64,000 nucleotides of DNA from Streptomonospora nanhaiensis (GTDB taxonomy: Bacteria; Actinomycetota; Actinomycetes; Streptosporangiales; Streptosporangiaceae). The notes under the pieces were generated by a model that saw nothing but the letters and a program-made list of their open reading frames with translations, made no database searches and was not told where the DNA came from. The stretch is taken from NCBI RefSeq assembly GCF_013410565.1, contig NZ_JACCFO010000001.1, positions 5,084,001 through 5,148,000 of the forward strand. The letters are read 5' to 3'. Position 1 is the stretch's first letter. The number at the start of each line of letters is the position of its first letter. Shown piece by piece: positions 1 through 64,000 of this stretch. Made by a program: the position numbers and the translations under genes.

Positions 1-1
1 C

Positions 2-949
2 TTCACCGCCGACTCGGTCGTGGGCATCTTCCGCCGCATCTACCAGCAGAGCTGGGGGCCGCGCACCGACGACATCCTGCGCGCCGCCGTGCTCACACTG
101 ACCCGCGCCCGCGACCCCCACCTCACCCTGGGCGAGGTGCCCATGCTGCTGGCCGATGACGGCTTCCGCGGCGAGCTCCTGGCGCGCGTCGGACCCCGCC
201 AGCCGGCGCTGGCCGGGTTCTGGCGGTGGTATGACACCCTGCTGTCCAGCGCCCAGGCCACGGTCACCGCCCCCGTCCTCAACAAACTGCGGACCGCCCT
301 GCTGCGCCCGTGGGTTTCCCAGGTCATCGCCTCAGGCCCCTCCACCGTGGACCTGGGTGGGGTCTTTGATTCCGGCGGGCTGGTGCTGATGCGCCTGCCC
401 AAAGGCGTGCTCGGCGAGGACACCGCCAGCCTGATCGGGTCCATGGCCCTGGCCGCGACCTGGCAGGCCGTCACCGCCCGCGTCACCCGGCCCGAGGCTG
501 AGCGGCCCGACCTGGGCGCCTACATCGACGAGTGCCACAACTTCCTCAACCTGCCCGGCTCGCTGGCCGACATGCTCGCCGAGGCGCGGGGCTACCGCCT
601 GGGCCTGACCCTGGCCCACCAGGCCCTCGACCAGCTCCCCGACACGCTGCGCCAGGGGCTTTCAGCCAACGCCCGCACCAAGGTCTACTTCACCAGCTCT
701 CCCGACGACGCCGCCCGGCTGGAAGCCCACACCCGGCCCGAACTCCTCGCCCACGACCTCGCCCACCTGGGCGCCTACCAGACCGCCGTGCGCCCGCTGG
801 TCGGCGCCCGCGAGCAGCCCGCCGCCACCATGCGCACCCGCCCCCTGCCTCCGCTCGTGCCCGGACGCGCCGCACACGTGCGCCGCGCGGCCCGCCGCCA
901 CAGCGCCGACCGCGCCCACGCCTACACCGAGGAGGACCTCGACCTATGA
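2..949 (+). CDS. C-terminal part of a conjugative T4SS ATPase (VirD4/TraD/VirB4-like), cut by window edge
   Basis: The frame is open from base 2, so the 5' part lies outside the window and the GTG at 20 is probably internal. The visible 315 residues resemble the C-terminal half of HerA/VirD4-type DNA-transfer ATPases: a Walker-B-like segment ending in YIDECHNFL, then a sensor-type stretch with ANARTKVYF and a check on serine and Ala-rich residues. Such proteins energise DNA export through a type IV secretion channel at the membrane. The stop overlaps the next start (ATGA), so it is coupled to the replication-relaxation gene. The family (TraM-recognition domain ATPase) is inferred from motif style; VirB4 versus VirD4 cannot be separated without the missing Walker A. 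Confidence 0.75.
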   Translation, partial: FTADSVVGIFRRIYQQSWGPRTDDILRAAVLTLTRARDPHLTLGEVPMLLADDGFRGELLARVGPRQPALAGFWRWYDTLLSSAQATVTAPVLNKLRTALLRPWVSQVIASGPSTVDLGGVFDSGGLVLMRLPKGVLGEDTASLIGSMALAATWQAVTARVTRPEAERPDLGAYIDECHNFLNLPGSLADMLAEARGYRLGLTLAHQALDQLPDTLRQGLSANARTKVYFTSSPDDAARLEAHTRPELLAHDLAHLGAYQTAVRPLVGAREQPAATMRTRPLPPLVPGRAAHVRRAARRHSADRAHAYTEEDLDL

Positions 950-1782
950 GCATTCATCCGACTGAGCCGGTGGAGGAAGCGCGACTGGCCGACCTCGCCC
1001 GCCTGCTCACCAACCGCGACCGCGCCATCGTCGCCGACCTTGGCGACCACCGCGTCATGACCACCCACCACCTCACCGCCCTGCACTTTTCCCGCACCCA
1101 CCCCTCGCGCGCACGGCGCCGCCTGGCCTTCCTGCACCGCCTCGGCGTCTTGGACCGGTTCCGGCCCCGTCTGGCACTGGGCACGGCCCCCTGGCACTGG
1201 GTCCTGGCCGCCGCCGGTGAACACGTCTACGCCGACATCCACGAACTGCCCGAACCCGCTCAGCGGCCAGGCAGCCGCATCCGCCTGGCCCACTCCGCCC
1301 GCCTGGCCCACACCCTTGGCCTGTCGGCCTGCTACACCGCCTTCCGCACCGCCGAACGCACCACCCCCGGAGCCGCGCTGCTGCGCTGGCGCACCGAAGC
1401 CGACTGCGCCCGCCGATGGGGCCGCCACATCCGCCCCGACGCCTACCTCCTCTGGGCACAAGGCGGCCGCGAGGTGGGGGCGTTCCTGGAGTACGACACC
1501 GGCACCGAACGCCACGCCCAACTCCTGCGCAAGATCCGCGGCTACGCCGACCACGCCGCCGCCTACCAGCGCACCACCCACGTGCTGTTCGTGGTGGCGA
1601 CCCGAGTGCGGCTGGCCAACCTCGCCCAAGTACTCGCCCCCCATACCGGCGACCGCGTCGAGGTCCACCTCACCATTGAGTCCCTCCTGCACCAGCACGG
1701 TCCCGCACACCCCATCTGGTCTCCCGCCCCCAGCCCGCGCGAACACCTGCGGCTGAGCGCCATCGGCACACACGACCACTGA
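946..1782 (+). CDS. Replication-relaxation family protein
   Basis: A 278-residue protein starting at the ATG that overlaps the upstream stop by 4 bp. The N-terminus (about residues 10-80) reads as a winged-helix DNA-binding fold with RDRAIVADLGDHRVMTTHH and an Arg-rich RRRLAFLHRLGVL segment. The C-terminal half carries RPDAYLLW and FLEYDTGTE, typical of the replication-relaxation family (relaxase-like accessory proteins) found beside T4SS genes on actinobacterial plasmids and conjugative elements. It probably acts in DNA processing for transfer or replication. Length fits the family. The catalytic role is not experimentally settled for this family, so function is stated only at family level. 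Confidence 0.8.
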   Translation: MSIHPTEPVEEARLADLARLLTNRDRAIVADLGDHRVMTTHHLTALHFSRTHPSRARRRLAFLHRLGVLDRFRPRLALGTAPWHWVLAAAGEHVYADIHELPEPAQRPGSRIRLAHSARLAHTLGLSACYTAFRTAERTTPGAALLRWRTEADCARRWGRHIRPDAYLLWAQGGREVGAFLEYDTGTERHAQLLRKIRGYADHAAAYQRTTHVLFVVATRVRLANLAQVLAPHTGDRVEVHLTIESLLHQHGPAHPIWSPAPSPREHLRLSAIGTHDH

Positions 1783-1796
1783 CGAGGGAGAACACG

Positions 1797-2312
1797 CTGA
1801 TCAAAGCCATCATCGCCGCCGTCACCGGGGCGCTGACGCTGCCCGTACTCTTGGCCGCCGTCGTCACCGCCTCCATCGCCGGACACGAGCCGACCGACCA
1901 CGCCGAGACCCGCATCGGCGACGACGCCCACCACGGCGGCGGCCACGGGGCGACCGCCGCCCAATGGGCGCTTGGCCACGTGGGCAAGCCCTATGTGTGG
2001 GGCGGCACCGGGCCGCACGGGTTCGACTGCTCGGGACTGGTCATGCGCGCCTGGCAGCACGCCGGAACCGACATCCCCCGCGTGACCACCGACCAGTACC
2101 GCATCGGCACCCCGGTGCCGCTGGACCGGCTGCGCCCCGGCGATCTCCTCTTCTACGACACCGGCGGACCCGGCGGCGCCCCCGCCCACGTCACGATGTA
2201 CGTCGGCGACGGCCAGATGGTCAACGCCCCCTCCAGCGGCAAGACCATCCGCGTCGAGCCCGTGGAATCGGCCTACTACGGACCGCTGTTCATGGGAGCC
2301 CGCCGCCCCTGA
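1797..2312 (+). CDS. Secreted NlpC/P60 peptidoglycan hydrolase, probable CTG start
   Basis: The C-terminal domain (from about residue 55) contains the NlpC/P60 signature: WGGTGPHGFDCSGLV with the catalytic Cys, a His in APAHVTMYVGDG, and the closing GARRP. The family cleaves the D-Glu to diamino acid bond in peptide stems and usually opens the wall for a conjugation channel. No ATG or GTG gives a sensible N-terminus. A GAGGGAG ribosome site at 1784-1790 is 6 bases before a CTG at 1797, and starting there adds a hydrophobic signal-like stretch (IKAIIAAVTGALTLPVLLAA). The alternative start at GTG/ATG-like codons near 1851 would remove this export signal. It is the last gene of the conjugation module. 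Confidence 0.8.
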   Translation: MIKAIIAAVTGALTLPVLLAAVVTASIAGHEPTDHAETRIGDDAHHGGGHGATAAQWALGHVGKPYVWGGTGPHGFDCSGLVMRAWQHAGTDIPRVTTDQYRIGTPVPLDRLRPGDLLFYDTGGPGGAPAHVTMYVGDGQMVNAPSSGKTIRVEPVESAYYGPLFMGARRP

Positions 2313-2407
2313 CAGACCAATGGGTGCCGCTGCCTATGCCGCCCAGTGCCGAGGCGACGCCTCCGGCTTACAACAACCAGCCGCACAGTGGAAGTCCGAC
2401 ACAGTTG

Positions 2408-2605
2408 CTAGAACCGCTCTGCGTTTGCCTTCACTGCGTTGACGAAGTCAGTCCAGGCGTCGGCCGGGAAGTCGAGGTGGCCGAGACGTCGGTTCTGGGT
2501 GTCACGCACCAGCACGGTGTCGCCTTCAACTTCAGCGACTTCGACGCACTCAGCGCCGCTGCCCCCGCTGTAGCTGCTCTTGTGCCAAGGACGGTGGCTC
2601 ATCAT
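2408..2605 (-). CDS. DUF397 protein, partner of the upstream XRE regulator
   Basis: A 65-residue protein with the DUF397 hallmarks WHKSSYSGG, CVEVA, VLVRDTQNR and the closing W-x-x-F-V segment. DUF397 proteins are encoded directly after XRE/DUF5753 regulators throughout streptomycetes and relatives, and the pair is thought to behave like a regulator with a small antagonist or partner (Scr1/Scr2 or WhiJ type). Here the ATG overlaps the regulator stop by 4 bp, so translation is coupled. A second ATG lies one codon later. It is convergent with the NlpC/P60 gene; the 95 bp between them shows no clear terminator. Confidence 0.85.
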   Translation of the reverse strand: MMSHRPWHKSSYSGGSGAECVEVAEVEGDTVLVRDTQNRRLGHLDFPADAWTDFVNAVKANAERF

Positions 2606-3420
2606 GCCTGCGATCGCTCCAGCTTCCTGATCAGATCCAAGCTCTCGTGGGGAGACAGCGCCTCCCCTTGAAGTCTTCCATACACGCTCAGCGCCTTACG
2701 CAGTTGGTCTTGCTCGCGTTCGTCGATGATCACTTCATCAAAGGCGTGCTCACTGGCAACAAGGACCTGCAACTCGAAGACGAGCACGCGGAAGGCGCCC
2801 GGCAACCCCGGCTGCGTCTGGGCGGTGGTAGGGAGGACCTGGCACTGAACCCAGCGCTTCTCAACGAGTTCCACAATTCGAGCCAGTTGCGCCTTCATGA
2901 CGGTGGAGCCTCCCACGACTCGGTACAGCACGGCTTCATCAAGGACAACATGGACGATTGGCCGCTCATCCCGGTTGAAGATTTGCTGCCTGTCGATTCG
3001 CCGTTGAACGAGTCGGTCGAGGGTGGATTCGTCTGCTTGCGGATGATGCGCCGCGAACAGAGCACGGGCGTACTCCGGAGTCTGAAGCAGCCCTGGCACC
3101 AGCACGGGATGGTAGTACCGCAGTTCGATAGCGTCCTTCTCCAGGTCGATCGTCTTCCTGAAGTTCCTGGGTACAAGCAGTTCGTTGGCGCACTTGTCCC
3201 AAGACAGCAGGAGCTTCCCATTCGCGTGGAGAGCCTTGTCGATGGCCTGGGCGTGATCCTCCTTGGGAGCCAGCTTGCCGTTCTCAACGTAGGAGAGGGA
3301 AGACTCCGACAGTCCAACCGCCGGTGCAAGCTCCTTCAGAGTCAGCCGCGCCGCCTTCCGCCACGTCCGCACGTCAGAGCCGTACTTTTTCCACGCTGGG
3401 CTGATCTGCCTTAGACCCAT
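2602..3420 (-). CDS. XRE-family regulator with DUF5753 (Scr1-type)
   Basis: 272 residues. The N-terminal helix-turn-helix (about residues 12-70) shows WRKAARLTLKELAPAVGLS and SSLSYVENGK. The rest matches the DUF5753 region with IPGLLQT-like VPGLLQTPEYARAL, RRIDRQQI, and a conserved HVVLDEAVLYR stretch. These proteins are DNA-binding regulators of development or secondary metabolism, paired with DUF397 proteins. It is divergent from the HATPase gene at 3638, a common actinobacterial arrangement, so it is likely to control both itself and the following module. An extended -10 promoter is visible upstream on the minus strand. Confidence 0.9.
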   Translation of the reverse strand: MGLRQISPAWKKYGSDVRTWRKAARLTLKELAPAVGLSESSLSYVENGKLAPKEDHAQAIDKALHANGKLLLSWDKCANELLVPRNFRKTIDLEKDAIELRYYHPVLVPGLLQTPEYARALFAAHHPQADESTLDRLVQRRIDRQQIFNRDERPIVHVVLDEAVLYRVVGGSTVMKAQLARIVELVEKRWVQCQVLPTTAQTQPGLPGAFRVLVFELQVLVASEHAFDEVIIDEREQDQLRKALSVYGRLQGEALSPHESLDLIRKLERSQA

Positions 3421-3470
3421 TTGTCATTCCCTTGGGGGGTTTGGGTGTTCTCCTTCGACCTCCCTTCGGC

Positions 3471-3501
3471 GTTATATCACCCCCACTTCAATCCAAGTCA
3501 A
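3471..3501 (-). promoter_or_regulatory. Probable promoter of the XRE/DUF397 pair
   Basis: On the minus strand, TTGACT (plus 3496-3501) is followed after 19 bases by TGATATAAC (TATAAC at plus 3471-3476), an extended -10 with the TGn motif. It lies about 50 bases before the regulator start. Overlapping this on the plus strand are related CAAGT/ACTTGA half-sites (about 3493-3522) that could be an operator. Judged by consensus only. Confidence 0.45.
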
Positions 3502-3637
3502 GATGTTCAACCAACTTGAGGGAAGCCTGAATGGTGTAGACACGCTTCCTCGCCACATAGCACTGTCTGTTCCAGCCGATAGTCCTGGTCACCCACTACG
3601 GGAGCGCGACCGTGCCGACGTAGGTGCTAGGTAGGGA

Positions 3638-4189
3638 GTGGTTGAAGTGACGGTTGGCAGGCTGCCCCGCAAGCAGACTTCTCCGACTCAGCAAGTAAGC
3701 GACGAAGGCGAGTCGTATGTCGCCAAAGGCTCTCTCTCGCTACCGCGCCGCATTCCCTCCACGCCCCTGGGGCGGCACAGCGTCCTCTTCGGGCACGAGC
3801 CCGACCAGATCAGCGCCGCACGGAGCTGGGCGTGGCGAACGAGCGGGCTTGGCTACGACCACGCAGACTCGCTTCTGCTGGTGCTGTCGGAGCTGCACAC
3901 CAACGCGATCCGCCACACAGCGTCCGGCCTGCCCGGCGGCACGGTCCGCATCGACCTGGAGCGGCTGCCCGATCGCGGCTTGCGTGTGAGCGTCACCGAC
4001 CAGGGGCCTCGGCCGGGCGCCGCGACCACCGTCCCCACGCCGGCCAGCGCCGACCTCTTCACCGACCTCGTCACGGAGGAGTCGGGCCGCGGGCTCGACC
4101 TCGTGGCCTCGCTGAGCCGCGACTGGGGCTGGCACCGCGACGACAGCGGTACCGGGGTCACGGTGTGGGCCGAGTTCGACCGGCCGTAG
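3638..4189 (+). CDS. RsbW-like ATP-binding protein (HATPase_c_2), copy A
   Basis: 183 residues, GTG start. GHKL ATPase boxes are visible: ELHTNAIRHT (N box, Glu85 and Asn89), DQGPRPG (G1, from Asp121) and ESGRGLDLV (G2, near residue 150). These single-domain kinases resemble anti-sigma factors such as RsbW, and in streptomycetes are often paired with XRE/DUF397 genes. It is divergent from such a pair here. A very similar copy sits at 37797-38354, and both are followed by the same kind of small MAW... protein, so the two-gene cassette is duplicated. A third, more distant HATPase is at 18506. The target sigma factor, if any, is unknown. Confidence 0.85.
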   Translation: MVEVTVGRLPRKQTSPTQQVSDEGESYVAKGSLSLPRRIPSTPLGRHSVLFGHEPDQISAARSWAWRTSGLGYDHADSLLLVLSELHTNAIRHTASGLPGGTVRIDLERLPDRGLRVSVTDQGPRPGAATTVPTPASADLFTDLVTEESGRGLDLVASLSRDWGWHRDDSGTGVTVWAEFDRP

Positions 4190-4204
4190 CGGTGGGCGTG
4201 ACCC

Positions 4205-4471
4205 GTGGCGTGGAACGCCGAGGAGGACCGCTGCCAGTACGAGGACGCCTACCGCCTCAAGCAGGTGGTCGGGGTCCGCTGGCTGGTGATGTGGGGACCG
4301 GGCAGCCGAGGCTTCTGGGCCTTCCACCAAGGACCGGTCGTGGTTCCTCCGCTCTCGGCCCCCACCGCCCCCCAGCTCCACGACGCCATCGACCACATGG
4401 AGCGCTGGCTTCCCGGCGGCGGTGTGCACCGGCCCGCCGGTCCGCCCTCTTCCTTCCACCCCCCGTTCTGA
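4205..4471 (+). CDS. Small conserved protein linked to the HATPase (MAW family)
   Basis: 88 residues from a GTG 15 bp after the HATPase stop. No known domain recognised. The first 30 residues (MAWNAEED, YEDAYRLKQVVG) match the protein at 37596-37793, which also follows a HATPase by a few bases, so the pair is a conserved unit. The Trp-rich middle (RWLVMWGPGSRGFW) and acidic start suggest a small globular partner. In the second copy the C-terminal half is different or shifted. Function unknown; a partner of the HATPase is an inference from synteny only. Confidence 0.6.
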   Translation: MAWNAEEDRCQYEDAYRLKQVVGVRWLVMWGPGSRGFWAFHQGPVVVPPLSAPTAPQLHDAIDHMERWLPGGGVHRPAGPPSSFHPPF

Positions 4472-4487
4472 CCCGCAGGGAGAAGCG

Positions 4488-4817
4488 ATGCCGCACAGAA
4501 AGCCCTCCGCACCGATCGCCACGGTCGCCGCAGCCGTGGACCGGCTGACCCGGTTCTCCCGCACCTACGGCGTGCGGGTCACCCCCGACGAAGACGGCAA
4601 CGGTCGCCACTTCGCCGTCCAGCGCTTCGGCCGCCGCGTCAGCGTGGAGCTGGTCGCCGCCAACCCTGAGAGCCAGAGCACCTGGACGTTTCACAGCCCC
4701 GGCGCTGACCCTGCCTCGTGGCCGATCGGCCAGGAGCCGGCGGTCCTCGCCCGCGCCAGCGACACCCTGGACGACCTCGCCCGCCGCAGCTGCCCCCGCG
4801 CGGCGCGGCCCCACTGA
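4488..4817 (+). CDS. Hypothetical protein
   Basis: 109 residues from an ATG preceded by CAGGGAGAAG. The protein is basic at the N-terminus and then alternates (RVTPDEDGNGRHF, VSVELVAANPESQSTWTF), reading as a small beta-rich domain without signal peptide or membrane helix. It follows the MAW-family gene by 16 bp in the same direction and is probably co-transcribed. No family recognised. Confidence 0.5.
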   Translation: MPHRKPSAPIATVAAAVDRLTRFSRTYGVRVTPDEDGNGRHFAVQRFGRRVSVELVAANPESQSTWTFHSPGADPASWPIGQEPAVLARASDTLDDLARRSCPRAARPH

Positions 4818-4899
4818 CCGGCACGGCGGCGGGGTGACCACCCTCCTCCCTTCGGCCCGCCGCCGTGCCTTCCTCTTCACCTCTCTAGATGAGACCCCC

Positions 4900-5238
4900 A
4901 TGGACCTGCACTCGTTCGTCGTCTACATCACCGCCCTCCTTCCGCTGTACCTGGTGACCAGTGACACCACGCGGCGTTCCCCCGTGCCGTGGACGTCCTC
5001 ACCGCTGAGGCGTGGCACCTGCACATGATCAGCGCAACCGCGAGGCACGCCTCGTCTTTGCCGACCTGGTGGTGCGCCCCCGTGCGGACTCGCCCTTGCC
5101 CACCGGCGGACGCAGCGAATCCATACCGCGCTCGACTCCGCGCGCGAAGGGCGTCGGCTGGCCCAGGCCATCGGCGCCACGGGTGGCGGGACCGAACTGG
5201 GACGCCTCATCGCCGGAATGCCAACCGTCCGAGAGTAA
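4900..5238 (+). pseudogene. Decayed small gene with several frame changes
   Basis: Good third-position GC and protein-like sequence move between frames: MDLHSFVVYITALLPLYLV (4900 on), VDVLTAEAWHLHM (about 4990), REARLVFADLVVRPRADSP (about 5045-5100), then TALDSAREGRRLAQAIGATG to a TAA at 5236. Read together they make one plausible protein of about 110 codons broken by at least three indels. No family recognised. The following stretch to 5427 is AT-richer and appears non-coding; it is the leader of the module 1 operon. Confidence 0.45.
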
Positions 5239-5427
5239 TAGTTATCCGGATTATTCTCCCCTATCTCGTTAGGCCCATGCCCTTTAGCAACGTGTGGCGC
5301 AGTAAGCCACTGCAACCTCTACAGAAACGCGTCGAACGATAAACGAAACAGAGGAAGATCTCGTCTGATCCCATGTTGAGCACGGCACAGACGCGCCCAT
5401 TGGCATCGACTTAAGGAAGCGCTGTTC

Positions 5428-5985
5428 ATGACTCGTGGCGAGACCAACGCACGATCGCAGGTTGCATTGGACGTCAGAGATCTTCTACCTCGGTCCGCGT
5501 CTATCATCGAGGCATTCTTCGGTACCACCGAACAAAACTCGAATCCATCTTTGGTATTGGCGACCGCATATGCCCTGGCAAGTCTACATCAGCAGCAGTG
5601 GAACGCTGAAGACGCAAGCAGAAGGCCCGGTGCATCCGTCGACGAGATCGCCGAGAGTAAGCGTCGTATCGATGCCCTAAATGCGCGCCGTGTTTCTCTT
5701 GTGGAACAGATCGACACATGGGCCGATCGCAATGTCACCAGCAAGACAGAAGAAGCACCACTGCACACGGAGACTTTGGGATCCGTCGTTGATCGCCTGG
5801 CTATCGCATGGATCCGCGCCAAAAATATTAGGGAGTCTGGGAACCGTAATCGTGCCCGCCTTGCCCTTCGCCAGCTTATGCAATTAGCTGACGCCTACGA
5901 CGATCTTGTCCGTGACATCGGAGCCGGTCAACGACGGCTTCCGGTATGGCGCTCGCTGAAGACCTACGGCGGTGAGGCGCAGTGA
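5428..5985 (+). CDS. DUF4254 family protein
   Basis: 185 residues, ATG with an AAGGAAG site upstream. Features of DUF4254: the QQWNAEDASRRPGAS region in which the small helical domain begins, IDALNARRVSLVEQID, and ETLGSVVDRLAIAWIR near residue 120. The family is all-helical, of unknown activity, and is often found beside GT9 (heptosyltransferase-like) genes, as here (GT9 four genes on). It starts the module 1 operon and overlaps the next gene by 4 bp (GTGA). Base composition of this gene and the next two is less GC-rich than the rest of the window (codons such as AAA, AAT, ATT appear), which suggests separate acquisition. Confidence 0.8.
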   Translation: MTRGETNARSQVALDVRDLLPRSASIIEAFFGTTEQNSNPSLVLATAYALASLHQQQWNAEDASRRPGASVDEIAESKRRIDALNARRVSLVEQIDTWADRNVTSKTEEAPLHTETLGSVVDRLAIAWIRAKNIRESGNRNRARLALRQLMQLADAYDDLVRDIGAGQRRLPVWRSLKTYGGEAQ

Positions 5986-7865
5986 TGAAAAGCAGCACCC
6001 CGACTTCGGTGTCGCTGAACGGTGTGGACAACATCGGCAAGACGACCAATCTCACGTGGCTGCATCGTGGAATGCCAGGGGCTCAGTTGGTCGGCACCAT
6101 CGATGCCTGGGATTCCCGCTGGCAGGAGGTGGCTTCGGACGACTTCGCGCATTGGTGGTTCGTCAGCTCCAGCACTGCCGAACACGTCGAATTGGTGATG
6201 CGTAGCCACGCCGCGCGCCGTGCCGGTAGCGGTACGTTCGCCTTGGAGGACCGCGGATTGCCGATGCTTCGAGCTGTCTGCGCAGCGACCTCCGTCATCA
6301 AGGACGGACTCGCCCTGGATGAAGCGTTGGCGTTGGTGGACCGAATCGCTGCGGACCACCTGCCGCCTCCGGGGCCGCGCCGAGAGGTACACGTGCTGCT
6401 GCGACGGTCTGCCGTTCCGGCTCACGAGGCCGCTGAAGCGCTCAACCGTGAAGTGGGACCGGTGGGCGAGCGGTACCGCGCCTACCAGAGAGCACTCGCC
6501 GAGATCATGCTCGTCCAGGTTGAGCGCGGTGACTACGACGTGGTACTCGACATCGCGGAAACTGCCATCCTCGACGTACAAAGGCTCCTGCGTGCTCGGC
6601 TTCAGGAACACGGTTTGTGTGTCCTGTCCTTGCCCAGGGCTTCGCTGGAGCGTCTTTGGATGCTAGCCGGCATGTCTGAGAGCGGTAAGAGCACGGTCGG
6701 TGAACTGCTCCGCAGCGAGCACGGTGTGACCCGGCTGAAGATCGGCTACCTACTGGAGATAGCCGCGCTTCGTGCTGGCGTATCCGACCCCTACCAGGCG
6801 TGGTCAGAGGTCGAGCAAGCCGAACGCCTCACCGAGGAAATACTACGCTTCGCAGCGAGTAGCAAAGCTCGCACTATCAGCGTTGAAAGCGCGCACCGCT
6901 TCAAAGCGACGGCGCATTTGAAGCGCGTCTGGGGCGATCGTTGCCGCGTTGTCTTCGTCGCGGCAGACCTAGCGGTTCGCGTCAGTCGTGCGGCGGAAAC
7001 GACGGCACAAGTGCGGGAGCGCGACACCATAAAATTCAAGCGAGGCGCCCATCGGGTCGCAGATATCGCCGATCACATACTTGAAAATTCTGGTCCTCTA
7101 AGTGCGTTGAAGTTTGGAGTGAAGCGGTTGGTCACAGCAACGGGCCTGCGCCACACCGTACCGCCTACCGGTTGGCCGGCGAAACAAGGCAGGTGGCTGC
7201 AAGAGGCCACCGAGTATTTGCGTGATGAGCAGACCGCTCTCGTGCTGGCCACCGGAAGCACCGGAAGTCCGCAGTGGCGCGAAAGGTGGAGCGATATTGA
7301 CCTGCTCGTTGTCCGCAACACCTTGCCGTTGGACTGGCTGCGCGGCGCGGTCGGGACCCTTCCGGCCCCGCAAGGAGTCAAGGTCGGCGTCAGCGCTTTC
7401 ACCATTGGCGACATCGCGGCGCTTCGGATACCGCCGCGTGTCGCGCAATCCCTTCGACGCGCTGCGGATGGCTTCGGTGTCCTCTACCGGCGGGTGGATT
7501 ACCGGATCCCCGTTCCTACCCGCGCACATGTCGACCGTCTCAGCCGCGGGGAACTAGGACTCGTGGCAATGACCACGCGGCGGCTGCTCGCCACCGAGCA
7601 CACCGACGTCCGAGCTGTGTACAAGCACCTCGTGCTTCTGGCGAAGATCTTGCTGCGCGCTGACGGCCACCACCTCGACACCGCCGAAGACGTCCTTGCG
7701 GCGTTCGCCCACCATCACCCAGCAGCGGGCTGTGCGCCACCCTCCCTCGATGACCTCATCCGCGACCCCCTCGATCCCGAAGTGGGCCGCCGACTCACCG
7801 TGGCGACGGTGCGGATGCTGGCATATATCGACAGCCTCGACCACACCGCAAGGGTGAACCCATGA
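5982..7865 (+). CDS. Three-part fusion: thymidylate-kinase-like, second P-loop kinase, nucleotidyltransferase
   Basis: 627 residues. Part 1 (1-220) has a kinase P-loop GVDNIGKTT at 14-22 and an EDRG motif at 89-92, as in dTMP kinase-like proteins. Part 2 (about 225-385) has a second P-loop AGMSESGKST (229-238) and a tail with RERDTIKFKRGAHRVADIAD, as in dephospho-CoA/adenylate-kinase-like enzymes. Part 3 (about 405-620) has GSTGSPQ...SDIDLLVV at 425-444, the GS...DxD signature of the polymerase-beta nucleotidyltransferase fold, followed by helices. The set suggests phosphorylation and nucleotidylation of a small molecule or nucleoside. It overlaps both neighbours by 4 bp. An alternative ATG start lies one codon downstream. 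I know of no characterised protein with this order. Confidence 0.75.
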   Translation: MMKSSTPTSVSLNGVDNIGKTTNLTWLHRGMPGAQLVGTIDAWDSRWQEVASDDFAHWWFVSSSTAEHVELVMRSHAARRAGSGTFALEDRGLPMLRAVCAATSVIKDGLALDEALALVDRIAADHLPPPGPRREVHVLLRRSAVPAHEAAEALNREVGPVGERYRAYQRALAEIMLVQVERGDYDVVLDIAETAILDVQRLLRARLQEHGLCVLSLPRASLERLWMLAGMSESGKSTVGELLRSEHGVTRLKIGYLLEIAALRAGVSDPYQAWSEVEQAERLTEEILRFAASSKARTISVESAHRFKATAHLKRVWGDRCRVVFVAADLAVRVSRAAETTAQVRERDTIKFKRGAHRVADIADHILENSGPLSALKFGVKRLVTATGLRHTVPPTGWPAKQGRWLQEATEYLRDEQTALVLATGSTGSPQWRERWSDIDLLVVRNTLPLDWLRGAVGTLPAPQGVKVGVSAFTIGDIAALRIPPRVAQSLRRAADGFGVLYRRVDYRIPVPTRAHVDRLSRGELGLVAMTTRRLLATEHTDVRAVYKHLVLLAKILLRADGHHLDTAEDVLAAFAHHHPAAGCAPPSLDDLIRDPLDPEVGRRLTVATVRMLAYIDSLDHTARVNP

Positions 7866-8422
7866 CGACCACTCCACACCACCTCGGCTATCACGCGCGT
7901 CGCGTCCGCCGTCTGAACGTCGCAGCCCAGAGCCGGGACGTCCGCATCGTGCACCCGCTCGACGGCATTGACCAGCAAGTGGAGCCGACAGCACTGCTGC
8001 GTGCTGGCAGTGCCCTGTGGCGGAGTTGGCGCCGTCATCCGGCCTTCGCTACCCCGGAGTTGCTGCTGGGACTGGACGCGGGCGGCATCCTGCCCACCAT
8101 CGCCGTGGCGCTGGCCAGCGGTGTGCCCTACCGGCTGGCCTGGAAACTCGATCTCGACCTGCCTAGCAAGCTCCGCTTCACCGAACCCCACGCCCAGCGC
8201 AGCGATGTCTTCGCCTATGGCGACCTCACCGGGAAGAAGGTGCTGTTGATCGATGACGAAACCACGACCGGCAACACACTCGCCAACCTTGTGAGTGAAC
8301 TGCGAGGCGCGGCCGTCGAGGTGGTCGGCGCGGTCTGCCTGATCGAGGACACCACAGGCGACGCTCGATCGCTGCTGGAAGACTCACTGGAGGTGCCTCT
8401 ATGCACTCTCACCCGGATATGA
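7862..8422 (+). CDS. Phosphoribosyltransferase-family protein
   Basis: 186 residues, ATG overlapping the previous stop. The type I PRTase signature KKVLLIDDETTTGNTL (125-140) holds the two acidic residues and Thr/Gly loop that bind PRPP. LLGLDAGGILPTIAVALASG (68-87) is the usual upstream loop of adenine or orotate PRTases. The N-terminal 40 residues are Arg-rich and lack close likeness to housekeeping Apt or PyrE, so a specialised substrate is likely. Coupled to the preceding kinase fusion and to the GT9 gene, it may supply or remove a ribosyl-5-phosphate group in the same pathway. Confidence 0.8.
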   Translation: MTTTPHHLGYHARRVRRLNVAAQSRDVRIVHPLDGIDQQVEPTALLRAGSALWRSWRRHPAFATPELLLGLDAGGILPTIAVALASGVPYRLAWKLDLDLPSKLRFTEPHAQRSDVFAYGDLTGKKVLLIDDETTTGNTLANLVSELRGAAVEVVGAVCLIEDTTGDARSLLEDSLEVPLCTLTRI

Positions 8423-9486
8423 ATCCGTGGATGGTCGGTGCCGTGACCACACGCCGTGGCGGACGCGTTGTCGTGCCCCGTGCGTTCGCACCTTTGGCTC
8501 CCTGCCTGCCGTACCGCCGTGCGGAGGGGCAGCATCCACCAGCAGCCGGCGCCGCATCCGAAATCCAGCGAAGTGGATGGTCCGTTGTCCTCGGTGAACG
8601 TGGGCTCGGTGATTCCTTGCTCGCGTTGGGGTTGCTGAATGGCCTCCTTGACGGCACGTCAATGGGGGATGAAGCGCATTACACGGGGCCACGGCCCCGC
8701 CTGATGCAACGCTGTCGCCTTCCCCTCGCCACCGAATTCTCCGAAGGGCCGCACATCGTTCACAGCACGGGAAACAGAGACGATGTTGTCTTCCGTGCTG
8801 TTCCCGAAGATCCCAAGCCATGGCTTGACCTCCTGGACACCACAAACGTCGAAGTTCACGATGCCCTGCCCATGCGCTACTACTTGGAAGTGGAACAGCG
8901 GCTCGGCATCCGCCTACCCGCTGATCGGTCGCCCCTTCCATCGTTTGCCTCAGGCCAACAAGTGCGCCGTTTTCACGTGGTGTTCATTACGGCGACTAGT
9001 TGGCCCACCCGCAAGGACTACAACTGGGGACGCTTCGCCCACTTCGCAAGCCTGCTTACGGCGCGACTTTCCGTACCTTGGTCATTCACTTTGATCACCG
9101 GAAAGGACCCCGAACCGGCACCATGCGGCGATATCGACGTCCTTGCCGGCATCGATGCCGTGGACTGCCTCGACGTCTTCGCTTCTGCTGAGGTCGTGAT
9201 CGGCAACGACACAGGGCTGACCCATCTGGCCGCACTGACCGAACGTTCCGACGGAACAGCACCCCAGGTAGTTGGTCTCTACGGACGGCACTCGCATACC
9301 AAGTGGACCACGGGACGCAGCAATCACCATGCGATCGCCACCCCTTTTTCGCAGATGCTCGCCGCCGCCGACCGCTGCCCGGTACGGGACCAGCTCGACG
9401 ACGCGCTGTGGTCCTACGAGGGCCTGGGCCAGATTCCTGAAACGCTGATTGCCGACTTCATCGGCAGCGTGGCTGGCTGGTGGTGA
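8419..9486 (+). CDS. Glycosyltransferase family 9 (heptosyltransferase-like)
   Basis: 355 residues from the ATG that forms an ATGA overlap with the upstream stop (an in-frame ATG 6 codons earlier is less likely). The N-terminal Rossmann half has VLGERGLGDSLLALGLLNGL and the C-terminal half has VVIGNDTGLTHLAAL, the conserved donor-site motif of GT9 enzymes such as ADP-heptose:LPS heptosyltransferases. Gram-positive actinomycetes make no LPS, so here it may glycosylate a small molecule or surface polymer. DUF4254 and GT9 genes occur together elsewhere, in agreement with this operon. Confidence 0.8.
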   Translation: MNPWMVGAVTTRRGGRVVVPRAFAPLAPCLPYRRAEGQHPPAAGAASEIQRSGWSVVLGERGLGDSLLALGLLNGLLDGTSMGDEAHYTGPRPRLMQRCRLPLATEFSEGPHIVHSTGNRDDVVFRAVPEDPKPWLDLLDTTNVEVHDALPMRYYLEVEQRLGIRLPADRSPLPSFASGQQVRRFHVVFITATSWPTRKDYNWGRFAHFASLLTARLSVPWSFTLITGKDPEPAPCGDIDVLAGIDAVDCLDVFASAEVVIGNDTGLTHLAALTERSDGTAPQVVGLYGRHSHTKWTTGRSNHHAIATPFSQMLAAADRCPVRDQLDDALWSYEGLGQIPETLIADFIGSVAGWW

Positions 9487-9490
9487 GCCG

Positions 9491-10630
9491 ATGCTGCGAA
9501 TCTCGAACCATCGACGTTTCACGGCCAACCACACCTGGCATTTGGACTACCGCAACGAACGATGGTTCGTTAAAGCCAACCCCCACCGAGACGAAGCAAG
9601 GGCCGAGCGCACCGGACACGCTCGGCTACGCACGTACTACCCGGTGCCCAACCTCCGCGGAACCAGCCGTATCGGCCGGTGGACGATCCTCTTCTACGAG
9701 CGCTGGCACCACCTGGCCACCGACTACGGCCTACTGCTGGACGAAATAACCCATGCCGACCGAACCGGCAACCGATGGCGGTTGGATATCTGCCTCACTG
9801 AGATCTTGACCCTCTACCGGCGCACCATCGATCGAACACTGAAGTACGTGACCAACGCCGAGACCATCAGCAAGCTTTACGGCGACCGTGCTCGAACTGG
9901 CGGACGGGTCGACTGCTACTACCGCCCTGATGCGCCGTGGTCCGTGATGAATGAAGGGCGGCGAGGACTCCGCCCTTCGCAATGGGCACAGACCCAGTTC
10001 GCCGTCAACGGCCGCACCTACCAAATGGACTTCGATGCACTGCTGACCTGGCTACGAGCACATTTCGCGCCCCACAAGCCTGTGTGGGCTGCCGTCACCC
10101 AAGGCGATCCCACCGATGTCAACATCGGCTGGTCATCCGAAGGCGGCCCCGTGTGGTTTGACTACGACACCGGAGGACTCAACGCCCTCCCAGGCGAGTT
10201 CGCCTGCTTCCTGATATACCAGCGTCTACACGGCTCCTGGCTCACTCCGCACCAGGCACCGGCCGCGTTTCGCGACCACCCCGCAGCTCTCGCCCGAGCC
10301 TCGCTTGCCAAGCCCGCAGTGCGGATTCATCACCACGGCTCCGAGCTTGTCATCCACTACCGCCACTCGCCCAGCCCTGCCCGCCGGCATGTGCTTCGCC
10401 GCTATCTATCCGAGATCGTTCTCCCGCTCGCTCGAGTTCTTGGCATCGATGACCTCATGACCTGGCTGCGCCCCTACCTGGTAATGCGGCTGTTGGCCGT
10501 CTACAACCTTGCCGAGCTGAACCCACGCGAGACTGCTCTCTCTGTTGCCTTGCTTGCCGAAACCCTCGACCCCGCCACCCGGCTCGCTGATCTCCTCGCA
10601 CTGACCCCGGAACCAATGGAGGCCACCTGA
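9491..10630 (+). CDS. APH/choline-kinase-fold phosphotransferase
   Basis: 379 residues; the ATG lies 4 bp after the GT9 stop. A beta-rich N-terminal lobe (WHLDYRNERWFVKANPH with a Lys as in APH enzymes) is followed by a C-lobe with TQGDPTDVNIGW (Asp and Asn of the Brenner-type HxDxxxxN loop, here Gln for His) and VWFDYDTGG, the DFG-equivalent aspartate. This is the aminoglycoside phosphotransferase superfamily, which phosphorylates hydroxyls of small molecules. The His-to-Gln change is unusual. It may phosphorylate the product or an intermediate of the operon. A resistance role is possible but unsupported. Confidence 0.7.
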   Translation: MLRISNHRRFTANHTWHLDYRNERWFVKANPHRDEARAERTGHARLRTYYPVPNLRGTSRIGRWTILFYERWHHLATDYGLLLDEITHADRTGNRWRLDICLTEILTLYRRTIDRTLKYVTNAETISKLYGDRARTGGRVDCYYRPDAPWSVMNEGRRGLRPSQWAQTQFAVNGRTYQMDFDALLTWLRAHFAPHKPVWAAVTQGDPTDVNIGWSSEGGPVWFDYDTGGLNALPGEFACFLIYQRLHGSWLTPHQAPAAFRDHPAALARASLAKPAVRIHHHGSELVIHYRHSPSPARRHVLRRYLSEIVLPLARVLGIDDLMTWLRPYLVMRLLAVYNLAELNPRETALSVALLAETLDPATRLADLLALTPEPMEAT

Positions 10631-10631
10631 C

Positions 10632-11378
10632 ATGCCACGTCCCATCGCTCTCATCACCGGAGCCGGGTCCGGGATCGGGGCAGCGATCGCCGCCCGCCTG
10701 GCTGTACGACACGATCTGATCCTGACCCACCTCGCCAATGACGACGACCTCCGTCATGTGGTCGGCCAGGCGCAACGGGCGGGAGCTGACGTCGTCAGCG
10801 TCATCGGAGACCTAACCCGAGAAGCCACCATCGGCGCGCTGGAACGCGAGATAGACCAGGCCAACGAACGTTTAGCAATCCTTGTCTCCAACGCCGGCGC
10901 CTATCCACGCACGCCATGGAACAACCTCGATCTCCCTACCTTCCGCCACCAGGTCGAGACCAACCTCATCACTCACGCTGCGTGCGCCAAGCTCGCCGCT
11001 CCCGCACTCTGCCGACGCGGCGTCGGCCGTATCATCGCCGTCTCCTCGGTGCTGACCCAACTCGGCCGCGTTGAACTCGCCGGGTACATTGCGGCCAAAA
11101 GCGGACTAGAAGGACTTGTCCGCGCCTTGGCCCGGGAACTTGGTCTGCATGGGGTCACCGTGAACTGCATTAGGGCTGGCTCCATCGAGGTCCCCGCCGA
11201 ACGAGCCGTCGTTGACGATCCCGAAGCCATGGTCGGTCGCCAACTGGAGCGCCAGTGCATCAAAAGACGCGGACGTCCCGAAGACATCGCCGCCGCTGTC
11301 GAGTTCCTCGTGTCCCCCGACGCCGGCTTCATCACCGGCCAGTGCCTCACCGTTGACGGCGGCTGGTGCATGACATGA
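10632..11378 (+). CDS. SDR-family NAD(P)-dependent oxidoreductase
   Basis: 248 residues. Classical short-chain dehydrogenase: TGAGSGIG cofactor loop (9-16), NAGAY, catalytic Ser in VSSVL and Tyr-Lys in YIAAK, and the C-terminal ITGQCLTVDGGW typical of FabG-like members. It oxidises or reduces an alcohol or ketone using NAD(P)(H). The start is 1 bp after the kinase stop, and its own stop overlaps the phosphatase start, so it belongs to the same operon. Confidence 0.9.
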   Translation: MPRPIALITGAGSGIGAAIAARLAVRHDLILTHLANDDDLRHVVGQAQRAGADVVSVIGDLTREATIGALEREIDQANERLAILVSNAGAYPRTPWNNLDLPTFRHQVETNLITHAACAKLAAPALCRRGVGRIIAVSSVLTQLGRVELAGYIAAKSGLEGLVRALARELGLHGVTVNCIRAGSIEVPAERAVVDDPEAMVGRQLERQCIKRRGRPEDIAAAVEFLVSPDAGFITGQCLTVDGGWCMT

Positions 11379-11995
11379 GCCCAGCCGTGTTGTGGATGCG
11401 TCACGGTACGTGCGAAGACGGTCTGAACCGCCCGCAGGCCCATCCTCACCCGGACAGCCCGCTGAGTGTCAGGGGCGCCATCGAAGCCGAAACAGCCGCA
11501 CACAGCATGCGCAGCCGCTATGAACCGCCCGTTCTCGTCATTCCCAGCCCGCTTCGCCGAGCCCGCCAGACCGCAGCGATCGTTGCGAGCGCGCTCGGCG
11601 CCCGCCTGGGCGCGCCCATAGGCGCCTTCACCGAGTGGACCGCCCCGACATGTGTGCTCGGACGCACACCCGAAGAGTATCCGGGCGAGTATCGCGCCTG
11701 GCGCAACCAGCGTGCTCAGGACACGCGATGTGCGCTCCCGGGCGGGGAAAGCCTGCACGCCTTCAGCACGCGGGCACAAAGCGCTGCAACCATCGCAGAT
11801 GACCTCGTGTCCGGACACGGTCCGGTCCTTATCGTGTCCCACCGGCTGCTTATCGGTGCGGTCGCCGCCCTGCATCTCGGAAGCCGGGATCCCGTAGCAG
11901 TTTTCGAATCCGCTAAAGGCTTCCGCCTGGACCCATCACGTCTGTGGGAACCATTACCGGGAAGCACGCACGGTGAGGAACAGCCACGTCTCTAA
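11375..11995 (+). CDS. Histidine phosphatase (phosphoglycerate-mutase-like)
   Basis: 206 residues from the ATG overlapping the SDR stop. The RHG motif is LWMRHGT near the N-terminus; SPLRRARQTA supplies the second Arg; LIVSHRLLIG carries the second catalytic His. These enzymes remove phosphate from small molecules through a phospho-histidine. It is the last gene of the operon and may dephosphorylate an intermediate, reversing a step of the two kinases encoded upstream. The 38 bp to the convergent Nudix gene holds no clear hairpin. Confidence 0.85.
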   Translation: MSPAVLWMRHGTCEDGLNRPQAHPHPDSPLSVRGAIEAETAAHSMRSRYEPPVLVIPSPLRRARQTAAIVASALGARLGAPIGAFTEWTAPTCVLGRTPEEYPGEYRAWRNQRAQDTRCALPGGESLHAFSTRAQSAATIADDLVSGHGPVLIVSHRLLIGAVAALHLGSRDPVAVFESAKGFRLDPSRLWEPLPGSTHGEEQPRL

Positions 11996-12033
11996 CTGCG
12001 CTGTGCCACCTCGCGCACCGCGTCACATTCTGT

Positions 12034-12510
12034 TCAAACCACGGATGCCGCCTCGGCCAGGAGCGCTGCGTCATTGGCTAGGATGAATTCCTTCAAGGCC
12101 GTCGGCTTCAGATCGATCGACGCCAACTCCTCGCTCCGCAGCGGCACCCGGTCCAGCGTATAGCCACCTCGAGTTGGGTCATTGAACTCCGGTCCGCTGC
12201 GGGCGGACTCGTCCAACGACGACAGCCTGGCCACGAAGAAGTGCTGCACATCCACACCGGCATCGGATGACGAACTGAAAAGGAACACCTGCGACGCCCT
12301 TTCAGCCGTCGCCCCCAACTCCTCGGCGAGTTCGCGGTGCAGCGCCGTCTCAACGGAGTCGTCGTCTGCTTCAACTCCCCCGCCCGGGGTGGTCCAGTAC
12401 GGCGGCTGTCCCGGCTTGGTCCGCTTTATCAGCACTAGGCGTGCCTGATTGTCGATCAAGATCGCTCGCGCCGCACGCCGCCGCACCGCCACGAAGGACT
12501 GTTCCGTCAT
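12034..12510 (-). CDS. Nudix hydrolase
   Basis: 158 residues on the opposite strand. The Nudix box is complete: GGGVEADDDSVETALHRE followed by LAEELG, with the catalytic Glu residues. Nudix enzymes cleave nucleoside diphosphates linked to another group. Convergent with the histidine phosphatase gene. Nudix genes also close module 2 (25470) and module 3 (34286), so the association with nucleotide-kinase-like genes recurs three times in this window. Confidence 0.9.
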   Translation of the reverse strand: MTEQSFVAVRRRAARAILIDNQARLVLIKRTKPGQPPYWTTPGGGVEADDDSVETALHRELAEELGATAERASQVFLFSSSSDAGVDVQHFFVARLSSLDESARSGPEFNDPTRGGYTLDRVPLRSEELASIDLKPTALKEFILANDAALLAEAASVV

Positions 12511-12589
12511 AGCTGCACCCTACAGGGATGGCCTATTCCAATGGCGCGATAATCGTCAACGTCGCCGCGGGCATGTCGCCCCACCAACT

Positions 12590-12790
12590 TTGACGATGGC
12601 GTCCACCACCAGGGTCGCGCCCTCGCGCAACCTGAGCACCCGCGTCCAGGTCAACGCCTACGCCTCCTGGACCAGCGTGCAAGGTTTCGGCGTGCACTGG
12701 GACGACCACGGCGTCATCGTGGTCCAGGTATCCGGACGCAAGCGCTGGCGCATCTACGGGTTCACCCGCCACGCGCCGCTGTACTCCGAC
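12590..12790 (+). pseudogene. Internal fragment of a cupin (JmjC-like, Cupin_4) protein
   Basis: Frame 2 encodes about 65 residues matching the core of Cupin_4/JmjC-type oxygenases: VQVNAYASWTSVQGFGVHWD and DDHGVIVVQVSGRKRWRIY, with the metal-binding His-x-Asp in HWDD. Both ends are missing: there is no upstream start with the family's N-terminus, and at about 12790 the sequence passes into an aldo/keto reductase fragment in another frame. Such cupins occur in RiPP clusters; together with the LanC and FxLD methyltransferase remnants downstream it is probably debris of such a cluster. Confidence 0.6.
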
Positions 12791-13196
12791 CAGCGACCTC
12801 GTCCGGCTCCCCCGCGAGGCCGCCGGCGGCGACCGGACCGGTCTGCGCGCCGTCCAACTCCCGGTCTCGCTGGTGGAGATCGCGCCCATCGCGCAGGCGG
12901 TAACGGGAACCGGTCCCCTCATCGAGGCGCAGGCGCGAGGATGGGAGGTGTGGGCTTCTGCTCCGCTCCACGGAGGCGACCTGGTCACCCGGATCAACGC
13001 GCGCCTGGCCGACTACATCTGTCCCGGGGCCTCGGGAGCGGAGGTGGCGTTGATGGTCACCGCCTCGACCCCCGGCGTGTCGGGGGTTCTGGTCGGGGTC
13101 TCCAGTTCGGAGCACTGGACCACGGCAGCCGCAGCCGTCGCCCGCGCGCCCTTGCCCCTGACCCGCCTGAAGGACATCAGTGACCTCCTCTCCTGA
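12787..13196 (+). pseudogene. C-terminal fragment of an aldo/keto reductase
   Basis: Frame 0 from about 12787 reads LRAVQLPVSLVEIAPIAQAV, then WEVWASAPLHGGDL and VMVTASTPGVSGVLVGVSS before a TGA at 13194. This resembles the last third of aldo/keto reductases, where the STPGV...LVG segment forms the cofactor site. The N-terminal barrel with catalytic Tyr and Lys is absent, and the sequence is joined directly to a cupin fragment. A GTG at 12873 could start a short product but it would not fold as an AKR. Overlaps the next gene start by 17 bp. Confidence 0.55.
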
Positions 13197-14028
13197 CCAC
13201 TTGCCCGAAGACCTCCTCAACGCCTGGCGCTACGCCGTCATGCAGTTGTGGCTCGTGCCCGAGGGCGACCCGACGCACATCGGCTTGGGCGGGCGCTCTC
13301 TGAGCGGCCCCTGCCTGGACTCCGACAAGCGCCCCGTTTGGCTGCGCGTCGCTGCCCTGTCCAAGGCGGGCCGCAAGGCGTTCGAGGGCGTGCACCTGGC
13401 CGATGCGCTTCTGCCCGCCACCGTTCCGCGCCCGGCCCTCGTCTCCGAGTACGCCTGGGGCTCAGACCCGGGCTTCATCGCGCACGTGTGGGAGCGCATG
13501 CGGGGCTCGGTCATCTCCACCACCCCTGACCTCGCCGGGCCGGTCGGACTGAGCCCGCAGTGGTGGGCGGACCTGCGCGCGGCGCTGGACACGGTCCACA
13601 CCGTGTCGCTCCCGCCCCGCCGACAGGTGCTCACGCAGGCATACGTCGGCCGTATCGCCAGGTTCATTCCCGAGGTCGCCGAGGCCGGCGTGGACCTGAC
13701 GGTGAAGAAGTGGGAGGCCAGCCACGGCGATCTGCACTGGGCCAACCTCGGCGATCCCCTCGAATTCCTCGACTGGGAGGGGTGGGGGTGGGCTCCCGTC
13801 GGATACGACGCGGCGACGCTGCTCACCTATGCCCTTCCCCAGGGGGAAGCGGCCACCGAGGTCCGCACGAGCTTCGCCGACGTCTTGGCATCCGAGGAAG
13901 GCCGCCTCGCCCAGTTGGTCAGCGCGGCCGAGGTCATCCAGGCTGCCGAACGCGACGAGCTGCACGCGCGCCTTGCGCCCTACGCTAGGAAGTCCGCACG
14001 GGATTTGCTTACTTCGACGCCGCAGTAG
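13180..14028 (+). CDS. APH-like small-molecule kinase
   Basis: 282 residues with the phosphotransferase motifs EASHGDLHWANL (catalytic loop with His-Gly-Asp and Asn) and EFLDWEGWG (metal-binding Asp). The N-lobe is short (KRPVWLRVAALSKAG). Kinases of this kind appear in FxLD lanthipeptide and other RiPP clusters, and the remains of such a cluster follow. It is the only full-length gene between 12.6 and 15.5 kb. Start ATG overlaps the AKR fragment. Substrate unknown. Confidence 0.7.
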   Translation: MTSSPDHLPEDLLNAWRYAVMQLWLVPEGDPTHIGLGGRSLSGPCLDSDKRPVWLRVAALSKAGRKAFEGVHLADALLPATVPRPALVSEYAWGSDPGFIAHVWERMRGSVISTTPDLAGPVGLSPQWWADLRAALDTVHTVSLPPRRQVLTQAYVGRIARFIPEVAEAGVDLTVKKWEASHGDLHWANLGDPLEFLDWEGWGWAPVGYDAATLLTYALPQGEAATEVRTSFADVLASEEGRLAQLVSAAEVIQAAERDELHARLAPYARKSARDLLTSTPQ

Positions 14029-14064
14029 TCGCAGATGAGTGGAGCCGCGGTGCTGGAGGCGCCG

Positions 14065-14672
14065 CCCCGCCCGAGCGCGTCCAGGCACTTGTGGAGCAGG
14101 CCGTCGCCGATCGAGAGCACCCCCAGAGGTGTGTGGGCGCTGGGTGATGGCGCCGGCTTGGTTCACCACGGCGGAGCGGGCGTGCTCGATCCGGACGACC
14201 CGACTCCCGTGGGCGCCGACACCCTGTGGGACCTGGCCTCGCTCACAAAGGTCATCGCGGTATGGGCACTCATCGGCACCTGGTGGCAGACGGGTGCCCT
14301 GGACTTGGACGAGCCCCTCGGCCGCCTCATGCCCGACGAAGTCGACGGAGCCCCGCTGTCCCCGGTTACCGTGCGGCAACTCCTGACGCACACTGCGGGG
14401 TTGCCGTTGCGCTCCCGCCAGCTTTATGGCACCGAGCCGGAGCGCATCCGCCGCGGAAGCCTTCGCGAAGCCCTGAACCGCCCGCCCGGCCAAGCGATCG
14501 ACTACACCGACCGGGCCGCGCTCATCCTGGGTTACCTCGCCGAACACCTGGGCAGTGCGCCATTGCCCAACTTGGCAACCGAGCGGGTATGGGCGCCTTT
14601 GGGCATGGACGACACCCGGTTCGGCCCCCTGCCCGATGATCTGGCGGTCCGAGCCGCCCCCACCGAAGTCGA
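14065..14672 (+). pseudogene. Serine hydrolase (beta-lactamase-like), copy 1, frameshifted and truncated
   Basis: Nearly identical over about 610 bp to the copy at 40918-41530. A +1 insertion near 14108 (GATCGAGAGCACC against GACCGGATCACC) breaks the frame by residue 20; the downstream frame then matches, with SLTKV (Ser-x-x-Lys nucleophile site) and QLLTHTAGLP. There is a 6-bp in-frame deletion near 14418. The match ends at base 14672 exactly where sequence antisense to a methyltransferase gene begins, so the C-terminal third was lost by recombination. The continuous frame running to 15225 is a chimera, not a real protein end. Confidence 0.8.
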
Positions 14673-15057
14673 CGGTCGTGACCTGCCCGGTCGGGCCGGT
14701 CAGCTCCGCCAGCAGTGCGGCGTTGTAGCCGGTACCGGCTCCGATTTCCAAGATGTGGTCGCCGGGCTGGACGTTGAGCTGGTCGAGCATCATCGCCACG
14801 ACCCCCGGCACCGACGCACAGGACAGAGCTGCGCCATCGGCCGCCCGCTTGGTGATGACGGCCTCCTCGGCGTACGCCTGGACGAGGTCGGCGTCGGGGA
14901 CGAACGAGTGTCGCGGCACGCGGCGCATCGTCTCCAGCACCCGCTCAGACAGCGGATGCAGGCCGGCGATGGCTTGCCGGTCGGTGATGATCCGGTCGAC
15001 CATCTCGGCGCGCAGCTCCTCGGGCGAGCGGGCCTGGTCGCTGGTCATGGCGGTCAT
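14673..15057 (-). pseudogene. N-terminal fragment of an FxLD-type PCMT methyltransferase (FxlM-like)
   Basis: From ATG 15057, 128 residues match protein-L-isoaspartate methyltransferase relatives of FxLD lanthipeptide clusters: MVDRIITDRQ, VPRHSFVPDADL, and the SAM loop DHILEIGAGTGYNAALL. The gene stops matching at VTTVD (about 14673), the junction with the serine hydrolase fragment. The C-terminal two thirds are gone. The frame stays open through the antisense of other genes, but that part is not homologous. It lies 42 bp after a LanC fragment on the same strand, the usual gene order. Confidence 0.75.
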
Positions 15058-15099
15058 GGTGTCCCTTCATTGGTTGGAGTCGATACCGGTGGGTCGGTG

Positions 15100-15486
15100 C
15101 TAGGCGCCGAGCAACAAGCTGGCGTCCCAGCGGCTATCGGGAGGGTTGCCGGTCGTGGCGGCGAGCTGGGCGAGCTGGATTCCGGCTTGGCCGTCCAGCA
15201 GCGCCGGGCTGGTGGCTGGTGCTGACTGCGCCAGGTAGGCGGTGAATCGGCCCGCGAGCTTCGAAACGGCAAAGGTCTCCCCGTCCACGGAGTCGGCGGC
15301 CATGCGAACGGCGACCTGGACGAGATCGGCCCAACCGTGGCACAGCGAGGCGTCAATTGCCCGTAGACCCCAGGTGACATAGACGGAATGCCGTGCGCAT
15401 TGTTGGTAGCGCGCTCTGTCCTCGCCTTTCCTTGCATGCACGCGCAGAACCAAGGCGAGATCTACCGGCGGAGCGGGCTCGCGCAC
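15100..15486 (-). pseudogene. C-terminal fragment of a lanthionine cyclase (LanC-like)
   Basis: 128 residues resembling the end of LanC-type cyclases in class I/FxLD clusters: SLCHGWADLVQV (the zinc-ligand CHG motif), ALLDGQAGIQLAQLAA, and SRWDASLLLGA as the C-terminus. LanC closes lanthionine rings by adding Cys to dehydroamino acids. The N-terminal barrel is missing. Upstream, at about 15538, lies a truncated IS30 end, so insertion or deletion at the IS probably removed the rest. No dehydratase or FxLD precursor gene remains. Confidence 0.7.
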
Positions 15487-15537
15487 GGTACTTCTGTGGT
15501 CAACTCCCGTTCCGGGCTATGGCAAACGCAAAGGCGC

Positions 15538-15646
15538 CCCGCTCCCGCTCTAGCTTCTTGCGGCCCTGTGGCCCTCTGTCCTTGCGGATCTCGAACCCCA
15601 TCGCATCCCCTGGCTCAGGGGGTTGCGACGACCGCTAGAAGGTGAG
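15538..15646 (-). mobile_element. 109-bp remnant of an IS30-family element end
   Basis: Bases 15538-15646 are identical to 34144-34252, the transposase-start end of the complete IS30 element in this window. They include the terminal repeat (TTGCGACGACCGC at 15623-15635) and the first 20-odd codons of the transposase on the minus strand. The remaining 1.2 kb and the other end are missing, so this is a deletion scar beside the truncated LanC gene. Confidence 0.85.
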
Positions 15647-15658
15647 CGAGGAGGCACC

Positions 15659-16351
15659 GTGCCCACTGAGCACCGGATCACCCTGCGGTCGGCCTCCTCC
15701 GAGGTGATCCTGCACGATGTCGAGTTCACGTTCGGACAGTCTTTTCCCCAGGCCTGGGAGCGCCCGGTCGCCGAGGGCTTTGGTTTCCAGGTCGAACTTT
15801 GTGCCGTCCTAGACCTGCTCGGTGCCGTGGAGCGCGGCGCCCTGAGCGCGGGCCAGGCCGGCGACCTGCTGCGGGAGGCGGCTGCCCGCCTCGGCAGGGA
15901 GGTCGGCCGCGAGGAATCCGCTGAGGAGCGGAAGGCGCGGTGCCGGCGTGCTGGCGGGTGCCAGCGGTGCGAGGACAGCCGTGCGGCCTTTGCTGGCGTG
16001 GTGGAAACGGCTGCCCGGCGCTGGCACCGGTGGGTCTCGCCTGAGCAGTACCCCTTTGCCGCGGGCAACGCCAAAGGGCTCCATGAGATCGGCTGCGCGG
16101 CCGTGCGCCAGCGCATGCCCGCGGAGTTCGCTCCGCCGGCCGCCGAGGACACCGAGGGGCTGCGGGTCTTCGCCCACTACCTCGACGTCCATGATCCTTA
16201 TGGAACCACGGTGGACCTGTCGTTCCTGGACTTCTGGGTGCCGTTTCAGCCGATGACGGCCCTTGAAGCGCGGGCGTGGATGGCGGCCAATACCGGGCCT
16301 CAGGGCGGGCGCCGTTACCGCAGGTGCAAGCGGTGCTCTCCCGCTCCGTGA
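15659..16351 (+). CDS. Hypothetical protein with Cys pairs
   Basis: 230 residues from a GTG preceded by GAGGAGG. No family recognised. Two cysteine pairs, CRRAGGCQRC mid-protein and CKRC at the C-terminus, could bind a metal. The rest is helical, Arg/Ala/Glu-rich. The gene begins only 12 bp after the IS30 remnant, so its own promoter must lie in the remnant or farther upstream. It is convergent with the GNAT gene. Confidence 0.55.
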   Translation: MPTEHRITLRSASSEVILHDVEFTFGQSFPQAWERPVAEGFGFQVELCAVLDLLGAVERGALSAGQAGDLLREAAARLGREVGREESAEERKARCRRAGGCQRCEDSRAAFAGVVETAARRWHRWVSPEQYPFAAGNAKGLHEIGCAAVRQRMPAEFAPPAAEDTEGLRVFAHYLDVHDPYGTTVDLSFLDFWVPFQPMTALEARAWMAANTGPQGGRRYRRCKRCSPAP

Positions 16352-16393
16352 CTCTGCTTCCCCAGACCAAGGGCGATTGCGGAACGCTGCGTA

Positions 16394-16900
16394 CTAGTCA
16401 GGCTTGGGAGGTCGCGGAACCGTTTTGCCCAGTGCGCGGTTGATGGCCGGGTCTCGACCAGCAACGTATGAGGGCATGGGGCGGTAACCACGGAGACGGT
16501 ACAGGGCCAGGGCGGCGTGGTTGGCGGCTCCGGTCTCCAGGACCAGGCGCGACGCGCCGTGGGCGGCGGCGTCGGCTTCGAGGTGGTCGAGAATCCGCGC
16601 GCCCAGGGACAATCCGCGGAACTGGGGCTGGACATACATGCGTTTGATCTCGGCGGTGCGGGGGCCAAGGAGGCGCCACCCGCCGCAGCCCACGGCGCGT
16701 CCTCCCAGCAGCGCGACGACGAACAACCCGGGGTTGAAGGAGGCGTCCGAGGTGGTGCTGGGGTCGTCGGCGAATCCGTAGGTGGCGACCTGCTCGGTGT
16801 AGAGGTCGCGTGTGAGGCTGCGCGCCTGAGGATGGTCATAGGGGACGGCGGCCAGCACAACCGCGGCGGCCGGAAGTGGTCCAGGGTGGAGGTTGGTCAT
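16394..16900 (-). CDS. GNAT-family N-acetyltransferase
   Basis: 168 residues from the ATG giving MTNLHPG. GNAT motif A is visible as IKRMYVQPQFRGLSLGARIL, with the acetyl-CoA loop R-x-x-G-L-G/A, and the C-terminal ALALYRLRGYRP is typical. It transfers an acetyl group from acetyl-CoA to an amine. It overlaps the upstream regulator gene by 4 bp and is probably co-transcribed with it. Substrate unknown. Confidence 0.85.
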   Translation of the reverse strand: MTNLHPGPLPAAAVVLAAVPYDHPQARSLTRDLYTEQVATYGFADDPSTTSDASFNPGLFVVALLGGRAVGCGGWRLLGPRTAEIKRMYVQPQFRGLSLGARILDHLEADAAAHGASRLVLETGAANHAALALYRLRGYRPMPSYVAGRDPAINRALGKTVPRPPKPD

Positions 16901-18363
16901 GGCTCCGATAGTGCCTGGTCGAGCCGGCGCAGCGCATCGGCGCCCTCGGGGGATCGAAGCTGGGAGCCCGCGCGGCGCCTGAGCTGGGCCAGCAGGTGGC
17001 GGCACCGGATGGACTGCACGTCGCCGAGGTGGTCAGTGAGGCGGAGTAGGGCCTGCACGGTGGCCTCGGCGTCTCGGGCCTGCAGGGTGGCGCGGGCGAG
17101 GTGGATGCCGTGCAGAAGCGCTGAGCGCCGGTACCCGGTGGCAGGGCCGTAGGCGGCCAGGGGGGCGAGCTGGTGTACCGCCTCGGTGAGCAGGCGCCGC
17201 GGGGAAGCGGCGTTGGCGGCGGCGAGGTCGACCAGGGCCTGGCCGGCCTCAGCCGCGACCTGCTCGGCCGTGAAGTAGTACAGGTAGGGCGGGCCGTCGT
17301 GTGCGCGGTGCCGCTGGAGGAGGGCGCGGCACTGCTCGGAGGCGGAGCGGAAGGCGTCGATGTCGCCGGCTGCGGCGTGGGCGGTGGCCAGGCGGCCCAG
17401 AGCGCGTGCGCGCACCACCGGCAGGCTGCGGTGGGTGTGGTCGAGGGCGGCTTCGGCGAAGCGCAGCGCCGCGGCCGGGTGGTGGATGGCGGCGTGCTGG
17501 TAGGCGAGCATGCCCAGGACGTTGGCGACGGCGTCGTGGTCCTCAGCGGCGCGGGCCAGGCGGATGGCGAGCAGCTGGTAGCGCTGGGCGGCCGCGGGCA
17601 GGCTGGCGTCGAAGGCCATCCATCCGGCCAGCTGGGCCAGGCCCGCGGCGTTGCGCAGGAGCCGGATGCCGATGGCGGGGGTGTAGCGGCTGTGGCGCAG
17701 CAGGTCCAGGACGTTGGCCAGGGCGGTGCGGACGTAGCGCTGGGACAGCGCGCCGCCTCCGGCGGTGTCATCGAGTCGGCGGAGTTCGGCGAGGTGGCGC
17801 TCTAGCAGGTCCATGAGCGGCGGGTGGACGTGGTCGGCCCCGGCTGCGGCGGGTGCGGGCGTGTGCGGGGCTTGGCGGGTGGCGTCCCAGACTGCGGCGA
17901 AGAGGCGGTCCTCGGGTGCGGGGTGCACGGCGACCTGGTCATAGACATCGCCGGATGTCCAGGCGGTGGCGGTGGCCAGGACGTCTGTGAGCGAGCGCCG
18001 GCCGAGGAGCCCGTCGGTGGCCGTGGCTTCGACGCGGGGGCCGGGGATGGCTCCCCAGAGCGCCGCGGCGGTGTGGGGGGTGCCCGTGGCCTCGGAGAGG
18101 ACGGCGGCGGTCAGGCGCCGCACTGCCGGAGAGCGGGGCCGGGATCCGCGAAGCCAGGCGTGGGCGGCGGTCAGGTCCAGGCGCGGCTGCCCGATGGCGT
18201 CCAGGCGCGGGTTGAGGGCCCGGATGAGGTCGCGGGGCGTCCATCCGGCGTGGTCGAGGGCGGCGCGCAGGGCGCTGTTGGCCTCCCGGGGGGGCGCTGC
18301 CGGCCGGGGCGCGGGGCGAGGCGGTGCGGGGGGTCGGCACGGTCGGACGGTACCCCGGCGCAC
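16897..18363 (-). CDS. TPR-type transcriptional regulator
   Basis: About 488 residues from a GTG at 18363; the N-terminus is uncertain because the frame is open farther upstream. The first 100 residues (ALRAALDHAGWTPRDLIRAL, SRPRSPAVRRLTAAVLSEATG) look like a divergent helix-turn-helix similar to streptomycete regulators. The rest is a run of tetratricopeptide-like helical pairs (GIRLLRNAAGLAQLAGWMAF, NVLGMLAYQHAAIHHPAAAL, ARALGRLATAHAAAGDIDA). It is divergent from the HATPase at 18506, with 142 bp between, and probably controls module 2. Confidence 0.7.
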   Translation of the reverse strand: MRRGTVRPCRPPAPPRPAPRPAAPPREANSALRAALDHAGWTPRDLIRALNPRLDAIGQPRLDLTAAHAWLRGSRPRSPAVRRLTAAVLSEATGTPHTAAALWGAIPGPRVEATATDGLLGRRSLTDVLATATAWTSGDVYDQVAVHPAPEDRLFAAVWDATRQAPHTPAPAAAGADHVHPPLMDLLERHLAELRRLDDTAGGGALSQRYVRTALANVLDLLRHSRYTPAIGIRLLRNAAGLAQLAGWMAFDASLPAAAQRYQLLAIRLARAAEDHDAVANVLGMLAYQHAAIHHPAAALRFAEAALDHTHRSLPVVRARALGRLATAHAAAGDIDAFRSASEQCRALLQRHRAHDGPPYLYYFTAEQVAAEAGQALVDLAAANAASPRRLLTEAVHQLAPLAAYGPATGYRRSALLHGIHLARATLQARDAEATVQALLRLTDHLGDVQSIRCRHLLAQLRRRAGSQLRSPEGADALRRLDQALSEP

Positions 18364-18505
18364 CCCGCGTTCCGCGCGATTTCGCGGCTTTTCGCACTCG
18401 CGGGCGGAGGTCCACGACGATCGCGGCCGCAGGTACTGCCGCGCGAGAGGCGGGTGCGCTGTGCTGGGCGCAGGCCCAATCCCACCCTGATGGGGGCACC
18501 GCCCA

Positions 18506-18940
18506 ATGCTGAATGCGACAACCGCCGGCCGTGAGGAGTTCAGAGCCGAGGCCACCTTCGCCATTCGCCGCGACCAGGCCCCGCAAGTGCGCCGCTGGGT
18601 CCGGGCCCTAAGGCGGCTGCCCGCGGGGGTGAGAGCCGACCTGGAACTGGCCGTCTCGGAGTTCTTCAGCAACTGCGTCCGGCACTCGCGCGGTGGCCGC
18701 GTCGTGGTGGGCGTTCAGTGCGCGCCCGGCACGGTGCGGCTCTGGGTCACCGACCCGGGCAGCGACGCCCCCGCAGCCGCTCCCGCAGCCCGGCTGCCCC
18801 ACCCCCTTGCCCTGGATGGCCGCGGCCTCTGCCTCGTCGGCGCGGTGTGCTCCCGCTGGGGGCTGGACATCGGCACCACGCTCACGCGCGCCTGGTGCGA
18901 GGTGCCGGCCGCCCCCGGCCCGGAAGGAAGGTTGCGATGA
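18506..18940 (+). CDS. RsbW-like ATP-binding protein (HATPase_c_2), divergent copy
   Basis: 144 residues. GHKL boxes: ELAVSEFFSNCVRHS (N box), VTDPGSDAP (G1) and LDGRGLCLVGAV (G2). Related in fold to the HATPases at 3638 and 37797 but clearly more distant. First gene of module 2; the stop overlaps the glycosyltransferase ATG (ATGA), which ties a regulatory-type protein directly to the biosynthetic operon. Confidence 0.85.
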   Translation: MLNATTAGREEFRAEATFAIRRDQAPQVRRWVRALRRLPAGVRADLELAVSEFFSNCVRHSRGGRVVVGVQCAPGTVRLWVTDPGSDAPAAAPAARLPHPLALDGRGLCLVGAVCSRWGLDIGTTLTRAWCEVPAAPGPEGRLR

Positions 18941-19911
18941 CTCCCGAGATCTCTGTGGTGGTGAGCGTACGCGGCAACGCCCACCGCCTGCCCACTCTGC
19001 TGTGCGGGCTGGACCAGCAGACGACGAGCGCCCCCTTCGAGGTGCTGGTCGTGGACAACGACCCGCCCCGCACCGCGCCCCGGGCCCGCCAGCACGCGGG
19101 CGGGGGCTGGTCCTTCCCCCTGCACCACCTGCGCGAGCGCGAGGCCGGGCTCAGCCGCGGCCGCAACACCGGAATCCGCGCCGCACGCGGCGCCTTCATA
19201 GCAGTCACCGACCCCGACATCACCCCGGCTCCCACGTGGTTGGAAGCGCTGGTGGAGGCGGCGCGCTCCACCGACGCGGCCTGCGTCGGCGGCCGGGTCG
19301 AGGTCACCTACCCCCAAGGCGCGGTGCGGGAGATGACCCGGGGCCAGCGCGAATGCCACGGCCCTCTCGACTGGCCCACCGCCACCGCGCCGTTCGGGTG
19401 GCCCTACTGGCTGTGCGGCTGCAACTTGCTGCTGACCCGCGAGGCCCTGGCCGAGCACGGCCTGTTCCGCACCGACCTGGGGAGGCGCGGCCGCTGGAAG
19501 CTCGATGCCGAGGACCTGGAGATCGCCGAACGGCTCTCCCAGGCCGGGCGGACGGTGGTCATCACCCCCGACGCCGTGGTCTCCCACCCCGTCTACCGGC
19601 GCGAGACCACCGCCGGCTACTTCCTGGCCAACGGCGCCGGCCACGGCATCTGCGTGGCACGCATGCACCAGAGCGTGCGGGTGGTGCCCGCCGCCATCCG
19701 CGCCGGCGCGGGCGACATCGCCGACGCGCTGACCGACTTCGCACGGGCGTGGGGGTTCCTCAGGCCCGAGTTGGCCGTCGACGGCGCACGCGAGCTGGCC
19801 CGGATCGGCGCCTACCGGGCCGAGCGCCTACGCCTGCGCCTGACCAGAGCGCGCCGGGTCACACCGCCGCCGCTCACCGCGCGCCGCCCCCTCACTCTTC
19901 CGGGAGCCTGA
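18937..19911 (+). CDS. Glycosyltransferase family 2
   Basis: 324 residues, ATG overlapping the HATPase stop. GT-A fold features: ISVVVSVRGNAHRLPTLLCG at the N-terminus, VLVVDNDP, SRGRNTGIRAA, and the DxD-type metal site TDPDI at 91-95. The acceptor half has DAEDLEIAERLSQAG, the ED...R/QxxRW-like region. No membrane helices are evident. It probably transfers a sugar from an NDP donor to the product of this operon. Confidence 0.85.
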   Translation: MTPEISVVVSVRGNAHRLPTLLCGLDQQTTSAPFEVLVVDNDPPRTAPRARQHAGGGWSFPLHHLREREAGLSRGRNTGIRAARGAFIAVTDPDITPAPTWLEALVEAARSTDAACVGGRVEVTYPQGAVREMTRGQRECHGPLDWPTATAPFGWPYWLCGCNLLLTREALAEHGLFRTDLGRRGRWKLDAEDLEIAERLSQAGRTVVITPDAVVSHPVYRRETTAGYFLANGAGHGICVARMHQSVRVVPAAIRAGAGDIADALTDFARAWGFLRPELAVDGARELARIGAYRAERLRLRLTRARRVTPPPLTARRPLTLPGA

Positions 19912-19913
19912 TC

Positions 19914-21152
19914 ATGCACCTGTCCATCACGCCCGGCCTGCTCGCCTGCGGGCAGATGCCGGTGGAAGTCGTCGAACGCAAGGGCGCCGGGCACCCCGAC
20001 ACCCTCGCCGACGGGGTCGCCGAGGCCGTCTCCCGCGCCTACGCGCGGTACTGCCTGGACCACTTCGGCGCGATCCTGCACCACAACAGCGACAAGACCG
20101 CCCTGCTCGGCGGTGCCGCCCATGTGGAGTTTGGCCGCGGCGAGATGACGCGGCCGCTGACCGTGCTGGTCAACGGCCGCTTCACCGAAGCCCTCGGCGC
20201 AAAGCGCGTCCCGGTGGCGGAGATCATCGACACCACCGTCCGCGCGTTCCTCACAGCCCGGCTGCCCCGGCTCGATCCCGACCGCGACATCCAGGTGCAG
20301 ATGCGGCTCAGCACCGCCTCCAGCCCCGGCGCCGTCCACGGCGACAGCGCCGACCAGCAGGCCGGGCGCAAGCACTGGTTTCACCCCCGCACCCTGGACG
20401 ACCTCGCCGAGCGCCACCGGGCGTTCGCCAACGACACCTCGGCCGGTGTGGGCTATGCGCCGCTGGGCGCGGCCGAACAGTTGGTCCTGGCCGTCGAGCA
20501 GTACCTCACCGGCGAGTTCGCCAGCGCCAACCCCTGGTGCGGCACCGACGTCAAGGTCATGGCGGTGCGCAGCGGCCGCCAGGTGCACCTGACCGCGTGC
20601 GTGCCCCAGATCGCCGACCACACCCCCGACCTGGACACCTACGTACGGCGCCGCGACCAGGTGCGCGCCCTCATCGCCTCCCTGGCCCACCAGGTGCTGC
20701 CCTCGGACCACCAGGTCCACGTGGCCCTCAACACCCGCGACGACGACGAGCGCCGAGAGCTGTACCTGACGGCGACCGGGTCCTCGATCGAGTCCGGCGA
20801 CGAAGGCGTCGTGGGGCGCGGCAACCGCCCCACCGGCCTCATCTCCATGCTGCGGCCGATGTCCATGGAAGGCGTCAGCGGGAAGAACCCCGTCTACCAC
20901 GTCGGCAAGCTCTACTCCCTGGCGGCCCAGCGCGCCGCCGAGGCCCTGCACGAGCGCACCGGCCACGCCTGCGCCGTCGTGCTGGTCTCCCAGTCGGGCC
21001 GCAACCTGGACGACCCCTGGCAGGCCGTGGTGCACACCAGCGCCCCGGCCCTGCCCGAGCTGCTGGTGCGCCAGGTGATCGGCCACATGCTCGGGGAAGG
21101 GCTGGAGGAGATCCGCTCTGGGCTGCTGGCGGGGAAGGTGGCCACCGCATGA
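19914..21152 (+). CDS. Archaeal-type S-adenosylmethionine synthetase (MAT)
   Basis: 412 residues, the length of the archaeal-type methionine adenosyltransferase family (COG1812), quite unlike bacterial MetK. Motifs: VEVVERKGAGHPDTLADGVA at the N-terminus, HHNSDKTALLGGAAHVEFG, a GDSADQQAGRKHW segment and GRGNRPTGLI...SMEGVSGKNPVYHVGK. The enzyme makes SAM from ATP and methionine. A second, archaeal-type MAT inside an accessory operon implies local SAM supply or use of an analogue substrate. Coupled by ATGA to the TIM-barrel gene. Confidence 0.85.
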   Translation: MHLSITPGLLACGQMPVEVVERKGAGHPDTLADGVAEAVSRAYARYCLDHFGAILHHNSDKTALLGGAAHVEFGRGEMTRPLTVLVNGRFTEALGAKRVPVAEIIDTTVRAFLTARLPRLDPDRDIQVQMRLSTASSPGAVHGDSADQQAGRKHWFHPRTLDDLAERHRAFANDTSAGVGYAPLGAAEQLVLAVEQYLTGEFASANPWCGTDVKVMAVRSGRQVHLTACVPQIADHTPDLDTYVRRRDQVRALIASLAHQVLPSDHQVHVALNTRDDDERRELYLTATGSSIESGDEGVVGRGNRPTGLISMLRPMSMEGVSGKNPVYHVGKLYSLAAQRAAEALHERTGHACAVVLVSQSGRNLDDPWQAVVHTSAPALPELLVRQVIGHMLGEGLEEIRSGLLAGKVATA

Positions 21153-22027
21153 GCGGCGCCCCCGCCGGGCGGTGGGCCGGGTGCCTGAACCCCGCCACCG
21201 TCACCGGAGCGCCCCTGCCCCAGGTCATCGCCCTGGCCGCCCGCAGCGGGCTGGACTTTGTCGAGGCGAGCATCCAGCAGGTGCTCGCCCTGGGCCCCGC
21301 CCGGGTGGGCGACCTCCTCGCCGAGCACGGCGTCGGCATCGCGGCCGCCTCCGGCGTCCTGCCGGCCGGCCCGGTCCTGCCCGCCCCGCTGCTGACCCGA
21401 GACCCCCAAACCTTCGACGGCCTCACCGACCGCCTGGCCGCGATGGCCGCGGTCGGCTGCCCGGTGGCCACCGTCCTGCTCAACCCCGCCACCGACACCC
21501 CCTACCCAGCCGCCCACGACCGCGCAGTCGCCCGCCTCCAGATGCTGACCCGCGCCGCTGCCGAGCACGGCATCACCCTCGCCGTCGAGGCCGTCGGCGC
21601 CCCGCGCGGCCACGGCCCCGCATTGAGCGGGCGCCACCCCTTCGTGACCGCCCTGCCCCACCTCGCCCGGCTCCTGGACGCCGTGGCCGCGCCCAACGCC
21701 GGCGTGTGCCTGGACGCCTTCCACTGGGCCGCCACTGGGGCCGACCCCGCCCACATCACCCGCCTGGGCCACCGCATCACCCACGTGCAGGTCGCCGACG
21801 CCCCCCACCGCATCCCGCGCGGACGGTGGGAGGACCAGATGCGCCTGTTTCCCGGAGACGGCGCCCTCGACTGGGCCGCGTTCACCGCAGCGCTCGCCGC
21901 GGCCGGCTACACCGGCCCGCTGTCGGTGGAGTTGTTCAACCCCCACCTGCGCGCACTGCCCGAGCAGGAGATCGCCGACCGGGCCGCCGCCGCGGTCCAC
22001 CGCATCGCCCGGGAGGTGGCCGGGTGA
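21149..22027 (+). CDS. TIM-barrel sugar isomerase/epimerase-like (AP endonuclease 2 superfamily)
   Basis: 292 residues. The xylose-isomerase-like barrel is visible as IALAARSGLDFVEASIQQ, VTVLLNPATDT-like metal-site strand, ITLAVEAVG (Glu ligand), VCLDAFHWA, HVQVADAP and LSVELFN (last Glu ligand). Such enzymes isomerise or epimerise sugars or inositols. It is coupled on both sides and sits directly before an oxidoreductase, a pairing often seen in sugar or inositol metabolism. Confidence 0.8.
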   Translation: MSGAPAGRWAGCLNPATVTGAPLPQVIALAARSGLDFVEASIQQVLALGPARVGDLLAEHGVGIAAASGVLPAGPVLPAPLLTRDPQTFDGLTDRLAAMAAVGCPVATVLLNPATDTPYPAAHDRAVARLQMLTRAAAEHGITLAVEAVGAPRGHGPALSGRHPFVTALPHLARLLDAVAAPNAGVCLDAFHWAATGADPAHITRLGHRITHVQVADAPHRIPRGRWEDQMRLFPGDGALDWAAFTAALAAAGYTGPLSVELFNPHLRALPEQEIADRAAAAVHRIAREVAG

Positions 22028-22974
22028 GGCGCCCGCTCACGGTCGGCGTCATCGGATGCGGGGCCGCCGCCACCAGCCTGCACCTGCCGGCCCTGGCCGC
22101 GCTGCCGCAGTTCCAGGTCGAGGCTGTCACCGACATCTGCCCCGAGCGCGCCCGCGCGGCCGCCGACCGCTTCGCCGCCCGCGTCGCGCCCGACGCGCAA
22201 GCCCTGGCTGAGCAGGTGGAGGTGGTGGCGGTGCTCACCCTGGCCCACGAGGACCTGGTCGCCGCCGCCTTGGACGCCGGAGCCCACGTGGTCAGCGAGA
22301 AGCCGCTGAGCCTGGACCCGGTGCTGGGCCGCCACCTGCGCACCCGGGCCCACCGCGAGGGCCTGATGCTGCGGGTCGCTGCGGTGCGCGCCCACGACCC
22401 AACTGCAGCCGCCCTGCTGGCCGCCGCCGGACCGGGAGCCCGGTCCGGGGTGCTGACCAAGCTCGACGGCACCGATGCCCAAACGCGCGCCCGGTTCCAG
22501 GTGCCCGCCGCGCACCCGCCGGCCGCCGCCCCGCCGCTGTACCCGCAGACGCTGAGGCACCCCCGCCAGCACCGGGCCCTGGAGATCCTGGCGTGGGAGG
22601 GCTACCACCTGCTCACCCTCGCCGTCACGGCCACAACAGCGCCCCGCACCGCCCGCGCCTGCGTGCTCACCGCCGACGGCCGCACCGTGCACGCCGCCTT
22701 CACCGACGCCCACGGCCAGCTCATGACCCTGGCCGTCGGTCCGGGACCCGCAGGCGTCTACGTCGACCACGCCCGCATCACCGCGGCCTACACCGCCGAA
22801 ACCGCCTTCCCCAGCCCCTACCCGGCCGGGCACGGCCACCCGCCCCACCCGGCGTTGGCCGCCCTGTGGGGCGACATCGCCCAGAGCATCCACCGCGGCG
22901 ACCACGCCGTGGACACCCTGTCCGCCGACGTCGAGCAGACCGCCGCCGACCTGGCCGCGCTCACCACCACGTGA
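22024..22974 (+). CDS. Gfo/Idh/MocA-family oxidoreductase
   Basis: 316 residues, GTG overlapping the barrel stop. The Rossmann loop is VGVIGCGAAATSLHLPAL; VSEKPLSLDP gives the conserved EKP motif whose Lys helps catalysis. The C-terminal half has a HLLTLAVTA stretch (usual His-Asp region partly altered). These enzymes oxidise or reduce sugar hydroxyls with NAD(P). With the isomerase it could convert a sugar or cyclitol moiety for this pathway. Confidence 0.85.
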   Translation: MRRPLTVGVIGCGAAATSLHLPALAALPQFQVEAVTDICPERARAAADRFAARVAPDAQALAEQVEVVAVLTLAHEDLVAAALDAGAHVVSEKPLSLDPVLGRHLRTRAHREGLMLRVAAVRAHDPTAAALLAAAGPGARSGVLTKLDGTDAQTRARFQVPAAHPPAAAPPLYPQTLRHPRQHRALEILAWEGYHLLTLAVTATTAPRTARACVLTADGRTVHAAFTDAHGQLMTLAVGPGPAGVYVDHARITAAYTAETAFPSPYPAGHGHPPHPALAALWGDIAQSIHRGDHAVDTLSADVEQTAADLAALTTT

Positions 22975-22985
22975 AGGGACCACCG

Positions 22986-23837
22986 ATGCCCCCCACCCCC
23001 GCCCCCGTGCTGGCGCTCGAAGGCGTCCCCGGCAGCGGAAAGACCACCCTGTTCACCGCACTCGTGCGCGCGCTCACCCACGACTGCCTGTACTTCTGCG
23101 AACCCAACCCCACCCTCGCCGCCCAGGACCCGCACGCCACCGCACCGGCCAGCGACAGCCCGGCCGACCTCACCGACTGGTACCTGGCCCACGAGGCCGC
23201 CCGCCTGGCGGCCGCCCCCGCCGACACCGCCTGCCTGCGCCTGCTCGACCGCAACCACCTCGGCGTCCTGGCCTTCACCTACGCCTTCCGCGGCGAGAAC
23301 GCCACCAGCTTCGACACCGCCCGCACCGCCTACGCCGCCACCATCGCCCCCCGCCTACCCCCCGACGCCCGCACCGCCATCCTGCTCGCCAGCCCCGACA
23401 CCAGCCTCAAACGGCGCGGCGACCACCCCGAACTGCCCCGCTGGGAGCTGTGGTTCGACCGCGGCCTGCTGGAACGCCTGCACACCTTCTACACCGAGAT
23501 CGCCCCCGAACTGTGCCCCACCCCGCCACTGGTCATCGACACCGAACACCTCACGCCCGACCAGGTCTGGGCCAGGCTGGCCGCCACGTGGCCCGACCTG
23601 CGGCTGCCGACCCTGCCCACCCGACCCGCCCCGGAGCGCCCCGGTGTCGACCCGGCGTTCACCGCGTTGCACCACGCCCTCGGCGGCCTGGGCGTGCTAG
23701 GACACCCCGCCAGCGCGGCATTCGCCTACCGCGGCGGACTCACCCAACTCTTCCAACTGGGCGCCCTGCACCGCGCCCCCAGCGGCGAGGTGTCGGTCTG
23801 GCAGCCCGCCGGCGCCCACCACGGGGCGGCCTCGTGA
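22986..23837 (+). CDS. Thymidylate-kinase-like P-loop protein
   Basis: 283 residues. P-loop LEGVPGSGKTT (residues 11-21), a DRNHLGVLAFTYAF stretch that resembles the dTMP-kinase DR(Y/H) motif, and SLKRRGDHPELPR, which resembles the lid. The C-terminal 80 residues (from about 200) are extra compared with dTMP kinases and may form a separate domain. Starts 11 bp after the oxidoreductase and overlaps the carbamoyltransferase (GTGA). It is the module 2 counterpart of the kinases at 5982 and 34745. Confidence 0.7.
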   Translation: MPPTPAPVLALEGVPGSGKTTLFTALVRALTHDCLYFCEPNPTLAAQDPHATAPASDSPADLTDWYLAHEAARLAAAPADTACLRLLDRNHLGVLAFTYAFRGENATSFDTARTAYAATIAPRLPPDARTAILLASPDTSLKRRGDHPELPRWELWFDRGLLERLHTFYTEIAPELCPTPPLVIDTEHLTPDQVWARLAATWPDLRLPTLPTRPAPERPGVDPAFTALHHALGGLGVLGHPASAAFAYRGGLTQLFQLGALHRAPSGEVSVWQPAGAHHGAAS

Positions 23838-25492
23838 GGCGCCCTGCGGTAGCCGGGATCAACCTCGGCCACGACGGCGGCGCAGCAATCCTCACCGAGC
23901 ACACGATCGTCGCCATCGGCGAGGAGCGCCTCAACCGGACCCGCTACAGCCCCGGCTGGCAGGCCGCCCTGCTCTACTGCCTCCAAGCCGCCGGGCTCAC
24001 ACTGGCCGACCTCGACCTCATCGGCGTCAGCGGACTGGGCCACACCCCGCCGGCCCCCGCCATGACCGGGCTGCGCCATCTGGGCATCGACGAGCGCCGC
24101 GTCCTCGCCGTGGATCACCACCTCTCCCACGCCTACACCGCCTACAGCCTCAGCCCCCACGAGAAGGCCACCGTCCTGGTCGTCGACGGGGCGGGCAACG
24201 CCGGCGACACCGAAACCGTCTACCACGCCACCCCGGCGGGGATCGTCCGCGTGGCCGCGGCCCCGGCCGGCCGTCCACGCGCGGGCGGCATCGGCGCCAC
24301 CTACGAAGCCTTCACCAACTACCTGGGCTGGCACGAGCAGGAAGCGGGAAAGGTCATGGCCCTGGCCGCCTACGGGAGCCCCAACGCGGCCACGACCGAG
24401 CCCTTGTTCGACGTCGACGGGGCGCAGGTGCGCGGCCGCCTCAACCTCACCCACCAGGAGGGGGTCGCGGAGTTCGCCGCCCGCACCGGCGCAGACTTCG
24501 GCCCTGCGGGCGGTCGCGGCCGCGGGCTGGCCGGCGCGGACGCGGCCGCCTACCTCCAGCACCACACCGAGACCGCGCTCGTCCGGCTCGCCGGGGCCGC
24601 GATCGCGCTCACCGGCGAACCGCGTCTGGCCATGGCCGGGGGTGTGGCGCTCAACTGCGTCGCCAACGAGGCGGTGCGGGCATCGGGCGCGCGCGACCTG
24701 TTCGTGCCGCCGCCCGCCTCCGACCGCGGCCAGGCACTGGGCAACGCCCTGGCCGCCTGGCACCGCGCCACCGGCGAGATCCCGCGCCGCCCCGTGCACG
24801 CCGACTCCTTCGGCCGCACCTACAGCGATGCCGAGATCGAGGCCGCGCTGCGCCGCGAACCCGCCTCGGGGCTGGTGGAGCGGCGCAGGTGCGCGTTCTC
24901 CTGGCGAGGCGACGCCGACATCGCCCGCACGGCCGCCCAAATGGTCGCCGAGGGCCAACTGGTCGGCTGGCACCAGGGCGGCAGCGAGCTGGGCCCGCGC
25001 GCGCTCGGGCACCGGTGCATCCTCGCCGACCCTCGAACCGTGGCCAGTCGAGACACCCTCAACACCAGGGTCAAGCACCGCGAAGGTTTTCGCCCGTTCG
25101 CCCCGGCCGTCCTGTCCCGTGCCGCCGAGGACTGGTTCACCCCCCTCAGCGCGCCCTCGCTGCTATCGCCGTTCATGCTCGGCGCGCCCCGGCTCCACCC
25201 CGTCCGGGCTGACCTCGTGCCCGCCGTGGTCCACGTGGACGGCACCGCCCGAGCCCAACTGGTCGACCCCGACCACGAGCCGCTGTTCGCCCGGCTGATC
25301 ACCGAGTTCCACCGCCTCACGGGTGTGCCGATGGTGCTCTGCACCAGCTTCAACGACACCGAGCCGATCGTGGAGACCCCGGCGCACGCTCTGGCCACCT
25401 TCCAGGCCACCGAACTGGACGCCCTGTGCATCGGCGACTACCTCGCAGAGAAGGCCCCGTCGCGCCAGAATGGGATCCATGACCGCCCCTGA
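23834..25492 (+). CDS. O-carbamoyltransferase (TobZ/NodU/CmcH family)
   Basis: 552 residues, near the 550-580 usual for the family. The Kae1-like N-domain shows AGINLGHDGGAAIL, GEERLNRTRYS and VDHHLSHAYTAY with metal-binding histidines. The C-domain has SELGPRALGHRCILADPR and NTRVKHREGFRPFAPAVL, conserved in TobZ-type enzymes. It uses carbamoyl phosphate and ATP to carbamoylate a hydroxyl, usually on an antibiotic sugar, through a carbamoyl-adenylate. This makes a modified small-molecule product likely for module 2. Confidence 0.9.
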   Translation: MRRPAVAGINLGHDGGAAILTEHTIVAIGEERLNRTRYSPGWQAALLYCLQAAGLTLADLDLIGVSGLGHTPPAPAMTGLRHLGIDERRVLAVDHHLSHAYTAYSLSPHEKATVLVVDGAGNAGDTETVYHATPAGIVRVAAAPAGRPRAGGIGATYEAFTNYLGWHEQEAGKVMALAAYGSPNAATTEPLFDVDGAQVRGRLNLTHQEGVAEFAARTGADFGPAGGRGRGLAGADAAAYLQHHTETALVRLAGAAIALTGEPRLAMAGGVALNCVANEAVRASGARDLFVPPPASDRGQALGNALAAWHRATGEIPRRPVHADSFGRTYSDAEIEAALRREPASGLVERRRCAFSWRGDADIARTAAQMVAEGQLVGWHQGGSELGPRALGHRCILADPRTVASRDTLNTRVKHREGFRPFAPAVLSRAAEDWFTPLSAPSLLSPFMLGAPRLHPVRADLVPAVVHVDGTARAQLVDPDHEPLFARLITEFHRLTGVPMVLCTSFNDTEPIVETPAHALATFQATELDALCIGDYLAEKAPSRQNGIHDRP

Positions 25493-25946
25493 GCTGCGCC
25501 GCGCCGCTCGCGTGATCGTGCTGGACGAGGCCGACCGCACCCTGCTTCTGCGTATCGTCGACCGCGGCCGCGTGTTCTGGGCGACACCGGGCGGCAGCCT
25601 GGAGCCCGGCGAGGACGAGGAGGCCGCAGCGCGGCGGGAGGTGGCCGAGGAACTGGGGCTCAGCGGCATCACGCTAACCCCCGCCCTGGCCTACCGCACC
25701 ACCGAGCACCTCGTCGGCGGCGCGATGCGCCGCCAGGTCGAGACCTACTACCTCACCCGGGTAGACGCCCAGCAGGCCGATGCCTCGCACGGGACGCAGA
25801 CCGACAACATCACGGCTCGGCGCTGGTGGCAGCGGCCGGACATTGGGTCCAGCGTCGAGCCGGTCTACCCCGTAGGGCTGGCCGACCTCATCGAGGCGTA
25901 CCTCACCCAGGGCGCGCCCGCCTCACCGGTGCAGCTCCCGAGGTAG
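25470..25946 (+). CDS. Nudix hydrolase
   Basis: 158 residues from ATG 25470 (or 155 from ATG 25479; both overlap the carbamoyltransferase end and neither has a strong ribosome site). Nudix box: GGSLEPGEDEEAAARREVAE then ELG, complete. Cleaves a nucleoside-diphosphate-linked compound, perhaps as house-cleaning or to release the product. Last gene of module 2; a hairpin with T-run follows at 26168. Confidence 0.85.
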   Translation: MGSMTAPELRRAARVIVLDEADRTLLLRIVDRGRVFWATPGGSLEPGEDEEAAARREVAEELGLSGITLTPALAYRTTEHLVGGAMRRQVETYYLTRVDAQQADASHGTQTDNITARRWWQRPDIGSSVEPVYPVGLADLIEAYLTQGAPASPVQLPR

Positions 25947-26167
25947 CCAGGGTGGGCAGGACACTGGCCACCGGCGGCACCGCGCCGGGCGGCCTGCGCG
26001 GCCCCGAGGACCGGCCCGTGCGCAGGCCCCGGGGCCACTGGAGTTCGCGGATGGGGGTGCCAGGCCTTAGCCAGCCCGCCGGCCGAGCCGCCCCGCCCCC
26101 TGACCGCAGGCCCCAGCGCGGGGGCGCGTGTGGCCGTGGGAGTCTCGCGTTTGAGCGCTCCGGATAG

Positions 26168-26196
26168 GCCCGGCATCCGGAAGGGGCCGGGCTTTT
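26168..26196 (+). terminator. Rho-independent terminator after module 2
   Basis: GCCCGGC (26168-26174) pairs with GCCGGGC (26186-26192) across an 11-base loop and is followed by TTTT. It lies between the Nudix gene and the convergent nuclease-like gene. The 220 bp before it (25947-26167) hold no recognisable gene. Confidence 0.7.
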
Positions 26197-26209
26197 CTCG
26201 CGCTGTGGC

Positions 26210-26899
26210 TCATCCGCGTTCGCCGTGCTCGAACCGGGCCGAACGTGCCGCCCAGTACGCCTTCTGCAAACGAGCGGTGTTGTGGGCGAAACGCGGGTAG
26301 AGCCCGGGATCGACCCACCCCTCCCCCTGGTGGCGGATCGGGCATATCCCGACCTGCCCTCGAAGCTTGAGGAGCACCGCCGGGCAGAAGGGGCAGTCCG
26401 TCCACCACCAGAATCCGCTCTTGGGCGGGCGCGTCTTCCCCTTGAACGGGGGGTTGAGTCGAAACGCCGTCGGTTTGAGGTTGTACTCCCATGACGCCGG
26501 CCCTGCCGAGATCACCTGCCACCCGTCTTCGTCCACCCATGTCCACTGGTCGGGCCCGTGGAACTGGTCCATGGTCGTGATGTGCGACAGGTCCGGTGCG
26601 GGCATCTCGGGCTTGGCGAAGTACACGTAGACGGGGAGTTCCGATCCTGTGGCGAGTCCTTGCGCGCGTTCGAGTTCGCTGTCCGTGGGGAACTGGCCTT
26701 TGACCTCGAACCAGAACGCTTGGTCGCTGTTGGCATAGAGGAGGAAGTCCGGTAGGTAGGGCGCCCCGTCGACGAGGTAGCCCTGGGGCTCGTACTCCCA
26801 GGGGATGCCGAGCTGGTCGAAGAACACGGCCCAGCGGGCTTCGAGGCGGGACCGGAACCGGTGGCCGGCGTAGCGGGTCTCGATGGGAGTGATGGACAT
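26210..26899 (-). CDS. PD-(D/E)XK-nuclease-like protein with Cys motif
   Basis: 229 residues from ATG 26899 (the frame is open farther upstream but without a better start). RSRLEARWAVFFDQLGI, YLPDFLL and FWFEVKGQ give the Arg/Glu...Asp...Glu-x-Lys order of the PD-(D/E)XK nuclease fold seen in phage and mobile-element proteins of actinobacteria. WTDCPFC and a later Cys (VGICPI) may bind zinc. It stands alone, convergent with module 2, and could act in element biology (recombination or defence) or be inactive. Function inferred from motifs only. Confidence 0.6.
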   Translation of the reverse strand: MSITPIETRYAGHRFRSRLEARWAVFFDQLGIPWEYEPQGYLVDGAPYLPDFLLYANSDQAFWFEVKGQFPTDSELERAQGLATGSELPVYVYFAKPEMPAPDLSHITTMDQFHGPDQWTWVDEDGWQVISAGPASWEYNLKPTAFRLNPPFKGKTRPPKSGFWWWTDCPFCPAVLLKLRGQVGICPIRHQGEGWVDPGLYPRFAHNTARLQKAYWAARSARFEHGERG

Positions 26900-27264
26900 G
26901 GGGGCTCCTGTCTTCAGTGGTGCCATGATGCCTGTTCGCGTCGACCGCTGGGCCACCGCAGCGTCCCGCGTTTCATCGGAGCCAATGCCCCTGATCGAGG
27001 CACGGGCCGCGGCGCCTTGGGGGTGTGGGCGGTGAGGGGTCCGGTGATGAGGGGGCGGCCGACGACAGGCCGTGGGCGATGCGCTTCCGCAGTGCGGGAG
27101 CAGTCTCATCGCGCTCGGAGTTTTCGGCCGGCACCCGCCGCACCCCGCGGGCCTCCTTGGGGTCGGGCGTGGCCTGGTGGCCGCCACCGGCCAACTCCAG
27201 TGACACCCCGTGTCCGCCGGGCTACCGTCCCCCTGGTAGACACCCCAACCCCCGGGAGGCTCCC
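26900..27264. other. 365-bp region without a confident gene
   Basis: No ribosome site and gene pair is convincing here. On the plus strand the frame of the peptide gene at 27265 stays open back to about 27025 and contains a RPWAMR segment that recalls leader peptides of ATP-grasp-modified RiPPs; this is discussed as a finding. Otherwise it presumably holds the promoters of the divergent nuclease-like and peptide genes. Confidence 0.4.
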
Positions 27265-27408
27265 ATGGGCGACCACGGCAACCAGGACAAACCCACCGAC
27301 AGCGGCAGGGGCGGCAGCTCCAGCACAGACGGCTCCAAACCGTCCCGGCACGGCTCGGAGGGCGTGCCGCCGCAGTCCGGCGACGGGCAGGGCGGCAAAC
27401 CCCAGTGA
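27265..27408 (+). CDS. 47-residue Gly/Ser-rich peptide coupled to a methyltransferase (possible RiPP precursor)
   Basis: ATG at 27265 behind GGGAGG (27254-27259). The peptide is hydrophilic, rich in Gly, Ser, Asp, Lys and without Cys: it begins MGDHGNQDKPTDSGRGG and ends in SGDGQGGKPQ. It overlaps the PCMT-like methyltransferase start by 4 bp (GTGA), a strong sign that the two products work together. PCMT homologues modify Asp in several RiPP classes (FxLD, ATP-grasp/pamtide types), so a precursor role is plausible. No ATP-grasp ligase or LanBC is encoded nearby. Confidence 0.55.
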   Translation: MGDHGNQDKPTDSGRGGSSSTDGSKPSRHGSEGVPPQSGDGQGGKPQ

Positions 27409-28577
27409 CCTCCCGCTACCCCGGCGCGCCGATCGCGCGCGTGCTCACCGCCAAGGGCGCGATCCAGGACCCGGCCTGGCACCGCGCCGTCCTGGCCGTC
27501 CCCCGCGACCGGTTCGTCCCCGAGGTCGTGTGGGCGCAGGACGACGACGGCTGGTACACCCCGATCCCGGTCACCGACCCCGACCCCCAGCGGTGGCTGA
27601 CCGAGGACGTCAGCATCGTCACCCAGGTGGACGACGGCCACCCCACCGGCACCGACGGCCGCGGATTCACCCCCTCCTCCAGCATCTCCCAACCCTCCCT
27701 CGTCGTCGGGATGCTGGAGGCCATGGGCGCCCGCGACGGCGACACCGTGCTGGAGATCGGCACCGGCACCGGCTACAACACCGCCCTCCTGTGCGAGCGG
27801 CTGGGCGACGAGAACGTCACCACGATCGAGATCGACCCCGACGTCGCCGAGGCCGCCCGCGCGCGGCTGCACCAGCTCGGGTACAAGCCCCGGCTGGTGG
27901 TCGGCGACGGCGCCCACCCGCCCGAAGGGCCCTACGACCGCCTGATCGCCACGGTCGCGGTCACCCGGATCCCGCCGGCGTGGGTGCGGGCGGTCGCGCC
28001 GGGCGGGATGGTGGTGGTCCCGTGGGCACCGGGCGCGGGGTTCGCCGAATCGGTGCTCCTCCGGCTGGAGGGCGGCGACGGCCAGGCGGCGGGCCGGATT
28101 GTCGGCGACGCCGCGTTCATGCTGGCGCGCTCCGACCGGCCCCCGGTGGACGAGTGGCGGACCTGGGTGGACGAGGACGACCCCGACGCCACCAGCGAGT
28201 TCATCGCGCTCAACCCGCGCGTGGTGGCCGACCGCAACCCTGGCTGGAGCGTGGTCCTGGGGTGGGCGGTGCCCGGCCTCGGCTACGCCTCCTACGAGGC
28301 CGCCCCCGACAACCACCCGGCGGCCGGCGAGGCCACCATCTACGTGTTCGATCGCGACCGCTCCTGGGCGGTCGCCGAGTACAAACTTCCCGGCGGGATG
28401 TACGAGACCCGGCGGGCCGGACCGCGCGACCTGTGGGCCGAGATCACCGCCGCGCGCGGCGCGTGGTGCCAGGCCGGGCGGCCAGGCCGGGACCGGCTCG
28501 GGCTCACCGTCACCGCGACCGGGGAACACACCCTGTGGGTGGACACCCCCGCGCACCCTCTGGCCTGTACTCCCTGA
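27405..28577 (+). CDS. PCMT-type O-methyltransferase of the RiPP-associated kind
   Basis: 390 residues, GTG start overlapping the peptide gene. The N-terminal part WHRAVLAVPRDRFVPEVVW and SIVTQVDDG, then SSSISQPSLVVGMLE and the SAM loop DTVLEIGTGTGYNTALL match the methyltransferases of FxLD and ATP-grasp peptide systems, which descend from protein-L-isoaspartate methyltransferase. The C-terminal 150 residues are the accessory region seen in these relatives and not in housekeeping PCMT. It probably methylates an Asp side chain in the peptide, possibly leading to an aspartimide. A truncated relative occurs at 14673-15057. Confidence 0.75.
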   Translation: MTSRYPGAPIARVLTAKGAIQDPAWHRAVLAVPRDRFVPEVVWAQDDDGWYTPIPVTDPDPQRWLTEDVSIVTQVDDGHPTGTDGRGFTPSSSISQPSLVVGMLEAMGARDGDTVLEIGTGTGYNTALLCERLGDENVTTIEIDPDVAEAARARLHQLGYKPRLVVGDGAHPPEGPYDRLIATVAVTRIPPAWVRAVAPGGMVVVPWAPGAGFAESVLLRLEGGDGQAAGRIVGDAAFMLARSDRPPVDEWRTWVDEDDPDATSEFIALNPRVVADRNPGWSVVLGWAVPGLGYASYEAAPDNHPAAGEATIYVFDRDRSWAVAEYKLPGGMYETRRAGPRDLWAEITAARGAWCQAGRPGRDRLGLTVTATGEHTLWVDTPAHPLACTP

Positions 28578-28588
28578 CGTATAGCGAT

Positions 28589-28631
28589 GCCCGCCCTATC
28601 CTGAAGACGCGAATCGACGGATAGGACGGGC
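28589..28631. promoter_or_regulatory. Imperfect inverted repeat over the XRE-gene leader
   Basis: GCCCGCCCTATCC (28589-28601) and GGATAGGACGGGC (28619-28631) are inverted with 12 of 13 bases matching and a 17-base spacer. The right arm ends 4 bases before the ATG at 28636 and contains the likely ribosome site, so it could be an autoregulatory operator or an RNA hairpin that hides the site. The full arms are not followed by a T-run, so it is not a simple terminator. Confidence 0.55.
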
Positions 28632-28635
28632 AACC

Positions 28636-29892
28636 ATGCACCACGATACCCCCTCAGACCCCACCCCCCCAGAGCACGCGCAGACCATCGGAACCCGCCT
28701 GACCGAACTCCGAAATCGCCGCGGGCTCACCCAAGAAGCACTCGCAGAACAGACCGGGCTCAGCGTCGGAGTCATCCGCAAGATCGAGAACGCCCGCGGG
28801 GGCGCCCGCATGGAGACCTACCGCCTGATCGCGGATGCTCTCGGCGTGGAGACGATCGTTTTCGCGGTCCCCGGCTCCCCGGCACCGCAGCCGTCCACTC
28901 ACCAGGACACCGCCCTGGCCGAGATCCGCGCGGCGATCAACCCGCCCGCTGGGATGCGCGGCCCCATCATGCCGCGCGGCCTGGACACCCCGGACCTCGG
29001 CATGCTCGCCGACGCCACGAAGATTCTGGCCCAGCACTACGAGCGTGACGAGTACGACACCGTCGCCCGCATGGCCCCGGCCGTGGTCCGGGCTGCTCAT
29101 CTCCACGTGAATCTCCTGGACGGAGACGACCAGGCGGCGGCCCGCCGTCTGCGGTCGGACGTGCTCGGCGTGGCCGGCCGGTGGTTGATCCAGGTCCGCG
29201 AACACGATCTTGCTTTGGTGGCGCTGCGGGATGCCCTGTCCGACGCGCTGGCGGTGGACGACACCCCGCGCGCGGCTCGCGCTATCTCGTCGGAAGCGTG
29301 GGCGCTGCTGCGGCAGGGGCGATTCGCCGAGGTCGAAACGCTGTGCTCCACTTCGGCCGACATGATCGAGCCCTCGAAAATCACGAAGGCCAGCCCCGAT
29401 GAGCTGTCCGCGTGGGGGTGGCTGCTACTGCGGGCGTCGGCGGCGGCGGTCCGCAACAACCGGCCGGCCGAGGCGAACATGTTCCACCGGCACGCCATGT
29501 CGGCGGCGGCGGCGGTGGGGAGGGAAGTGAGGAACCCCATCGGTCAAACGTTTGGGCCAATGACGGTCGCCCTGAAAGGCCCAGAGAACGCTTTGGTGTC
29601 CGAAAAGCCGGATTTGGCGTTGCGGCTGGCGGAAGAGCTTCCGTGGAACGCCGGGGTGTCGATGCGGTCGGATATGCACCGGCACGGAATCGACAAAGCC
29701 CGCGCGCACTTCAAGCTGGGCAACGTCGACGATGCGGAACAGCTCCTTCAGGAACTCCGGGTGGAGGCCCCGGAGTGGCTGCGGCACCAGCAGTCCGCGC
29801 GGGACGCGGTTGAAGACATGATCAACGACAAGAAGCGCCGCCCGAGCCGGACCCTGGTTGACCTCGCTAAATTCCTCCAGGTGTCCTTGTAA
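28636..29892 (+). CDS. XRE-family regulator with helical repeat C-domain
   Basis: 418 residues. N-terminal HTH (about 15-72): TRLTELRNRRGLTQEALAEQ, GLSVGVIRKIENARG. The remainder is helical and repeat-like (YDTVARMAPAVVRAAHLHV, LVALRDALSDALAVDDTPRAA, KARAHFKLGNVDDAEQLLQEL), as in TPR-containing streptomycete regulators and similar to the protein at 38983. It is preceded by a long inverted repeat and followed by a clear terminator, so it is a single-gene unit likely controlling its neighbours, including the peptide/methyltransferase pair. Confidence 0.85.
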   Translation: MHHDTPSDPTPPEHAQTIGTRLTELRNRRGLTQEALAEQTGLSVGVIRKIENARGGARMETYRLIADALGVETIVFAVPGSPAPQPSTHQDTALAEIRAAINPPAGMRGPIMPRGLDTPDLGMLADATKILAQHYERDEYDTVARMAPAVVRAAHLHVNLLDGDDQAAARRLRSDVLGVAGRWLIQVREHDLALVALRDALSDALAVDDTPRAARAISSEAWALLRQGRFAEVETLCSTSADMIEPSKITKASPDELSAWGWLLLRASAAAVRNNRPAEANMFHRHAMSAAAAVGREVRNPIGQTFGPMTVALKGPENALVSEKPDLALRLAEELPWNAGVSMRSDMHRHGIDKARAHFKLGNVDDAEQLLQELRVEAPEWLRHQQSARDAVEDMINDKKRRPSRTLVDLAKFLQVSL

Positions 29893-29935
29893 CCCGCGCG
29901 GACGCGCCAGGTATCACGTGGCGTGATAGTTCCCG

Positions 29936-29974
29936 GCGGGGCGTTGGCAAAAGTGCCACGCCCCGCTTCTGTTT
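29936..29974 (+). terminator. Terminator after the XRE regulator
   Basis: GCGGGGCGTTGGCA pairs with TGCCACGCCCCGC (29954-29966) with one bulged base and a 4-base loop, followed by TTCTGTTT. A strong, typical intrinsic terminator. Confidence 0.75.
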
Positions 29975-30031
29975 GCGCAGGCCAGGAGCCGTTACGTTCG
30001 TCACCCAAGGATTTTCTAGGAGGTGACGGCG

Positions 30032-30244
30032 TTGAGGCCCCGATCCGACGAGCGCGACGCCCTGCACGGGCCGTGGCCCACCGAGGCCGAAATCCTGGCG
30101 GGCGAATTTCCGCACTGGGAGATCTGGCGGGAACGGCGCGACGACGGGACGCACGGGGACTGGTGCGCCCAACTCGGCAGCAACCCCCCGCTGAAAGCGG
30201 CGTCCCTCAGCGACCTCCGCGAGCAACTGATGGCTCAGCCGTGA
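30032..30244 (+). CDS. Small hypothetical protein, probable TTG start
   Basis: 70 residues. A near-perfect Shine-Dalgarno TAGGAGGTGA (30017-30026) stands 8 bases before TTG 30032; the in-frame GTG at 30023 is inside the Shine-Dalgarno and cannot be the start. Sequence: acidic, Trp-rich (GPWPTEAEILAGEFPHWEIW, DWCAQLG), no domain recognised. The shape, a short Trp-rich acidic protein beside an XRE regulator, resembles the MAW-family genes in style only. Confidence 0.6.
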   Translation: MRPRSDERDALHGPWPTEAEILAGEFPHWEIWRERRDDGTHGDWCAQLGSNPPLKAASLSDLREQLMAQP

Positions 30245-30260
30245 CCTCGTGACACAAAAA

Positions 30261-30292
30261 GTGGCGGGAGGGCGCCAACCACATCCCGCCAC
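30261..30292. terminator. Hairpin between small genes
   Basis: GTGGCGGGA (30261-30269) pairs with TCCCGCCAC (30284-30292). The run AAAAAG before it means that a T-run follows on the minus strand, so it could stop minus-strand transcripts; on the plus strand it is a hairpin without a T-run. Confidence 0.45.
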
Positions 30293-30326
30293 CTGAAATC
30301 AATCCCTGATTCTGGTGGAGGATTCT

Positions 30327-30677
30327 ATGCTTCCCGTTCGCCGCCGACAAGACCGCGGCCGGCACCGCACCCGCCACCGCGCTGAGGGCTGCACCGGCCG
30401 GGTGCGCGGCACGGACCCCACGACAGCCCTCGAAGTCCTCGCCGCCCTCGCCACCCCGGCCGCCGAGGTGCGCATGGTCGCTCCCCGCGTGGGGCCGTGG
30501 CTTGACCCGGCCGCCCGCGCCCGGTGGGAGTGGGAGCGCGACCGCCGGTTGGAGCTGGAGCGCGCCCGCGAGTCCGCCCCGCGCCCGCTGGTGCGGGGTG
30601 ACGGCCTGGACGATCTGCGCGCGGCGCTCCTGCCGGGGGTGCGGGTGCTGGCCGAGCGGCAGCGGGGGGCGCGGTGA
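30327..30677 (+). CDS. Hypothetical Arg-rich protein
   Basis: 116 residues from ATG 30327 with GGTGGAGG upstream. The N-terminal 35 residues are very basic (MLPVRRRQDRGRHRTRHR), the middle has ALEVLAALATPAAEV, and a helical charged stretch (RARWEWERDRRLELERARE) follows. No domain recognised; nucleic-acid binding is possible from charge. Its stop overlaps the next start, beginning a coupled set of three small genes. Confidence 0.5.
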   Translation: MLPVRRRQDRGRHRTRHRAEGCTGRVRGTDPTTALEVLAALATPAAEVRMVAPRVGPWLDPAARARWEWERDRRLELERARESAPRPLVRGDGLDDLRAALLPGVRVLAERQRGAR

Positions 30678-30931
30678 CCCCTAACCCCACCCCCGCCCCG
30701 GCCCCGGCCCCGGCCCGCGAGTACACGCCCCGCCCGCTCGACCACGACACCTACGACCGGTTCGTCGCCCTCACCCTGACACACCGGGGCTGGTGCGCCA
30801 GGTACTCCGCCGACGCGACCGGCGACATCTTTTTCCAGGCGGTGCACCACGACACCGGCGACACCGTGGGCGCCTACGGCCTCGACCGATTCGCCCAGCT
30901 CCTCGACCTCGCCGACAGGGGGACCCCGTGA
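30674..30931 (+). CDS. Small conserved protein of the REYTPRPLDHDTY family, copy A
   Basis: 85 residues from GTG 30674. A Pro/Ala linker is followed by REYTPRPLDHDTYDRF, GWCARYSADATGDIFF, AVHHDTGDTVGAYGLDRF. The protein at 38599-38832 shares this almost throughout. The compact aromatic, acidic domain has no known family. In both places the gene is followed by a TGATG junction to a second small protein ending in ESATA..RR, so the pair is a conserved two-gene unit beside XRE regulators. Confidence 0.7.
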   Translation: MTPNPTPAPAPAPAREYTPRPLDHDTYDRFVALTLTHRGWCARYSADATGDIFFQAVHHDTGDTVGAYGLDRFAQLLDLADRGTP

Positions 30932-31215
30932 TGCCCGCGAAGGTCCTGCCCCTACGCCAGGGACAGCCCGCCGGCCTCGACCCGGACGTGCTGGCGAAAC
31001 TCCGCGCGGAGCACCCGGACTGGTGGATCCGCCCCGAGTGCGGACAGTACGTCGCCACCCACCGGGGCGACCAGGCCGACGAGCAGCGCCACCGCGCCGG
31101 GATCCTGGTCGTGGTGTCCGCCCCCACCCCCGCCGCCCTCCACGCCGAACTCGTCTACCAGGGGGTGTTGCGGTGGGTGGAGTCCGCGACCGCCGTGCGG
31201 AGGTGGTGCCGGTGA
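30931..31215 (+). CDS. Small conserved protein ending in WVESATAVRRW, copy A
   Basis: 94 residues; the ATG shares a base with the previous stop (TGATG). LAKLRAEHPDWWIRPECGQYVATHRG suggests a small domain, and the C-terminus RWVESATAVRRW matches the end of the 38351-38599 product (HRWAESATALRR), although the middle of that copy is different and may be shifted. The next gene starts inside its last codon (GTGA). Function unknown; synteny suggests a partner for the preceding protein. Confidence 0.6.
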   Translation: MPAKVLPLRQGQPAGLDPDVLAKLRAEHPDWWIRPECGQYVATHRGDQADEQRHRAGILVVVSAPTPAALHAELVYQGVLRWVESATAVRRWCR

Positions 31216-31551
31216 CCGCCGACATCGACCCGGCGGCCGTCGTCGCCCACCTCCAGCAGCGGCACGGAGGCCGCTCACCGCGTTCGCCTTCGGCGCCTAC
31301 TCCGGCGTGCTCCGGCGTGTACTACGCCATCGGGGTATTCGGTGTCGCCACCGCCCCCGACCCCGACACGGCGGCCACCCTCGCGGAGGAATACGCCGCG
31401 AAGGTGGACCGGTGGCACGCCGCCCCGCCCGCCCCGGCGCCGATCCCCACGGCGGCCGAACGGTCCGCCGCTCGGACCGGACGGCGACCTCGAACACCCC
31501 GGCGTCGAGGACCGCATCAAGGCGTGGCGCTACCCCGGGCCGCAAACCTGA
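31212..31551 (+). pseudogene. Frameshifted small gene with a 10-bp tandem duplication
   Basis: Starts GTG (overlap GTGA) and reads VTADIDPAAVVAHLQQRHGG; then good coding bias moves to frame 2 (LTAFAFGAYSGV, about 31274-31307), back to frame 0 (YYAIGVFGVATAPDPDTAAT), and to frame 1 at about 31460 (GPDGDLEHPGVEDRIKAWRY) ending in TGA 31549. CTCCGGCGTG occurs twice in tandem at 31300-31319; removing one copy restores AYSGVYYAIG. So the original was one protein of about 110 residues with three indels. The open frame that runs on into the next gene is accidental. Confidence 0.6.
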
Positions 31552-31719
31552 CGGCCCCCTCTGAGCGCCCGCGCGCCGGGACAGGACCAGTCCTGATGAG
31601 GCACCCCGGCGCGCGGGTCAACCGGCCGCACCGTCCCTCCCAGCGGCCGGCGCCCCCGCGGAATCGTGCCCGTGCGGGGGCAGCCCGGCGCGGCCCACCC
31701 TCCCGGGCTGCGCCGGGAC

Positions 31720-31749
31720 GCCCCGCCCCCGGGACCTTGGGGGCGGGGC
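31720..31749 (+). terminator. Strong GC hairpin without T-run
   Basis: GCCCCGCCCCC (31720-31730) pairs with GGGGGCGGGGC (31739-31749), 11 perfect pairs and an 8-base loop, about 30 bases before the next gene start. Terminator-like or a leader structure. Confidence 0.5.
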
Positions 31750-31781
31750 ACCCCTTCCTCTCTCAGACAGGAGCCCCCCTT

Positions 31782-32663
31782 TTGGCCTTGAAGATCATGT
31801 CCCTCAACATCCAGCACGGCGGCATCCTCGACCCGGCGGGAAACCCGGACGACCGGTGGCCCGACCTCGCGAAGATCATCAACCGGCAGCGCCCCGACAT
31901 CCTCCTCCTCCAGGAGCTCATGGATTGGGACCGCCACCTCTACGCCCAGCTCTACCGCGCCCAGGCCGACCTCGCGATGATGGCGGCCGGCCTGACGTGG
32001 GGACGGGCGGGCGGCGGTGGCGGCACCTTCTACCGGCCCGACACGGTCACCCAAGTGGGGTGGGCCGACAAGTTCAGCCGGGAGCTGTACGCCGGTCTCG
32101 GCGTGGCCCTGTTCGCCGTGCCCGGGTTGCCGGAGCGCCTGACCGTGGTCAACACGCACCTCACGACGGTCGGCCCCGAGGCCGCGGTCCCCGAGGCGAT
32201 GCGGGCGGCCGACCGGGTGGTCAGGTACAGCCCCTACGGGGTCCTGGCAGGCGACATCAACGTGCACCCGCTGTGCGACGGCGGACAGGCGCCGGACCCA
32301 AGCACGGTGAAGCCGCTGGACTACGCCGCCAGGTGGACGGCCGACGGTGAGCCGGACCGGCGGGTGGCCACGGGGCTCTACCGCGCCGGCCTGGTGGACG
32401 TCGCCGACTACATCGCCCGCCGCACCGGCAACCAGGCCCACTACGCGGCGACCGGGCATGGCGGGATCCGGGTGGACCAGGCTCATGTCACCCGCGCCCT
32501 GGTGCCGATGCTGGTCGGGTACGAGCGGATCGACACCGGGGACGCGAGCGACCACGACGGGTTCGTGGTCACGGTGGATCCGGCGGCGGCGGGGAGGGCT
32601 GACGCGCCGGTGACCCCGGCGGAGGAGGAGGCGCGCGAGGCGGAGGTGCGCGCCGCGATGTGA
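31782..32663 (+). CDS. Endonuclease/exonuclease/phosphatase-family protein, probable TTG start
   Basis: 293 residues from TTG 31782, 8 bases after ACAGGAG (an ATG 5 codons later is the alternative). EEP fold motifs in order: KIMSLNIQHGG, ILLLQEL (Glu ligand), VVNTHLTTVGP, VLAGDINVHP (Asp/Asn), DASDHDGFVV (final Asp-His). These metal-dependent enzymes cleave phosphodiesters in nucleic acids or lipids. No signal peptide, so it acts in the cytoplasm. It stands apart, bracketed by GC hairpins, and could be a nuclease used by or against mobile DNA. Confidence 0.8.
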   Translation: MALKIMSLNIQHGGILDPAGNPDDRWPDLAKIINRQRPDILLLQELMDWDRHLYAQLYRAQADLAMMAAGLTWGRAGGGGGTFYRPDTVTQVGWADKFSRELYAGLGVALFAVPGLPERLTVVNTHLTTVGPEAAVPEAMRAADRVVRYSPYGVLAGDINVHPLCDGGQAPDPSTVKPLDYAARWTADGEPDRRVATGLYRAGLVDVADYIARRTGNQAHYAATGHGGIRVDQAHVTRALVPMLVGYERIDTGDASDHDGFVVTVDPAAAGRADAPVTPAEEEAREAEVRAAM

Positions 32664-32719
32664 CCCCCCGGCGTAGGCCGGGAGGCGCCCCCAGCACGGA
32701 GCGGTCTGGGGGTGAGCAC

Positions 32720-32777
32720 CCGGCGCCCGTCCTACTGGGCGCCGGGCCGCCCGCCCCGTGGAGGACACGGGGCGGGC
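32720..32777 (+). terminator. Two consecutive GC hairpins
   Basis: CCGGCGCCC/GGGCGCCGG (32720-32728 and 32737-32745) is followed directly by GCCCGCCCCGTG/CACGGGGCGGGC (32749-32760 and 32766-32777). Both are perfect stems with short loops after the EEP gene; no T-run. The next 170 bp up to the IS element hold nothing recognisable. Confidence 0.55.
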
Positions 32778-32946
32778 TCTCCGGTGCGGGTCGTGTGCCA
32801 GCGGGGCCCGCGCCGCTGCTGAAGCGCCTGCTGTCCGGGCGCATCTCCCCGCCGCCGCCTGCTGCGGACCCGCCGGGCGGCGGCGGGCCCACGTGGAGGT
32901 GTGACTCCCCGGAACGCGAAAAGCGCCCCGCCCCTCCCGAGGCGTA

Positions 32947-34246
32947 TTCGACCGGTCGTCGCAACACCGGTTGATCAATTGGCTGTCGCTAGGAGCCTAG
33001 CGAGACGCTCGGCCGGGGTCTCCCAGCCGAGCGTTTTTCGCGGTCTGGCGTTGAGTTCGGCAGCAACGGTGTCCAGGTCATCGCGGGTGAGGACGGACAG
33101 GTCGGTGCCGCGTGGGAAGTACTGGCGCAGCAGGCCGTTGGTGTTCTCGTTGCTGCCGCGCTGCCAAGGCGAGTGAGGATCGCAGAAGTAGACGGGCATG
33201 TCGGTGGCCATGGTGAACTCGTAGTGCAGGCCCAGCTCTGACCCCTGGTCCCAGGTGAGCGAACGTTTCAGCTGGGTGGGCAGGGTGCGCATGGTGGTGA
33301 CCAGGGCGTCGCGGACGGTCTCGGCGGTCCGGTCGGTGGGCAGGTGGACCAGCAAGACGTAGCGGGTGGTGCGCTCTACCAGGGTGCCTATCTGCGACAG
33401 ATGGTTCTTGCCGATGATCAAGTCGCCCTCCCAGTGGCCCGGGACGGCGCGGTCGGCGACTTCGGCCGGCCGCTCGCTGATCATTACCATCGGGGTGGCA
33501 TAGCGCGGTTGCCGCTGTTGCGCCTGGCGGCGCGGCTTGCGGTAGGCGCGGCCGGTGCGCAGCGCTCGGATGAGTTCGCGGCGCAGCTCACCGCGGCCCT
33601 GGACGTAGAGGGCTTGGTAGATGGTCTCGTGGCACACGCGCAGGTCCGGTCGGTCGGGGAAGCGGCGCCGCAGCATCTGGCTGATCTGCTCTGGGCTCCA
33701 TTTCATCTCCAGCCAGGACTGGACTATGCCGCGCAGTTCGGGGTTGGCCACCAGCTTGCCGGGCTTGGGCCGGGCTCGACGCTGGTTGGCGCGGGCCTGG
33801 GCGGCGTGCGGCCGGTAGTGCCAGTCGTTGCGGGCGCCCTCGGTGCGGTTGCGGCGAACCTCCCGGCTGATCGTCGAGGGACTGCGGCCCAGTTCAGCAG
33901 CGATCGTCCGCAACGACGCGCCCTCGCGGAGTCGGTCGGCGATGTGGATTCGGTCGGACTCGTTCAGGTACCGCCCCGACAAAAGCGAAGGTCGGGGCGC
34001 CTCCGTAACCGGAGGCGCCCCTGGACGGCCGCTGGTCGGGTTGGTCCCGTTCCTCCACCGCTTGCCGGTTCGCCGATTGACGCCGACGATCCGGCAAGCT
34101 GCCTGACTGCTGTACCCCGACTCCATGAGCCGGAAGTATTCCGCCCGCTCCCGCTCTAGCTTCTTGCGGCCCTGTGGCCCTCTGTCCTTGCGGATCTCGA
34201 ACCCCATCGCATCCCCTGGCTCAGGGGGTTGCGACGACCGCTAGAA
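32947..34246 (-). mobile_element. IS30-family insertion sequence (about 1.3 kb)
   Basis: One transposase gene almost fills the element. The ends carry matching inverted repeats: left TTCGACCGGTCGTCGCAAC (32947-32965), right the complement of TTCTAGCGGTCGTCGCAAC (34228-34246), with 17 of 19 bases shared. Flanking target duplication could not be recognised, so exact borders may be off by a few bases. It lies between the EEP gene and module 3 and a 109-bp piece of the same end is at 15538-15646. Confidence 0.85.
32975..34207 (-). CDS. IS30-family transposase
   Basis: 410 residues. N-terminal HTH (SGYSSQAACRIVGVNRRTGK) and a second HTH (ASLRTIAAELGRSPSTISRE) that binds the ends. The DDE catalytic core shows GHWEGDLIIG (first Asp), LTWDQGSELG (second Asp) and GSNENTNGLLRQYFPRG (Glu). 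The gene looks intact, so the element may be active. It ends with ARLLATAN just inside the left repeat. Confidence 0.92.
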   Translation of the reverse strand: MGFEIRKDRGPQGRKKLERERAEYFRLMESGYSSQAACRIVGVNRRTGKRWRNGTNPTSGRPGAPPVTEAPRPSLLSGRYLNESDRIHIADRLREGASLRTIAAELGRSPSTISREVRRNRTEGARNDWHYRPHAAQARANQRRARPKPGKLVANPELRGIVQSWLEMKWSPEQISQMLRRRFPDRPDLRVCHETIYQALYVQGRGELRRELIRALRTGRAYRKPRRQAQQRQPRYATPMVMISERPAEVADRAVPGHWEGDLIIGKNHLSQIGTLVERTTRYVLLVHLPTDRTAETVRDALVTTMRTLPTQLKRSLTWDQGSELGLHYEFTMATDMPVYFCDPHSPWQRGSNENTNGLLRQYFPRGTDLSVLTRDDLDTVAAELNARPRKTLGWETPAERLARLLATAN

Positions 34247-34285
34247 GGTGAGGCATGGCGGCGGGGCGCCTTCCTCTGTTCGAGT

Positions 34286-34732
34286 TCAGGCAGTCGGCCA
34301 CCCATGCAGCGCGAACCGGTCCCCGGATACCCATGCCTGGATGCCTTCGGCCGGGTAGGGGATCGTGTTCCACGGCAGCACGCGCGGGTCGGCCCACACA
34401 AGCTTGCCAGCCTTGTCCGGCTCGGCGACGACCGGTTCCCCCGACCATTTCTCGGCAAGGAAGAACATGCCGACGCGGGCGAGGTCCGGGTTCTGTCGGT
34501 GATGCACGACGGCGACCAGGGACAGGTCGGCCGGGTCGATGGTGACGCCGACCTCTTCTCGGGCTTCCCTGGCCGCGCCGTGCGGGATCGGCTCGCCCTC
34601 GTCGAGGTGGCCCGAGGGTAGGTGCAGCATCCCGTCGCAGTAGCCCGTTCCCTGCCGCTCCAGCAGGAGAATCTCGTCTCCCCTTGGCAGGATCACGTGT
34701 ACGTCGATGATGCTGCGGTAGCGCTCCGGCAC
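34286..34732 (-). CDS. Nudix hydrolase
   Basis: 148 residues, GTG start with GAGGTGA upstream, 12 bp after the dTMP kinase. Nudix box GHLDEGEPIPHGAAREAREE then VG is intact; LLERQGTGYCDGMLHLPSGH resembles members that act on small NDP-X substrates. Last gene of module 3; only about 40 bp separate it from the IS30 element, so the operon end may have been displaced by the insertion. Confidence 0.9.
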   Translation of the reverse strand: MPERYRSIIDVHVILPRGDEILLLERQGTGYCDGMLHLPSGHLDEGEPIPHGAAREAREEVGVTIDPADLSLVAVVHHRQNPDLARVGMFFLAEKWSGEPVVAEPDKAGKLVWADPRVLPWNTIPYPAEGIQAWVSGDRFALHGWPTA

Positions 34733-34744
34733 GGGGTCACCTCA

Positions 34745-35380
34745 TCAGGCGGATTCACGGTGTCGTTGCGACCATAGCCCCCCGATGGTGCTGGTGAGCC
34801 CTGAAAGCAGCGACTCGATCGTTTCCGGTCCGCGCGAGGTGTCGGCGACGATGGTGCGCACGCCGGCGCGTTCGGATGCCGCGGCGGCCCCTCGGTACAG
34901 CTCGACCTCACGGCTGGGAAGGGCCGGGTCGTCCTCGAACCGTCCGTGCGAGCCGCGCACGGCGAGCCGTTCGCGCAGCACCTCGGGCGGGGCGGTGAGG
35001 ACGATTTGCAGGTCCGGCGGGTCGGCGAGGGCGTTGATGCAGCGCACCACCGGTTCGGGCACGCCGTCGATCCCGGCTTGCAGGACCAGCGAGGACAGGG
35101 TGTAGCGGTCGCACAGCACCACCTTCCCGGCGTTGACGGCCGGGCGGATCTCGGTTTCGAGGTGGTGGTAGCGGTCAGCGCCGACCAGGCACGCCAAGGC
35201 CATGCCCGTGTACTCGTGGGTGCGCGAGCGCGCGAGCTGCCCGATCTCGCCGCGTGAGGGCTCGGTGGTCGACAGCACGGGCACCCCGGCGCCGGTGAGC
35301 CGTTCGGTGAGGTTGCGGAGCAGGGTGGACTTCCCGGCGGCGCCGGGGCCGTCGATCGCGACGAACAAGCCTCGGCTCAT
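34745..35380 (-). CDS. dTMP-kinase-family protein
   Basis: 211 residues, the usual size for Tmk. P-loop AIDGPGAAGKSTLLRNL, TTEPSRGEIG, DRYTLSSLVLQA (the DRY/H motif) and a lid-like RERLAVRGSHGRFE. Phosphorylates dTMP or a related nucleotide. Housekeeping tmk genes do not lie in operons of this kind, so a modified nucleotide may be the substrate. The ATG overlaps the radical SAM stop by 4 bp. Confidence 0.85.
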   Translation of the reverse strand: MSRGLFVAIDGPGAAGKSTLLRNLTERLTGAGVPVLSTTEPSRGEIGQLARSRTHEYTGMALACLVGADRYHHLETEIRPAVNAGKVVLCDRYTLSSLVLQAGIDGVPEPVVRCINALADPPDLQIVLTAPPEVLRERLAVRGSHGRFEDDPALPSREVELYRGAAAASERAGVRTIVADTSRGPETIESLLSGLTSTIGGLWSQRHRESA

Positions 35381-36852
35381 GCGGCGGCCCTCCGCCCGTG
35401 CTCGCCGTGGGACAGTTCGACCAGGGCGGCGCGGACCTCGTCCACGGTGGCCTCGCCGAACTGGATACCGCTGGAGAAGTTGAACTCGTCGCGGCCCCGC
35501 ATGGCCTCGTCTACGCCTTGGTCGGTGAGGTCCACCGCCGTGTAGTCGAGCAGCTGGTCGGGAGTGTAGTAGCCGGTGGCCATGAGCCGTGCCCATTCGG
35601 GGGTGCCGGGGTAGGGGCGGAACTCGAACACCGAGGAGCGGAACCGGCCCGGGGCTCGGTCGGTGATGTCCCACAGTTCGCGCACGAGATTGACGGTCTC
35701 GCGCATCTCGGCGCGGCTCTCGCTGGGGAACCCCAGGATGAAGTACCCCTTCACTGAGATCCCGCGCTCGACGAGCCGGGTCACGGTCGAGCGGATCATG
35801 TCCTGGGTGATCCGCTTGTCGATGTAGGACAGCATCCGCTCGGACCCGGACTCGATCCCCAGGGCGACCTCGCGTAGCCCGTTCTTCACGAGCCGGTCCA
35901 AGACGTCGTCGCCTTCGCGGGCGAGTACGTTGATCCGCCCCGTGGCGTCCCAGACCGCCCAGTCACCGACCTTGTGCGCGGCGAAGCCGTCCATCATCTG
36001 CTTGATGACGCGGCGGGCGCCCAAGAACAGGTCGTCAACGAACCGGAACGCAGTGACTCCGTAGGCGGTGCGGAGCTGCTCCATCTCGGCCACCACGTTC
36101 TCGGCCGAGCGCACGCGGATCGTCACATCCGGGTTCGCCGAGACGGCGGCGCCGCAGAAACTACAGTCGTACGGGCAACCCCTCGCGCCGACCATGTTCG
36201 CTTCCCACCGGCCGGCGTCGTGGTGGGGGTCTTGGGTGAGGTACCGGCGGTCGACGAACGGCAGTTCGTTGATTGGCGGGGCGAGGTGGTGGTTCTGGCC
36301 AGGGCGGCCGCCGGTCACCGGCTGCCGCATGACGGGGTCGAGCCACATCACCCCGGGCAGGTCGCCCCGGTTGCGGTGGTCGGCCAGCAGTTCGGCGACG
36401 CGGGTCTCACCCTCGCCGATCACCAGGGCCTCGCACCGGGCCATGCGCGGATCGGTGAGGATCTCGGTCGGCATGGCCGTGGCCTGGTGGCCGCCGAGCA
36501 GGACCTTGATCTCCGGGTCGAGGGCGGCGGCGATGTTCGCGGAGATCTCGTAGGTCGGGGCGAGCAGGTTGAACCCGACCCAGCGCGGGTGGACGGCGTT
36601 CACGGCCTGGGCGACGGCGGCGACCGGCAGACCGAGCGCCTCGCCGTCGAGTACGCCGGCGTTGAATCCGCGGTGAGCGGCATAGGTGGCGATGTAACCC
36701 ATCCCCAGGACGGGCAACGTGAAGTCGTTGACGCGCGGCCGCTCGGCGTAGTCGCGCAACGGGGCGTTGACCAGGAGCAGTTCGAGGGGACGGGCGGGGT
36801 CGTGGCCCGTGATCAGGTCATGAGGGTTCGTTCTGGTCGAGGGGTTGGGCAC
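35377..36852 (-). CDS. B12-binding-domain radical SAM enzyme
   Basis: 491 residues. The N-terminal Rossmann-like half (VNAPLRDYAERPRV, VLGMGYIATYAA, VLLGGHQATAMP) is of the cobalamin-binding type, though the DxHxxG lower-ligand motif is not present. The radical SAM core has GARGCPYDCSFCG with Cys226, Cys230 and Cys233 for the 4Fe-4S cluster, and RFVDDLFLG and GYFILGFPSE follow. Such enzymes often methylate unactivated carbons, or cyclise and rearrange. GTG start overlaps the DNA-glycosylase-like gene by 35 bp. Confidence 0.85.
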   Translation of the reverse strand: MPNPSTRTNPHDLITGHDPARPLELLLVNAPLRDYAERPRVNDFTLPVLGMGYIATYAAHRGFNAGVLDGEALGLPVAAVAQAVNAVHPRWVGFNLLAPTYEISANIAAALDPEIKVLLGGHQATAMPTEILTDPRMARCEALVIGEGETRVAELLADHRNRGDLPGVMWLDPVMRQPVTGGRPGQNHHLAPPINELPFVDRRYLTQDPHHDAGRWEANMVGARGCPYDCSFCGAAVSANPDVTIRVRSAENVVAEMEQLRTAYGVTAFRFVDDLFLGARRVIKQMMDGFAAHKVGDWAVWDATGRINVLAREGDDVLDRLVKNGLREVALGIESGSERMLSYIDKRITQDMIRSTVTRLVERGISVKGYFILGFPSESRAEMRETVNLVRELWDITDRAPGRFRSSVFEFRPYPGTPEWARLMATGYYTPDQLLDYTAVDLTDQGVDEAMRGRDEFNFSSGIQFGEATVDEVRAALVELSHGEHGRRAAA

Positions 36853-37591
36853 GTTCGCCTCCCAGGGCGAGAGTGAGTGCGGTCACAACGGACAGTTCGT
36901 AGGAGGAATTGCTGTAGGAGGACCAGCGAGCCGCGAACGCGGCTTCCTGGTCGGGAAGATCGAGGTCGGGGAAGGTCTGCCGGGCGTACTTGCGCACGGC
37001 CATGTCGCCGTAGGGGTAGAGGGAGAAGTCGCCGGTGAAGTCGGCGACGGCGGCGCCGGCCGTCCACGGGCCGATCCGGGGAACGGCTTGTAGTTCGCCG
37101 ACGAGGTCGGAGGGGGGCGCCTGCTCCCACTTTTCGCCGTGGTCGAGCACCGCCTGGGCGGCCGCGCGGAGCGGGTCGCGTTTGAACGCCATCCCGAGCC
37201 CGGTGAACGCCTCGTCGGCAAGGGCCAGCACCACCTTGGGAGCGGGGAAGACCCGGCTGGCCTCGGCGGGTTCGCCGTAGGTACTGGTGAAGCGCTGGTA
37301 CATGAGGCGGGCCTGGTCGGCGCGGATGACCTGCCGGATGATCGCGGTCGCGACGGCTTCCCACAGGTCGGGGGTGCGGAGCCGGGCGACGGGGCCATGG
37401 GCTTCGAGCCCTCGGCGCAGTGGTTCGGGGGCGCGGTCGGAGAGATCGGCGGGGTCGTAGACATCGATGGCGGGGCCAGGCGTAGACAGTTCGATCCCGG
37501 CGGCGCTCGCTGATGCCAGCGAGACGCCGTTGGCCGTGCGGACGAGGCGGCGGCCGTTGTTCCAGGCGGGGTGTTCGCACAGGATGCGCAT
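36818..37591 (-). CDS. HhH-GPD DNA-glycosylase-like protein (AlkA type)
   Basis: 257 residues from ATG 37591, with GGAG 8 bases before. The helix-hairpin-helix-Gly-Pro-Asp motif is ELQAVPRIGPWTAGAAV (166-182) and the catalytic Asp position is in YPYGDMAV (Asp196), as in 3-methyladenine DNA glycosylases. AIIRQVIRADQARLMYQRF matches the upstream helix. AlkA-type enzymes remove alkylated bases from DNA. In this operon with a radical SAM enzyme, dTMP kinase and Nudix it may act on a nucleoside, protect DNA from a modified base, or be part of the product pathway. It starts 4 bp after the MAW-family gene. Confidence 0.8.
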   Translation of the reverse strand: MRILCEHPAWNNGRRLVRTANGVSLASASAAGIELSTPGPAIDVYDPADLSDRAPEPLRRGLEAHGPVARLRTPDLWEAVATAIIRQVIRADQARLMYQRFTSTYGEPAEASRVFPAPKVVLALADEAFTGLGMAFKRDPLRAAAQAVLDHGEKWEQAPPSDLVGELQAVPRIGPWTAGAAVADFTGDFSLYPYGDMAVRKYARQTFPDLDLPDQEAAFAARWSSYSNSSYELSVVTALTLALGGERAQPLDQNEPS

Positions 37592-37595
37592 GGTG

Positions 37596-37793
37596 TCACT
37601 CCGATTCATCAGGGGATTGCACCCTCCCATGAGACGAGGGGCGAACACGGTGAAGGGGAGGGGCGCCCGGCGACAGCCACGTGCACCGGGCGCCCCTGCT
37701 GCGCCAGCGGAGCGCGGTGCGGTCCCCGACCACCTGCTGGAGGTGGCGGGCGTCTTCGTACAGGTGGCTGTCCTCCTGAGCGCTCCAGGCCAC
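37596..37793 (-). CDS. Small MAW-family protein linked to a HATPase, copy B
   Basis: 65 residues, GTG. The first 24 residues (MAWSAQED, YEDARHLQQVVGDR) match the 4205-4471 product; after that the two differ, and the Arg/Pro-rich tail may result from a frame change. It starts 3 bp after the HATPase stop and ends 4 bp before the glycosylase start, so it links the regulatory and metabolic parts of one operon. Confidence 0.55.
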   Translation of the reverse strand: MAWSAQEDSHLYEDARHLQQVVGDRTALRWRSRGARCTWLSPGAPPLHRVRPSSHGRVQSPDESE

Positions 37794-37796
37794 GGG

Positions 37797-38354
37797 TCAC
37801 CCCCACCGCCCCGGCCGGTCGACCTCGGCCCACACCGTGACCCCGGGGCCGCTGTCGTCGCGGTGCCAACCCCAGTCGCGGCTCAGCGCGGCAACGAGGT
37901 CGAGCCCGCGCCCCGACTCCTCCGTGACGAGGCCGGCGAAGAGGTCGGCGCTGGCCGGCGTGGGGACGGTGGTCGCGGCGCCGGGCCGAGGCCCTTGATC
38001 GGTGACGCTCACCCGGAAGCCGCGGTCCGGCAGCCGCTCCAAGTCGACGCGGACCGTGCCGCCGGGCAGGCCGGACGCCGTGTGGCGAAGGGCGTTGGTG
38101 TGCAGCTCCGACAGCACCAGCAGCAGCGAGTCCGCGTGGTCATAGCCCAGCCCGCTCGATCGCCACGCCCAGCTCCTCGCGGTCCTGATCTGGTCGGGCT
38201 CGGGACCGAAGAGGACGCTGTGAACGTCCGCGACAGTGGAGGGGATGCGGCGCGGCAGTGTCAGCAGGCGACGCTGATCGGCGTTTCCGCCGTTCAGCTC
38301 CTGCGGGTTTCCGTACTCCGCACACAACCGCGAAGGACCCCGAGGGTGACTCAC
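37797..38354 (-). CDS. RsbW-like ATP-binding protein (HATPase_c_2), copy B
   Basis: 185 residues from GTG 38354, which forms a GTGA overlap with the upstream gene. N box ELHTNALRHT, G1 DQGPRPG and G2 ESGRGLDLV. From LPRRIPST to the C-terminus it is nearly identical to the protein at 3638-4189, while the first 30 residues differ. Recent duplication or gene conversion between the two modules is likely. Role as in copy A: an anti-sigma-like kinase, target unknown. Confidence 0.85.
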   Translation of the reverse strand: MSHPRGPSRLCAEYGNPQELNGGNADQRRLLTLPRRIPSTVADVHSVLFGPEPDQIRTARSWAWRSSGLGYDHADSLLLVLSELHTNALRHTASGLPGGTVRVDLERLPDRGFRVSVTDQGPRPGAATTVPTPASADLFAGLVTEESGRGLDLVAALSRDWGWHRDDSGPGVTVWAEVDRPGRWG

Positions 38355-38599
38355 GGCGCACACCTCCGCAAGGCGGTCGCCGACTCGGCCCACCGGTGGA
38401 TTTCCCGGGTGGAGAGCAGGCTGTTCAACGCGCTCGAGGGCCTGGCGGATGCCTCAGGCGGTCCGCCCGCAACCCGGACATGCCGGTGGGGATGGATCAT
38501 CCGGAGTCCGAACGGCAGCCCAGCTCCGTAGGCGGGAGGCGACGCTTCAAGGCAGAGGGACTCTGTCCGGCACGACCGGGTAATGACCCCGGCGAGCAT
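38351..38599 (-). CDS. Small protein ending in HRWAESATALRR, copy B (possibly degenerate)
   Basis: 82 residues; ATG at 38599 shares a base with the previous stop (TGATG), as does its counterpart at 30931. Only the C-terminus (REIHRWAESATALRR) is clearly similar to that protein. The middle is Pro/Arg/His-rich with poor coding character, which suggests compensating frameshifts. Coupled to the HATPase by GTGA. Confidence 0.45.
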   Translation of the reverse strand: MLAGVITRSCRTESLCLEASPPAYGAGLPFGLRMIHPHRHVRVAGGPPEASARPSSALNSLLSTREIHRWAESATALRRCAP

Positions 38600-38832
38600 C
38601 ACCGCACCGCCCCGTCGGCAGTGGCCAGGAGACGGGCGAACCTGTCCAAGTCGTAGGACCCCACGGTGTCGCCCGTGTCGTAATGGACCGCCTGGTAATA
38701 GGTGTCGCCAGATTCGTCCGCGGAGTACCGGGTGCACCAACCGGGGTATGCCAAGGTGATGTCGACGAACCTGCTGTAGGTATCGTGGTCCAGCGGGCGC
38801 GGCGTGTACTCGCGGGTCTGGACGGCGGCCAC
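38599..38832 (-). CDS. Small conserved protein of the REYTPRPLDHDTY family, copy B
   Basis: 77 residues from GTG 38832; an ATG at 38907 would add 25 residues. TREYTPRPLDHDTYSRF, GWCTRYSADESGDTYY and YDTGDTVGSYDLDRFARLL match the 30674 protein. First gene of the eight-gene minus-strand run that continues to the Nudix gene at 34286. Function unknown. Confidence 0.65.
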   Translation of the reverse strand: MAAVQTREYTPRPLDHDTYSRFVDITLAYPGWCTRYSADESGDTYYQAVHYDTGDTVGSYDLDRFARLLATADGAVR

Positions 38833-38982
38833 CGTGCCCCTAGGACCCGGGGCCCGGCCCTCTACCGGATGCCAATCTGCCTGATCAGGGGATGCGTCGC
38901 TAAGCATGGGGTGACCGTATGACGCACCTCACGCCTAGACCTGTACTGCTGCGAAGGTAAAAGAACCGCAGTTTCTTGCGGG

Positions 38983-40194
38983 TCAGGCCACCCCAGCGCG
39001 CTGGCACAGCGGCCGGAGTTCTGGAGTCGACGGACGGTGCTCCCTGCGCAGCAGCTCCGTGAGCACTTCGAAGGTGGCGGGGTCGTGCCGGACGAGCTGG
39101 GGCGCCATGGCTTCGGCCTCCAGCAGGGAGTTCACGGCTGCGGAGTCCATGCGCCGCTGGGTATAGCCGCGGGCGATGTCGAGCTTCACCTGAACGCGGC
39201 GACCGATCAGCCCGACCGGGATTGACGACGGGTCCAGCACTTCTCCGGCGTCGATCGCTGTCTGGGCATCACCTACCGCCACAGCCGTACTGATGCGGTG
39301 CATCTCAACGTTCGTCGGTCCGAAGGCGGTGCCGTGATGGTTGAAGTCGCCACCGAGGCGGTCCGCAGCGCGACCAGCCGCGGCGAGGAACCGTGGAATC
39401 GCGGCCCGGTCGTATTCGGCGGCGGCGGCTGTGGCGGCGGCCAAGTGGAGGCCGCCATAGACCGACAGTTCTTCTGCCGTTCCGGGGCGCATACGACGTT
39501 CGAGCGCATAGGCTGCGCCCATCGCGAGGTCAGCGGCTTCGGCTGGGCGCTTACGCGACACCAGGACGTAGGCAAGGCGGTAGGCGCCCACGGCCGCGAG
39601 CAGCGTGTCATCAGCCCATTCCGCCGCGGACATGGCGCGGTCGGCGGCCTGCCACGCCAAGTCGTGCCGACCCACTCTCTTCAGCACAGCGGCAGCCGTG
39701 TTGTACACCTGCGCGCGCGCCGAGCACGCCACCGGGCGATCGCCCCGGCGCCCGCGGGCGGCGGCCTCGACGTCGCGGATGAGGCGCGGCAGGCGCCGAG
39801 CGACTTCGGCGTAGCGGGTCGCCTGGTAGTCGGCGTAGGCACGGTCAGCTTCGGCTTGCAACCGCGCTACGTCCATCGTCCGCTCTTCGCCCGTCTCGGC
39901 GATGATGGACTCCAGACTGGTGTAGCGCAGCATGGCGCGCTCGATCTGGGTGGCTCCGGCAAAGCGGCGATCAACGGGCGCCTCGTCCTCTCCGCCGGTG
40001 AGATCGGCGACGGAGACCGGCAGCACTTCGGCCAGGCGGGTGAGGACGTCGTGGGAGTTGACCTTGTGCTTGCCGCGCTCCACCTGGGAAAGCCATGACT
40101 CCGACCGGCCGATGAGCCCGGCGAGAACTGCTTGGGAGAGTCCGCGTCGAGTGCGGGCCCGGCGGATGATCTGGCCTTGCGTGGCTGCGTCCAC
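38983..40194 (-). CDS. XRE-family regulator with TPR-like domain
   Basis: 403 residues from GTG 40194 behind GGGAGG; the frame is open farther but the HTH begins here. HTH: QIIRRARTRRGLSQAVLAGL, GRSESWLSQVERGKHKVN (about 5-60). The C-domain has ARAQVYNTAAAVLKRVGRHD, AADRAMSAAEWADDTLLAAV and further helical pairs. Similar in plan to the regulator at 28636. It is 14 bp after the flavoprotein gene and about 150 bp before module 3, which it probably controls. Confidence 0.85.
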   Translation of the reverse strand: MDAATQGQIIRRARTRRGLSQAVLAGLIGRSESWLSQVERGKHKVNSHDVLTRLAEVLPVSVADLTGGEDEAPVDRRFAGATQIERAMLRYTSLESIIAETGEERTMDVARLQAEADRAYADYQATRYAEVARRLPRLIRDVEAAARGRRGDRPVACSARAQVYNTAAAVLKRVGRHDLAWQAADRAMSAAEWADDTLLAAVGAYRLAYVLVSRKRPAEAADLAMGAAYALERRMRPGTAEELSVYGGLHLAAATAAAAEYDRAAIPRFLAAAGRAADRLGGDFNHHGTAFGPTNVEMHRISTAVAVGDAQTAIDAGEVLDPSSIPVGLIGRRVQVKLDIARGYTQRRMDSAAVNSLLEAEAMAPQLVRHDPATFEVLTELLRREHRPSTPELRPLCQRAGVA

Positions 40195-40208
40195 GGCCCG
40201 CCTCCCTT

Positions 40209-40727
40209 CTACTTGCCCGTAGTGGCAGTGTGCACTGCGTCGACTACGTCGCGCCAGGCGGGAAGACGCTTCTCGTAGGGAGCGTCCGGGTCGTGCAGCA
40301 GGGTTACGGCCGGCATCGTCCGCAGCGTCTGCAAGGCACGTTGAAAGGCCGGGTGATCGGCAAGTTGGGGCTTGAAGTGCGGGACCACGACGGTGGGCAC
40401 CCGATAACCGACCATTTCGCATAAAAGGCTAATTGCGAAGTTGTCTGCGATTCCGTTCGCAAATTTGTTGGTGGAGTTGAAGGTGAGTGGGCACGCGAGT
40501 ACAGCATCGGCAGGAGCCAAGGGAGTTCCGGTCCCCGGCCTGCGGTAATCGACCCGCACCGATTCACCAGTCAGGTCCGCGATACGAGCGAGGTCATGGA
40601 AACCGGCTCCTGTGGGCGTCGAGAACACGGCCACTCGCCAGCCCGTGCTGTGCAGCGATTCGATCAGTCCCGCTAGCCCTTCGGGGGCTGGAGCGGCGGA
40701 GATGACGAGGTAGAGCATGCGGGCCAT
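40209..40727 (-). CDS. Flavoprotein (PPC-decarboxylase/EpiD-like fold)
   Basis: 172 residues. Starts MLYLVISAAPAPEGLAGLIE and has ADAVLACPLTFNSTNKFANG with IADNF, corresponding to the PASANT-type loop and the ADN motif of the HFCD family (Dfp, EpiD/LanD). HFCD proteins bind FMN and decarboxylate cysteine-containing substrates. In streptomycetes such genes are frequently paired with XRE regulators, as here (14 bp apart), where they may serve as small-molecule-responsive partners. Whether it is an active decarboxylase is unclear. Confidence 0.75.
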   Translation of the reverse strand: MARMLYLVISAAPAPEGLAGLIESLHSTGWRVAVFSTPTGAGFHDLARIADLTGESVRVDYRRPGTGTPLAPADAVLACPLTFNSTNKFANGIADNFAISLLCEMVGYRVPTVVVPHFKPQLADHPAFQRALQTLRTMPAVTLLHDPDAPYEKRLPAWRDVVDAVHTATTGK

Positions 40728-40910
40728 GAAAGAAGTGTAGAAGCCGCTTCAGCGCGAACTCACCGCGCAGGACGACCTCCGCCGGGCAGGATTCGCCAAC
40801 GCCTCCCGCTCTCAGCCACTCGACGCGCTTTCATCAAGATCACTGGCAGCCTGCTCCAACGCCGATAGGCTCACTGCCGGAGTATCCGAGGCCACGAGCG
40901 GAGGTAATCC

Positions 40911-41932
40911 GTGACGTCCCCGCCCGAGCGCATCCAGGCACTTGTGGATCAGGCCGTCACCGACCGGATCACCCCCGGAGGCGTGTGGGCACTGGGCGAT
41001 GACACCGGCTTGGTCCATCAGGGCACAGCGGGCGTGCTCGATCCGGACGACCCGACTCCCGTGCGTGCCGACACCCTGTGGGACCTGGCCTCGCTCACAA
41101 AGGTCATCGCGGTATGGGCACTCATCGGCACCTGGTGGCAGACGGGTGCCCTGGACTTGGACGAGCCCCTCGGCCGCCTCATGCCCGACAGAGTCGACGG
41201 AGCGCCACTGTCCCCGGTTACCGTGCGGCAACTCCTGACGCACACTGCGGGGTTGCCGTGGCGCTCACGTCTGCGGGAGCTTTATGGCACCGAGCCGGAG
41301 CGCATCCGCCGCGGAAGCCTTCGCGAAGCCCTGAACCGTCCGCCCGGCCAAGCGGTCGACTGCACCGACCGGGCCGCGCTCATCCTGGGTTACCTCGCCG
41401 AACACCTGGGCGGTGCGCCATTGCCCAACTTGGCAACCGAGCGGGTATGGGCGCCTTTGGGCATGGACGACACCCGGTGCGGCCCCCTGCCCGATGATCT
41501 GGCGGTCCGAGCCGCCCCCACCGAAGTCGATGCCGAGACCGGGAACCGGCTGCGAGGCCGACCCCACGATTTCTCCGCACGCCTCCTGGGCGGAGCCTGC
41601 GGGATCGCCGGAGCCTTCGGCTCCCTGGACGATCTCGCCCGCTTCCTCACCCACATGGTCGCCCCCGGGCCTGCGGCCTTCAGCGAGAAGTGGGTGCGCG
41701 AAAGCCTCCAGACTCAGACCGGGGACCTTCAACCATCCCGCGGCCTGTTCTGGCACCCTGCTACCGACGCCGATGACGGGGTGTGGGCGCATTACGGATT
41801 CACCGTACCGCAGCCTGGATCGCCCCCGATCGGCGCACGTGGGCGCTCCTTCTCACCAACAAGATCTATTACAGCCGCGACCGGGAGCCCATCCGGCAAC
41901 TACGCGACTCCGTGCGGTCGGCCGCATTCTGA
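40911..41932 (+). pseudogene. Serine hydrolase (beta-lactamase-like), copy 2, C-terminal frameshift
   Basis: GTG start; SLTKV is the Ser-x-x-Lys site, QLLTHTAGLP and the Gly-rich GGACGIAG follow. The expected C-terminus HYGFTGTAAWIAPDRRTWAL then LLTNKIYY is present but in frame 2 after about 41809: GGATTCACCGTACC lacks one base compared with the expected GGTACC. The shifted frame ends in TGA at 41930. With the base restored it would be about 340 residues, a normal size for the family. The uncorrected frame would run to 42020 with a nonsense tail. Copy 1 is at 14065. Confidence 0.7.
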
Positions 41933-42134
41933 AGCAGTCGTCATCTGGCCTTCGGGATCTCCGGGCGAGGCGATTTGCGGGAAAACCGACATTCGTTTCC
42001 CGTTTATATTCCCACTTTGAACACCAAGTGACGCACTTGTTTTGCCGATTCCGATTTGGGTGTTGTGTCCGTTGGACATCGCTCCCCTGTGGTGTTAACA
42101 GCAGTTTTGGCCGCGCATCGTTGCTCGATTTCGG

Positions 42135-42164
42135 TTGTCGAAGCGAGGTTTCGATAGCTAGAGT
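42135..42164 (+). promoter_or_regulatory. Possible promoter of the lipoprotein/Tad operon
   Basis: TTGTCG (42135-42140) and TAGAGT (42159-42164) with an 18-base spacer, 55 bases before the lipoprotein ATG, in a clearly AT-richer stretch (41933-42219). The same stretch has short inverted repeats GGGAAA/TTTCCC (41979-42001) and CAAGTG/CACTTG (42025-42039). Confidence 0.35.
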
Positions 42165-42219
42165 CATCCACGATTTCGGAGAGTAACTGGATGGTCTCCG
42201 TTCGAATCGAAGGTGGCTC

Positions 42220-42729
42220 ATGCGGTACGTCCTCGGAGCAGTCCTGGTCGGTGCGTTGGCGACGAGTGGTTGTGCTTCCCGTGGTGGGTCTGCGGAACCG
42301 ACCACTCCTGCCACCGAAGCGCCGGCGGCCTCCCACGAGGAGCGGGCACTGGAGGCATACCGGGGCCTAATGGATGCGGTTGTCGAAGGTTCACATGATG
42401 GTGCGACCCGTCATCCTGACCTGGCCTGGTACGCAACGGGGCAAGCACTGGAGTTTTCGGACGACATGCTCAACGGGATTCGTGCCACTGGGCGGCCTGA
42501 TATGGACCCTCGGGTAACCTCGGCCGATCTCGCCTCGAACCCTCCGGAAGTCACCGTGGAGGACTGCGTGGACGATTCGGATTGGAACATCATCGAGGAA
42601 GATCTCGAAGGGCTCGGTTCGCTGCACGGGGAAGGGTTTCGCCCCGTCATCGCAACTGTCACGGAAAACAACGGAACCTGGCAGGTCTCCGAGCTGTGGC
42701 TGGGCGAGTACGGCGAATGCGAGCGCTAG
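42220..42729 (+). CDS. Secreted lipoprotein
   Basis: 169 residues. Signal peptide with lipobox ALATSGC (Cys18), then a Pro/Thr/Ala linker and a domain with AYRGLMDAVVEGSHDG, ATGQALEFSDDML and VTVEDCVDDSDWNII. This pattern (short conserved domain with TATVTENNGTWQV at the end) resembles actinobacterial hypothetical lipoproteins with an NTF2-like fold. Anchored outside the membrane at the head of the Tad-type operon. Confidence 0.8.
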   Translation: MRYVLGAVLVGALATSGCASRGGSAEPTTPATEAPAASHEERALEAYRGLMDAVVEGSHDGATRHPDLAWYATGQALEFSDDMLNGIRATGRPDMDPRVTSADLASNPPEVTVEDCVDDSDWNIIEEDLEGLGSLHGEGFRPVIATVTENNGTWQVSELWLGEYGECER

Positions 42730-42731
42730 GA

Positions 42732-43516
42732 ATGGCGCGGGTGCTTCTCGTCTCTGCGGCATCGGCCGCGGGCGCAACGGCACTAGCCGGGCCGGCACAC
42801 GCGGAAGCGGCATTCTGGTCGACGTCGGCGTGCTCGGAGTCTTCGTGCGAGGTGACCGCGAACGCTCGGGAACCCGCTCCCGATACGGGCTCAGCCAATG
42901 CACCCGCCCTGCCGGCTCCACTGCCTCACCGACCGGTCGAGCCGGAGCCGAGTTGCTCTGAACCGGTCGGCGGGGCGGTCCGCTGCACGGCCACGTTGAG
43001 CGCTCCGCAGGCAGGCGGCGGGGTGGACGTGGCGGCCCTGGCCGAGCGGGCGCGGGCGCGGTTGGAGTTGCCCGAGCCCCCGAGATCGACTCGGCTCCGC
43101 CGATGGGCGGCACCGCGGTGGTGGGGTTTCCCCTCTGGCTGTGGATCGACGCCGAGCAGTGGCAGCCCCGCAGCGCGCGGGTGTCGGTGCGGGGAGGTTC
43201 GGCCTCGGTGACGGCCGTACCGCGCGAGGTCTCCTGGGACATGGGCGACGGCTCGGTCATCGCGTGCTCGGGGCCGGGAACGGTCTTCGACCCGGCGGTG
43301 CACACCCCGGGCTCGGATTCCCCCGACTGCGGACACGTCTACCGGTTGTCCTCGAAGAACCGGCCAGGCGGGCGCGACACGGTCACGGCGACGGTGGTGT
43401 GGGACGTCTCCTGGGAGTCCTCCGCAGGCCAGGGCGGGCAGTTGGAGCCGATGGAGACGAGCACAAGTCGCTCGATCGAGGTGGTCGAGGTCCACTCGGT
43501 GGTGGTCGAAGGCTGA
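42732..43516 (+). pseudogene. Secreted PKD-like protein, frame broken near 43080
   Basis: The first frame encodes a signal peptide (MARVLLVSAASAAGATALAG) and a Cys-containing region to ARLELPEPP; after about 43080 the protein continues in frame 2 as MGGTAVVGFPLWLWIDAEQW, VSWDMGDGSVIACSGPG (PKD-like WDMGDG) to a TGA at 43514. A run of five Cs at the break suggests that one base is missing. Repaired it would be about 260 residues, matching secreted PKD proteins found upstream of actinobacterial Tad genes. ATG 42717 is another possible start. Confidence 0.6.
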
Positions 43517-43573
43517 GGCCGCAGCAGGCGGCCGGGCAGCCAAGGAGCAACGGAGAAGAAGAGGGGACGGAGT

Positions 43574-44238
43574 ATGCCCACCAGCACCACCGGAGACAGG
43601 CATCCGGTGATCGGAGGAATCGAGGCTTCGCGGAGCCGGGAGCGGAAGTGGGCGGCGGCCGGGGTCGGGATGGTGGCGCTGGGGGCGCTGCTGGCGGTGG
43701 GCACCACGGCAGCGGCCACAGACCGCGCTCCGGTCGCTGTGGCGGCGCGCGATGTGCCCGTGGGCACGGTCATCGAGCCCGGCGACCTGCGGCTGGTCGA
43801 GACTTCGGGGTTGGCGGGGGCTGACTTCCCGGGGACCGGGGCCGAGGAGGTCGTGGGCCGGCGGGCCGCGGTGCCGCTGAAGGAAGGCACGCCGATCCCG
43901 CTCAGCGCGCTGAGTGACGCCGCGGCCTGGCCGGGACCGGGGCGGGCGGTGGTGGCCGCGTCGCTGCCTCACTCGGCAGTGCCCGAAGGCGCCGGCATGA
44001 GGGCTCCGGTCGCCGTGGTGCTGACCGGCGCGGCAGCTTCGGCCGAGGGGCTGCGGATGCCGAAGAGCCCGTGGTGTCGGGTCGGGTGCATTCGGTGGAG
44101 GCGGCGTCGGCGGGTGAGGAGTCGCTGGTGCACCTGGAGGTGCCCGAGGAGGAGGCGGCGGCCGTGGCGCGTGCGGCCGCGCGCCAGGAGATGCGCATGG
44201 TGCTGGTCGCCGCAGGCGCGGAGGGGGGAGACCGGTGA
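43574..44238 (+). pseudogene. SAF-domain (CpaB/RcpC-like) pilus protein, frameshifted
   Basis: ATG 43574. A membrane helix (WAAAGVGMVALGALLAVG) is followed by the SAF domain: APVAVAARDVPVGTVIEPGD and GRRAAVPLKEGTPI. At about 44055 the frame changes by one base; the other frame continues PVVSGRVHSVEAASAGEESL to a TGA at 44236, which overlaps the next start exactly as the other genes of this operon do. So the gene was intact until recently or the break is an assembly error. In Tad systems CpaB/RcpC helps form the pilus channel. Confidence 0.7.
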
Positions 44239-45179
44239 TCGTCTCAGTGTGCTCGCTGGCAGGGGCGCCGGGGGTGACCACGCTGGCGGCGGCGCTGGCC
44301 ATGTGCTGGCCTCCTTCGCCGCTGTGTGTGCCGGTGATGGTGGAGGCCGACGCTTCGGGCGGGGACATGCGGTTGTGGCATCGGCGGGGCGGTGAGCGGG
44401 GCTTGGGCACGCTCGCGGCGGCCAGTCGGCGCCCGCACCCCGCCCAGGGGGCGGGAGACAACCCCCTGCTGGAGCACTCCGAGGAAGTGGCCGGCGGGCT
44501 CCATGTGGTGACGGCGCCGTCGGCGCCGCATCAGTGCACCGCAGCGGTGGAGGAGTTGGCGCAGCATCCGTGGCTGCTGAGGGCGGGGCGGGCTGCGGTG
44601 GTCGATGTGGGACGCATCAGTCCGCGCTCGGCCGGGGCGCGGCTGCTGCTGTGTTCGGACGCGGTCGTGGTGGTGGTACGCGAGGACCCCGCGCAACTGG
44701 CCCGGCTGGCCGCCTCATCAGCGGTGGTCTCGGCGTTGGAGGAAGCCGGGGTGCCGGTGGGGGTGGCTCTGGTGGAAGGGCCGCGCCGCTTCGCCGACCG
44801 CGAGGTCGCCGAGCAGACGCAGGCGCCGGTGTGGGCGCGGCTACCCCAGGACCCTGCGGGGGCAGCCTTCGTCCGCGGTGAAGGTGTGCGGGCGGGCAGC
44901 GGAGTATGGGCGCGGTTGCGGGAATGGGCGCGTGAACGGCGCGGTGAGGCTGAGGTGGAGGGGCTGGCGCTGATGCGCACCGCCCGCGACCTCGCCGAGC
45001 GCGTGGAAGCCTACGGCAGGCGCACACCCTCCGGCACAAATGCCCGTCCGGCTCCATCCCCGATCGAGGCCCCGGCGCCGAGGTACCCGCAGCCGACCGC
45101 GACCGCTGCTCCGCCTCCGCCGCGCACCGGCTCCCTGGCGGTGACCGGCGCCGGGGCCGGCGCGGGGAGGGCGGCATGA
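44235..45179 (+). CDS. TadZ/CpaE-like MinD-family ATPase
   Basis: 314 residues, GTG. The deviant P-loop region is VSVCSLAGAPGVTTLAAALA (residues 3-22), with VEADASGGDMRLW as the switch I region and AVVDVGRISP as switch II. This is the ParA/MinD fold of TadZ and CpaE proteins, which position Tad machines at the membrane. A disordered Pro-rich tail follows. It overlaps the TadA start by 4 bp. Confidence 0.75.
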   Translation: MIVSVCSLAGAPGVTTLAAALAMCWPPSPLCVPVMVEADASGGDMRLWHRRGGERGLGTLAAASRRPHPAQGAGDNPLLEHSEEVAGGLHVVTAPSAPHQCTAAVEELAQHPWLLRAGRAAVVDVGRISPRSAGARLLLCSDAVVVVVREDPAQLARLAASSAVVSALEEAGVPVGVALVEGPRRFADREVAEQTQAPVWARLPQDPAGAAFVRGEGVRAGSGVWARLREWARERRGEAEVEGLALMRTARDLAERVEAYGRRTPSGTNARPAPSPIEAPAPRYPQPTATAAPPPPRTGSLAVTGAGAGAGRAA

Positions 45180-46522
45180 CGCTCATCCCCCACCCCTCCG
45201 TGGAGACCCCGCCCGCCCCTTCGCCGACACCCGTCGAGGCGGTGGCGCGGGCGGTCGCGGAGCGGGTGACCTCCCGGCTGCTTGCCGAAGGCAGGCTTGA
45301 GGCGGGTGCGGTCGGTGGTGAGGAGGCCCGGCGACGCGTGGCCTCGGTGGTTGACGAGGTGTTGGACGCCATGGCCGCTGACGCCCTGGCCCAGGGGCGC
45401 GCACCGCTGGATGCGGCCCAGGAGCAGCAGGTCCGCACGCTGGCGGTGGCCCGGATCTGCGGAATGGGCGGACTGGAGCCGCTGCTGGCCGAGCCCGGGG
45501 CGCACAACATCCTCATCACCGGCGAGAAGGTGATTGTGGATTTCGGCGGCGGGCGCCGCGAACCGCGCCCACCGGTGGCCGCCGACGACGCCGAGCTGGC
45601 CGCACTGGTGCGGCGCATCGCCGCTTCCTCGCCTTCGGGCGAGCGGCGCTTCGACGCCTCCAGCCCGCTGTTGTCGATGGAACTGCCCGACGGGTCGCGG
45701 CTGTCGGCGGTGATGGAGGTGTCCCGGCGGGTGTCGGTGGCCATCCGCCACCCCCGCCACGCGCTGGACCTGAACGCCCTGCAATCGTCGGACATGCTCG
45801 ACGGGCTGGCGCGCGGGCTGCTGGAGGCGGCGGCCTCGGCCCGGATGAACCTGCTGATCTCCGGCGCCACCGGAGCCGGTAAGACCACGCTGCTGCGCGC
45901 GCTGGCCGTGGCGGCGGTGGCTCCGTGGGAGCGCGTGGTCACCGTCGAGGACAGCCTGGAGCTGAACCTGGACCGCAGCTTGGAAGCGCGCTGCGACTGC
46001 GTGGCGTTGCAGGCCCGCCCGGCCAACGTCGAGGGCGTCGGGGAGATCACGCTCGCCGAGCTGGTGCGCCACGCGCTGCGTCTGTCCCCCGACCGGGTGA
46101 TCGTGGGAGAGACGCGCGGGCCGGAGACCATCGCCCTGCTCAACGCGATGTCGATGGGCACTGACGGGTCGATGGCCACCATCCACGCCGGCAGCTCGGC
46201 CCAGGTGTTCACCAAGATCGCCGCCTACACGGCCCAGGCCCCCGAGCGCCTCAGCCTGGAAGCCGCCAACCTGCTGGCGGCCTCAGCGGTGCACCTGGTG
46301 GCCCACATCGCGGTCGACCCGCGGGGACGGCGCTGGGTGTCCAGCATCCGCGAAGTGGTGGGGGCGGAGGGAGCCCACGTGGTCTCCAACGAGGTCTACC
46401 ACCGCCCCCGCCCCCAGGAGGCGGGGCGCCTGCTGGGGGCGCCCAGCAGCGAGCGGGCCGACGTGCTCACGGCCCACGGATTCGACGCCGCCGCCGCGTT
46501 CTCGACGGGAGGTGCCTGGTGA
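45176..46522 (+). CDS. tadA: TadA/CpaF secretion ATPase
   Basis: 448 residues. Walker A GATGAGKTT (230-238), Asp box VVTVEDSLELN, Walker B/His region HALRLSPDRVIVGETRG and the following TIHAGS motif all match the type II/IV secretion ATPase family (CpaF/TadA). Hexameric motor on the cytoplasmic side that drives assembly of a Tad/Flp pilus or related fibre. Coupled to tadZ and tadB. Confidence 0.9.
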   Translation: MTLIPHPSVETPPAPSPTPVEAVARAVAERVTSRLLAEGRLEAGAVGGEEARRRVASVVDEVLDAMAADALAQGRAPLDAAQEQQVRTLAVARICGMGGLEPLLAEPGAHNILITGEKVIVDFGGGRREPRPPVAADDAELAALVRRIAASSPSGERRFDASSPLLSMELPDGSRLSAVMEVSRRVSVAIRHPRHALDLNALQSSDMLDGLARGLLEAAASARMNLLISGATGAGKTTLLRALAVAAVAPWERVVTVEDSLELNLDRSLEARCDCVALQARPANVEGVGEITLAELVRHALRLSPDRVIVGETRGPETIALLNAMSMGTDGSMATIHAGSSAQVFTKIAAYTAQAPERLSLEAANLLAASAVHLVAHIAVDPRGRRWVSSIREVVGAEGAHVVSNEVYHRPRPQEAGRLLGAPSSERADVLTAHGFDAAAAFSTGGAW

Positions 46523-47361
46523 ACACCAATGTCCTCCTGGTGGCCGCCGCTGCCGGCGGTCTGGCGGGCGCCGGGCTGGCCTGCTGCGCCTATGCGGCCC
46601 GCCATCAGCGCATCGACCTGCGGACCGTGGTGGCGCGCCTGCGCACCAGCCAGGCACCGGCGCGCGGGGCGGGAGCGGCGGTCACGGGGGTTCTCGTGGG
46701 GCTGGCCACAGGGTGGCCAGTGGGGGCGGTGCTGGCCGCTGCTGCGGCATGGTGGCTGCCCCGGCTGCTGGGACCGGACCGGGCCGGTGCGCAGGAGGCG
46801 AAGCGGGCTGAGGCCGTAGCCGCCTGGGCGAGTCACCTGCGCGACCTGATGGCCGGCTCGGCCGGGCTGGTCCAAGCCATCACCGCCACCGCCCCGGTGG
46901 CCCCCACGCCGATCCGCCCGGAGGTGGCCGAACTGGCGCGCAGCCTCCACACGGGAGTCCCAATGGAGGCGGCGATGCGCTCCTTCGCCGAGCGCGTCGA
47001 CAACCCCACCGCCGACCTGGTCGCCGTGGCCCTGTCCTCGGCCGAGGGCCGGCACGCCTCCGACCTGGGCGCCCTGCTGGGCCGTTTGGCCGAGTCCTCG
47101 CGCGACCGGGCGAGCCTGCTGGTGCGCACCTCGGCCGGACGCGCGAGGGTGCGCTCCTCGGTGCGCATCATCGCCGCGATGACACTGGGCATGGTGGCGG
47201 CGATGGTGGCGTTCAACCGCACCTACCTGGAGCCGCTGGACACCGCCACCGGCCAGTTCGTGCTCGCCCTCGTCGGCGCGATGTGGGCGGGGGCGTTCGT
47301 CTGGCTGGGGCGTCTGGCCGCGCCGGTGGCGGCTGTGCGCCTGCTGGGACGTGCGCGGTGA
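46519..47361 (+). CDS. tadB: TadB-like inner-membrane platform protein
   Basis: 280 residues, GTG. Two N-terminal membrane segments (VLLVAAAAGGLAGAGLACC, GVLVGLATGWPVGAVLAAAA), a T2SF cytoplasmic domain (HLRDLMAGSAGLVQAITATA, GRLAESSRDRASLLVRTSAG) and two C-terminal segments. Usual length for actinobacterial TadB. Forms the membrane platform with TadC. Confidence 0.85.
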   Translation: MNTNVLLVAAAAGGLAGAGLACCAYAARHQRIDLRTVVARLRTSQAPARGAGAAVTGVLVGLATGWPVGAVLAAAAAWWLPRLLGPDRAGAQEAKRAEAVAAWASHLRDLMAGSAGLVQAITATAPVAPTPIRPEVAELARSLHTGVPMEAAMRSFAERVDNPTADLVAVALSSAEGRHASDLGALLGRLAESSRDRASLLVRTSAGRARVRSSVRIIAAMTLGMVAAMVAFNRTYLEPLDTATGQFVLALVGAMWAGAFVWLGRLAAPVAAVRLLGRAR

Positions 47362-48233
47362 GCGTTCTGGTCGCCGGGGTGGCCGGGGCAGCGGCCGGCG
47401 CCGGTCTGTGGATGCTTGCCCGCGCGGCGCGCCGCCCCTCGCTGGCCGACCTGCTCGCTCTTCCCGCTGCTGCACCGCCCTCTGCGGCGAAGGCGCGTCC
47501 GGCCGCGCGCTTGGGACGCTCCGGTGCCAAGGTCGTGGGGCGAGCCGGGCTGCCTTCGCGGCGGGTGCGCGCGGATCTGGCGGTCACCGGTACCGCGCCC
47601 GAGCAGTACCTGGCGGAGAAGGCGTGCGCCGCTGCGGCGGCCTCGGCGCTGGCCGTGTTCGTGATCGCCGCGACCCTGGCCACCGGGCGGCCCGCCTCGC
47701 CGCTGACGCTGGTTGCTGCGGCGGCGTGCGCGGCCTCCTGCTGGATGGCGCCCGACCTGGCCCTTCGCTCCCAGGCGCGCGCCCGCCGCGCCCAGTTGCG
47801 CTCGGCCGCCTGCCTGCTGGCAGACCTGGCGGTGATCGCTCTTGCGGGCGGCGCCGGTGTGGCCGGAGCCCTCGCCCAGGCCGCCCGCCACGGCCACGGC
47901 TGGGCGCCCGAGCAGATCCGCACCGCGCTGCACGCCGCCGCACTCAGGCGCCAACCCGCCTGGAGCGCCCTGAGCGACCTGGCCGACCGCACCGCCGTCA
48001 GCGATCTGGGTGAACTGGCGGCGTCCCTGCACCTGGCCGGGACCGACGGCGCCCGCGTCCGCGCCTCGTTGACGGCCAAGGCCCAGGCCCTGCGCACCGC
48101 TGAACTGGCCGAGGCCGAAGCCCGCGCCGCCGCTCAGACCGAGCGCATGACGCTGCCGGTGACCGTCCTGGTCCTGGGGTTCATGGTGCTGATCGGCTAT
48201 CCCGCGCTCGTCCACGTCGTTACCGGCTTCTGA
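47358..48233 (+). CDS. tadC: TadC-like inner-membrane platform protein
   Basis: 291 residues from GTG overlapping tadB. Shorter T2SF domain (LAQAARHGHGWAPEQIRTAL, GTDGARVRASLTAKAQALRT) between hydrophobic segments, ending in LPVTVLVLGFMVLIGYPAL. Standard TadB-TadC pair arrangement. Confidence 0.85.
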   Translation: MSVLVAGVAGAAAGAGLWMLARAARRPSLADLLALPAAAPPSAAKARPAARLGRSGAKVVGRAGLPSRRVRADLAVTGTAPEQYLAEKACAAAAASALAVFVIAATLATGRPASPLTLVAAAACAASCWMAPDLALRSQARARRAQLRSAACLLADLAVIALAGGAGVAGALAQAARHGHGWAPEQIRTALHAAALRRQPAWSALSDLADRTAVSDLGELAASLHLAGTDGARVRASLTAKAQALRTAELAEAEARAAAQTERMTLPVTVLVLGFMVLIGYPALVHVVTGF

Positions 48234-48263
48234 CCGCGCCCATCCTTGAGGAGGACCCGAACC

Positions 48264-48455
48264 GTGTTCGCCCGCCGACTCGCCGCCACGCTCCGCGCAC
48301 GCCATGCCGCACTTCGTGGCGACCGGGGTTCCTACACCACCGAGATCGTCATCGGCATCACCATCGTGGTGGCCATCACCGCAGTGGTCGGCCCGATCCT
48401 CACCGACACCTTCGCCCAAGCCGCTCGCGACATCGACCTGGGCATCACCAAGTGA
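48264..48455 (+). CDS. Flp-type pilin-like small protein
   Basis: 63 residues from GTG with GAGGAGG before it. GDRGSYTTEIVIGITIVVAI is a class III-like signal: Gly before the cleavage point, Glu at +5, then a membrane helix. This is the size and layout of Flp/Tad major pilins or short TadE-like subunits. It is the likely fibre subunit. No TadV/CpaA prepilin peptidase gene is visible, so one must be encoded elsewhere. Confidence 0.7.
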   Translation: MFARRLAATLRARHAALRGDRGSYTTEIVIGITIVVAITAVVGPILTDTFAQAARDIDLGITK

Positions 48456-48826
48456 AGCGAGAGCAGAGTGATCGGGGCTCGACAGAGCTGGTCATGGTAC
48501 TGCCCCTGGCGTTCACCATGATCGCTGCGGTGCTTCAGCTCGGGCTGTGGGCGCACGCCCAGCAGCGCGCGGATGCGGTGGCCCACCAGGCTGTCTCCGC
48601 CGCCCGCGCCTACGGCGCTGATGCCGCCACCGGGCGGCGCACCGGGGAGCAGGCGCTGGACCAGCTCGGCGGTGCGCTGCTCAAGCAGCCCCGCCTGCAT
48701 GTCGAACGGGCCTCCGGACGGGCCACCGCCCGCGTGGAGGCTGGGGTTCCCAGCCTGGTCCCCGGTTGGCAGCCCAGCGTTGCCGCTGTACGCCACGGCC
48801 CCGTCGAACGCCTGGGAGCCCCGTGA
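48452..48826 (+). CDS. TadE-like pseudopilin
   Basis: 124 residues, GTG overlapping the pilin gene. DRGSTELVMVLPLAFTMIAA near the N-terminus is the TadE signature (charged/Gly before a conserved Glu and a membrane helix). The rest is a small extracytoplasmic domain. Minor pilin of the Tad machine. Confidence 0.85.
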   Translation: MKREQSDRGSTELVMVLPLAFTMIAAVLQLGLWAHAQQRADAVAHQAVSAARAYGADAATGRRTGEQALDQLGGALLKQPRLHVERASGRATARVEAGVPSLVPGWQPSVAAVRHGPVERLGAP

Positions 48827-49251
48827 TGCGCCGAAGGCGGGCTGAGCAGGGCAGCGCGGCGGTGGAGTTGATGCTGGCCGCACCCGTCCTGCTGCTGGCG
48901 GCGCTGCTCATGGTGGCCGCAGGTCGCTATGCCGACGCCGCCTTGGAGGCCACCGCCGCAGCCCACAGTGCCGCCCGAGCGGCCTCCCTGCACGCCGACC
49001 CCGCCCACGCCCGCACCGCCGCCCGCCACCAGGCCAAAGCCGCCCTGGCCCACGCGGGCCTGTCCTGCGATGAGCACACCGTGAACTTTGGAATTCTCGG
49101 TTCTGACCGCCGCCAGTCGGTGCACGCCCATGTGGGCTGCCGTATCGCCCTGGGCGACCTCGCGCCGCTGAGCCTGCCCGGCCACACCGTGGTCGAGGGG
49201 GAGGCAAGCGCCCCCGTCGACCCCTACCGCGATACCGAGGCCGCCCCGTGA
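48826..49251 (+). CDS. TadE-like pseudopilin, second
   Basis: 141 residues from ATG in a TGATG junction. EQGSAAVELMLAAPVLLLAA gives the TadE N-terminus with conserved Glu; two Cys (LSCDEHTVNF, HVGCRIALG) could form a disulfide outside the membrane. Minor pilin. Confidence 0.85.
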   Translation: MRRRRAEQGSAAVELMLAAPVLLLAALLMVAAGRYADAALEATAAAHSAARAASLHADPAHARTAARHQAKAALAHAGLSCDEHTVNFGILGSDRRQSVHAHVGCRIALGDLAPLSLPGHTVVEGEASAPVDPYRDTEAAP

Positions 49252-49655
49252 GTCCGCACCGCAGGAACCGCCGGCGCGGCGACGAGGGCCGCGTCCTGGT
49301 CCTGGTCGTGGTCCTGGCCGCGGCCATCGGCGCATGCTTCGGCCTGGTGGTCGACGGCGGGCGCATGCTCCTCGACAAGACTCGGGCCACCACGCTGGCC
49401 CACGAGGCCGCCCGCGCCGGAGCCCGCGAACTCGACACCGCCCACCTGGCCCAGACGGGCCGCATCCGCCTGGACGCCGGTGCCGCCCGCGAGCAGGCCC
49501 GCGCCTACCTCAAGGCGGCCGGGGCACAGGGAAGCGTCCACGTCGAAAGGCAGCAGGTGAGCGTGGTCGCCGAAGTCCCCTACACCACCCGCGTCCTGCC
49601 CCTGGGCGAGGGCATCGCCCAAGCCCGCGCCAGCGCCGACGCACTCCAGAACTGA
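49248..49655 (+). CDS. TadG-like pilus protein (short)
   Basis: 135 residues, GTG. RGDEGRVLVLVVVLAAAIGA near the N-terminus is the Tad_N/TadG region with one membrane helix, followed by DGGRMLLDKTRATTLAHEAA and a small outside domain. Shorter than classical TadG but usual for actinobacteria. Couples to no further gene by overlap: 25 bp separate it from the OmpA/BTAD gene. Confidence 0.75.
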   Translation: MSPHRRNRRRGDEGRVLVLVVVLAAAIGACFGLVVDGGRMLLDKTRATTLAHEAARAGARELDTAHLAQTGRIRLDAGAAREQARAYLKAAGAQGSVHVERQQVSVVAEVPYTTRVLPLGEGIAQARASADALQN

Positions 49656-49680
49656 CCGAACACGCGAGGAGGCCGCCACC

Positions 49681-52179
49681 ATGTCCTCACGAGCCGATGC
49701 CGCCGCCGGTGCCGCCGGCGCGCTCTTCCTCTTCGCGGCCCCTCCGGCGGTGGCCTTCCTCGGGTTGCCACCGGCCGGTGCGCAGGTCAGCCCGGCGGAG
49801 GTGCTCATGCACCTGCGCGCCTTCACCCTGCCCACCTCCATGGTGCTGAGCGGGCTGGCGGCCGTGGCCGCCCTCGCCTGGGCCGCCTACGCCGCCGCCA
49901 CCCTGGCCGACCTCGTGCGCCTGACCCGCGGGCAGACCCCGCGCCTGGCGGTGGCCCGACTGGTCGCGGCTCTCCTCGCCGCGCTCGCCGCCAGCCCCAC
50001 CGCCCATGCGGCGACCGACGAGGCGACAGCCCCCGCACCGGCGCTGCCTCAGAACCAGTCCGATGCCCCCGCTTCCACCGACGCCCCCGGCCCGGCCGAC
50101 CCGATCGAGCGCCACCGATCCGTTGAGGGCTTCGCCGTGGACTCCGCGCACCTGACCCCCGACATGCGCGCAGCCCTGGCCTCCACCGCCGAACTCATCA
50201 GCACCTACGGCGACCCCGGTTCCGCCATCACCGTCACCGGCCACACCGACCCCACCGGACCAGCGGCCCACAACGCCGACCTCTCCCAGCGCCGCGCCCA
50301 GACCGCAGCCTCCTACCTCCAAAAGGCGGTGGGTGAAGGCTTCACCATCACCGCCGAAGGCCACGGCCCCGCCGCGCCCGCAAACGGAGTCCAGGACTAC
50401 GCCGCCATGCGCCGCGTCGAGGTCGACTACCAACTCCTCCCGCCCTCTGCCCCGCCTCAGACACCCACACCTGAGAAGAGTGAACAGCCGACACCCCGGG
50501 CGGAGCAGCCCGCCGTCGAGGAACACTCCGCCCTGGCGGCCACCGCCGACCCCGCCGCGACCACCATGACCGTGGGCACAGCCCTGGCCGCCAGCCTCCT
50601 GGGCGGCTACACCCTGGGACGACGCACACGGCGCCCTGCCCGCAACGCCGTCGAGGAGGAGACGCCGGAGGCCAGCAGCGAGCCCGAGGACGAAGCCTCC
50701 CCCCGGGAAGGCGAGAACACCGGCCACGACGCACCGCCACCGTCGCCCAACGGCGACTCGCTGCGCCTGACGCCCGACGCAGCGGTCAACGCCTCAGCCG
50801 GCGTCAGCATCACCGGCCCTGCCGCCGCCGACCTGCTCACCGAACTCATCACACGGCTCGCAGCCGAGGCACCGGGCAACGTCATCGCCACCCGCGCTGT
50901 TCTCTCTGCACTCAGTATCGCCGACCATGCCCGCCCTGTCGGCGCAACGGTGACCCCTAGCCTCCAGGCGGCCCTGGTGCGGGCAGAGGCACGCATCATC
51001 GCCGCCCACCGCGAGACCGACCGCCCCTCGCCCGGTGACGCCCTGCCTCCCCCGACCATCGTGGTGGAAGCACCAGGACCCGACGAGGACCGCGAACGGC
51101 TGCACGCCCTCCTCGCCAGCGACCTGGACCCCAAGCCCACCGTCATCGCCCTGGGCGACCTGGGGTGCGGTGTGCACGTGCACGCCGAGGCCGACCTGCT
51201 GCGCATCACCGACCCCGAGGGGACGGTGCGGGAGGTGCCCAGCGGCCTCGCCTCCGACAGCAGCGCTCCGCCCGCCGAGGAACCTTCGGCGGACGCACTT
51301 CACACCCCTGCCGAGCACAGGGGCGAGAGCGTCCCCATGGACGGCGCCGAAGCCGTCCGCGAGTCCGAGCCCGCGTCGGGAGTCCCGGCTGAGCCTCCCG
51401 GCGATCGGGTGCGGCTGCGGCTGTTCGCACCGCGCCTTGGCGTCCAGATCGGCGGCACTGACGTCGCCGAGCAGATGCGGTCCTCGGCCCGCAGCCTGCT
51501 GGCGCTGCTGGCCATCCGGCCCTCCGGGGCCACCGGCGAGGAGATCGCCGAACTCCTCGCGCCCGAGGCCCGACCCGCCCAAGCCCGCGCGGCCCGCAAC
51601 AACGCCCTCAGCAGCGCCCGCGCCGTCATCCGCAGTGCTGTGGAGAGCCCCGACCTGCCCGTCATCGAGTTCCACGCCGGCCGCTACCGCCTCCAACCCG
51701 GCCTCTTCACCGCGGACCTGTGGGACTTCAACGACGCGGCGACCGCCGCGAAGAACTCCACCGGCCGCACAGCGCTGCCTCAGCGAGAAAACGCCGTTTC
51801 CCACTACACCCACGAATTGCTCTCCGACGTATCGGAGCCGTGGGTGGAATGCGAGCGCCAAAGGTGCCGCACCACCGCTGCCCAATTGTGCGTGAAACTC
51901 GCCCACGCCCACCATGGTGAAGCGAAGACGGAGTGGTTCGAGCGGGCCTGTGCTATCGACCCCTACAACGAGGTCGTGCACCGATACCTGATCGAGGCCC
52001 ACGCCGAAACGGGTGACGCCGACGCCGCTCACCGCGCCTACCAGCGCCTGGCCCAGAACCTGCGAGAAATCGGAGAGCGGCCCGGAAGGCAACTACGAGA
52101 ATTCGTGGAGCGCCTCACCTCCGTCACACCACTTCGCGCTACCGCTGCGGCGCGAGCAGGCCACAGGTCCCTCCGGTAA
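49681..52179 (+). CDS. OmpA-like / BTAD fusion membrane protein
   Basis: 832 residues. Membrane helices at about 12-30, 52-75 and 88-106; an OmpA-like peptidoglycan-binding domain at about 148-252 (ITVTGHTDPTGPAAHNADLS, RRAQTAASYLQ); a fourth helix at about 294-312; then a long cytoplasmic part with a winged-helix-like region (SLLALLAIRPSGATGEEIAE) and a C-terminal BTAD helical domain (ECERQRC..., AIDPYNEVVHRYLIEAHAET, GERPGRQLREFVERL). LysM-BTAD proteins accompany actinobacterial Tad loci; here the wall-binding domain is OmpA-like instead. It may sense the cell wall and pass a signal inward. It closes the operon. Confidence 0.75.
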   Translation: MSSRADAAAGAAGALFLFAAPPAVAFLGLPPAGAQVSPAEVLMHLRAFTLPTSMVLSGLAAVAALAWAAYAAATLADLVRLTRGQTPRLAVARLVAALLAALAASPTAHAATDEATAPAPALPQNQSDAPASTDAPGPADPIERHRSVEGFAVDSAHLTPDMRAALASTAELISTYGDPGSAITVTGHTDPTGPAAHNADLSQRRAQTAASYLQKAVGEGFTITAEGHGPAAPANGVQDYAAMRRVEVDYQLLPPSAPPQTPTPEKSEQPTPRAEQPAVEEHSALAATADPAATTMTVGTALAASLLGGYTLGRRTRRPARNAVEEETPEASSEPEDEASPREGENTGHDAPPPSPNGDSLRLTPDAAVNASAGVSITGPAAADLLTELITRLAAEAPGNVIATRAVLSALSIADHARPVGATVTPSLQAALVRAEARIIAAHRETDRPSPGDALPPPTIVVEAPGPDEDRERLHALLASDLDPKPTVIALGDLGCGVHVHAEADLLRITDPEGTVREVPSGLASDSSAPPAEEPSADALHTPAEHRGESVPMDGAEAVRESEPASGVPAEPPGDRVRLRLFAPRLGVQIGGTDVAEQMRSSARSLLALLAIRPSGATGEEIAELLAPEARPAQARAARNNALSSARAVIRSAVESPDLPVIEFHAGRYRLQPGLFTADLWDFNDAATAAKNSTGRTALPQRENAVSHYTHELLSDVSEPWVECERQRCRTTAAQLCVKLAHAHHGEAKTEWFERACAIDPYNEVVHRYLIEAHAETGDADAAHRAYQRLAQNLREIGERPGRQLREFVERLTSVTPLRATAAARAGHRSLR

Positions 52180-52239
52180 GCCGACGGGGAGGCGCCTTCG
52201 GGGGACGCGCGCTTTGCCGCACGCTTTCCCGCTCTCTTT

Positions 52240-52282
52240 GCCGCGCGTTGGGCGCACGCTGGCCGCGCGTTGGGCGCACACT
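52240..52282 (+). repeat. Tandem repeat, two units of 22-bp period
   Basis: GCCGCGCGTTGGGCGCACGC at 52240 recurs at 52262 with one change near its end (ACG to ACA). A related TTTGCCGCACGCTTT lies just upstream. Iteron-like. Confidence 0.7.
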
Positions 52283-52350
52283 TTAGGGCGCGCTTAAACC
52301 GCGCCCCCCGCGAAGCGCTATCAGCGCAGGTCAGCGTGCATTCAGGGCGC

Positions 52351-52410
52351 CCGCCCCGGCGTGTGGCTGGTACACCACAGGTGGTGTCCTCTCACGTAGG
52401 GCCGGGGCGG
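52351..52410. repeat. Nested inverted repeats
   Basis: Outer arms CCGCCCCGGC (52351-52360) and GCCGGGGCGG (52401-52410) are perfectly inverted; inside them ACACCAC (52372-52378) and GTGGTGT (52381-52387) form a second inverted pair. No T-run follows. Confidence 0.75.
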
Positions 52411-52837
52411 CCGTCCTCGGTCACACGATGCGCTCTCTTTCCCGCTCCAGCCGCCTTGTCCATCCAGCGGCCTTCCCTCACCCCCTATCCTCCATTCTCT
52501 GTTCAATTCCTTTCATCTTTTTCATTCTTCCCTATAGGGCTGACCGGCGGCCCCGATGATCGCCCAGTCCGCCGCCTTTCTCTAATCGTCGGACGAGTCT
52601 CGGCTCCTACGCGCGCGTGGGCGCGGTTCCTCTACAGGGAACCCGCGCTAAAAATTTTCCGCGAACCGTTTGACAAACACCCCCGCCCCAAGTTCACCTT
52701 GGCGTGCGGGCCGGACGGCCGCCGGAAAAGCGGAAACGCAAACCGGCACAACCGGCTTGACACGGCGGGGCCACCCAAGGGAACTTGAGGCCCCGGGAAA
52801 CCGGCCCCGGAAAACGCCGGGGAATGGAAAGGAAACC

Positions 52838-53029
52838 ATGGAAAAGGCGACGGCGCTTTATTGCCCGGAATGCGGCGAAGAAGTGGCCAACGTGCCGCCG
52901 CGCGTGTGGAACACCGGAAGCCCGCGCCCTGAGCACAGCCACCTCGACGGTGAGCCGCTGTGCGCGGTCATGACCGAGGAGGGCTACCGCCCGGCCACGC
53001 CGACCTCCCGGCGACCCAACGGCGAATAG
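52838..53029 (+). CDS. Small zinc-ribbon-like protein
   Basis: 63 residues from ATG with AAAGGAAA upstream. YCPECGEEVANVPP at residues 8-21 has a Cys-x-x-Cys, and one more Cys (EPLCAVM) follows. Reads like a short zinc-binding protein carried by mobile elements. Function unknown. Confidence 0.6.
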   Translation: MEKATALYCPECGEEVANVPPRVWNTGSPRPEHSHLDGEPLCAVMTEEGYRPATPTSRRPNGE

Positions 53030-53158
53030 CGCTACGGCGCAGCGGGGCACTGCCCCGCGATGAAGACGGCCCGCGCCCCAACACCCGGCACGGATTCCAG
53101 CCCAGACCGGGGTGGGCGCGGGCCCCACACCACCACTGCGAGTAGCAAGGAGTGTGCT

Positions 53159-53779
53159 GTGAGCACCAGTATGCCCTACAGCGGGCCGCTCATCATCGAA
53201 CCCCGTGACATCACCCCGATCATGCAGGGCGGCGTCGGCCACCTCCTCATCTGGAACGAGGCTGCCGACAAGGTCGAGGCGGTCCAACCCGGCCACGTTC
53301 CGGGCGAGGAAGCGATGATCCTGGCCGGTGCCGACGACCTCGAGCGGATCGCTGAGGAGGCCGCCGAGGAAGGTGAAGGGTTCACCGATACCTACGCCGC
53401 CGCGACCCTGCGCGACATGGCAGGGGACCTGCTGGAGGAGTGGCCTGCGGTCAAGGCGCTGACGGCCGGAGTCCTGGAGTTGCGCACCGACATGGCGCGT
53501 CGGTTCTTCTACCTGACCGGTGCCCCGTCCTACCGGGAGTGCGCGCGGACGCATTTCCTTACCGACGTCTACCGCAACATCGACCGGCCTGATGTGACGG
53601 TCTCGGTGACCAGCACGTTCATGCACACCACGCCCGCGCGGATCCACCTGACGCGCACCAAAACGGGCCGTGACCTGGCCCGGTTCGACATCCAACCCTC
53701 CGGCGCCCGTCCCAGCCTGGCCGCCTACGCCGTCGCCGGTGCCGTTGAGGCCGCGATCGAGGCCCTGCCTAAGCGCTGA
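53159..53779 (+). CDS. Hypothetical accessory protein
   Basis: 206 residues from GTG with AAGGAG 6 bases before. No family recognised. N-terminal half is acidic and helical (DDLERIAEEAAEEGEGF, MAGDLLEEWPAVKALTAGVL), the C-terminal half has mixed strands (DVTVSVTSTFMHTTPARIHL). It lies between long hairpins (53068-53124 upstream, 53791-53820 downstream), as do the next two genes. Confidence 0.6.
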   Translation: MSTSMPYSGPLIIEPRDITPIMQGGVGHLLIWNEAADKVEAVQPGHVPGEEAMILAGADDLERIAEEAAEEGEGFTDTYAAATLRDMAGDLLEEWPAVKALTAGVLELRTDMARRFFYLTGAPSYRECARTHFLTDVYRNIDRPDVTVSVTSTFMHTTPARIHLTRTKTGRDLARFDIQPSGARPSLAAYAVAGAVEAAIEALPKR

Positions 53780-53790
53780 CCCGCGCGTTC

Positions 53791-53820
53791 CCCGGGGTGC
53801 CGCCAAGGCGGCACCCCGGG
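53791..53820 (+). terminator. Perfect 14-bp hairpin
   Basis: CCCGGGGTGCCGCC (53791-53804) pairs with GGCGGCACCCCGGG (53807-53820), with a 2-base loop; no T-run. Probably a terminator or mRNA-stabilising element. Confidence 0.65.
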
Positions 53821-53857
53821 CCAGACCACCCGCATGCCCTCATTCAGGAGTACACCC

Positions 53858-54493
53858 ATGTCTGATTTCCCGGAGAACTACCTGTCCCGTGCGGCCGAGG
53901 CGCCTTTGAAGACCGTCCATGTCGCCGCCGCGCACTTCAACGGACCCGGTGCGGTCATCGTCTATGACAGCCCCCAGCGGCGCTACCGCACCGTCGCCCC
54001 CGGCGACCGGTACCACATCAGCGAGCCCGAGCAGGTCATCGTCTGCGGTTACGGCGACATCCAGCGCCTCCTGGCCGACTACCCCGGCGACGACCCGGTC
54101 GATGACCTCACCAAGGACGTCGCCGCAGACGCCCTGCGCCACCTCACGGCATGGGCACACACCGAGCGCCTGGCCGGGCTGGCGCCGATCACAACTCTGC
54201 GCCGCGCCATGAACCACCACGGCTTCTACACCGACCGGCGCAGCGACCTGGGCCGAACCGAGGAGGGGGCGCTGACTACCACCGACCACTTCATCCACAG
54301 CGAGGCCCACCACCTCACGGTGGTCATCGACCACCTGGCCACGGCGGGCGCGACCACCACCCGAGTCACCCGGGTGCGGCTGCTCGACGGCACCACCGAG
54401 ATCGCCGCCTGGAACGGCACCACCCGTCCCGACACCGCGTGCGGCCGGGCGTGTGAGATCAGCGCCGCCGCCCACCGCTACCTCGGCCACTGA
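53858..54493 (+). CDS. Hypothetical accessory protein
   Basis: 211 residues from ATG with CAGGAG upstream. A beta-rich start (HVAAAHFNGPGAVIVYDSPQ) and helices (DDLTKDVAADALRHLTAWAH) are visible, but no family. Same orientation and spacing as its neighbours, so likely transcribed with them or from its own promoter after the hairpin. Confidence 0.6.
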   Translation: MSDFPENYLSRAAEAPLKTVHVAAAHFNGPGAVIVYDSPQRRYRTVAPGDRYHISEPEQVIVCGYGDIQRLLADYPGDDPVDDLTKDVAADALRHLTAWAHTERLAGLAPITTLRRAMNHHGFYTDRRSDLGRTEEGALTTTDHFIHSEAHHLTVVIDHLATAGATTTRVTRVRLLDGTTEIAAWNGTTRPDTACGRACEISAAAHRYLGH

Positions 54494-54499
54494 CATTGC

Positions 54500-54536
54500 G
54501 CCCGTGCGGGCGCGGACACACCGCGCCCGCACGGGC
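54500..54536 (+). terminator. Perfect 14-bp hairpin
   Basis: GCCCGTGCGGGCGC (54500-54513) pairs with GCGCCCGCACGGGC (54523-54536), 9-base loop, no T-run. Confidence 0.65.
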
Positions 54537-54587
54537 CGCCCTCTGCACCGGCCTATGCGCCCGCCTTTTCCGTTGAAGGGATATCTC

Positions 54588-55292
54588 ATGTCCAGCACCG
54601 CTGTGCGCGCCGACATCACCGCCCACCTGCGCACCATCACCGCCCCGGCCAGCGCCGCCGAGATCGCGACCGCCCTGGGCAAGGCCCGCTCCACCGTCAC
54701 CGCCGCCCTGCGCGACCTCGAACAGGCCGGGCACGCTGTGCGTACCCCGGGCGGACGCGACAGCGGGCGCCGCCAACCCGACCTGTGGACCGCCGCCCCG
54801 GCCGACGCCCCGGCCGAGGCACCCGAGCAGCCGCGCACCGATGAGGAGTCTTTCCGGTCCGCCGAGGGGGAGGCGACCGACGCCAGCGGCTCCGCCCCCG
54901 CCGGGGCAGTCGACCACCCGCCCGCTGCCCCTGGGCGCCACAGCGACACCGGCCCGGGAGACGGCGCGGAGGCGGCTTCGGTCCAGCATCCTGCGGTGGC
55001 ACCCGGGGTGGCCTCGACACCGAAGACTGCCAACGAAACCGTGCCCGCGCCCGAGGCGCCCGTGGCCATCAACCCCGTCACCAAGACCGCGCGGTTGGAG
55101 CCGGGCGCGCTGCGCCTGATGGTGCACGCCATCCTCCGCGATTCCCCGCAGGAGGAGTTCTCGCCCACCGAGATCAGTCACCTGCTGCGCGGGCGCAGCG
55201 TCGGTGCGATCCAAAACGCCCTGGCCCGCCTCGTCAACGACGGGCAGGCGGTCCTGACGTGCGAGGCGCCGCGCCGCTACAGCGCCGCCTAA
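54588..55292 (+). CDS. Two-ended winged-helix protein
   Basis: 234 residues from ATG with GAAGGG upstream. N-terminal MarR/HTH-type helices (ITAHLRTITAPASAAEIATA, LGKARSTVTAALRDLEQAG), a long disordered Pro/Ala/Glu middle (about 75-160), and a C-terminal HTH-like domain (SPTEISHLLRGRSVGAIQNA, LARLVNDGQAVL). The design suggests a DNA-binding protein that bridges two sites, perhaps a regulator or replication accessory factor of the element. Confidence 0.65.
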   Translation: MSSTAVRADITAHLRTITAPASAAEIATALGKARSTVTAALRDLEQAGHAVRTPGGRDSGRRQPDLWTAAPADAPAEAPEQPRTDEESFRSAEGEATDASGSAPAGAVDHPPAAPGRHSDTGPGDGAEAASVQHPAVAPGVASTPKTANETVPAPEAPVAINPVTKTARLEPGALRLMVHAILRDSPQEEFSPTEISHLLRGRSVGAIQNALARLVNDGQAVLTCEAPRRYSAA

Positions 55293-55330
55293 CCGGCAGC
55301 CCGGCCGCGTTCTCCGGTGGCGGCCGCCTC

Positions 55331-55360
55331 AGCCCCGAAGGGCCACCGCCCTTCGGGGCT
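55331..55360 (+). terminator. Perfect 13-bp hairpin
   Basis: AGCCCCGAAGGGC (55331-55343) pairs with GCCCTTCGGGGCT (55348-55360), 4-base loop, no T-run. The third such hairpin in a row between genes. Confidence 0.7.
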
Positions 55361-55474
55361 GGCGCCGTCGCCGCCGCAGCCGCCCCCGCCCTCCATGTCC
55401 AATCCCGCCCGGCGCCCGGCTCTATTCGGGGGCGTCAGGGCGAAGTCAGACGGAGGCGGGCGGGCGCACACCAC

Positions 55475-56296
55475 ATGGCGCCACACGACAACGGCACCAC
55501 CACGGCAGGGCAGCGGCCGCGACCGCCGCTGGCCGTCTGGCCGTGCGCGCAAGACGGGGGCCTAGCGCCCAAAGCCGAACTGACGCGGCGGCTGATCGCC
55601 GACCTCAGCGCACCCGGCGACACCGTCGCGGCCCTGTGCCACGGCGAGGGCACGCCCCTGGTGCAGGCAGCGGTCATGGAGCGGCGCGCCCACGGCATCG
55701 AGGTGAACCCGCAGCGGTTCCGCGCCGCCCAGCGGCGCCTGCGCGACCACCTTTCGGCCGAGCGTCGCCGCGAGGTGGTGCACTGGCAGGCCGACGCGCG
55801 CGCCGCCGAGGTCCTACTCGCCCCCATTTGGGGCCGCACCCGCCTTGTGGCGGCCACCCTTCCCCGCTCCGCGGCGCATCGCCGCGACACGCACCACCTC
55901 CATGCCGACCACCTCGGCCGGCTCACCGGCTCCGCCTACGCCGACGCTGCGCAGGCGCTGATTACCGCCGCCGCCGGCTTGCTGCGGCCCGGCGGCCACC
56001 TCGCCGTCATCTGCCCCGGCCACGAGCAGACCGGCGGCCAGGTCGACCGGGTGACGGTGTGCGCCCACGCCGCCCACGCCGCCGGGCTGGCCTATGTCCA
56101 GCACATCATCGCCCTGACCCGGCCCATCAGCGGTGACGCGGCCGAGCGTGCGGAGGAAGGCAGCGGCGCGCCCGGCGAACAGGTGCTTGGCGCCGCCCAC
56201 GCCGAGGCCGCCGTCACGCTGATCAGCCCGTGCCATCACGACGTGGTCCTCCTGCACAAACCCGCCGCAGGACCCGCAACGGCGGTGGGCCGATGA
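55475..56296 (+). CDS. Degenerate DNA-methyltransferase-fold protein
   Basis: 273 residues from ATG 55475. A SAM-binding region like that of N4/N6-amino methyltransferases is visible (VAALCHGEGTPLVQAAVMER, ARGIEVNPQRF-like HGIEVNPQRFRAAQRRL, and LLRPGGHLAVICPGHEQ), but the catalytic (D/N/S)PP(Y/F) motif is missing (VAATLPRSAAHRR in its place). It overlaps the next, complete methyltransferase by 4 bp and may be a partner or target-recognition subunit. Enzymatic activity is doubtful. Confidence 0.65.
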   Translation: MAPHDNGTTTAGQRPRPPLAVWPCAQDGGLAPKAELTRRLIADLSAPGDTVAALCHGEGTPLVQAAVMERRAHGIEVNPQRFRAAQRRLRDHLSAERRREVVHWQADARAAEVLLAPIWGRTRLVAATLPRSAAHRRDTHHLHADHLGRLTGSAYADAAQALITAAAGLLRPGGHLAVICPGHEQTGGQVDRVTVCAHAAHAAGLAYVQHIIALTRPISGDAAERAEEGSGAPGEQVLGAAHAEAAVTLISPCHHDVVLLHKPAAGPATAVGR

Positions 56297-57156
56297 GCGC
56301 ACAGCGCACCGTGGCCTCGGTGTGGGTTACCGGGCAGCAGCAGGCCCCGGCCCAGCGCGGACGGCGCTACTCACGGCTGTCGCTGGAGCACCCGGCCAAG
56401 ATGCTTCCCGCCATCGCCCGTCGCGCCATCAGCGAGTTCACCCGCCCCGGGCACCTGGTGCTGGACCCGCTGTGCGGTATCGGCACCACCCTGGTGGAGG
56501 CCGTCCACCTCGGCCGCGACGCCCTGGGCTTTGAACTCGAACCCAAGTGGGCCTCCATCGCCCGCCTCAACCTCGACCTCGCCCAGACCCAAGGCGCCCA
56601 AGGGCAGGGGCGGGTGCGCACGGGTGAGGCCGCCCGCACCGCCGCCTGCATCGACCCCGCAGAGGCCGGGGCCGCGCTGCTGGTGACCTCGCCTCCCTAC
56701 GGTGCGATGACCCACGGCCGGGTGCGCTCACGGCGCGACGGCGCCGAAGCGCTGGACAAGTGGGCGCACCGCTACAGCACCACCCGCGACCGCGCACAAC
56801 TCGCCCACCAACCCATCGCCGACCTGCTCGACTCCTTCACCGCGATCCTGAGCGCCTGCCGCCCGCTGCTTTTGCCCGGTGCCCACGTGGTGATCACCGT
56901 CCGCCCGTTCCGGGCCCAAGGCCGGCTGATCGACTTCCCCGGCAAGGTGATGGCCGCAGCCCAAAACGCCGGACTGGAACCGGTGGGCCGGTGCGCCGCC
57001 CTGCTGTGCGCCCTGCGACAGGGCCGGGTGGTGGCCCGCAGCTCCTTCTTCGCCAGCCTCGAAGCCACCCGGCTGCGGAGCAAGGGCATCGCCGCCCACA
57101 TCATCCAGCACGAAGACGTGCTGATCCTGCGCAACCCCACCGGGGAGGCGCCGTGA
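56293..57156 (+). CDS. DNA amino-methyltransferase (N4-cytosine/N6-adenine type)
   Basis: 287 residues from ATG 56293. Motif IV is TSPPYGAMT (N4-cytosine type), motif I is LVLDPLCGIGTTLVEA followed by GRDALGFELEPKW. Beta-class gene order (IV after I here: I at about 57, IV at about 140), so closer to the alpha or gamma arrangement. It modifies DNA, probably protecting the element against restriction. No restriction gene is adjacent. Confidence 0.85.
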   Translation: MSAQRTVASVWVTGQQQAPAQRGRRYSRLSLEHPAKMLPAIARRAISEFTRPGHLVLDPLCGIGTTLVEAVHLGRDALGFELEPKWASIARLNLDLAQTQGAQGQGRVRTGEAARTAACIDPAEAGAALLVTSPPYGAMTHGRVRSRRDGAEALDKWAHRYSTTRDRAQLAHQPIADLLDSFTAILSACRPLLLPGAHVVITVRPFRAQGRLIDFPGKVMAAAQNAGLEPVGRCAALLCALRQGRVVARSSFFASLEATRLRSKGIAAHIIQHEDVLILRNPTGEAP

Positions 57157-58145
57157 CCACCACCGCGACACCCCACACCACACGCAGCCGACCACCCGCT
57201 AATAAGACGACGCCCACCACGCCACCGCCCATCATCGGATCGCTGTGCACCGGCATCGCGGGCCTCGACCTCGGCGTGGCCGCCGCTGTGGGTGGCGCCC
57301 GACTTTCCTGGGTGGCGGACACCGACCCCGACGCGACCCGCTTCCTGGCCCACCGATTCCCCGGCGCGCCCAACCTCGGCGACATGGCTGGCGTTGCCTG
57401 GGACCGCCTCCAGCCCGTCGACATCATCACCGCAGGCGTGCCATGTCAGGACATCAGTTCCTCCGGCCCAGGCGGCGGCATCGAGAAAGGAACCCGCAGC
57501 TCTGTCTGGAAACACATCATCCTCGCCGTTCGCTTACTACGACCTCGCCTGCTCATCGTGGAAAACGTCGCCGCGCTGCGTTGGCGAAACAGGGGCCTCG
57601 CCACCGTTTTGGGCGACCTGGCCCGCGCACGGTATGACGCGAAGTGGTGCAGCCTACGCGCAGACACTCTCGGCGCACCTCGCCGCCGCGAGCGCATGTT
57701 CGTTGTTGCCTACCCCCGTGGCCAGCGACGCCACCCGGGGGCCGTCTCGCCTCGCCCCACGCCGCGGTCGCGTCCGCCCCAACCTCACCGACCTCGCCCA
57801 CCTCGGCCTGGACCGCCGCGACCTTCACCAGACCGGGGCGCACCACCTCGCTGGGAAGACTACGAACCCGCCATCCAGCGATGGCAGATGATCACCGGGC
57901 ATGCGGCCCCCCTCATGCATGAATACGCGGCAACAGGAGCCCGCCGCTTGGCACCTGGCTTCGTCGAGTGGCTGATGGGCCTTGAGCCCGGTTGGGTCAC
58001 CTGCCCCCAGCTAGGGCTGTCGCGACGGGCTCAACTGCGGGTGCTGGGAAACGCGGTGGTCCCTTACCAGGCCGAAACCGCTGTGCGGCTTCTGCTGACC
58101 GGCTCCGTCCTCAATTGGACCGATCCTTCGAGGAGCGCTTCATGA
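57153..58145 (+). CDS. DNA cytosine C5-methyltransferase with a locally shifted segment
   Basis: 330 residues, GTG. Motif I GSLCTGIAGLDLGV, motif IV GVPCQDISSS with catalytic Cys, motif VI ENVAAL, motif VIII GAPRRRERMFVVAY and motif X LRVLGNAVVPYQAE are all present. Between about 57705 and 57845 the better coding frame is +1 (LLPTPVASDATRGPSRLAPR, RPNLTDLAHLGL), while the annotated frame gives a Pro/Arg-rich filler, so two compensating indels are likely. Whether it still works depends on that loop, which lies in the target-recognition region. It completes three consecutive methyltransferase-fold genes. Confidence 0.75.
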   Translation: MTTTATPHTTRSRPPANKTTPTTPPPIIGSLCTGIAGLDLGVAAAVGGARLSWVADTDPDATRFLAHRFPGAPNLGDMAGVAWDRLQPVDIITAGVPCQDISSSGPGGGIEKGTRSSVWKHIILAVRLLRPRLLIVENVAALRWRNRGLATVLGDLARARYDAKWCSLRADTLGAPRRRERMFVVAYPRGQRRHPGAVSPRPTPRSRPPQPHRPRPPRPGPPRPSPDRGAPPRWEDYEPAIQRWQMITGHAAPLMHEYAATGARRLAPGFVEWLMGLEPGWVTCPQLGLSRRAQLRVLGNAVVPYQAETAVRLLLTGSVLNWTDPSRSAS

Positions 58146-58471
58146 TGCCCGCCGACGGCCTCACCCGCCGCGCCCTCGCCGCCCACATGCGCGCGCTGGC
58201 CGACTTCCTGGAGGCCCACCCCGACCTGCCGCTCAGCCCGCACACCCGAGTGGAGGTCGTCTACTTCCCCCGCGGAAGCGACCGAGAGCAGACCGAGGGG
58301 ATCGACCGCATCGCCGCCTTGCTGGGCACCGAAGGCCATCGGGAGGGCCAGCACTACGCCTGCGAGCACTCCTTCGGCCGCGCCGCCTACCGCGCCGTCG
58401 CGATTCCCGCCCACGTCCGCGCCCGCCACCGCGCGCTCATGTCCTACGCCGGCGCCATCCGCCTCGACTGA
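58142..58471 (+). CDS. Hypothetical accessory protein
   Basis: 109 residues; ATG overlaps the C5-methyltransferase stop (ATGA). RALAAHMRALADFLEAHPDL and EGIDRIAALLGTEGHREG form a helical core with a CEHSFGRAAYRAVAIPAH strand region. Similar small proteins occur in actinobacterial phages and conjugative elements. No family name can be given. Confidence 0.55.
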   Translation: MMPADGLTRRALAAHMRALADFLEAHPDLPLSPHTRVEVVYFPRGSDREQTEGIDRIAALLGTEGHREGQHYACEHSFGRAAYRAVAIPAHVRARHRALMSYAGAIRLD

Positions 58472-58608
58472 CAACACACACGAACGCACCACCAAGCGTC
58501 AATACATCGCAGGAGATTCCTACTGACTTCTCGCCCCACTGTTTTCCCAGAATGTCGCCATCAGGAAAACATTAATCAGACGATACCCGTCATTTCGCGC
58601 GCCGTCGC

Positions 58609-58640
58609 CGAGGTTCTTTTGAAATCCGATGGGAACCTCG
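58609..58640. repeat. Inverted repeat upstream of xis
   Basis: CGAGGTTC (58609-58616) and GAACCTCG (58633-58640). In the 286-bp gap before the excisionase gene; could be an Xis or regulator binding site. The rest of the gap is AT-richer with no gene. Confidence 0.45.
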
Positions 58641-58684
58641 CCAGATCCGCTTGCCGCGCGGCGCCAAGGCGAGCGGCAATAGGC

Positions 58685-58713
58685 CCGCCCCGGGGCACCC
58701 GCCCCCGGGGCGG
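58685..58713 (+). terminator. GC hairpin before xis
   Basis: CCGCCCCGGGG (58685-58695) pairs with CCCCGGGGCGG (58703-58713), 7-base loop, no T-run. Confidence 0.5.
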
Positions 58714-58757
58714 CCCACCGCCGCAGCCCGCCGTACCGCGCGAAAGGAGGAACCGCC

Positions 58758-59039
58758 GTGGGAAGCACCGCCAAACGACGGCATGTCACGGGTAGCGACA
58801 TTGCCGCGCTGCCGATCGTGCTGGACCCGGTCACCGCCGGGCGCATGCTCGGCATCGGACGCACCAGCACCTACCGATTGCTGGAAACCGGGGAGTTCCC
58901 CGCACCGGCATTTCGCGCGGGAAAGCAGTGGCGCATCCCCACCGCCGGAATATGCGCCCTGCTCGGCATCCCTTACCCACCGCCGGACGACAAACCAGGT
59001 TGCGGCCGGGCCGACACAACACCCGACTGTGAAAAGTGA
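58758..59039 (+). CDS. xis: Excisionase (Xis, MerR-like winged helix)
   Basis: 93 residues, GTG with AAAGGAGG upstream. VLDPVTAGRMLGIGRTSTYRL then LETGEFPAPAFRAGKQWRIP is the DNA-binding excisionase/HTH_17 pattern (helix-turn-helix plus wing). Overlaps the integrase start by 4 bp, the usual xis-int arrangement, and directs excision of the element. Confidence 0.85.
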   Translation: MGSTAKRRHVTGSDIAALPIVLDPVTAGRMLGIGRTSTYRLLETGEFPAPAFRAGKQWRIPTAGICALLGIPYPPPDDKPGCGRADTTPDCEK

Positions 59040-60529
59040 CAACCATGGCCCGCGAAGGATCGACCTTCAAACGCTGCTCCTGCCGCCACCCCCAGACCGG
59101 CAAACCGCTCGGCACCGCCTGCCCCAAACTCAAAAGGCCCGACGGGCGGTGGAACCCCGGCCACGGCAGTTGGGGCTACCAGATCGAACTGCCGCCCACC
59201 ACGACCGGCAGGCGCAGGCAGGCCCGCCGCACCGGGCTGGGCTCCCAAGACGCCGCACGCCAGGAACTGGACCACATCAAAGACCTCCTCGGCCTGGCTC
59301 ACGGCGAAGAGCACACCGCCGCCCGCATCGCCGACCTCATCAAAGAAGCACTGAACCGCCATCGGCCCCTGCCCGGGACGGAGGAGGTGCGCGCCCGCAC
59401 CAGCGCGGGCGCCGCCCACCGCGACCGCATCCCCACCGTCGCCGAATGGCTGGACGAATGGCTCGCGGGAAAAAGGAAACTCGCCGACTCCACCCGCCTG
59501 TCCTACCAGGGCCACATCACCAACCACCTCGCCCCCCACATCGGGTGGGTGCGCCTGGACAAACTCGCGGTGGGCCACCTGCAGGCCATGTTCGACGCCA
59601 TTGAGGAGACCAACGCCCACATACGCGCCTGCCGTGCCTCGTCCGATCCCCGCCTGCGGGCCTCGGTGCGGGGCAGGCGCGTTGTCTCCCTGTCCACCCA
59701 GCACCGCATCCGCGCCACGTTGCGCAGCGCCCTGAGCACCGCGCTGGCCCGCCCCGACCTTCCAGTGCAGTTCAACGTGGCCTCCCACCTGGAACTGGAC
59801 GCCGCCCCGCGCCCCAAACCGGTGGTGTGGACGCCCGAGCGCCTCAAGCGCTACCGCGCAACCGGGACCGTGCCCGCACGGGTGATGGTGTGGACCCCCG
59901 AGCAGACCGCCGCCTTCTTGGAGCGCGCGCTGCGCCACCGGCTCTACGCCCTGTTCCACCTCGTCGCGTTCAAAGGGCTCCGCCGCGGAGAAGCCGTCGC
60001 CTTGGGCTATGACGATCTCGACCTGTCCGCCGGCACCGCCGACATCTCCCGCCAGACCGTCCAACTCGGCTGGAAGACCATCACCACCCAGCCCAAGACC
60101 GCCGCCGGAATCCGCACCATCACCCTGGACACCGAAACCGTGAAGGTGCTCAAAGCCTGGCGCAACCGCCACCACCGCGAGCGGCTCGCGGCAGGTGACT
60201 GCTGGAGTGACACCGGTCTGGTCTTCACCCACCCCGACGGCACCGCCCTGCAGCCCTCATGGGTGAGCGACCAGTTCACCCGCCTCGCCGCCGAGGCCGA
60301 CCTGCCGCCCATCACCCTGCACGGCCTGCGCCACGGCGCCGCCTCACTCAGCCTGGCCGCCGGGGTCGACGTGAAGGTGGTCTCGGCCGAACTCGGCCAC
60401 TCCACCACCTACTTCACCCAGGACACCTACCAGACCGTGTTCCCGGAGGTCGCGCGGGCTGCCGCCGAGGCCACCGCCGCGTTGGTCCCCCTGCGCCGCG
60501 CCCCATCGGCGCCCCGCAGCCGGGGCTGA
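59036..60529 (+). CDS. int: Tyrosine recombinase (integrase)
   Basis: 497 residues, GTG start (an ATG 3 codons on is possible). N-terminal arm-binding part with a Cys-rich segment (FKRCSCRHPQTGKPLGTACP), core-binding region (VAEWLDEWLAGKRKLADSTR), then the catalytic domain: Arg in KGLRRGEAVAL, HGLRHGAAS (His-x-x-Arg), LGHSTTYFT (His), and nucleophile Tyr in TQDTYQTVF. Intact. It integrates the element at the neighbouring tRNA-Arg gene, 260 bp downstream. Confidence 0.92.
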   Translation: MTTMAREGSTFKRCSCRHPQTGKPLGTACPKLKRPDGRWNPGHGSWGYQIELPPTTTGRRRQARRTGLGSQDAARQELDHIKDLLGLAHGEEHTAARIADLIKEALNRHRPLPGTEEVRARTSAGAAHRDRIPTVAEWLDEWLAGKRKLADSTRLSYQGHITNHLAPHIGWVRLDKLAVGHLQAMFDAIEETNAHIRACRASSDPRLRASVRGRRVVSLSTQHRIRATLRSALSTALARPDLPVQFNVASHLELDAAPRPKPVVWTPERLKRYRATGTVPARVMVWTPEQTAAFLERALRHRLYALFHLVAFKGLRRGEAVALGYDDLDLSAGTADISRQTVQLGWKTITTQPKTAAGIRTITLDTETVKVLKAWRNRHHRERLAAGDCWSDTGLVFTHPDGTALQPSWVSDQFTRLAAEADLPPITLHGLRHGAASLSLAAGVDVKVVSAELGHSTTYFTQDTYQTVFPEVARAAAEATAALVPLRRAPSAPRSRG

Positions 60530-60530
60530 G

Positions 60531-60560
60531 CCCCTGCCGGGCGGCCCGGCCCGGCAGGGG
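60531..60560 (+). terminator. Hairpin after the integrase gene
   Basis: CCCCTGCCGGGC (60531-60542) pairs with GCCCGGCAGGGG (60549-60560), 12 perfect pairs, 6-base loop. Confidence 0.65.
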
Positions 60561-60789
60561 GCGCCCATGGCCCCGTGACGGCCCCGTCCGGGGGTGTCGC
60601 GGGGCCTATCCTTGCGGTGCCGGGCGGCGCACTACAGCGGCGTGTGGTGGGTGTTACGCCGGTCCGATGGGGGGCCGGGGTGTCCGGGTGGGTGTCCAGG
60701 AGCCAGCACGGAGCACGAGGAACGGGCGAAAGGGGCGTATCGCCGCCGCCCGGTTTGTCGCCCGCATGGTTTGACCTGCGGAAACGCGG

Positions 60790-60835
60790 CGCACCTGGCA
60801 GGATTCGAACCTGCGACCGTCGGATTAGAAGTCCG
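60790..60835. other. Probable attachment site (attL/attR) in the tRNA 3' half
   Basis: The 3' half of an intact tRNA gene directly beside an xis-int pair is the classical target of tyrosine integrases. Exact core length cannot be given because the other junction lies outside the window and I saw no second partial copy inside it. Confidence 0.6.
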
Positions 60836-60862
60836 ATGCTCTATCCACTGAGCTACAGGTGC
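60790..60862 (-). tRNA. tRNA-Arg (anticodon UCU)
   Basis: Complete cloverleaf on the minus strand, 73 bases without CCA: acceptor GCACCTG/CAGGTGC, D stem GCTC/GAGC, anticodon stem TCGGA/TCCGA with loop CTTCTAA, T stem GCAGG/CCTGC with loop TTCGAAT. The 3' end faces the integrase gene. Confidence 0.97.
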
Positions 60863-61417
60863 TCGATTCAATTGTCGCCGTGCCCGGGGTCCGGTGAGGA
60901 CATTGTGACCTGCGGGTTCGCGGGCACGTTGGCCTGGGGTGATGCGGGTGGGCTGCTGGGCCGGGTGCCTGTGGTCAGCGTGGCGGGCTGTGCCGGGGCG
61001 TGGCGCCTGGGCTGCGATGACATTCTAGGGTATTCGGAAGATGTCACCCATCACCGGGCAAAATAATAACAACTACGGACATTCGTAGTTGCGCCTCGTT
61101 AGCACGCGCGCTCCACCAAATCGGTCGCTACCGGCCTCCTGGAACACGTTACCCGTGATTAACCGCAGGTGGGGTGCCTACCGCGGGTGTTTCGCCAACT
61201 CGGCCCGGTCCCGGCGGCCGCTGCCCCCGCTTCCGCCGGTTCCCCCGGTTCTCCGCGTCCCCGGGTGGGGCGGGTGGGCTGGGGGAACGCCGACCGGGGG
61301 CGGCGACGTGGGCCGGGTCCGCCTCCACGGTGGCGGCCGCCGCAGTCCGGCCGGGTCTCGCCGTGCCGAGGGCGCCTTGCGACCGCACTCCGCCGGCGGC
61401 CGGGCCGGTGCGGCCCC
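60863..61417. other. 555-bp intergenic region with a palindrome
   Basis: No gene supported on either strand. An AT-rich patch holds CAACTACG (61070-61077) and CGTAGTTG (61084-61091), a perfect inverted repeat of 8 bases with a 6-base spacer. It lies upstream of the tRNA gene (minus strand) and downstream of the desaturase. Confidence 0.5.
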
Positions 61418-62509
61418 TCAGTACTCCAACTCCGGCCGCAGCGGGCCGCCCACCGTGTGGAGGTGGCGGAGGACCTGGGCGTAGGAGTCGAGCAGGCCGG
61501 TCTCGTGGTAGGCGATGCCGTGCCGCGCGCAGAACGCCCGGACCAGGGGCTGGACGCGGGGTAGCGCCGAACGCGGCATGGATGGGAACAGGTGGTGTTC
61601 GACCTGGTAGTTGAGCCCGCCGAGGAGAACGTCGGTGAAGCGCCCGCCCCGGATGTTGCGCGAGGTCAGGACCTGGCGGCGGAGGAAGTCGACCTTGTCG
61701 CCCTTGGCGATGATCGGCATCCCCTTGTGGTTGGGCGCGAACGCGCACCCCATGTACAGCCCGAACAGTCCCTGGTGCACCGCGACAAAGCATACCGCCT
61801 GTAGTGGTGTGAGCACCAGGAGTACGGCGGCCAGGTAGGCGCCGAAGTGCGCCAGCAGCAGCGCGCCGTCGCGCAGGCGGGCGCCCAGGCGCGCGGCGCC
61901 GGTGCGGTCGAACAGCGGCCGCACGCTCGCGTAGTGCAGGTGCAGCCCCTCCAGGAGGAGCATCGGGAAGAACAGCCACGCCTGGCTGCGCGCCAGCAGG
62001 ACCCCCACGCCCCGGCGGGCCTGTGACTGCTCGCGGGTGAAGGCGATGGCGTTGCCGCCGATGTCGGGATCGCGGTCGACGTGGTTGGGGTGGGCGTGGT
62101 GCCGGTTGTGCTTGGACACCCACCACTCGTAGCCGATTCCGGTCAGCAGGTTGCCGTGCAGCCGCCCGACCAGGTCGTTGACGCGCCTGTGGCGCGAGAT
62201 CTGCTGGTGCCCGGCGTCGTGGCCGATGAACGCGGTCTGGGTGAACACCACCGCCAGGTAGGCGGCGACCGGCAGCTGCCACCACGAGGGGCCGATGAGC
62301 GCGAAGGCGGTCCACCCCGCGGCCAGCAGCGCCAGGTTCAGGCTGATGCGGACCGCGTAGGACACCGGACGCCGCCTCAGCAGCCCGGCCGCCTGGACCT
62401 CGCGCGAAAGGACGGCGTAGTCGCTGCCTCGGCGGGCCGGGGCCGGCAGGGCCGGGTCGAGGGGGCGGGGGCGGGACTCCTCGTCGGGAGTCGGGGCCTC
62501 TAGCGCCAT
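61418..62509 (-). CDS. Membrane fatty-acid desaturase
   Basis: 363 residues from ATG 62509. Three histidine boxes bind the di-iron centre: HDAGH, SKHNRHHAHPN and QVEHHLFPS. Hydrophobic pairs of helices surround them (ISLNLALLAAGWTAFALIG, LLAHFGAYLAAVLLVLTPL). The C-terminal QVEHH form is typical of front-end or acyl-lipid delta-5/6/9 type desaturases in actinobacteria. Integral membrane enzyme that introduces a double bond using oxygen. First clearly chromosomal-looking gene after the tRNA. Confidence 0.9.
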   Translation of the reverse strand: MALEAPTPDEESRPRPLDPALPAPARRGSDYAVLSREVQAAGLLRRRPVSYAVRISLNLALLAAGWTAFALIGPSWWQLPVAAYLAVVFTQTAFIGHDAGHQQISRHRRVNDLVGRLHGNLLTGIGYEWWVSKHNRHHAHPNHVDRDPDIGGNAIAFTREQSQARRGVGVLLARSQAWLFFPMLLLEGLHLHYASVRPLFDRTGAARLGARLRDGALLLAHFGAYLAAVLLVLTPLQAVCFVAVHQGLFGLYMGCAFAPNHKGMPIIAKGDKVDFLRRQVLTSRNIRGGRFTDVLLGGLNYQVEHHLFPSMPRSALPRVQPLVRAFCARHGIAYHETGLLDSYAQVLRHLHTVGGPLRPELEY

Positions 62510-63085
62510 ATCGCCCGCTCGCGGCGCGAGCTCCGGCGCGGCGCCGAGGCCGCGGGCGAAGGGGCGGGCGGGTTCGGGCCCGCGGGGGGCCGGACCGGCA
62601 CCGGGCCGGTGCCCGCGCCGGGGCCGGACCGGTTCACGGCTGCATCGCGCATTCGGGGGTGTCACTCCTGTTCGGGGCGGATGGCGGCCGGTCGGGAAGG
62701 AGGCGCGGCCGTGGCGTGCTGAACGTCCGCCGTTCCAGGAGCACCCGGAAAAGTGAACCACCTTGGGCAGGCGTGCTCGGGACCACGGGCGAAAACCCGC
62801 CCGTGGTGGGCCCTTTGCAGCTCCCTTGTGCTAACGCGATCGGGCGGGTCGGTGTTCCCCGGCTGTTCCGGCGCCCCGCCCGGTGGTTGCGACAACCGCG
62901 CCGGACACGGGCGTGCGGCCGACCCGCCATTCCCGCGCGTGCCCGTGCCCGGCGGCCGAAGCGGCGGCGGCCGCGCCCCGGACTCCGCGCGCGGCCCGGA
63001 GCCGTCCGGCCGGGCCGTCGCCGACTCCCCGCGCCCCCCGCCGCCGGCGCTCGCGGCCGCCCGAGACCCGGGCCGCCCTCCCGCC
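62510..63085. other. 576-bp region without a recognised gene
   Basis: Very GC-rich; long open frames exist on both strands but none has a ribosome site or family resemblance. Probably holds the desaturase promoter on the minus strand. Confidence 0.5.
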
Positions 63086-63460
63086 TCACCCGCCCCGACC
63101 GGCGGGGATGAAGTTGGCGTACTCCTCGATGCGGGTGATCTCCCCGGTGTCGTTGAATCCGAAGAAGACGGCGGCGTGCACCTCGCCGCGCGTTCCGTCC
63201 CGGGTGGCGACGTGCACCACGTGCTGCTGGAGGACCTCGCCGGGCCGGGAGAGTTGGCGGAGGATCTCATAGCGCATCGACTCGATGGACTCGATCCGGC
63301 CCTGCATCCCGGCGACGTTCTCCTCGATGGACTCCTCGCCCTTGCCGTCGTTGTGCCACACGGTGGCGGTGTCGGCGCACAGCGCGCGGGCGGCCGCCCA
63401 GTCGCGCGACTCCAGGGCGCGCAGGTAGGCGGTGGCCGTGTCCTTCAGGTCCTGACTCAT
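63086..63460 (-). CDS. SnoaL/NTF2-like protein
   Basis: 124 residues. DTATAYLRALESRDWAAARA, HNDGKGEESIEENVAG, FFGFNDTGEITRIEEYANF are the signature of SnoaL-like/NTF2-like proteins (alpha-beta barrel binding a small hydrophobic ligand). Catalysis is not assured: members can be isomerases, hydratases or binding proteins. Same strand as the DUF1684 gene. Confidence 0.85.
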   Translation of the reverse strand: MSQDLKDTATAYLRALESRDWAAARALCADTATVWHNDGKGEESIEENVAGMQGRIESIESMRYEILRQLSRPGEVLQQHVVHVATRDGTRGEVHAAVFFGFNDTGEITRIEEYANFIPAGRGG

Positions 63461-63514
63461 GCTGTCCTCTTTCTGTGGCGGGCCGCGGTAACGGGCAGAC
63501 GGGGGCGGGGCGGG

Positions 63515-64000
63515 TCAGTCGCCGCCGGTGGCGGAGCGGATCAAGGCGCGCTCGCCGGCCTCGACGCGCAGGGGCAGGTGGTTGCCGGGCGGCGCGAGCG
63601 GGCACACGAAGACCTCCGGGCTCAGGTGGTGGTGGGAGAGCGTGGCCCGGTTGAAGTCCACGTCCACCGCGCTGCCGGGCTCCAGCAGTGGCAGGACCAG
63701 CCAGCGGCCGATCCGCGGGGTGGAGTCGCCGTTGGTCTCGTCGGTGAAGACCACCAGGCGCTGCCCGGGGGACTCCTCCAGGACGGCGAGGACGTACTCG
63801 GCGCCGTGCACGGTCGCGACCAGGTCGACGGGAGCCGGGATGGCGTCCGTGCTCCGCGGGGCGGTCAGCCGTTCCACCTCGATCCGCCGACCCGCGGGAG
63901 CGGCCCGGTAGTGCCCGTGGAAGACCCAGTCCGGGTCGTAGGGGAAGCGGTCGATGCCGCTGAGGCCTGAGCGCGCGACCCGGCTCTGGTCCATGACGAC
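63515..64000 (-). CDS. DUF1684 protein, 5' end outside the window
   Basis: At least 161 residues; the frame is open to the window edge and the ATG at 63994 is probably internal. DUF1684 motifs: GIDRFPYDPDWVFHGHY, FTDETNGDSTPRIGRWL, and FVCPLAPPGNHLPLRVEAGE. The family is of unknown function, common in actinobacteria, and usually about 270 residues. About 54 bp from the SnoaL-like gene, likely co-transcribed. Confidence 0.8.
   Translation of the reverse strand, partial: VVMDQSRVARSGLSGIDRFPYDPDWVFHGHYRAAPAGRRIEVERLTAPRSTDAIPAPVDLVATVHGAEYVLAVLEESPGQRLVVFTDETNGDSTPRIGRWLVLPLLEPGSAVDVDFNRATLSHHHLSPEVFVCPLAPPGNHLPLRVEAGERALIRSATGGD

Follow-up and report, generated by a model that had tools for sequence, protein, structure and literature searches.

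Three kinase-Nudix modules on an integrated element of Streptomonospora nanhaiensis, and a candidate nucleotide-analogue pathway with built-in self-protection

Gene content of the three modules

The window (the 64,000-nt stretch of DNA that was analysed) contains three gene modules carried by an 86.9-kb element integrated at tRNA-Arg (Table 1). The element has the parts of an integrative conjugative element: an integrase with an att duplication at the tRNA gene, and a relaxase with a coupling protein (PF13814, 148 bits; for the coupling protein TraG-D_C, 22 bits, at its cut-off). The initial annotation had described each module as a regulator, a HATPase, a nucleotide kinase and a Nudix gene around varying enzymes, and annotation with Pfam and NCBIfam found every named part of the three modules in place.

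Table 1. Features of the three modules and of the element that carries them (window coordinates unless marked as genome)
Feature	Position	Strand	Evidence
DUF397 protein, module 1 front end	2408..2605	-	PF04149 4e-20
XRE/DUF5753 regulator, module 1 front end	2602..3420	-	PF19054 2e-46
HATPase, module 1	3638..4189	+	PF13581 1e-16
DUF4254 protein, module 1	5428..5985	+	PF14063 9e-31; missed by gene caller
K1, P-loop protein, module 1	5982..7865	+	only AAA_33 match, sub-threshold
Phosphoribosyltransferase, module 1	7862..8422	+	PF00156 1e-8
GT9-type glycosyltransferase, module 1	8401..9486	+	PF01075 1e-7
APH-like kinase, module 1	9449..10630	+	by eye
SDR oxidoreductase, module 1	10632..11378	+	PF13561 1e-45
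Histidine phosphatase, module 1	11366..11995	+	PF00300 7e-22
N1, Nudix with variant box, module 1	12034..12510	-	PF00293 8e-16
GNAT acetyltransferase beside module 2 regulator	16394..16900	-	PF00583 9e-19
NsdA-family TPR regulator, module 2	16897..18363	-	NF053720 210 bits, cut-off 75
HATPase, module 2	18506..18940	+	PF13581 1.5e-12
GT2 glycosyltransferase, module 2	18937..19911	+	PF00535 2e-18
Archaeal-type S-adenosylmethionine synthetase, module 2	19914..21152	+	PF01941 1e-106
Xylose-isomerase-like TIM barrel, module 2	21149..22027	+	PF01261 3e-33
Gfo/Idh/MocA oxidoreductase, module 2	22024..22974	+	PF01408 7e-17
K2, probable P-loop kinase, module 2	22986..23837	+	sub-threshold AAA/dTMP-kinase matches only
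Carbamoyltransferase, module 2	23834..25492	+	PF16861 6e-58, PF02543 2e-34
N2, Nudix with canonical box, module 2	25470..25946	+	PF00293 3e-16
N3, MutT-like Nudix with canonical box, module 3	34286..34732	-	PF00293 1e-13
K3, dTMP-kinase-family kinase, module 3	34745..35380	-	TIGR00041 92.3 bits, cut-off 83.25
W41, B12-binding radical SAM enzyme, module 3	35377..36852	-	PF04055 2e-17, PF02310 2e-11
W42, AlkA/OGG1-fold HhH protein, module 3, putative DNA glycosylase	36818..37609	-	AlphaFold2, Foldseek
HATPase, module 3	37797..38354	-	PF13581 3e-15 for 37797-38393
XRE/TPR regulator, module 3	38983..40194	-	PF13560 4e-12 for 38983-40422
Tyrosine integrase of element	59045..60529	+	PF00589 4e-16
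att repeat overlapping tRNA-Arg 3' end	60771..60832	+	62 bp, 94% identity
Partner att copy of element	genome C1:5057934-5057995

All genes of module 3 lie on the minus strand. In its regulator the XRE part was assigned by Pfam, whereas the TPR part was recognised because it resembles other regulators, and the ORF of the module 2 regulator (16897-18672) had no Pfam match. XRE-DUF397-HATPase regulatory triads occur in actinobacteria. The module 1 front end resembles them and module 3 has a near-identical HATPase (3740-4279 and 37719-38258 form an inverted duplication of 89% nucleotide identity), but on the element the enzyme blocks that follow front ends of this kind are unrelated. The APH-like kinase of module 1 had no match in Pfam or NCBIfam, and a relative of it was present in 10/10 module 1 loci. 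Neither a radical SAM nor a DNA-repair gene was found in modules 1 and 2.

The three kinases differ in standing. K3 exceeds the cut-off of the curated dTMP kinase model (Table 1), and its best match among solved thymidylate kinases was 5e-19. K1 and K2 are not its equals, with no match and 15.8 bits to the same model, respectively. The N-terminal P-loop domain of K1 is possibly dTMPK-like; it is accompanied by a sub-threshold AAA_33-like second P-loop and a C-terminal region that by eye is nucleotidyltransferase-like, and the protein is split into two genes in loci L119-L123. K2 is a probable distant dTMPK-like P-loop kinase, for which hhalign gave 97.4% over 190 columns with K3, 83.8% over 188 columns with the housekeeping tmk and 84.5% over 39 columns with an unrelated T2SSE P-loop control; the match of the K1 N-terminal domain to the housekeeping tmk spans 44 columns only. 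The kinship of K1 and K2 therefore rests on distant full-length profile matches, and the K1 N-terminal domain and K2 are at best distant relatives of dTMP kinases.

N1, N2 and N3 scored 58.8, 59.9 and 52 bits against PF00293 (gathering cut-off 21.1). The canonical Nudix box, scored as Gx5Ex7REUxEExG, was found in 10/10 sequences of the N2 family, 22/22 of the N3 family and 0/11 of the N1 family, in which the first Glu was present in 1/11 and RE..EE was kept in 11/11. The Nudix enzymes of modules 1 and 2 could act on sugar nucleotides.

The AlphaFold2 model of W42 (pLDDT 91) has an HhH fold and N-terminal strands that form the beta domain of the AlkA/OGG1 type, and Foldseek matched most of its length to 4ejy (3e-7), OGG1 and AlkA. 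Asp202 is invariant in the family (38/38) and by eye is equivalent to the catalytic Asp of AlkA. W42 had no Pfam match at 0.01; it scored 27.2 bits against the NCBIfam AlkA model (cut-off 229) and was therefore not filed as AlkA.

Kinase-Nudix pairing in relatives

The initial annotation proposed that the shared plan would be coincidence if the association of these genes were absent in relatives. In the gene-neighbourhood check that it had named beforehand, a Nudix gene lay within 6 kb of the kinase in 40/40 fetched relatives of the three blocks, compared with 0/12 housekeeping thymidylate-kinase loci. The kinase-Nudix pair survives this test because the core is conserved in the relatives of all three blocks (module 1, 10/10; module 2, 10/10; module 3, 20/20). 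The remainder of the plan fared differently: the HATPase, within 6 kb in 7/40 relatives (3/10, 1/10 and 3/20, respectively), is no fixed part, and the order of regulator, HATPase, kinase and Nudix is not conserved. The HATPase and the regulator are exchangeable front ends. The idea that the modules are similarly regulated is loosely borne out, since a HATPase or TPR/XRE gene lay within 6 kb in 42/61 accessory-kinase loci and 1/12 housekeeping loci. The organisation extends beyond this element: it also occurs on plasmids, in genomes from other genera, and in a single temperate phage, Streptomyces phage SF3, where the entire module 3 adjoins the integrase.

Islands of accessory thymidylate kinases

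Accessory thymidylate kinases of the family were often located in islands of this kind, and those of L137 and L131 scored 96.6 and 115.7 bits with TIGR00041 (cut-off 83.25). Islands with a radical SAM gene mostly also encode an AlkA/OGG1-fold, ExoIII-like or DnaQ-like protein and a Nudix, MazG or CYTH hydrolase. The module-3-type set comprised 39 distinct radical SAM proteins of >400 aa in the fetched loci, including the distant relative L140. Within 3 kb of these, a thymidylate kinase was found in 39/39, a glycosylase-like gene in 37/39 and a triphosphate hydrolase in 37/39 (Nudix 31, MazG 4, CYTH 2); radical SAM, kinase and hydrolase were all together in 37/39. L140 has neither the glycosylase-like gene nor the hydrolase, and a DnaQ-like gene lies 2 kb off on the opposite strand; L177 has the core trio and no hydrolase within 3 kb. 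Where Nudix is replaced, the slot holds hydrolases that have unrelated folds but belong to the same activity class, namely MazG and a relative of the triphosphate tunnel metalloenzymes (7ns8, 1e-6).

Radical SAM type A was represented by 19 distinct loci, 14 of which had the kinase and an ExoIII-like nuclease. The 31 distinct type B loci included 12 with the kinase and a DnaQ-like exonuclease and 13 with the exonuclease, a CMP-hydroxymethylase-like enzyme and an NDP kinase. In these sister clusters, a type outside the window, the latter two enzymes replace the kinase; the gene adjoining the CMP-hydroxymethylase-like one matches NDP kinases. The CMP-hydroxymethylase-like protein matches MilA, the CMP hydroxymethylase of mildiomycin, more strongly (4e-81) than it does thymidylate synthase (2e-13); it has by motif (by eye) the cytosine-selecting Asp and a Lys, but Gly in place of Ala176 of MilA (PMC5175136). 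These sisters and the MazG and CYTH swaps lend support, mainly for module 3, to the nucleotide-type pathways that the initial annotation had supposed for all three modules; for modules 1 and 2 it is the organisation alone that is shown.

C-terminal 'LF' tails were found in 16/17 and 22/33 members of two unrelated nuclease families, compared with 7/1330 other proteins of >150 aa. The tail is akin to the sliding-clamp-binding motif, as would be expected if the ExoIII-like and DnaQ-like nucleases bind the clamp.

In 21 other accessory-kinase loci, no radical SAM was detected in 8 among the proteins scanned. L152 and L153 had none of the scored partner families, and L145 had a radical SAM and a Nudix gene with no repair gene detected. 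Type A radical SAM, which lies outside the window, was rejected as viperin (L137_4, 56.9 bits; model NF038283, cut-off 180), and L154 (37.2 bits) and L145 (35.7 bits) also scored below. W41 belongs to the B12-binding enzymes, and the best 25 of its 29 matches include no viperin model. Weak matches of W41 (22.6 bits) and K3 (36.9 bits) to the A and B proteins of the PADLOC candidate PDC-M51, for which no cut-off is given, were also recorded; a literature search did not find this name.

Proposed function and alternatives

We propose, with a probability of roughly 0.55, that module 3 encodes both the synthesis of a toxic nucleotide analogue and the means to protect its carrier from it, and that modules 1 and 2 are more loosely related to this scheme. 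In the order of steps, substrate and product that the gene set suggests, the B12 radical SAM enzyme would produce a modified nucleoside or nucleotide and K3 would phosphorylate it toward the active di- or triphosphate. N3 would hydrolyse the analogue triphosphate inside the producer, and the AlkA/OGG1-fold protein would excise analogue already incorporated in DNA. The product may poison nucleic-acid synthesis of competing bacteria or invading phages, and the regulator and HATPase would form a swappable switch that keeps a costly pathway off until needed. Modules 1 and 2 would use the same kinase and Nudix slots with different tailoring enzymes.

The closest tested precedent by gene makeup is thmABC of Photorhabdus, whose radical SAM enzyme, nucleoside kinase and triphosphatase make 4'-thiothymidine; thmC alone confers self-resistance, and the product is incorporated into DNA (PMC12691670). 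Like thmABC, module 3 places a radical SAM, a kinase and a nucleoside-triphosphate hydrolase compactly side by side, and the neighbours vary. However, that report classes ThmB as an AbmG-like nucleoside kinase, and the sections of it drawn on here mention neither a gene for a DNA glycosylase or nuclease nor a front end of regulator and HATPase (PMC12691670). By gene list, the albucidin region of Streptomyces albus is also similar: radical SAM enzymes albA and albB make the nucleoside and a thymidylate kinase gene lies five genes before albA in the cloned region, but the relevant part of the account gives that kinase no role and names no Nudix or glycosylase (PMC7074753). Prokaryotic viperins (pVips) are likewise radical SAM enzymes that make modified nucleotides, in that case against phages (PMC10865869).

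A broader and more tentative suggestion is that nucleotide-analogue weapons form a large and modular family, for the most part not yet described, that is spread over actinobacterial integrative conjugative elements, plasmids and temperate phages, perhaps for phage defence besides antibiosis. Tailoring would fall to radical SAM enzymes of several types, in some cases with a CMP hydroxymethylase, and arming to a slot for a dTMP-kinase-like or NDP kinase. Immunity would have two layers: the nucleotide pool would be cleansed by a triphosphate hydrolase (Nudix, MazG or CYTH), and the DNA by either a DNA glycosylase or a nuclease tethered to the replisome. If this is right, an accessory thymidylate kinase with a triphosphate hydrolase and a DNA-sanitation enzyme would be a sequence-only rule for finding cryptic pathways to nucleoside antibiotics or antiviral nucleotides, which may escape standard cluster detection, and would predict the self-resistance gene of each. 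Because they occur on two nuclease families that are unrelated, the clamp-binding-like tails would offer a directly testable case of immunity at the replication fork, and modules on conjugative elements, on plasmids and beside the SF3 integrase would tie antibiotic production to phage-phage and phage-host conflict.

An unlikely alternative, though the best placed, is that the modules are ordinary secondary-metabolite clusters with a non-nucleotide product, in which the kinase and Nudix activate and hydrolyse phosphates such as sugar nucleotides, and the likeness reflects shared bookkeeping enzymes. Glycosyltransferases and oxidoreductases abound in modules 1 and 2, which also include a carbamoyltransferase and a SAM synthetase, and SAH-hydrolase-like, GT8 and PIG-L proteins occur in other accessory-kinase islands; against this, the enzyme set of module 3, with its curated-level dTMP kinase, and the type B sisters point to nucleotides.

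Somewhat less probable is DNA base hypermodification, in which a modified deoxynucleotide, made beforehand or finished on DNA, would label element or phage DNA so that it escapes restriction. The pool would be shaped by the kinase and hydrolase, and the HhH protein would serve as a pyrophosphorylase that modifies bases instead of as a repair enzyme. Kinases and HhH-type pyrophosphorylases do occur in phage thymine pathways, whose hallmark is aGPT-PPlase or hmdU-kinase type domains. W42, Pfam-negative as stated above, does not qualify as such a domain: phage '5-hmdU DNA kinase helical domain' proteins match it only at E 0.27 and 1.0, whereas its model matches OGG1 and AlkA over most of its length. 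The complete module 3 beside the SF3 integrase favours this alternative, but one phage record pair stands against many bacterial replicons, and in related modules the kinase is accompanied by exonucleases, which would be odd company for a modification meant to be stable. In favour of it, thymidylate-synthase-family enzymes produce modified pyrimidine nucleotides in some phages (PMC5175136).

A signalling system, in which the enzymes would make a nucleotide-derived signal for the adjacent TPR regulator to detect and the HATPase would act as an anti-sigma-like relay, seems improbable; a TPR regulator lay within 6 kb in 34/61 accessory-kinase loci and 1/12 controls and the module 2 regulator is of the NsdA family, but copies of one module have differing front ends and the glycosylase and nucleases are left unexplained. 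Most improbable is the chance stacking of three unrelated imported clusters with common actinobacterial regulators and Nudix genes, which holds partly for the HATPase (undetected within 6 kb in 33/40 relatives) but is refuted for kinase and Nudix by the 40/40 relatives against 0/12 controls. Both families are common in this genome, with 34 matches to HATPase_c_2 over cut-off and 30 to Nudix; the element, with three of each (Poisson P 0.012 and 0.009), is mildly enriched above chance by number alone, and conservation in relatives argues that the kinase-Nudix pair is clearly above chance.

Conservation of the kinase-Nudix pair in three modules

The initial annotation described three modules built on one plan, each with a regulator, a HATPase, a kinase and a Nudix gene. 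Pfam or NCBIfam searches confirmed the named parts in the window; for the kinases K1 (module 1) and K2 (module 2), only sub-threshold P-loop matches were obtained. Counted over the whole genome, HATPase_c_2 has 34 matches above the cut-off and Nudix has 30, and three of each lie in the element (Poisson P for clustering by number, 0.012 and 0.009, respectively). Since this excess by number alone is modest, conservation of the association was checked in relatives.

A search of 297 genomes of the order, counting that of the window, found K2 in 11, K1 in 17 and the module 3 radical SAM gene (E 1e-30) in 35. Besides the window, loci were fetched, better matches first, for 10 of 11 K2 places, 10 of 16 K1 genomes and 20 of 36 radical SAM places. 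A Nudix gene was found within 6 kb of the kinase in 40/40 relatives of the three blocks versus 0/12 housekeeping loci, which rules out chance stacking of unrelated clusters for this pair. The HATPase did not hold up as a fixed module part, being within 6 kb of the kinase in only 7/40 relatives (housekeeping, 0/12); either a HATPase or a TPR/XRE regulator was that close in 29/40, versus 1/12 housekeeping thymidylate-kinase loci. Across the fetched loci with an accessory (non-housekeeping) kinase, Nudix lay near the kinase in 47/61 versus 0/12 (Fisher 5e-7); Fisher values for neighbourhoods, and for the LF tails described below, overstate significance because relatives are not independent. Loci were picked by similarity to one gene, and families were called by local HMMs, which may miss members. 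Genes in fetched loci are our own codon-model calls, checked against NCBI annotation at L188-L190 only.

The module 3 order (glycosylase-like, radical SAM, kinase, Nudix) was unchanged in 20/20 fetched loci. Kinase, carbamoyltransferase and Nudix followed in that order in 9/10 module 2 loci, with L113 divergent, and relatives of K1, the gene at 9449-10630, SDR and Nudix were kept in 10/10 module 1 loci, K1 being two separate genes in L119-L123. Named relatives of the module 3 radical SAM include Nocardiopsis, Actinomadura, Nocardia and Streptomyces. In Nocardia relatives, the glycosylase-like gene follows the kinase; L179 and L187 have Nudix on the opposite strand, and L177 has none within 3 kb. 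Decayed or partial copies were also seen: in L185 the radical SAM is in two pieces around another ORF, in L206 (same place as L147) it carries a stop, and L149 has a short kinase and a Nudix, with no radical SAM called.

The module 3 kinase, K3, exceeds the curated dTMP-kinase cut-off. Profile comparison gave 97.4% for K2-K3 over 190 columns, 94.8% for the N-terminal domain of K1 (K1N) with K2 over 196, and 93.8% for K1N-K3 over 171; K1's other P-loop domain, its second, reached 10.7-15.9% only. Against the housekeeping tmk control, the values were 99.75% over 198 columns for K3, 83.8% over 188 for K2 and 89.7% over only 44 for K1N. An unrelated T2SSE P-loop control gave 50.9% (K1N), 84.5% (K2) and 74.1% (K3), over 22-39 columns. 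On these profiles, K2 is probably a relative of the K3 family, and K1N is possibly one. We excluded a further P-loop control set, whose values against the three kinases were 1.8-56%, because one of its four sequences (L227_2) is a nuclease.

Accessory kinases, radical SAM types and nucleases

A PF02223 search of 61 genomes of the family returned housekeeping and accessory kinases, for which 12 and 28 stretches, respectively, were fetched. The 41 accessory rows comprised 32 in these 28 stretches, five module 3 loci, one K2 locus, the window itself and two rows of genome G162, judged to be one housekeeping gene in two pieces and left out. After L134, L139 and L149 (module 3 copies) and L141, L144, L146 and L147 (no kinase called) were dropped, 21 other accessory stretches remained, with HATPase in 11 and Nudix in 7; local HMMs placed a radical SAM gene in 12. 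All 12 had a nuclease within 6 kb, ExoIII-like in five and DnaQ-like in seven; the DnaQ-like gene of L140 is on the opposite strand, 2 kb off. A further MoaA-like radical SAM accompanies kinase and Nudix in L145, with no nuclease detected, and a MazG-like gene adjoins the kinase in L143. None of the scored partner families was found in L152 and L153. In L153, the accessory thymidylate-kinase-like gene adjoins a protein of the GH3 family, which is best known from plants.

Two other radical SAM families beside accessory kinases, type A and type B, were used for anchored searches of 297 genomes (E 1e-40) and were found in 18 and 37 genomes, respectively; 22/22 and 30/43 places became loci, with a flank of only 1.5 kb. 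The 19 distinct type A loci carried kinase and ExoIII-like genes in 14 cases, kinase and DnaQ-like in two (L154, L155), kinase only in two (L150, L199) and ExoIII-like only in one (L198). Among 31 distinct type B loci, DnaQ-like occurred with kinase in 12, with a CMP-hydroxymethylase-like enzyme and NDP kinase in 13, and alone in three; the rest had CMP-hydroxymethylase-like only (L241), CMP-hydroxymethylase-like, NDP kinase and Nudix (L242), or, near a contig end, none of the partners (L213). Type B loci without the kinase were dropped as counter-evidence, their neighbours being the CMP-hydroxymethylase-like enzyme and NDP kinase. The radical SAM enzymes were rejected as viperins because they scored below the curated cut-off. 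Phage records gave only distant matches to the type A radical SAM (4 records).

In 39 distinct module 3-type loci, the triphosphate-hydrolase slot held Nudix in 31, a MazG-like gene in four and CYTH in two; no hydrolase lay within 3 kb in L140 and L177. CYTH relatives were present in six long-flank type A stretches (L130, L132, L133, L137, L138 and L147, the last a decayed copy with a stop in the radical SAM) and not in the divergent type A relatives L150, L154 and L155. A C-terminal LF, with 0-3 residues after it, ended 16/17 ExoIII-like and 22/33 DnaQ-like proteins versus 7/1330 other proteins of >150 aa; it was found in 0/39 glycosylase-like proteins, 1/113 kinases and 0/79 Nudix proteins. 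The tail of the two nuclease kinds is a candidate sliding-clamp-binding motif. The model of the module 3 HhH protein (pLDDT 91) is of the OGG1/AlkA glycosylase type (Foldseek 4ejy, E 3e-7, TM 0.63), and its Asp202 is invariant in 38/38.

Plasmid and phage copies and the predicted products

Twelve Streptomyces or Kitasatospora plasmid records match the module 3 radical SAM at 55-61%. The five examined all encode a hypothetical protein, radical SAM and dTMP kinase, followed by NUDIX in four and MazG-like in one. All four module 3 genes lie between the lysis region and integrase of the temperate Streptomyces phage SF3 (L188, NC_028952.1 14205-39653), where a HATPase-like gene precedes them and the module adjoins the integrase. 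None of seven candidate stretches from IMG/VR viral contigs searched with K3 was confirmed. Module 2 is found on two plasmids, each with a TPR regulator facing it. The window GNAT had no BLAST match at 1e-3 to the GNATs adjoining regulators on plasmids L127 and L244. NCBI annotation of plasmids agrees with the type A and B make-up: NZ_CP023977 and NZ_CP109386 carry thymidylate synthase, nucleoside-diphosphate kinase, radical SAM and 3'-5' exonuclease, and NZ_CP109010 carries radical SAM, tmk, endonuclease/exonuclease/phosphatase and MazG-like. Ahead of the NZ_CP109386 cluster, a TPR regulator faces a HATPase (HMM 3e-79, 2e-39), a front end of the kind seen at the window's module 2.

Of the tested systems, thmABC is the closest precedent: its radical SAM, kinase and triphosphatase yield 4'-thiothymidine that is incorporated into DNA, and the triphosphatase alone protects E. 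coli (PMC12691670). Module 3 has the same three enzyme kinds plus a DNA-glycosylase-like protein. In the albucidin region, another radical SAM nucleoside cluster, a thymidylate kinase gene is listed five genes before albA (PMC7074753). The type B CMP-hydroxymethylase-like enzyme gives a far better match to MilA than to thymidylate synthase; compared by eye, it has Asp at the cytosine-selecting position, plus a Lys, and has Gly in place of Ala176 of MilA (PMC5175136). We infer nucleotide-analogue synthesis with self-protection as the probable role, above all for module 3; the analogue may act against bacteria or phages. Modules 1 and 2 have no radical SAM and no repair genes; they share the organisation and are at most candidate nucleotide makers. 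PADLOC candidate PDC-M51 was only weakly matched by module 3 proteins. Titles and abstract openings, with subscription papers mostly outside reach, yielded no paper on these clusters.

The element and neighbouring features

The window (C1:5084001-5148000) is part of a 6.28 Mb genome. The repeat pair and the integrase delimit an integrated element of ~86.9 kb, the right-hand 60.8 kb of which is inside the window.

Features of the element and its surroundings (window positions unless marked C1)
Feature	Position	Remark
TraG-type and Replic_Relax proteins	20-1782	
HATPase, inverted duplication	3740-4279; 37719-38258	89%
Beta-lactamase-family serine hydrolase, two copies	14065-14672; 40918-41530	94% nt over ~610 bases; similarity breaks off within the copy at 14035-15225
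Perfect 109-bp repeat	15538-15646; 34144-34252	upstream of module 2; start of rve/HTH_38 transposase gene (32975-34207)
Methyltransferase beside XRE/TPR regulator	27405-29892	near ATP-grasp peptide-maturase type (TIGR04188: 300 bits against a cut-off of 380)
Small protein, inverted duplication	30700-30938; 38592-38830	77%
Gene run, Tad-pilus-like by eye	44128-52179	T2SSE ATPase (45176), short pilin-like proteins; OmpA/BTAD protein (49681) ends run
Two successive genes with N6_N4 methylase matches	55475-57156	first weak; second spans profile end only
Tyrosine integrase	59045-60529	adjoins repeat copy at 60771-60832
62-bp repeat	60771-60832; C1:5057934-5057995	94% identity; overlaps tRNA-Arg 3' end

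The two inverted duplications suggest that front ends may have been copied and moved. The Tad-pilus-like run is unusual company for conjugation genes. For the stretch at 27405-29892, relatives also lie close to module 3 copies in L087, L090, L092 and L176.
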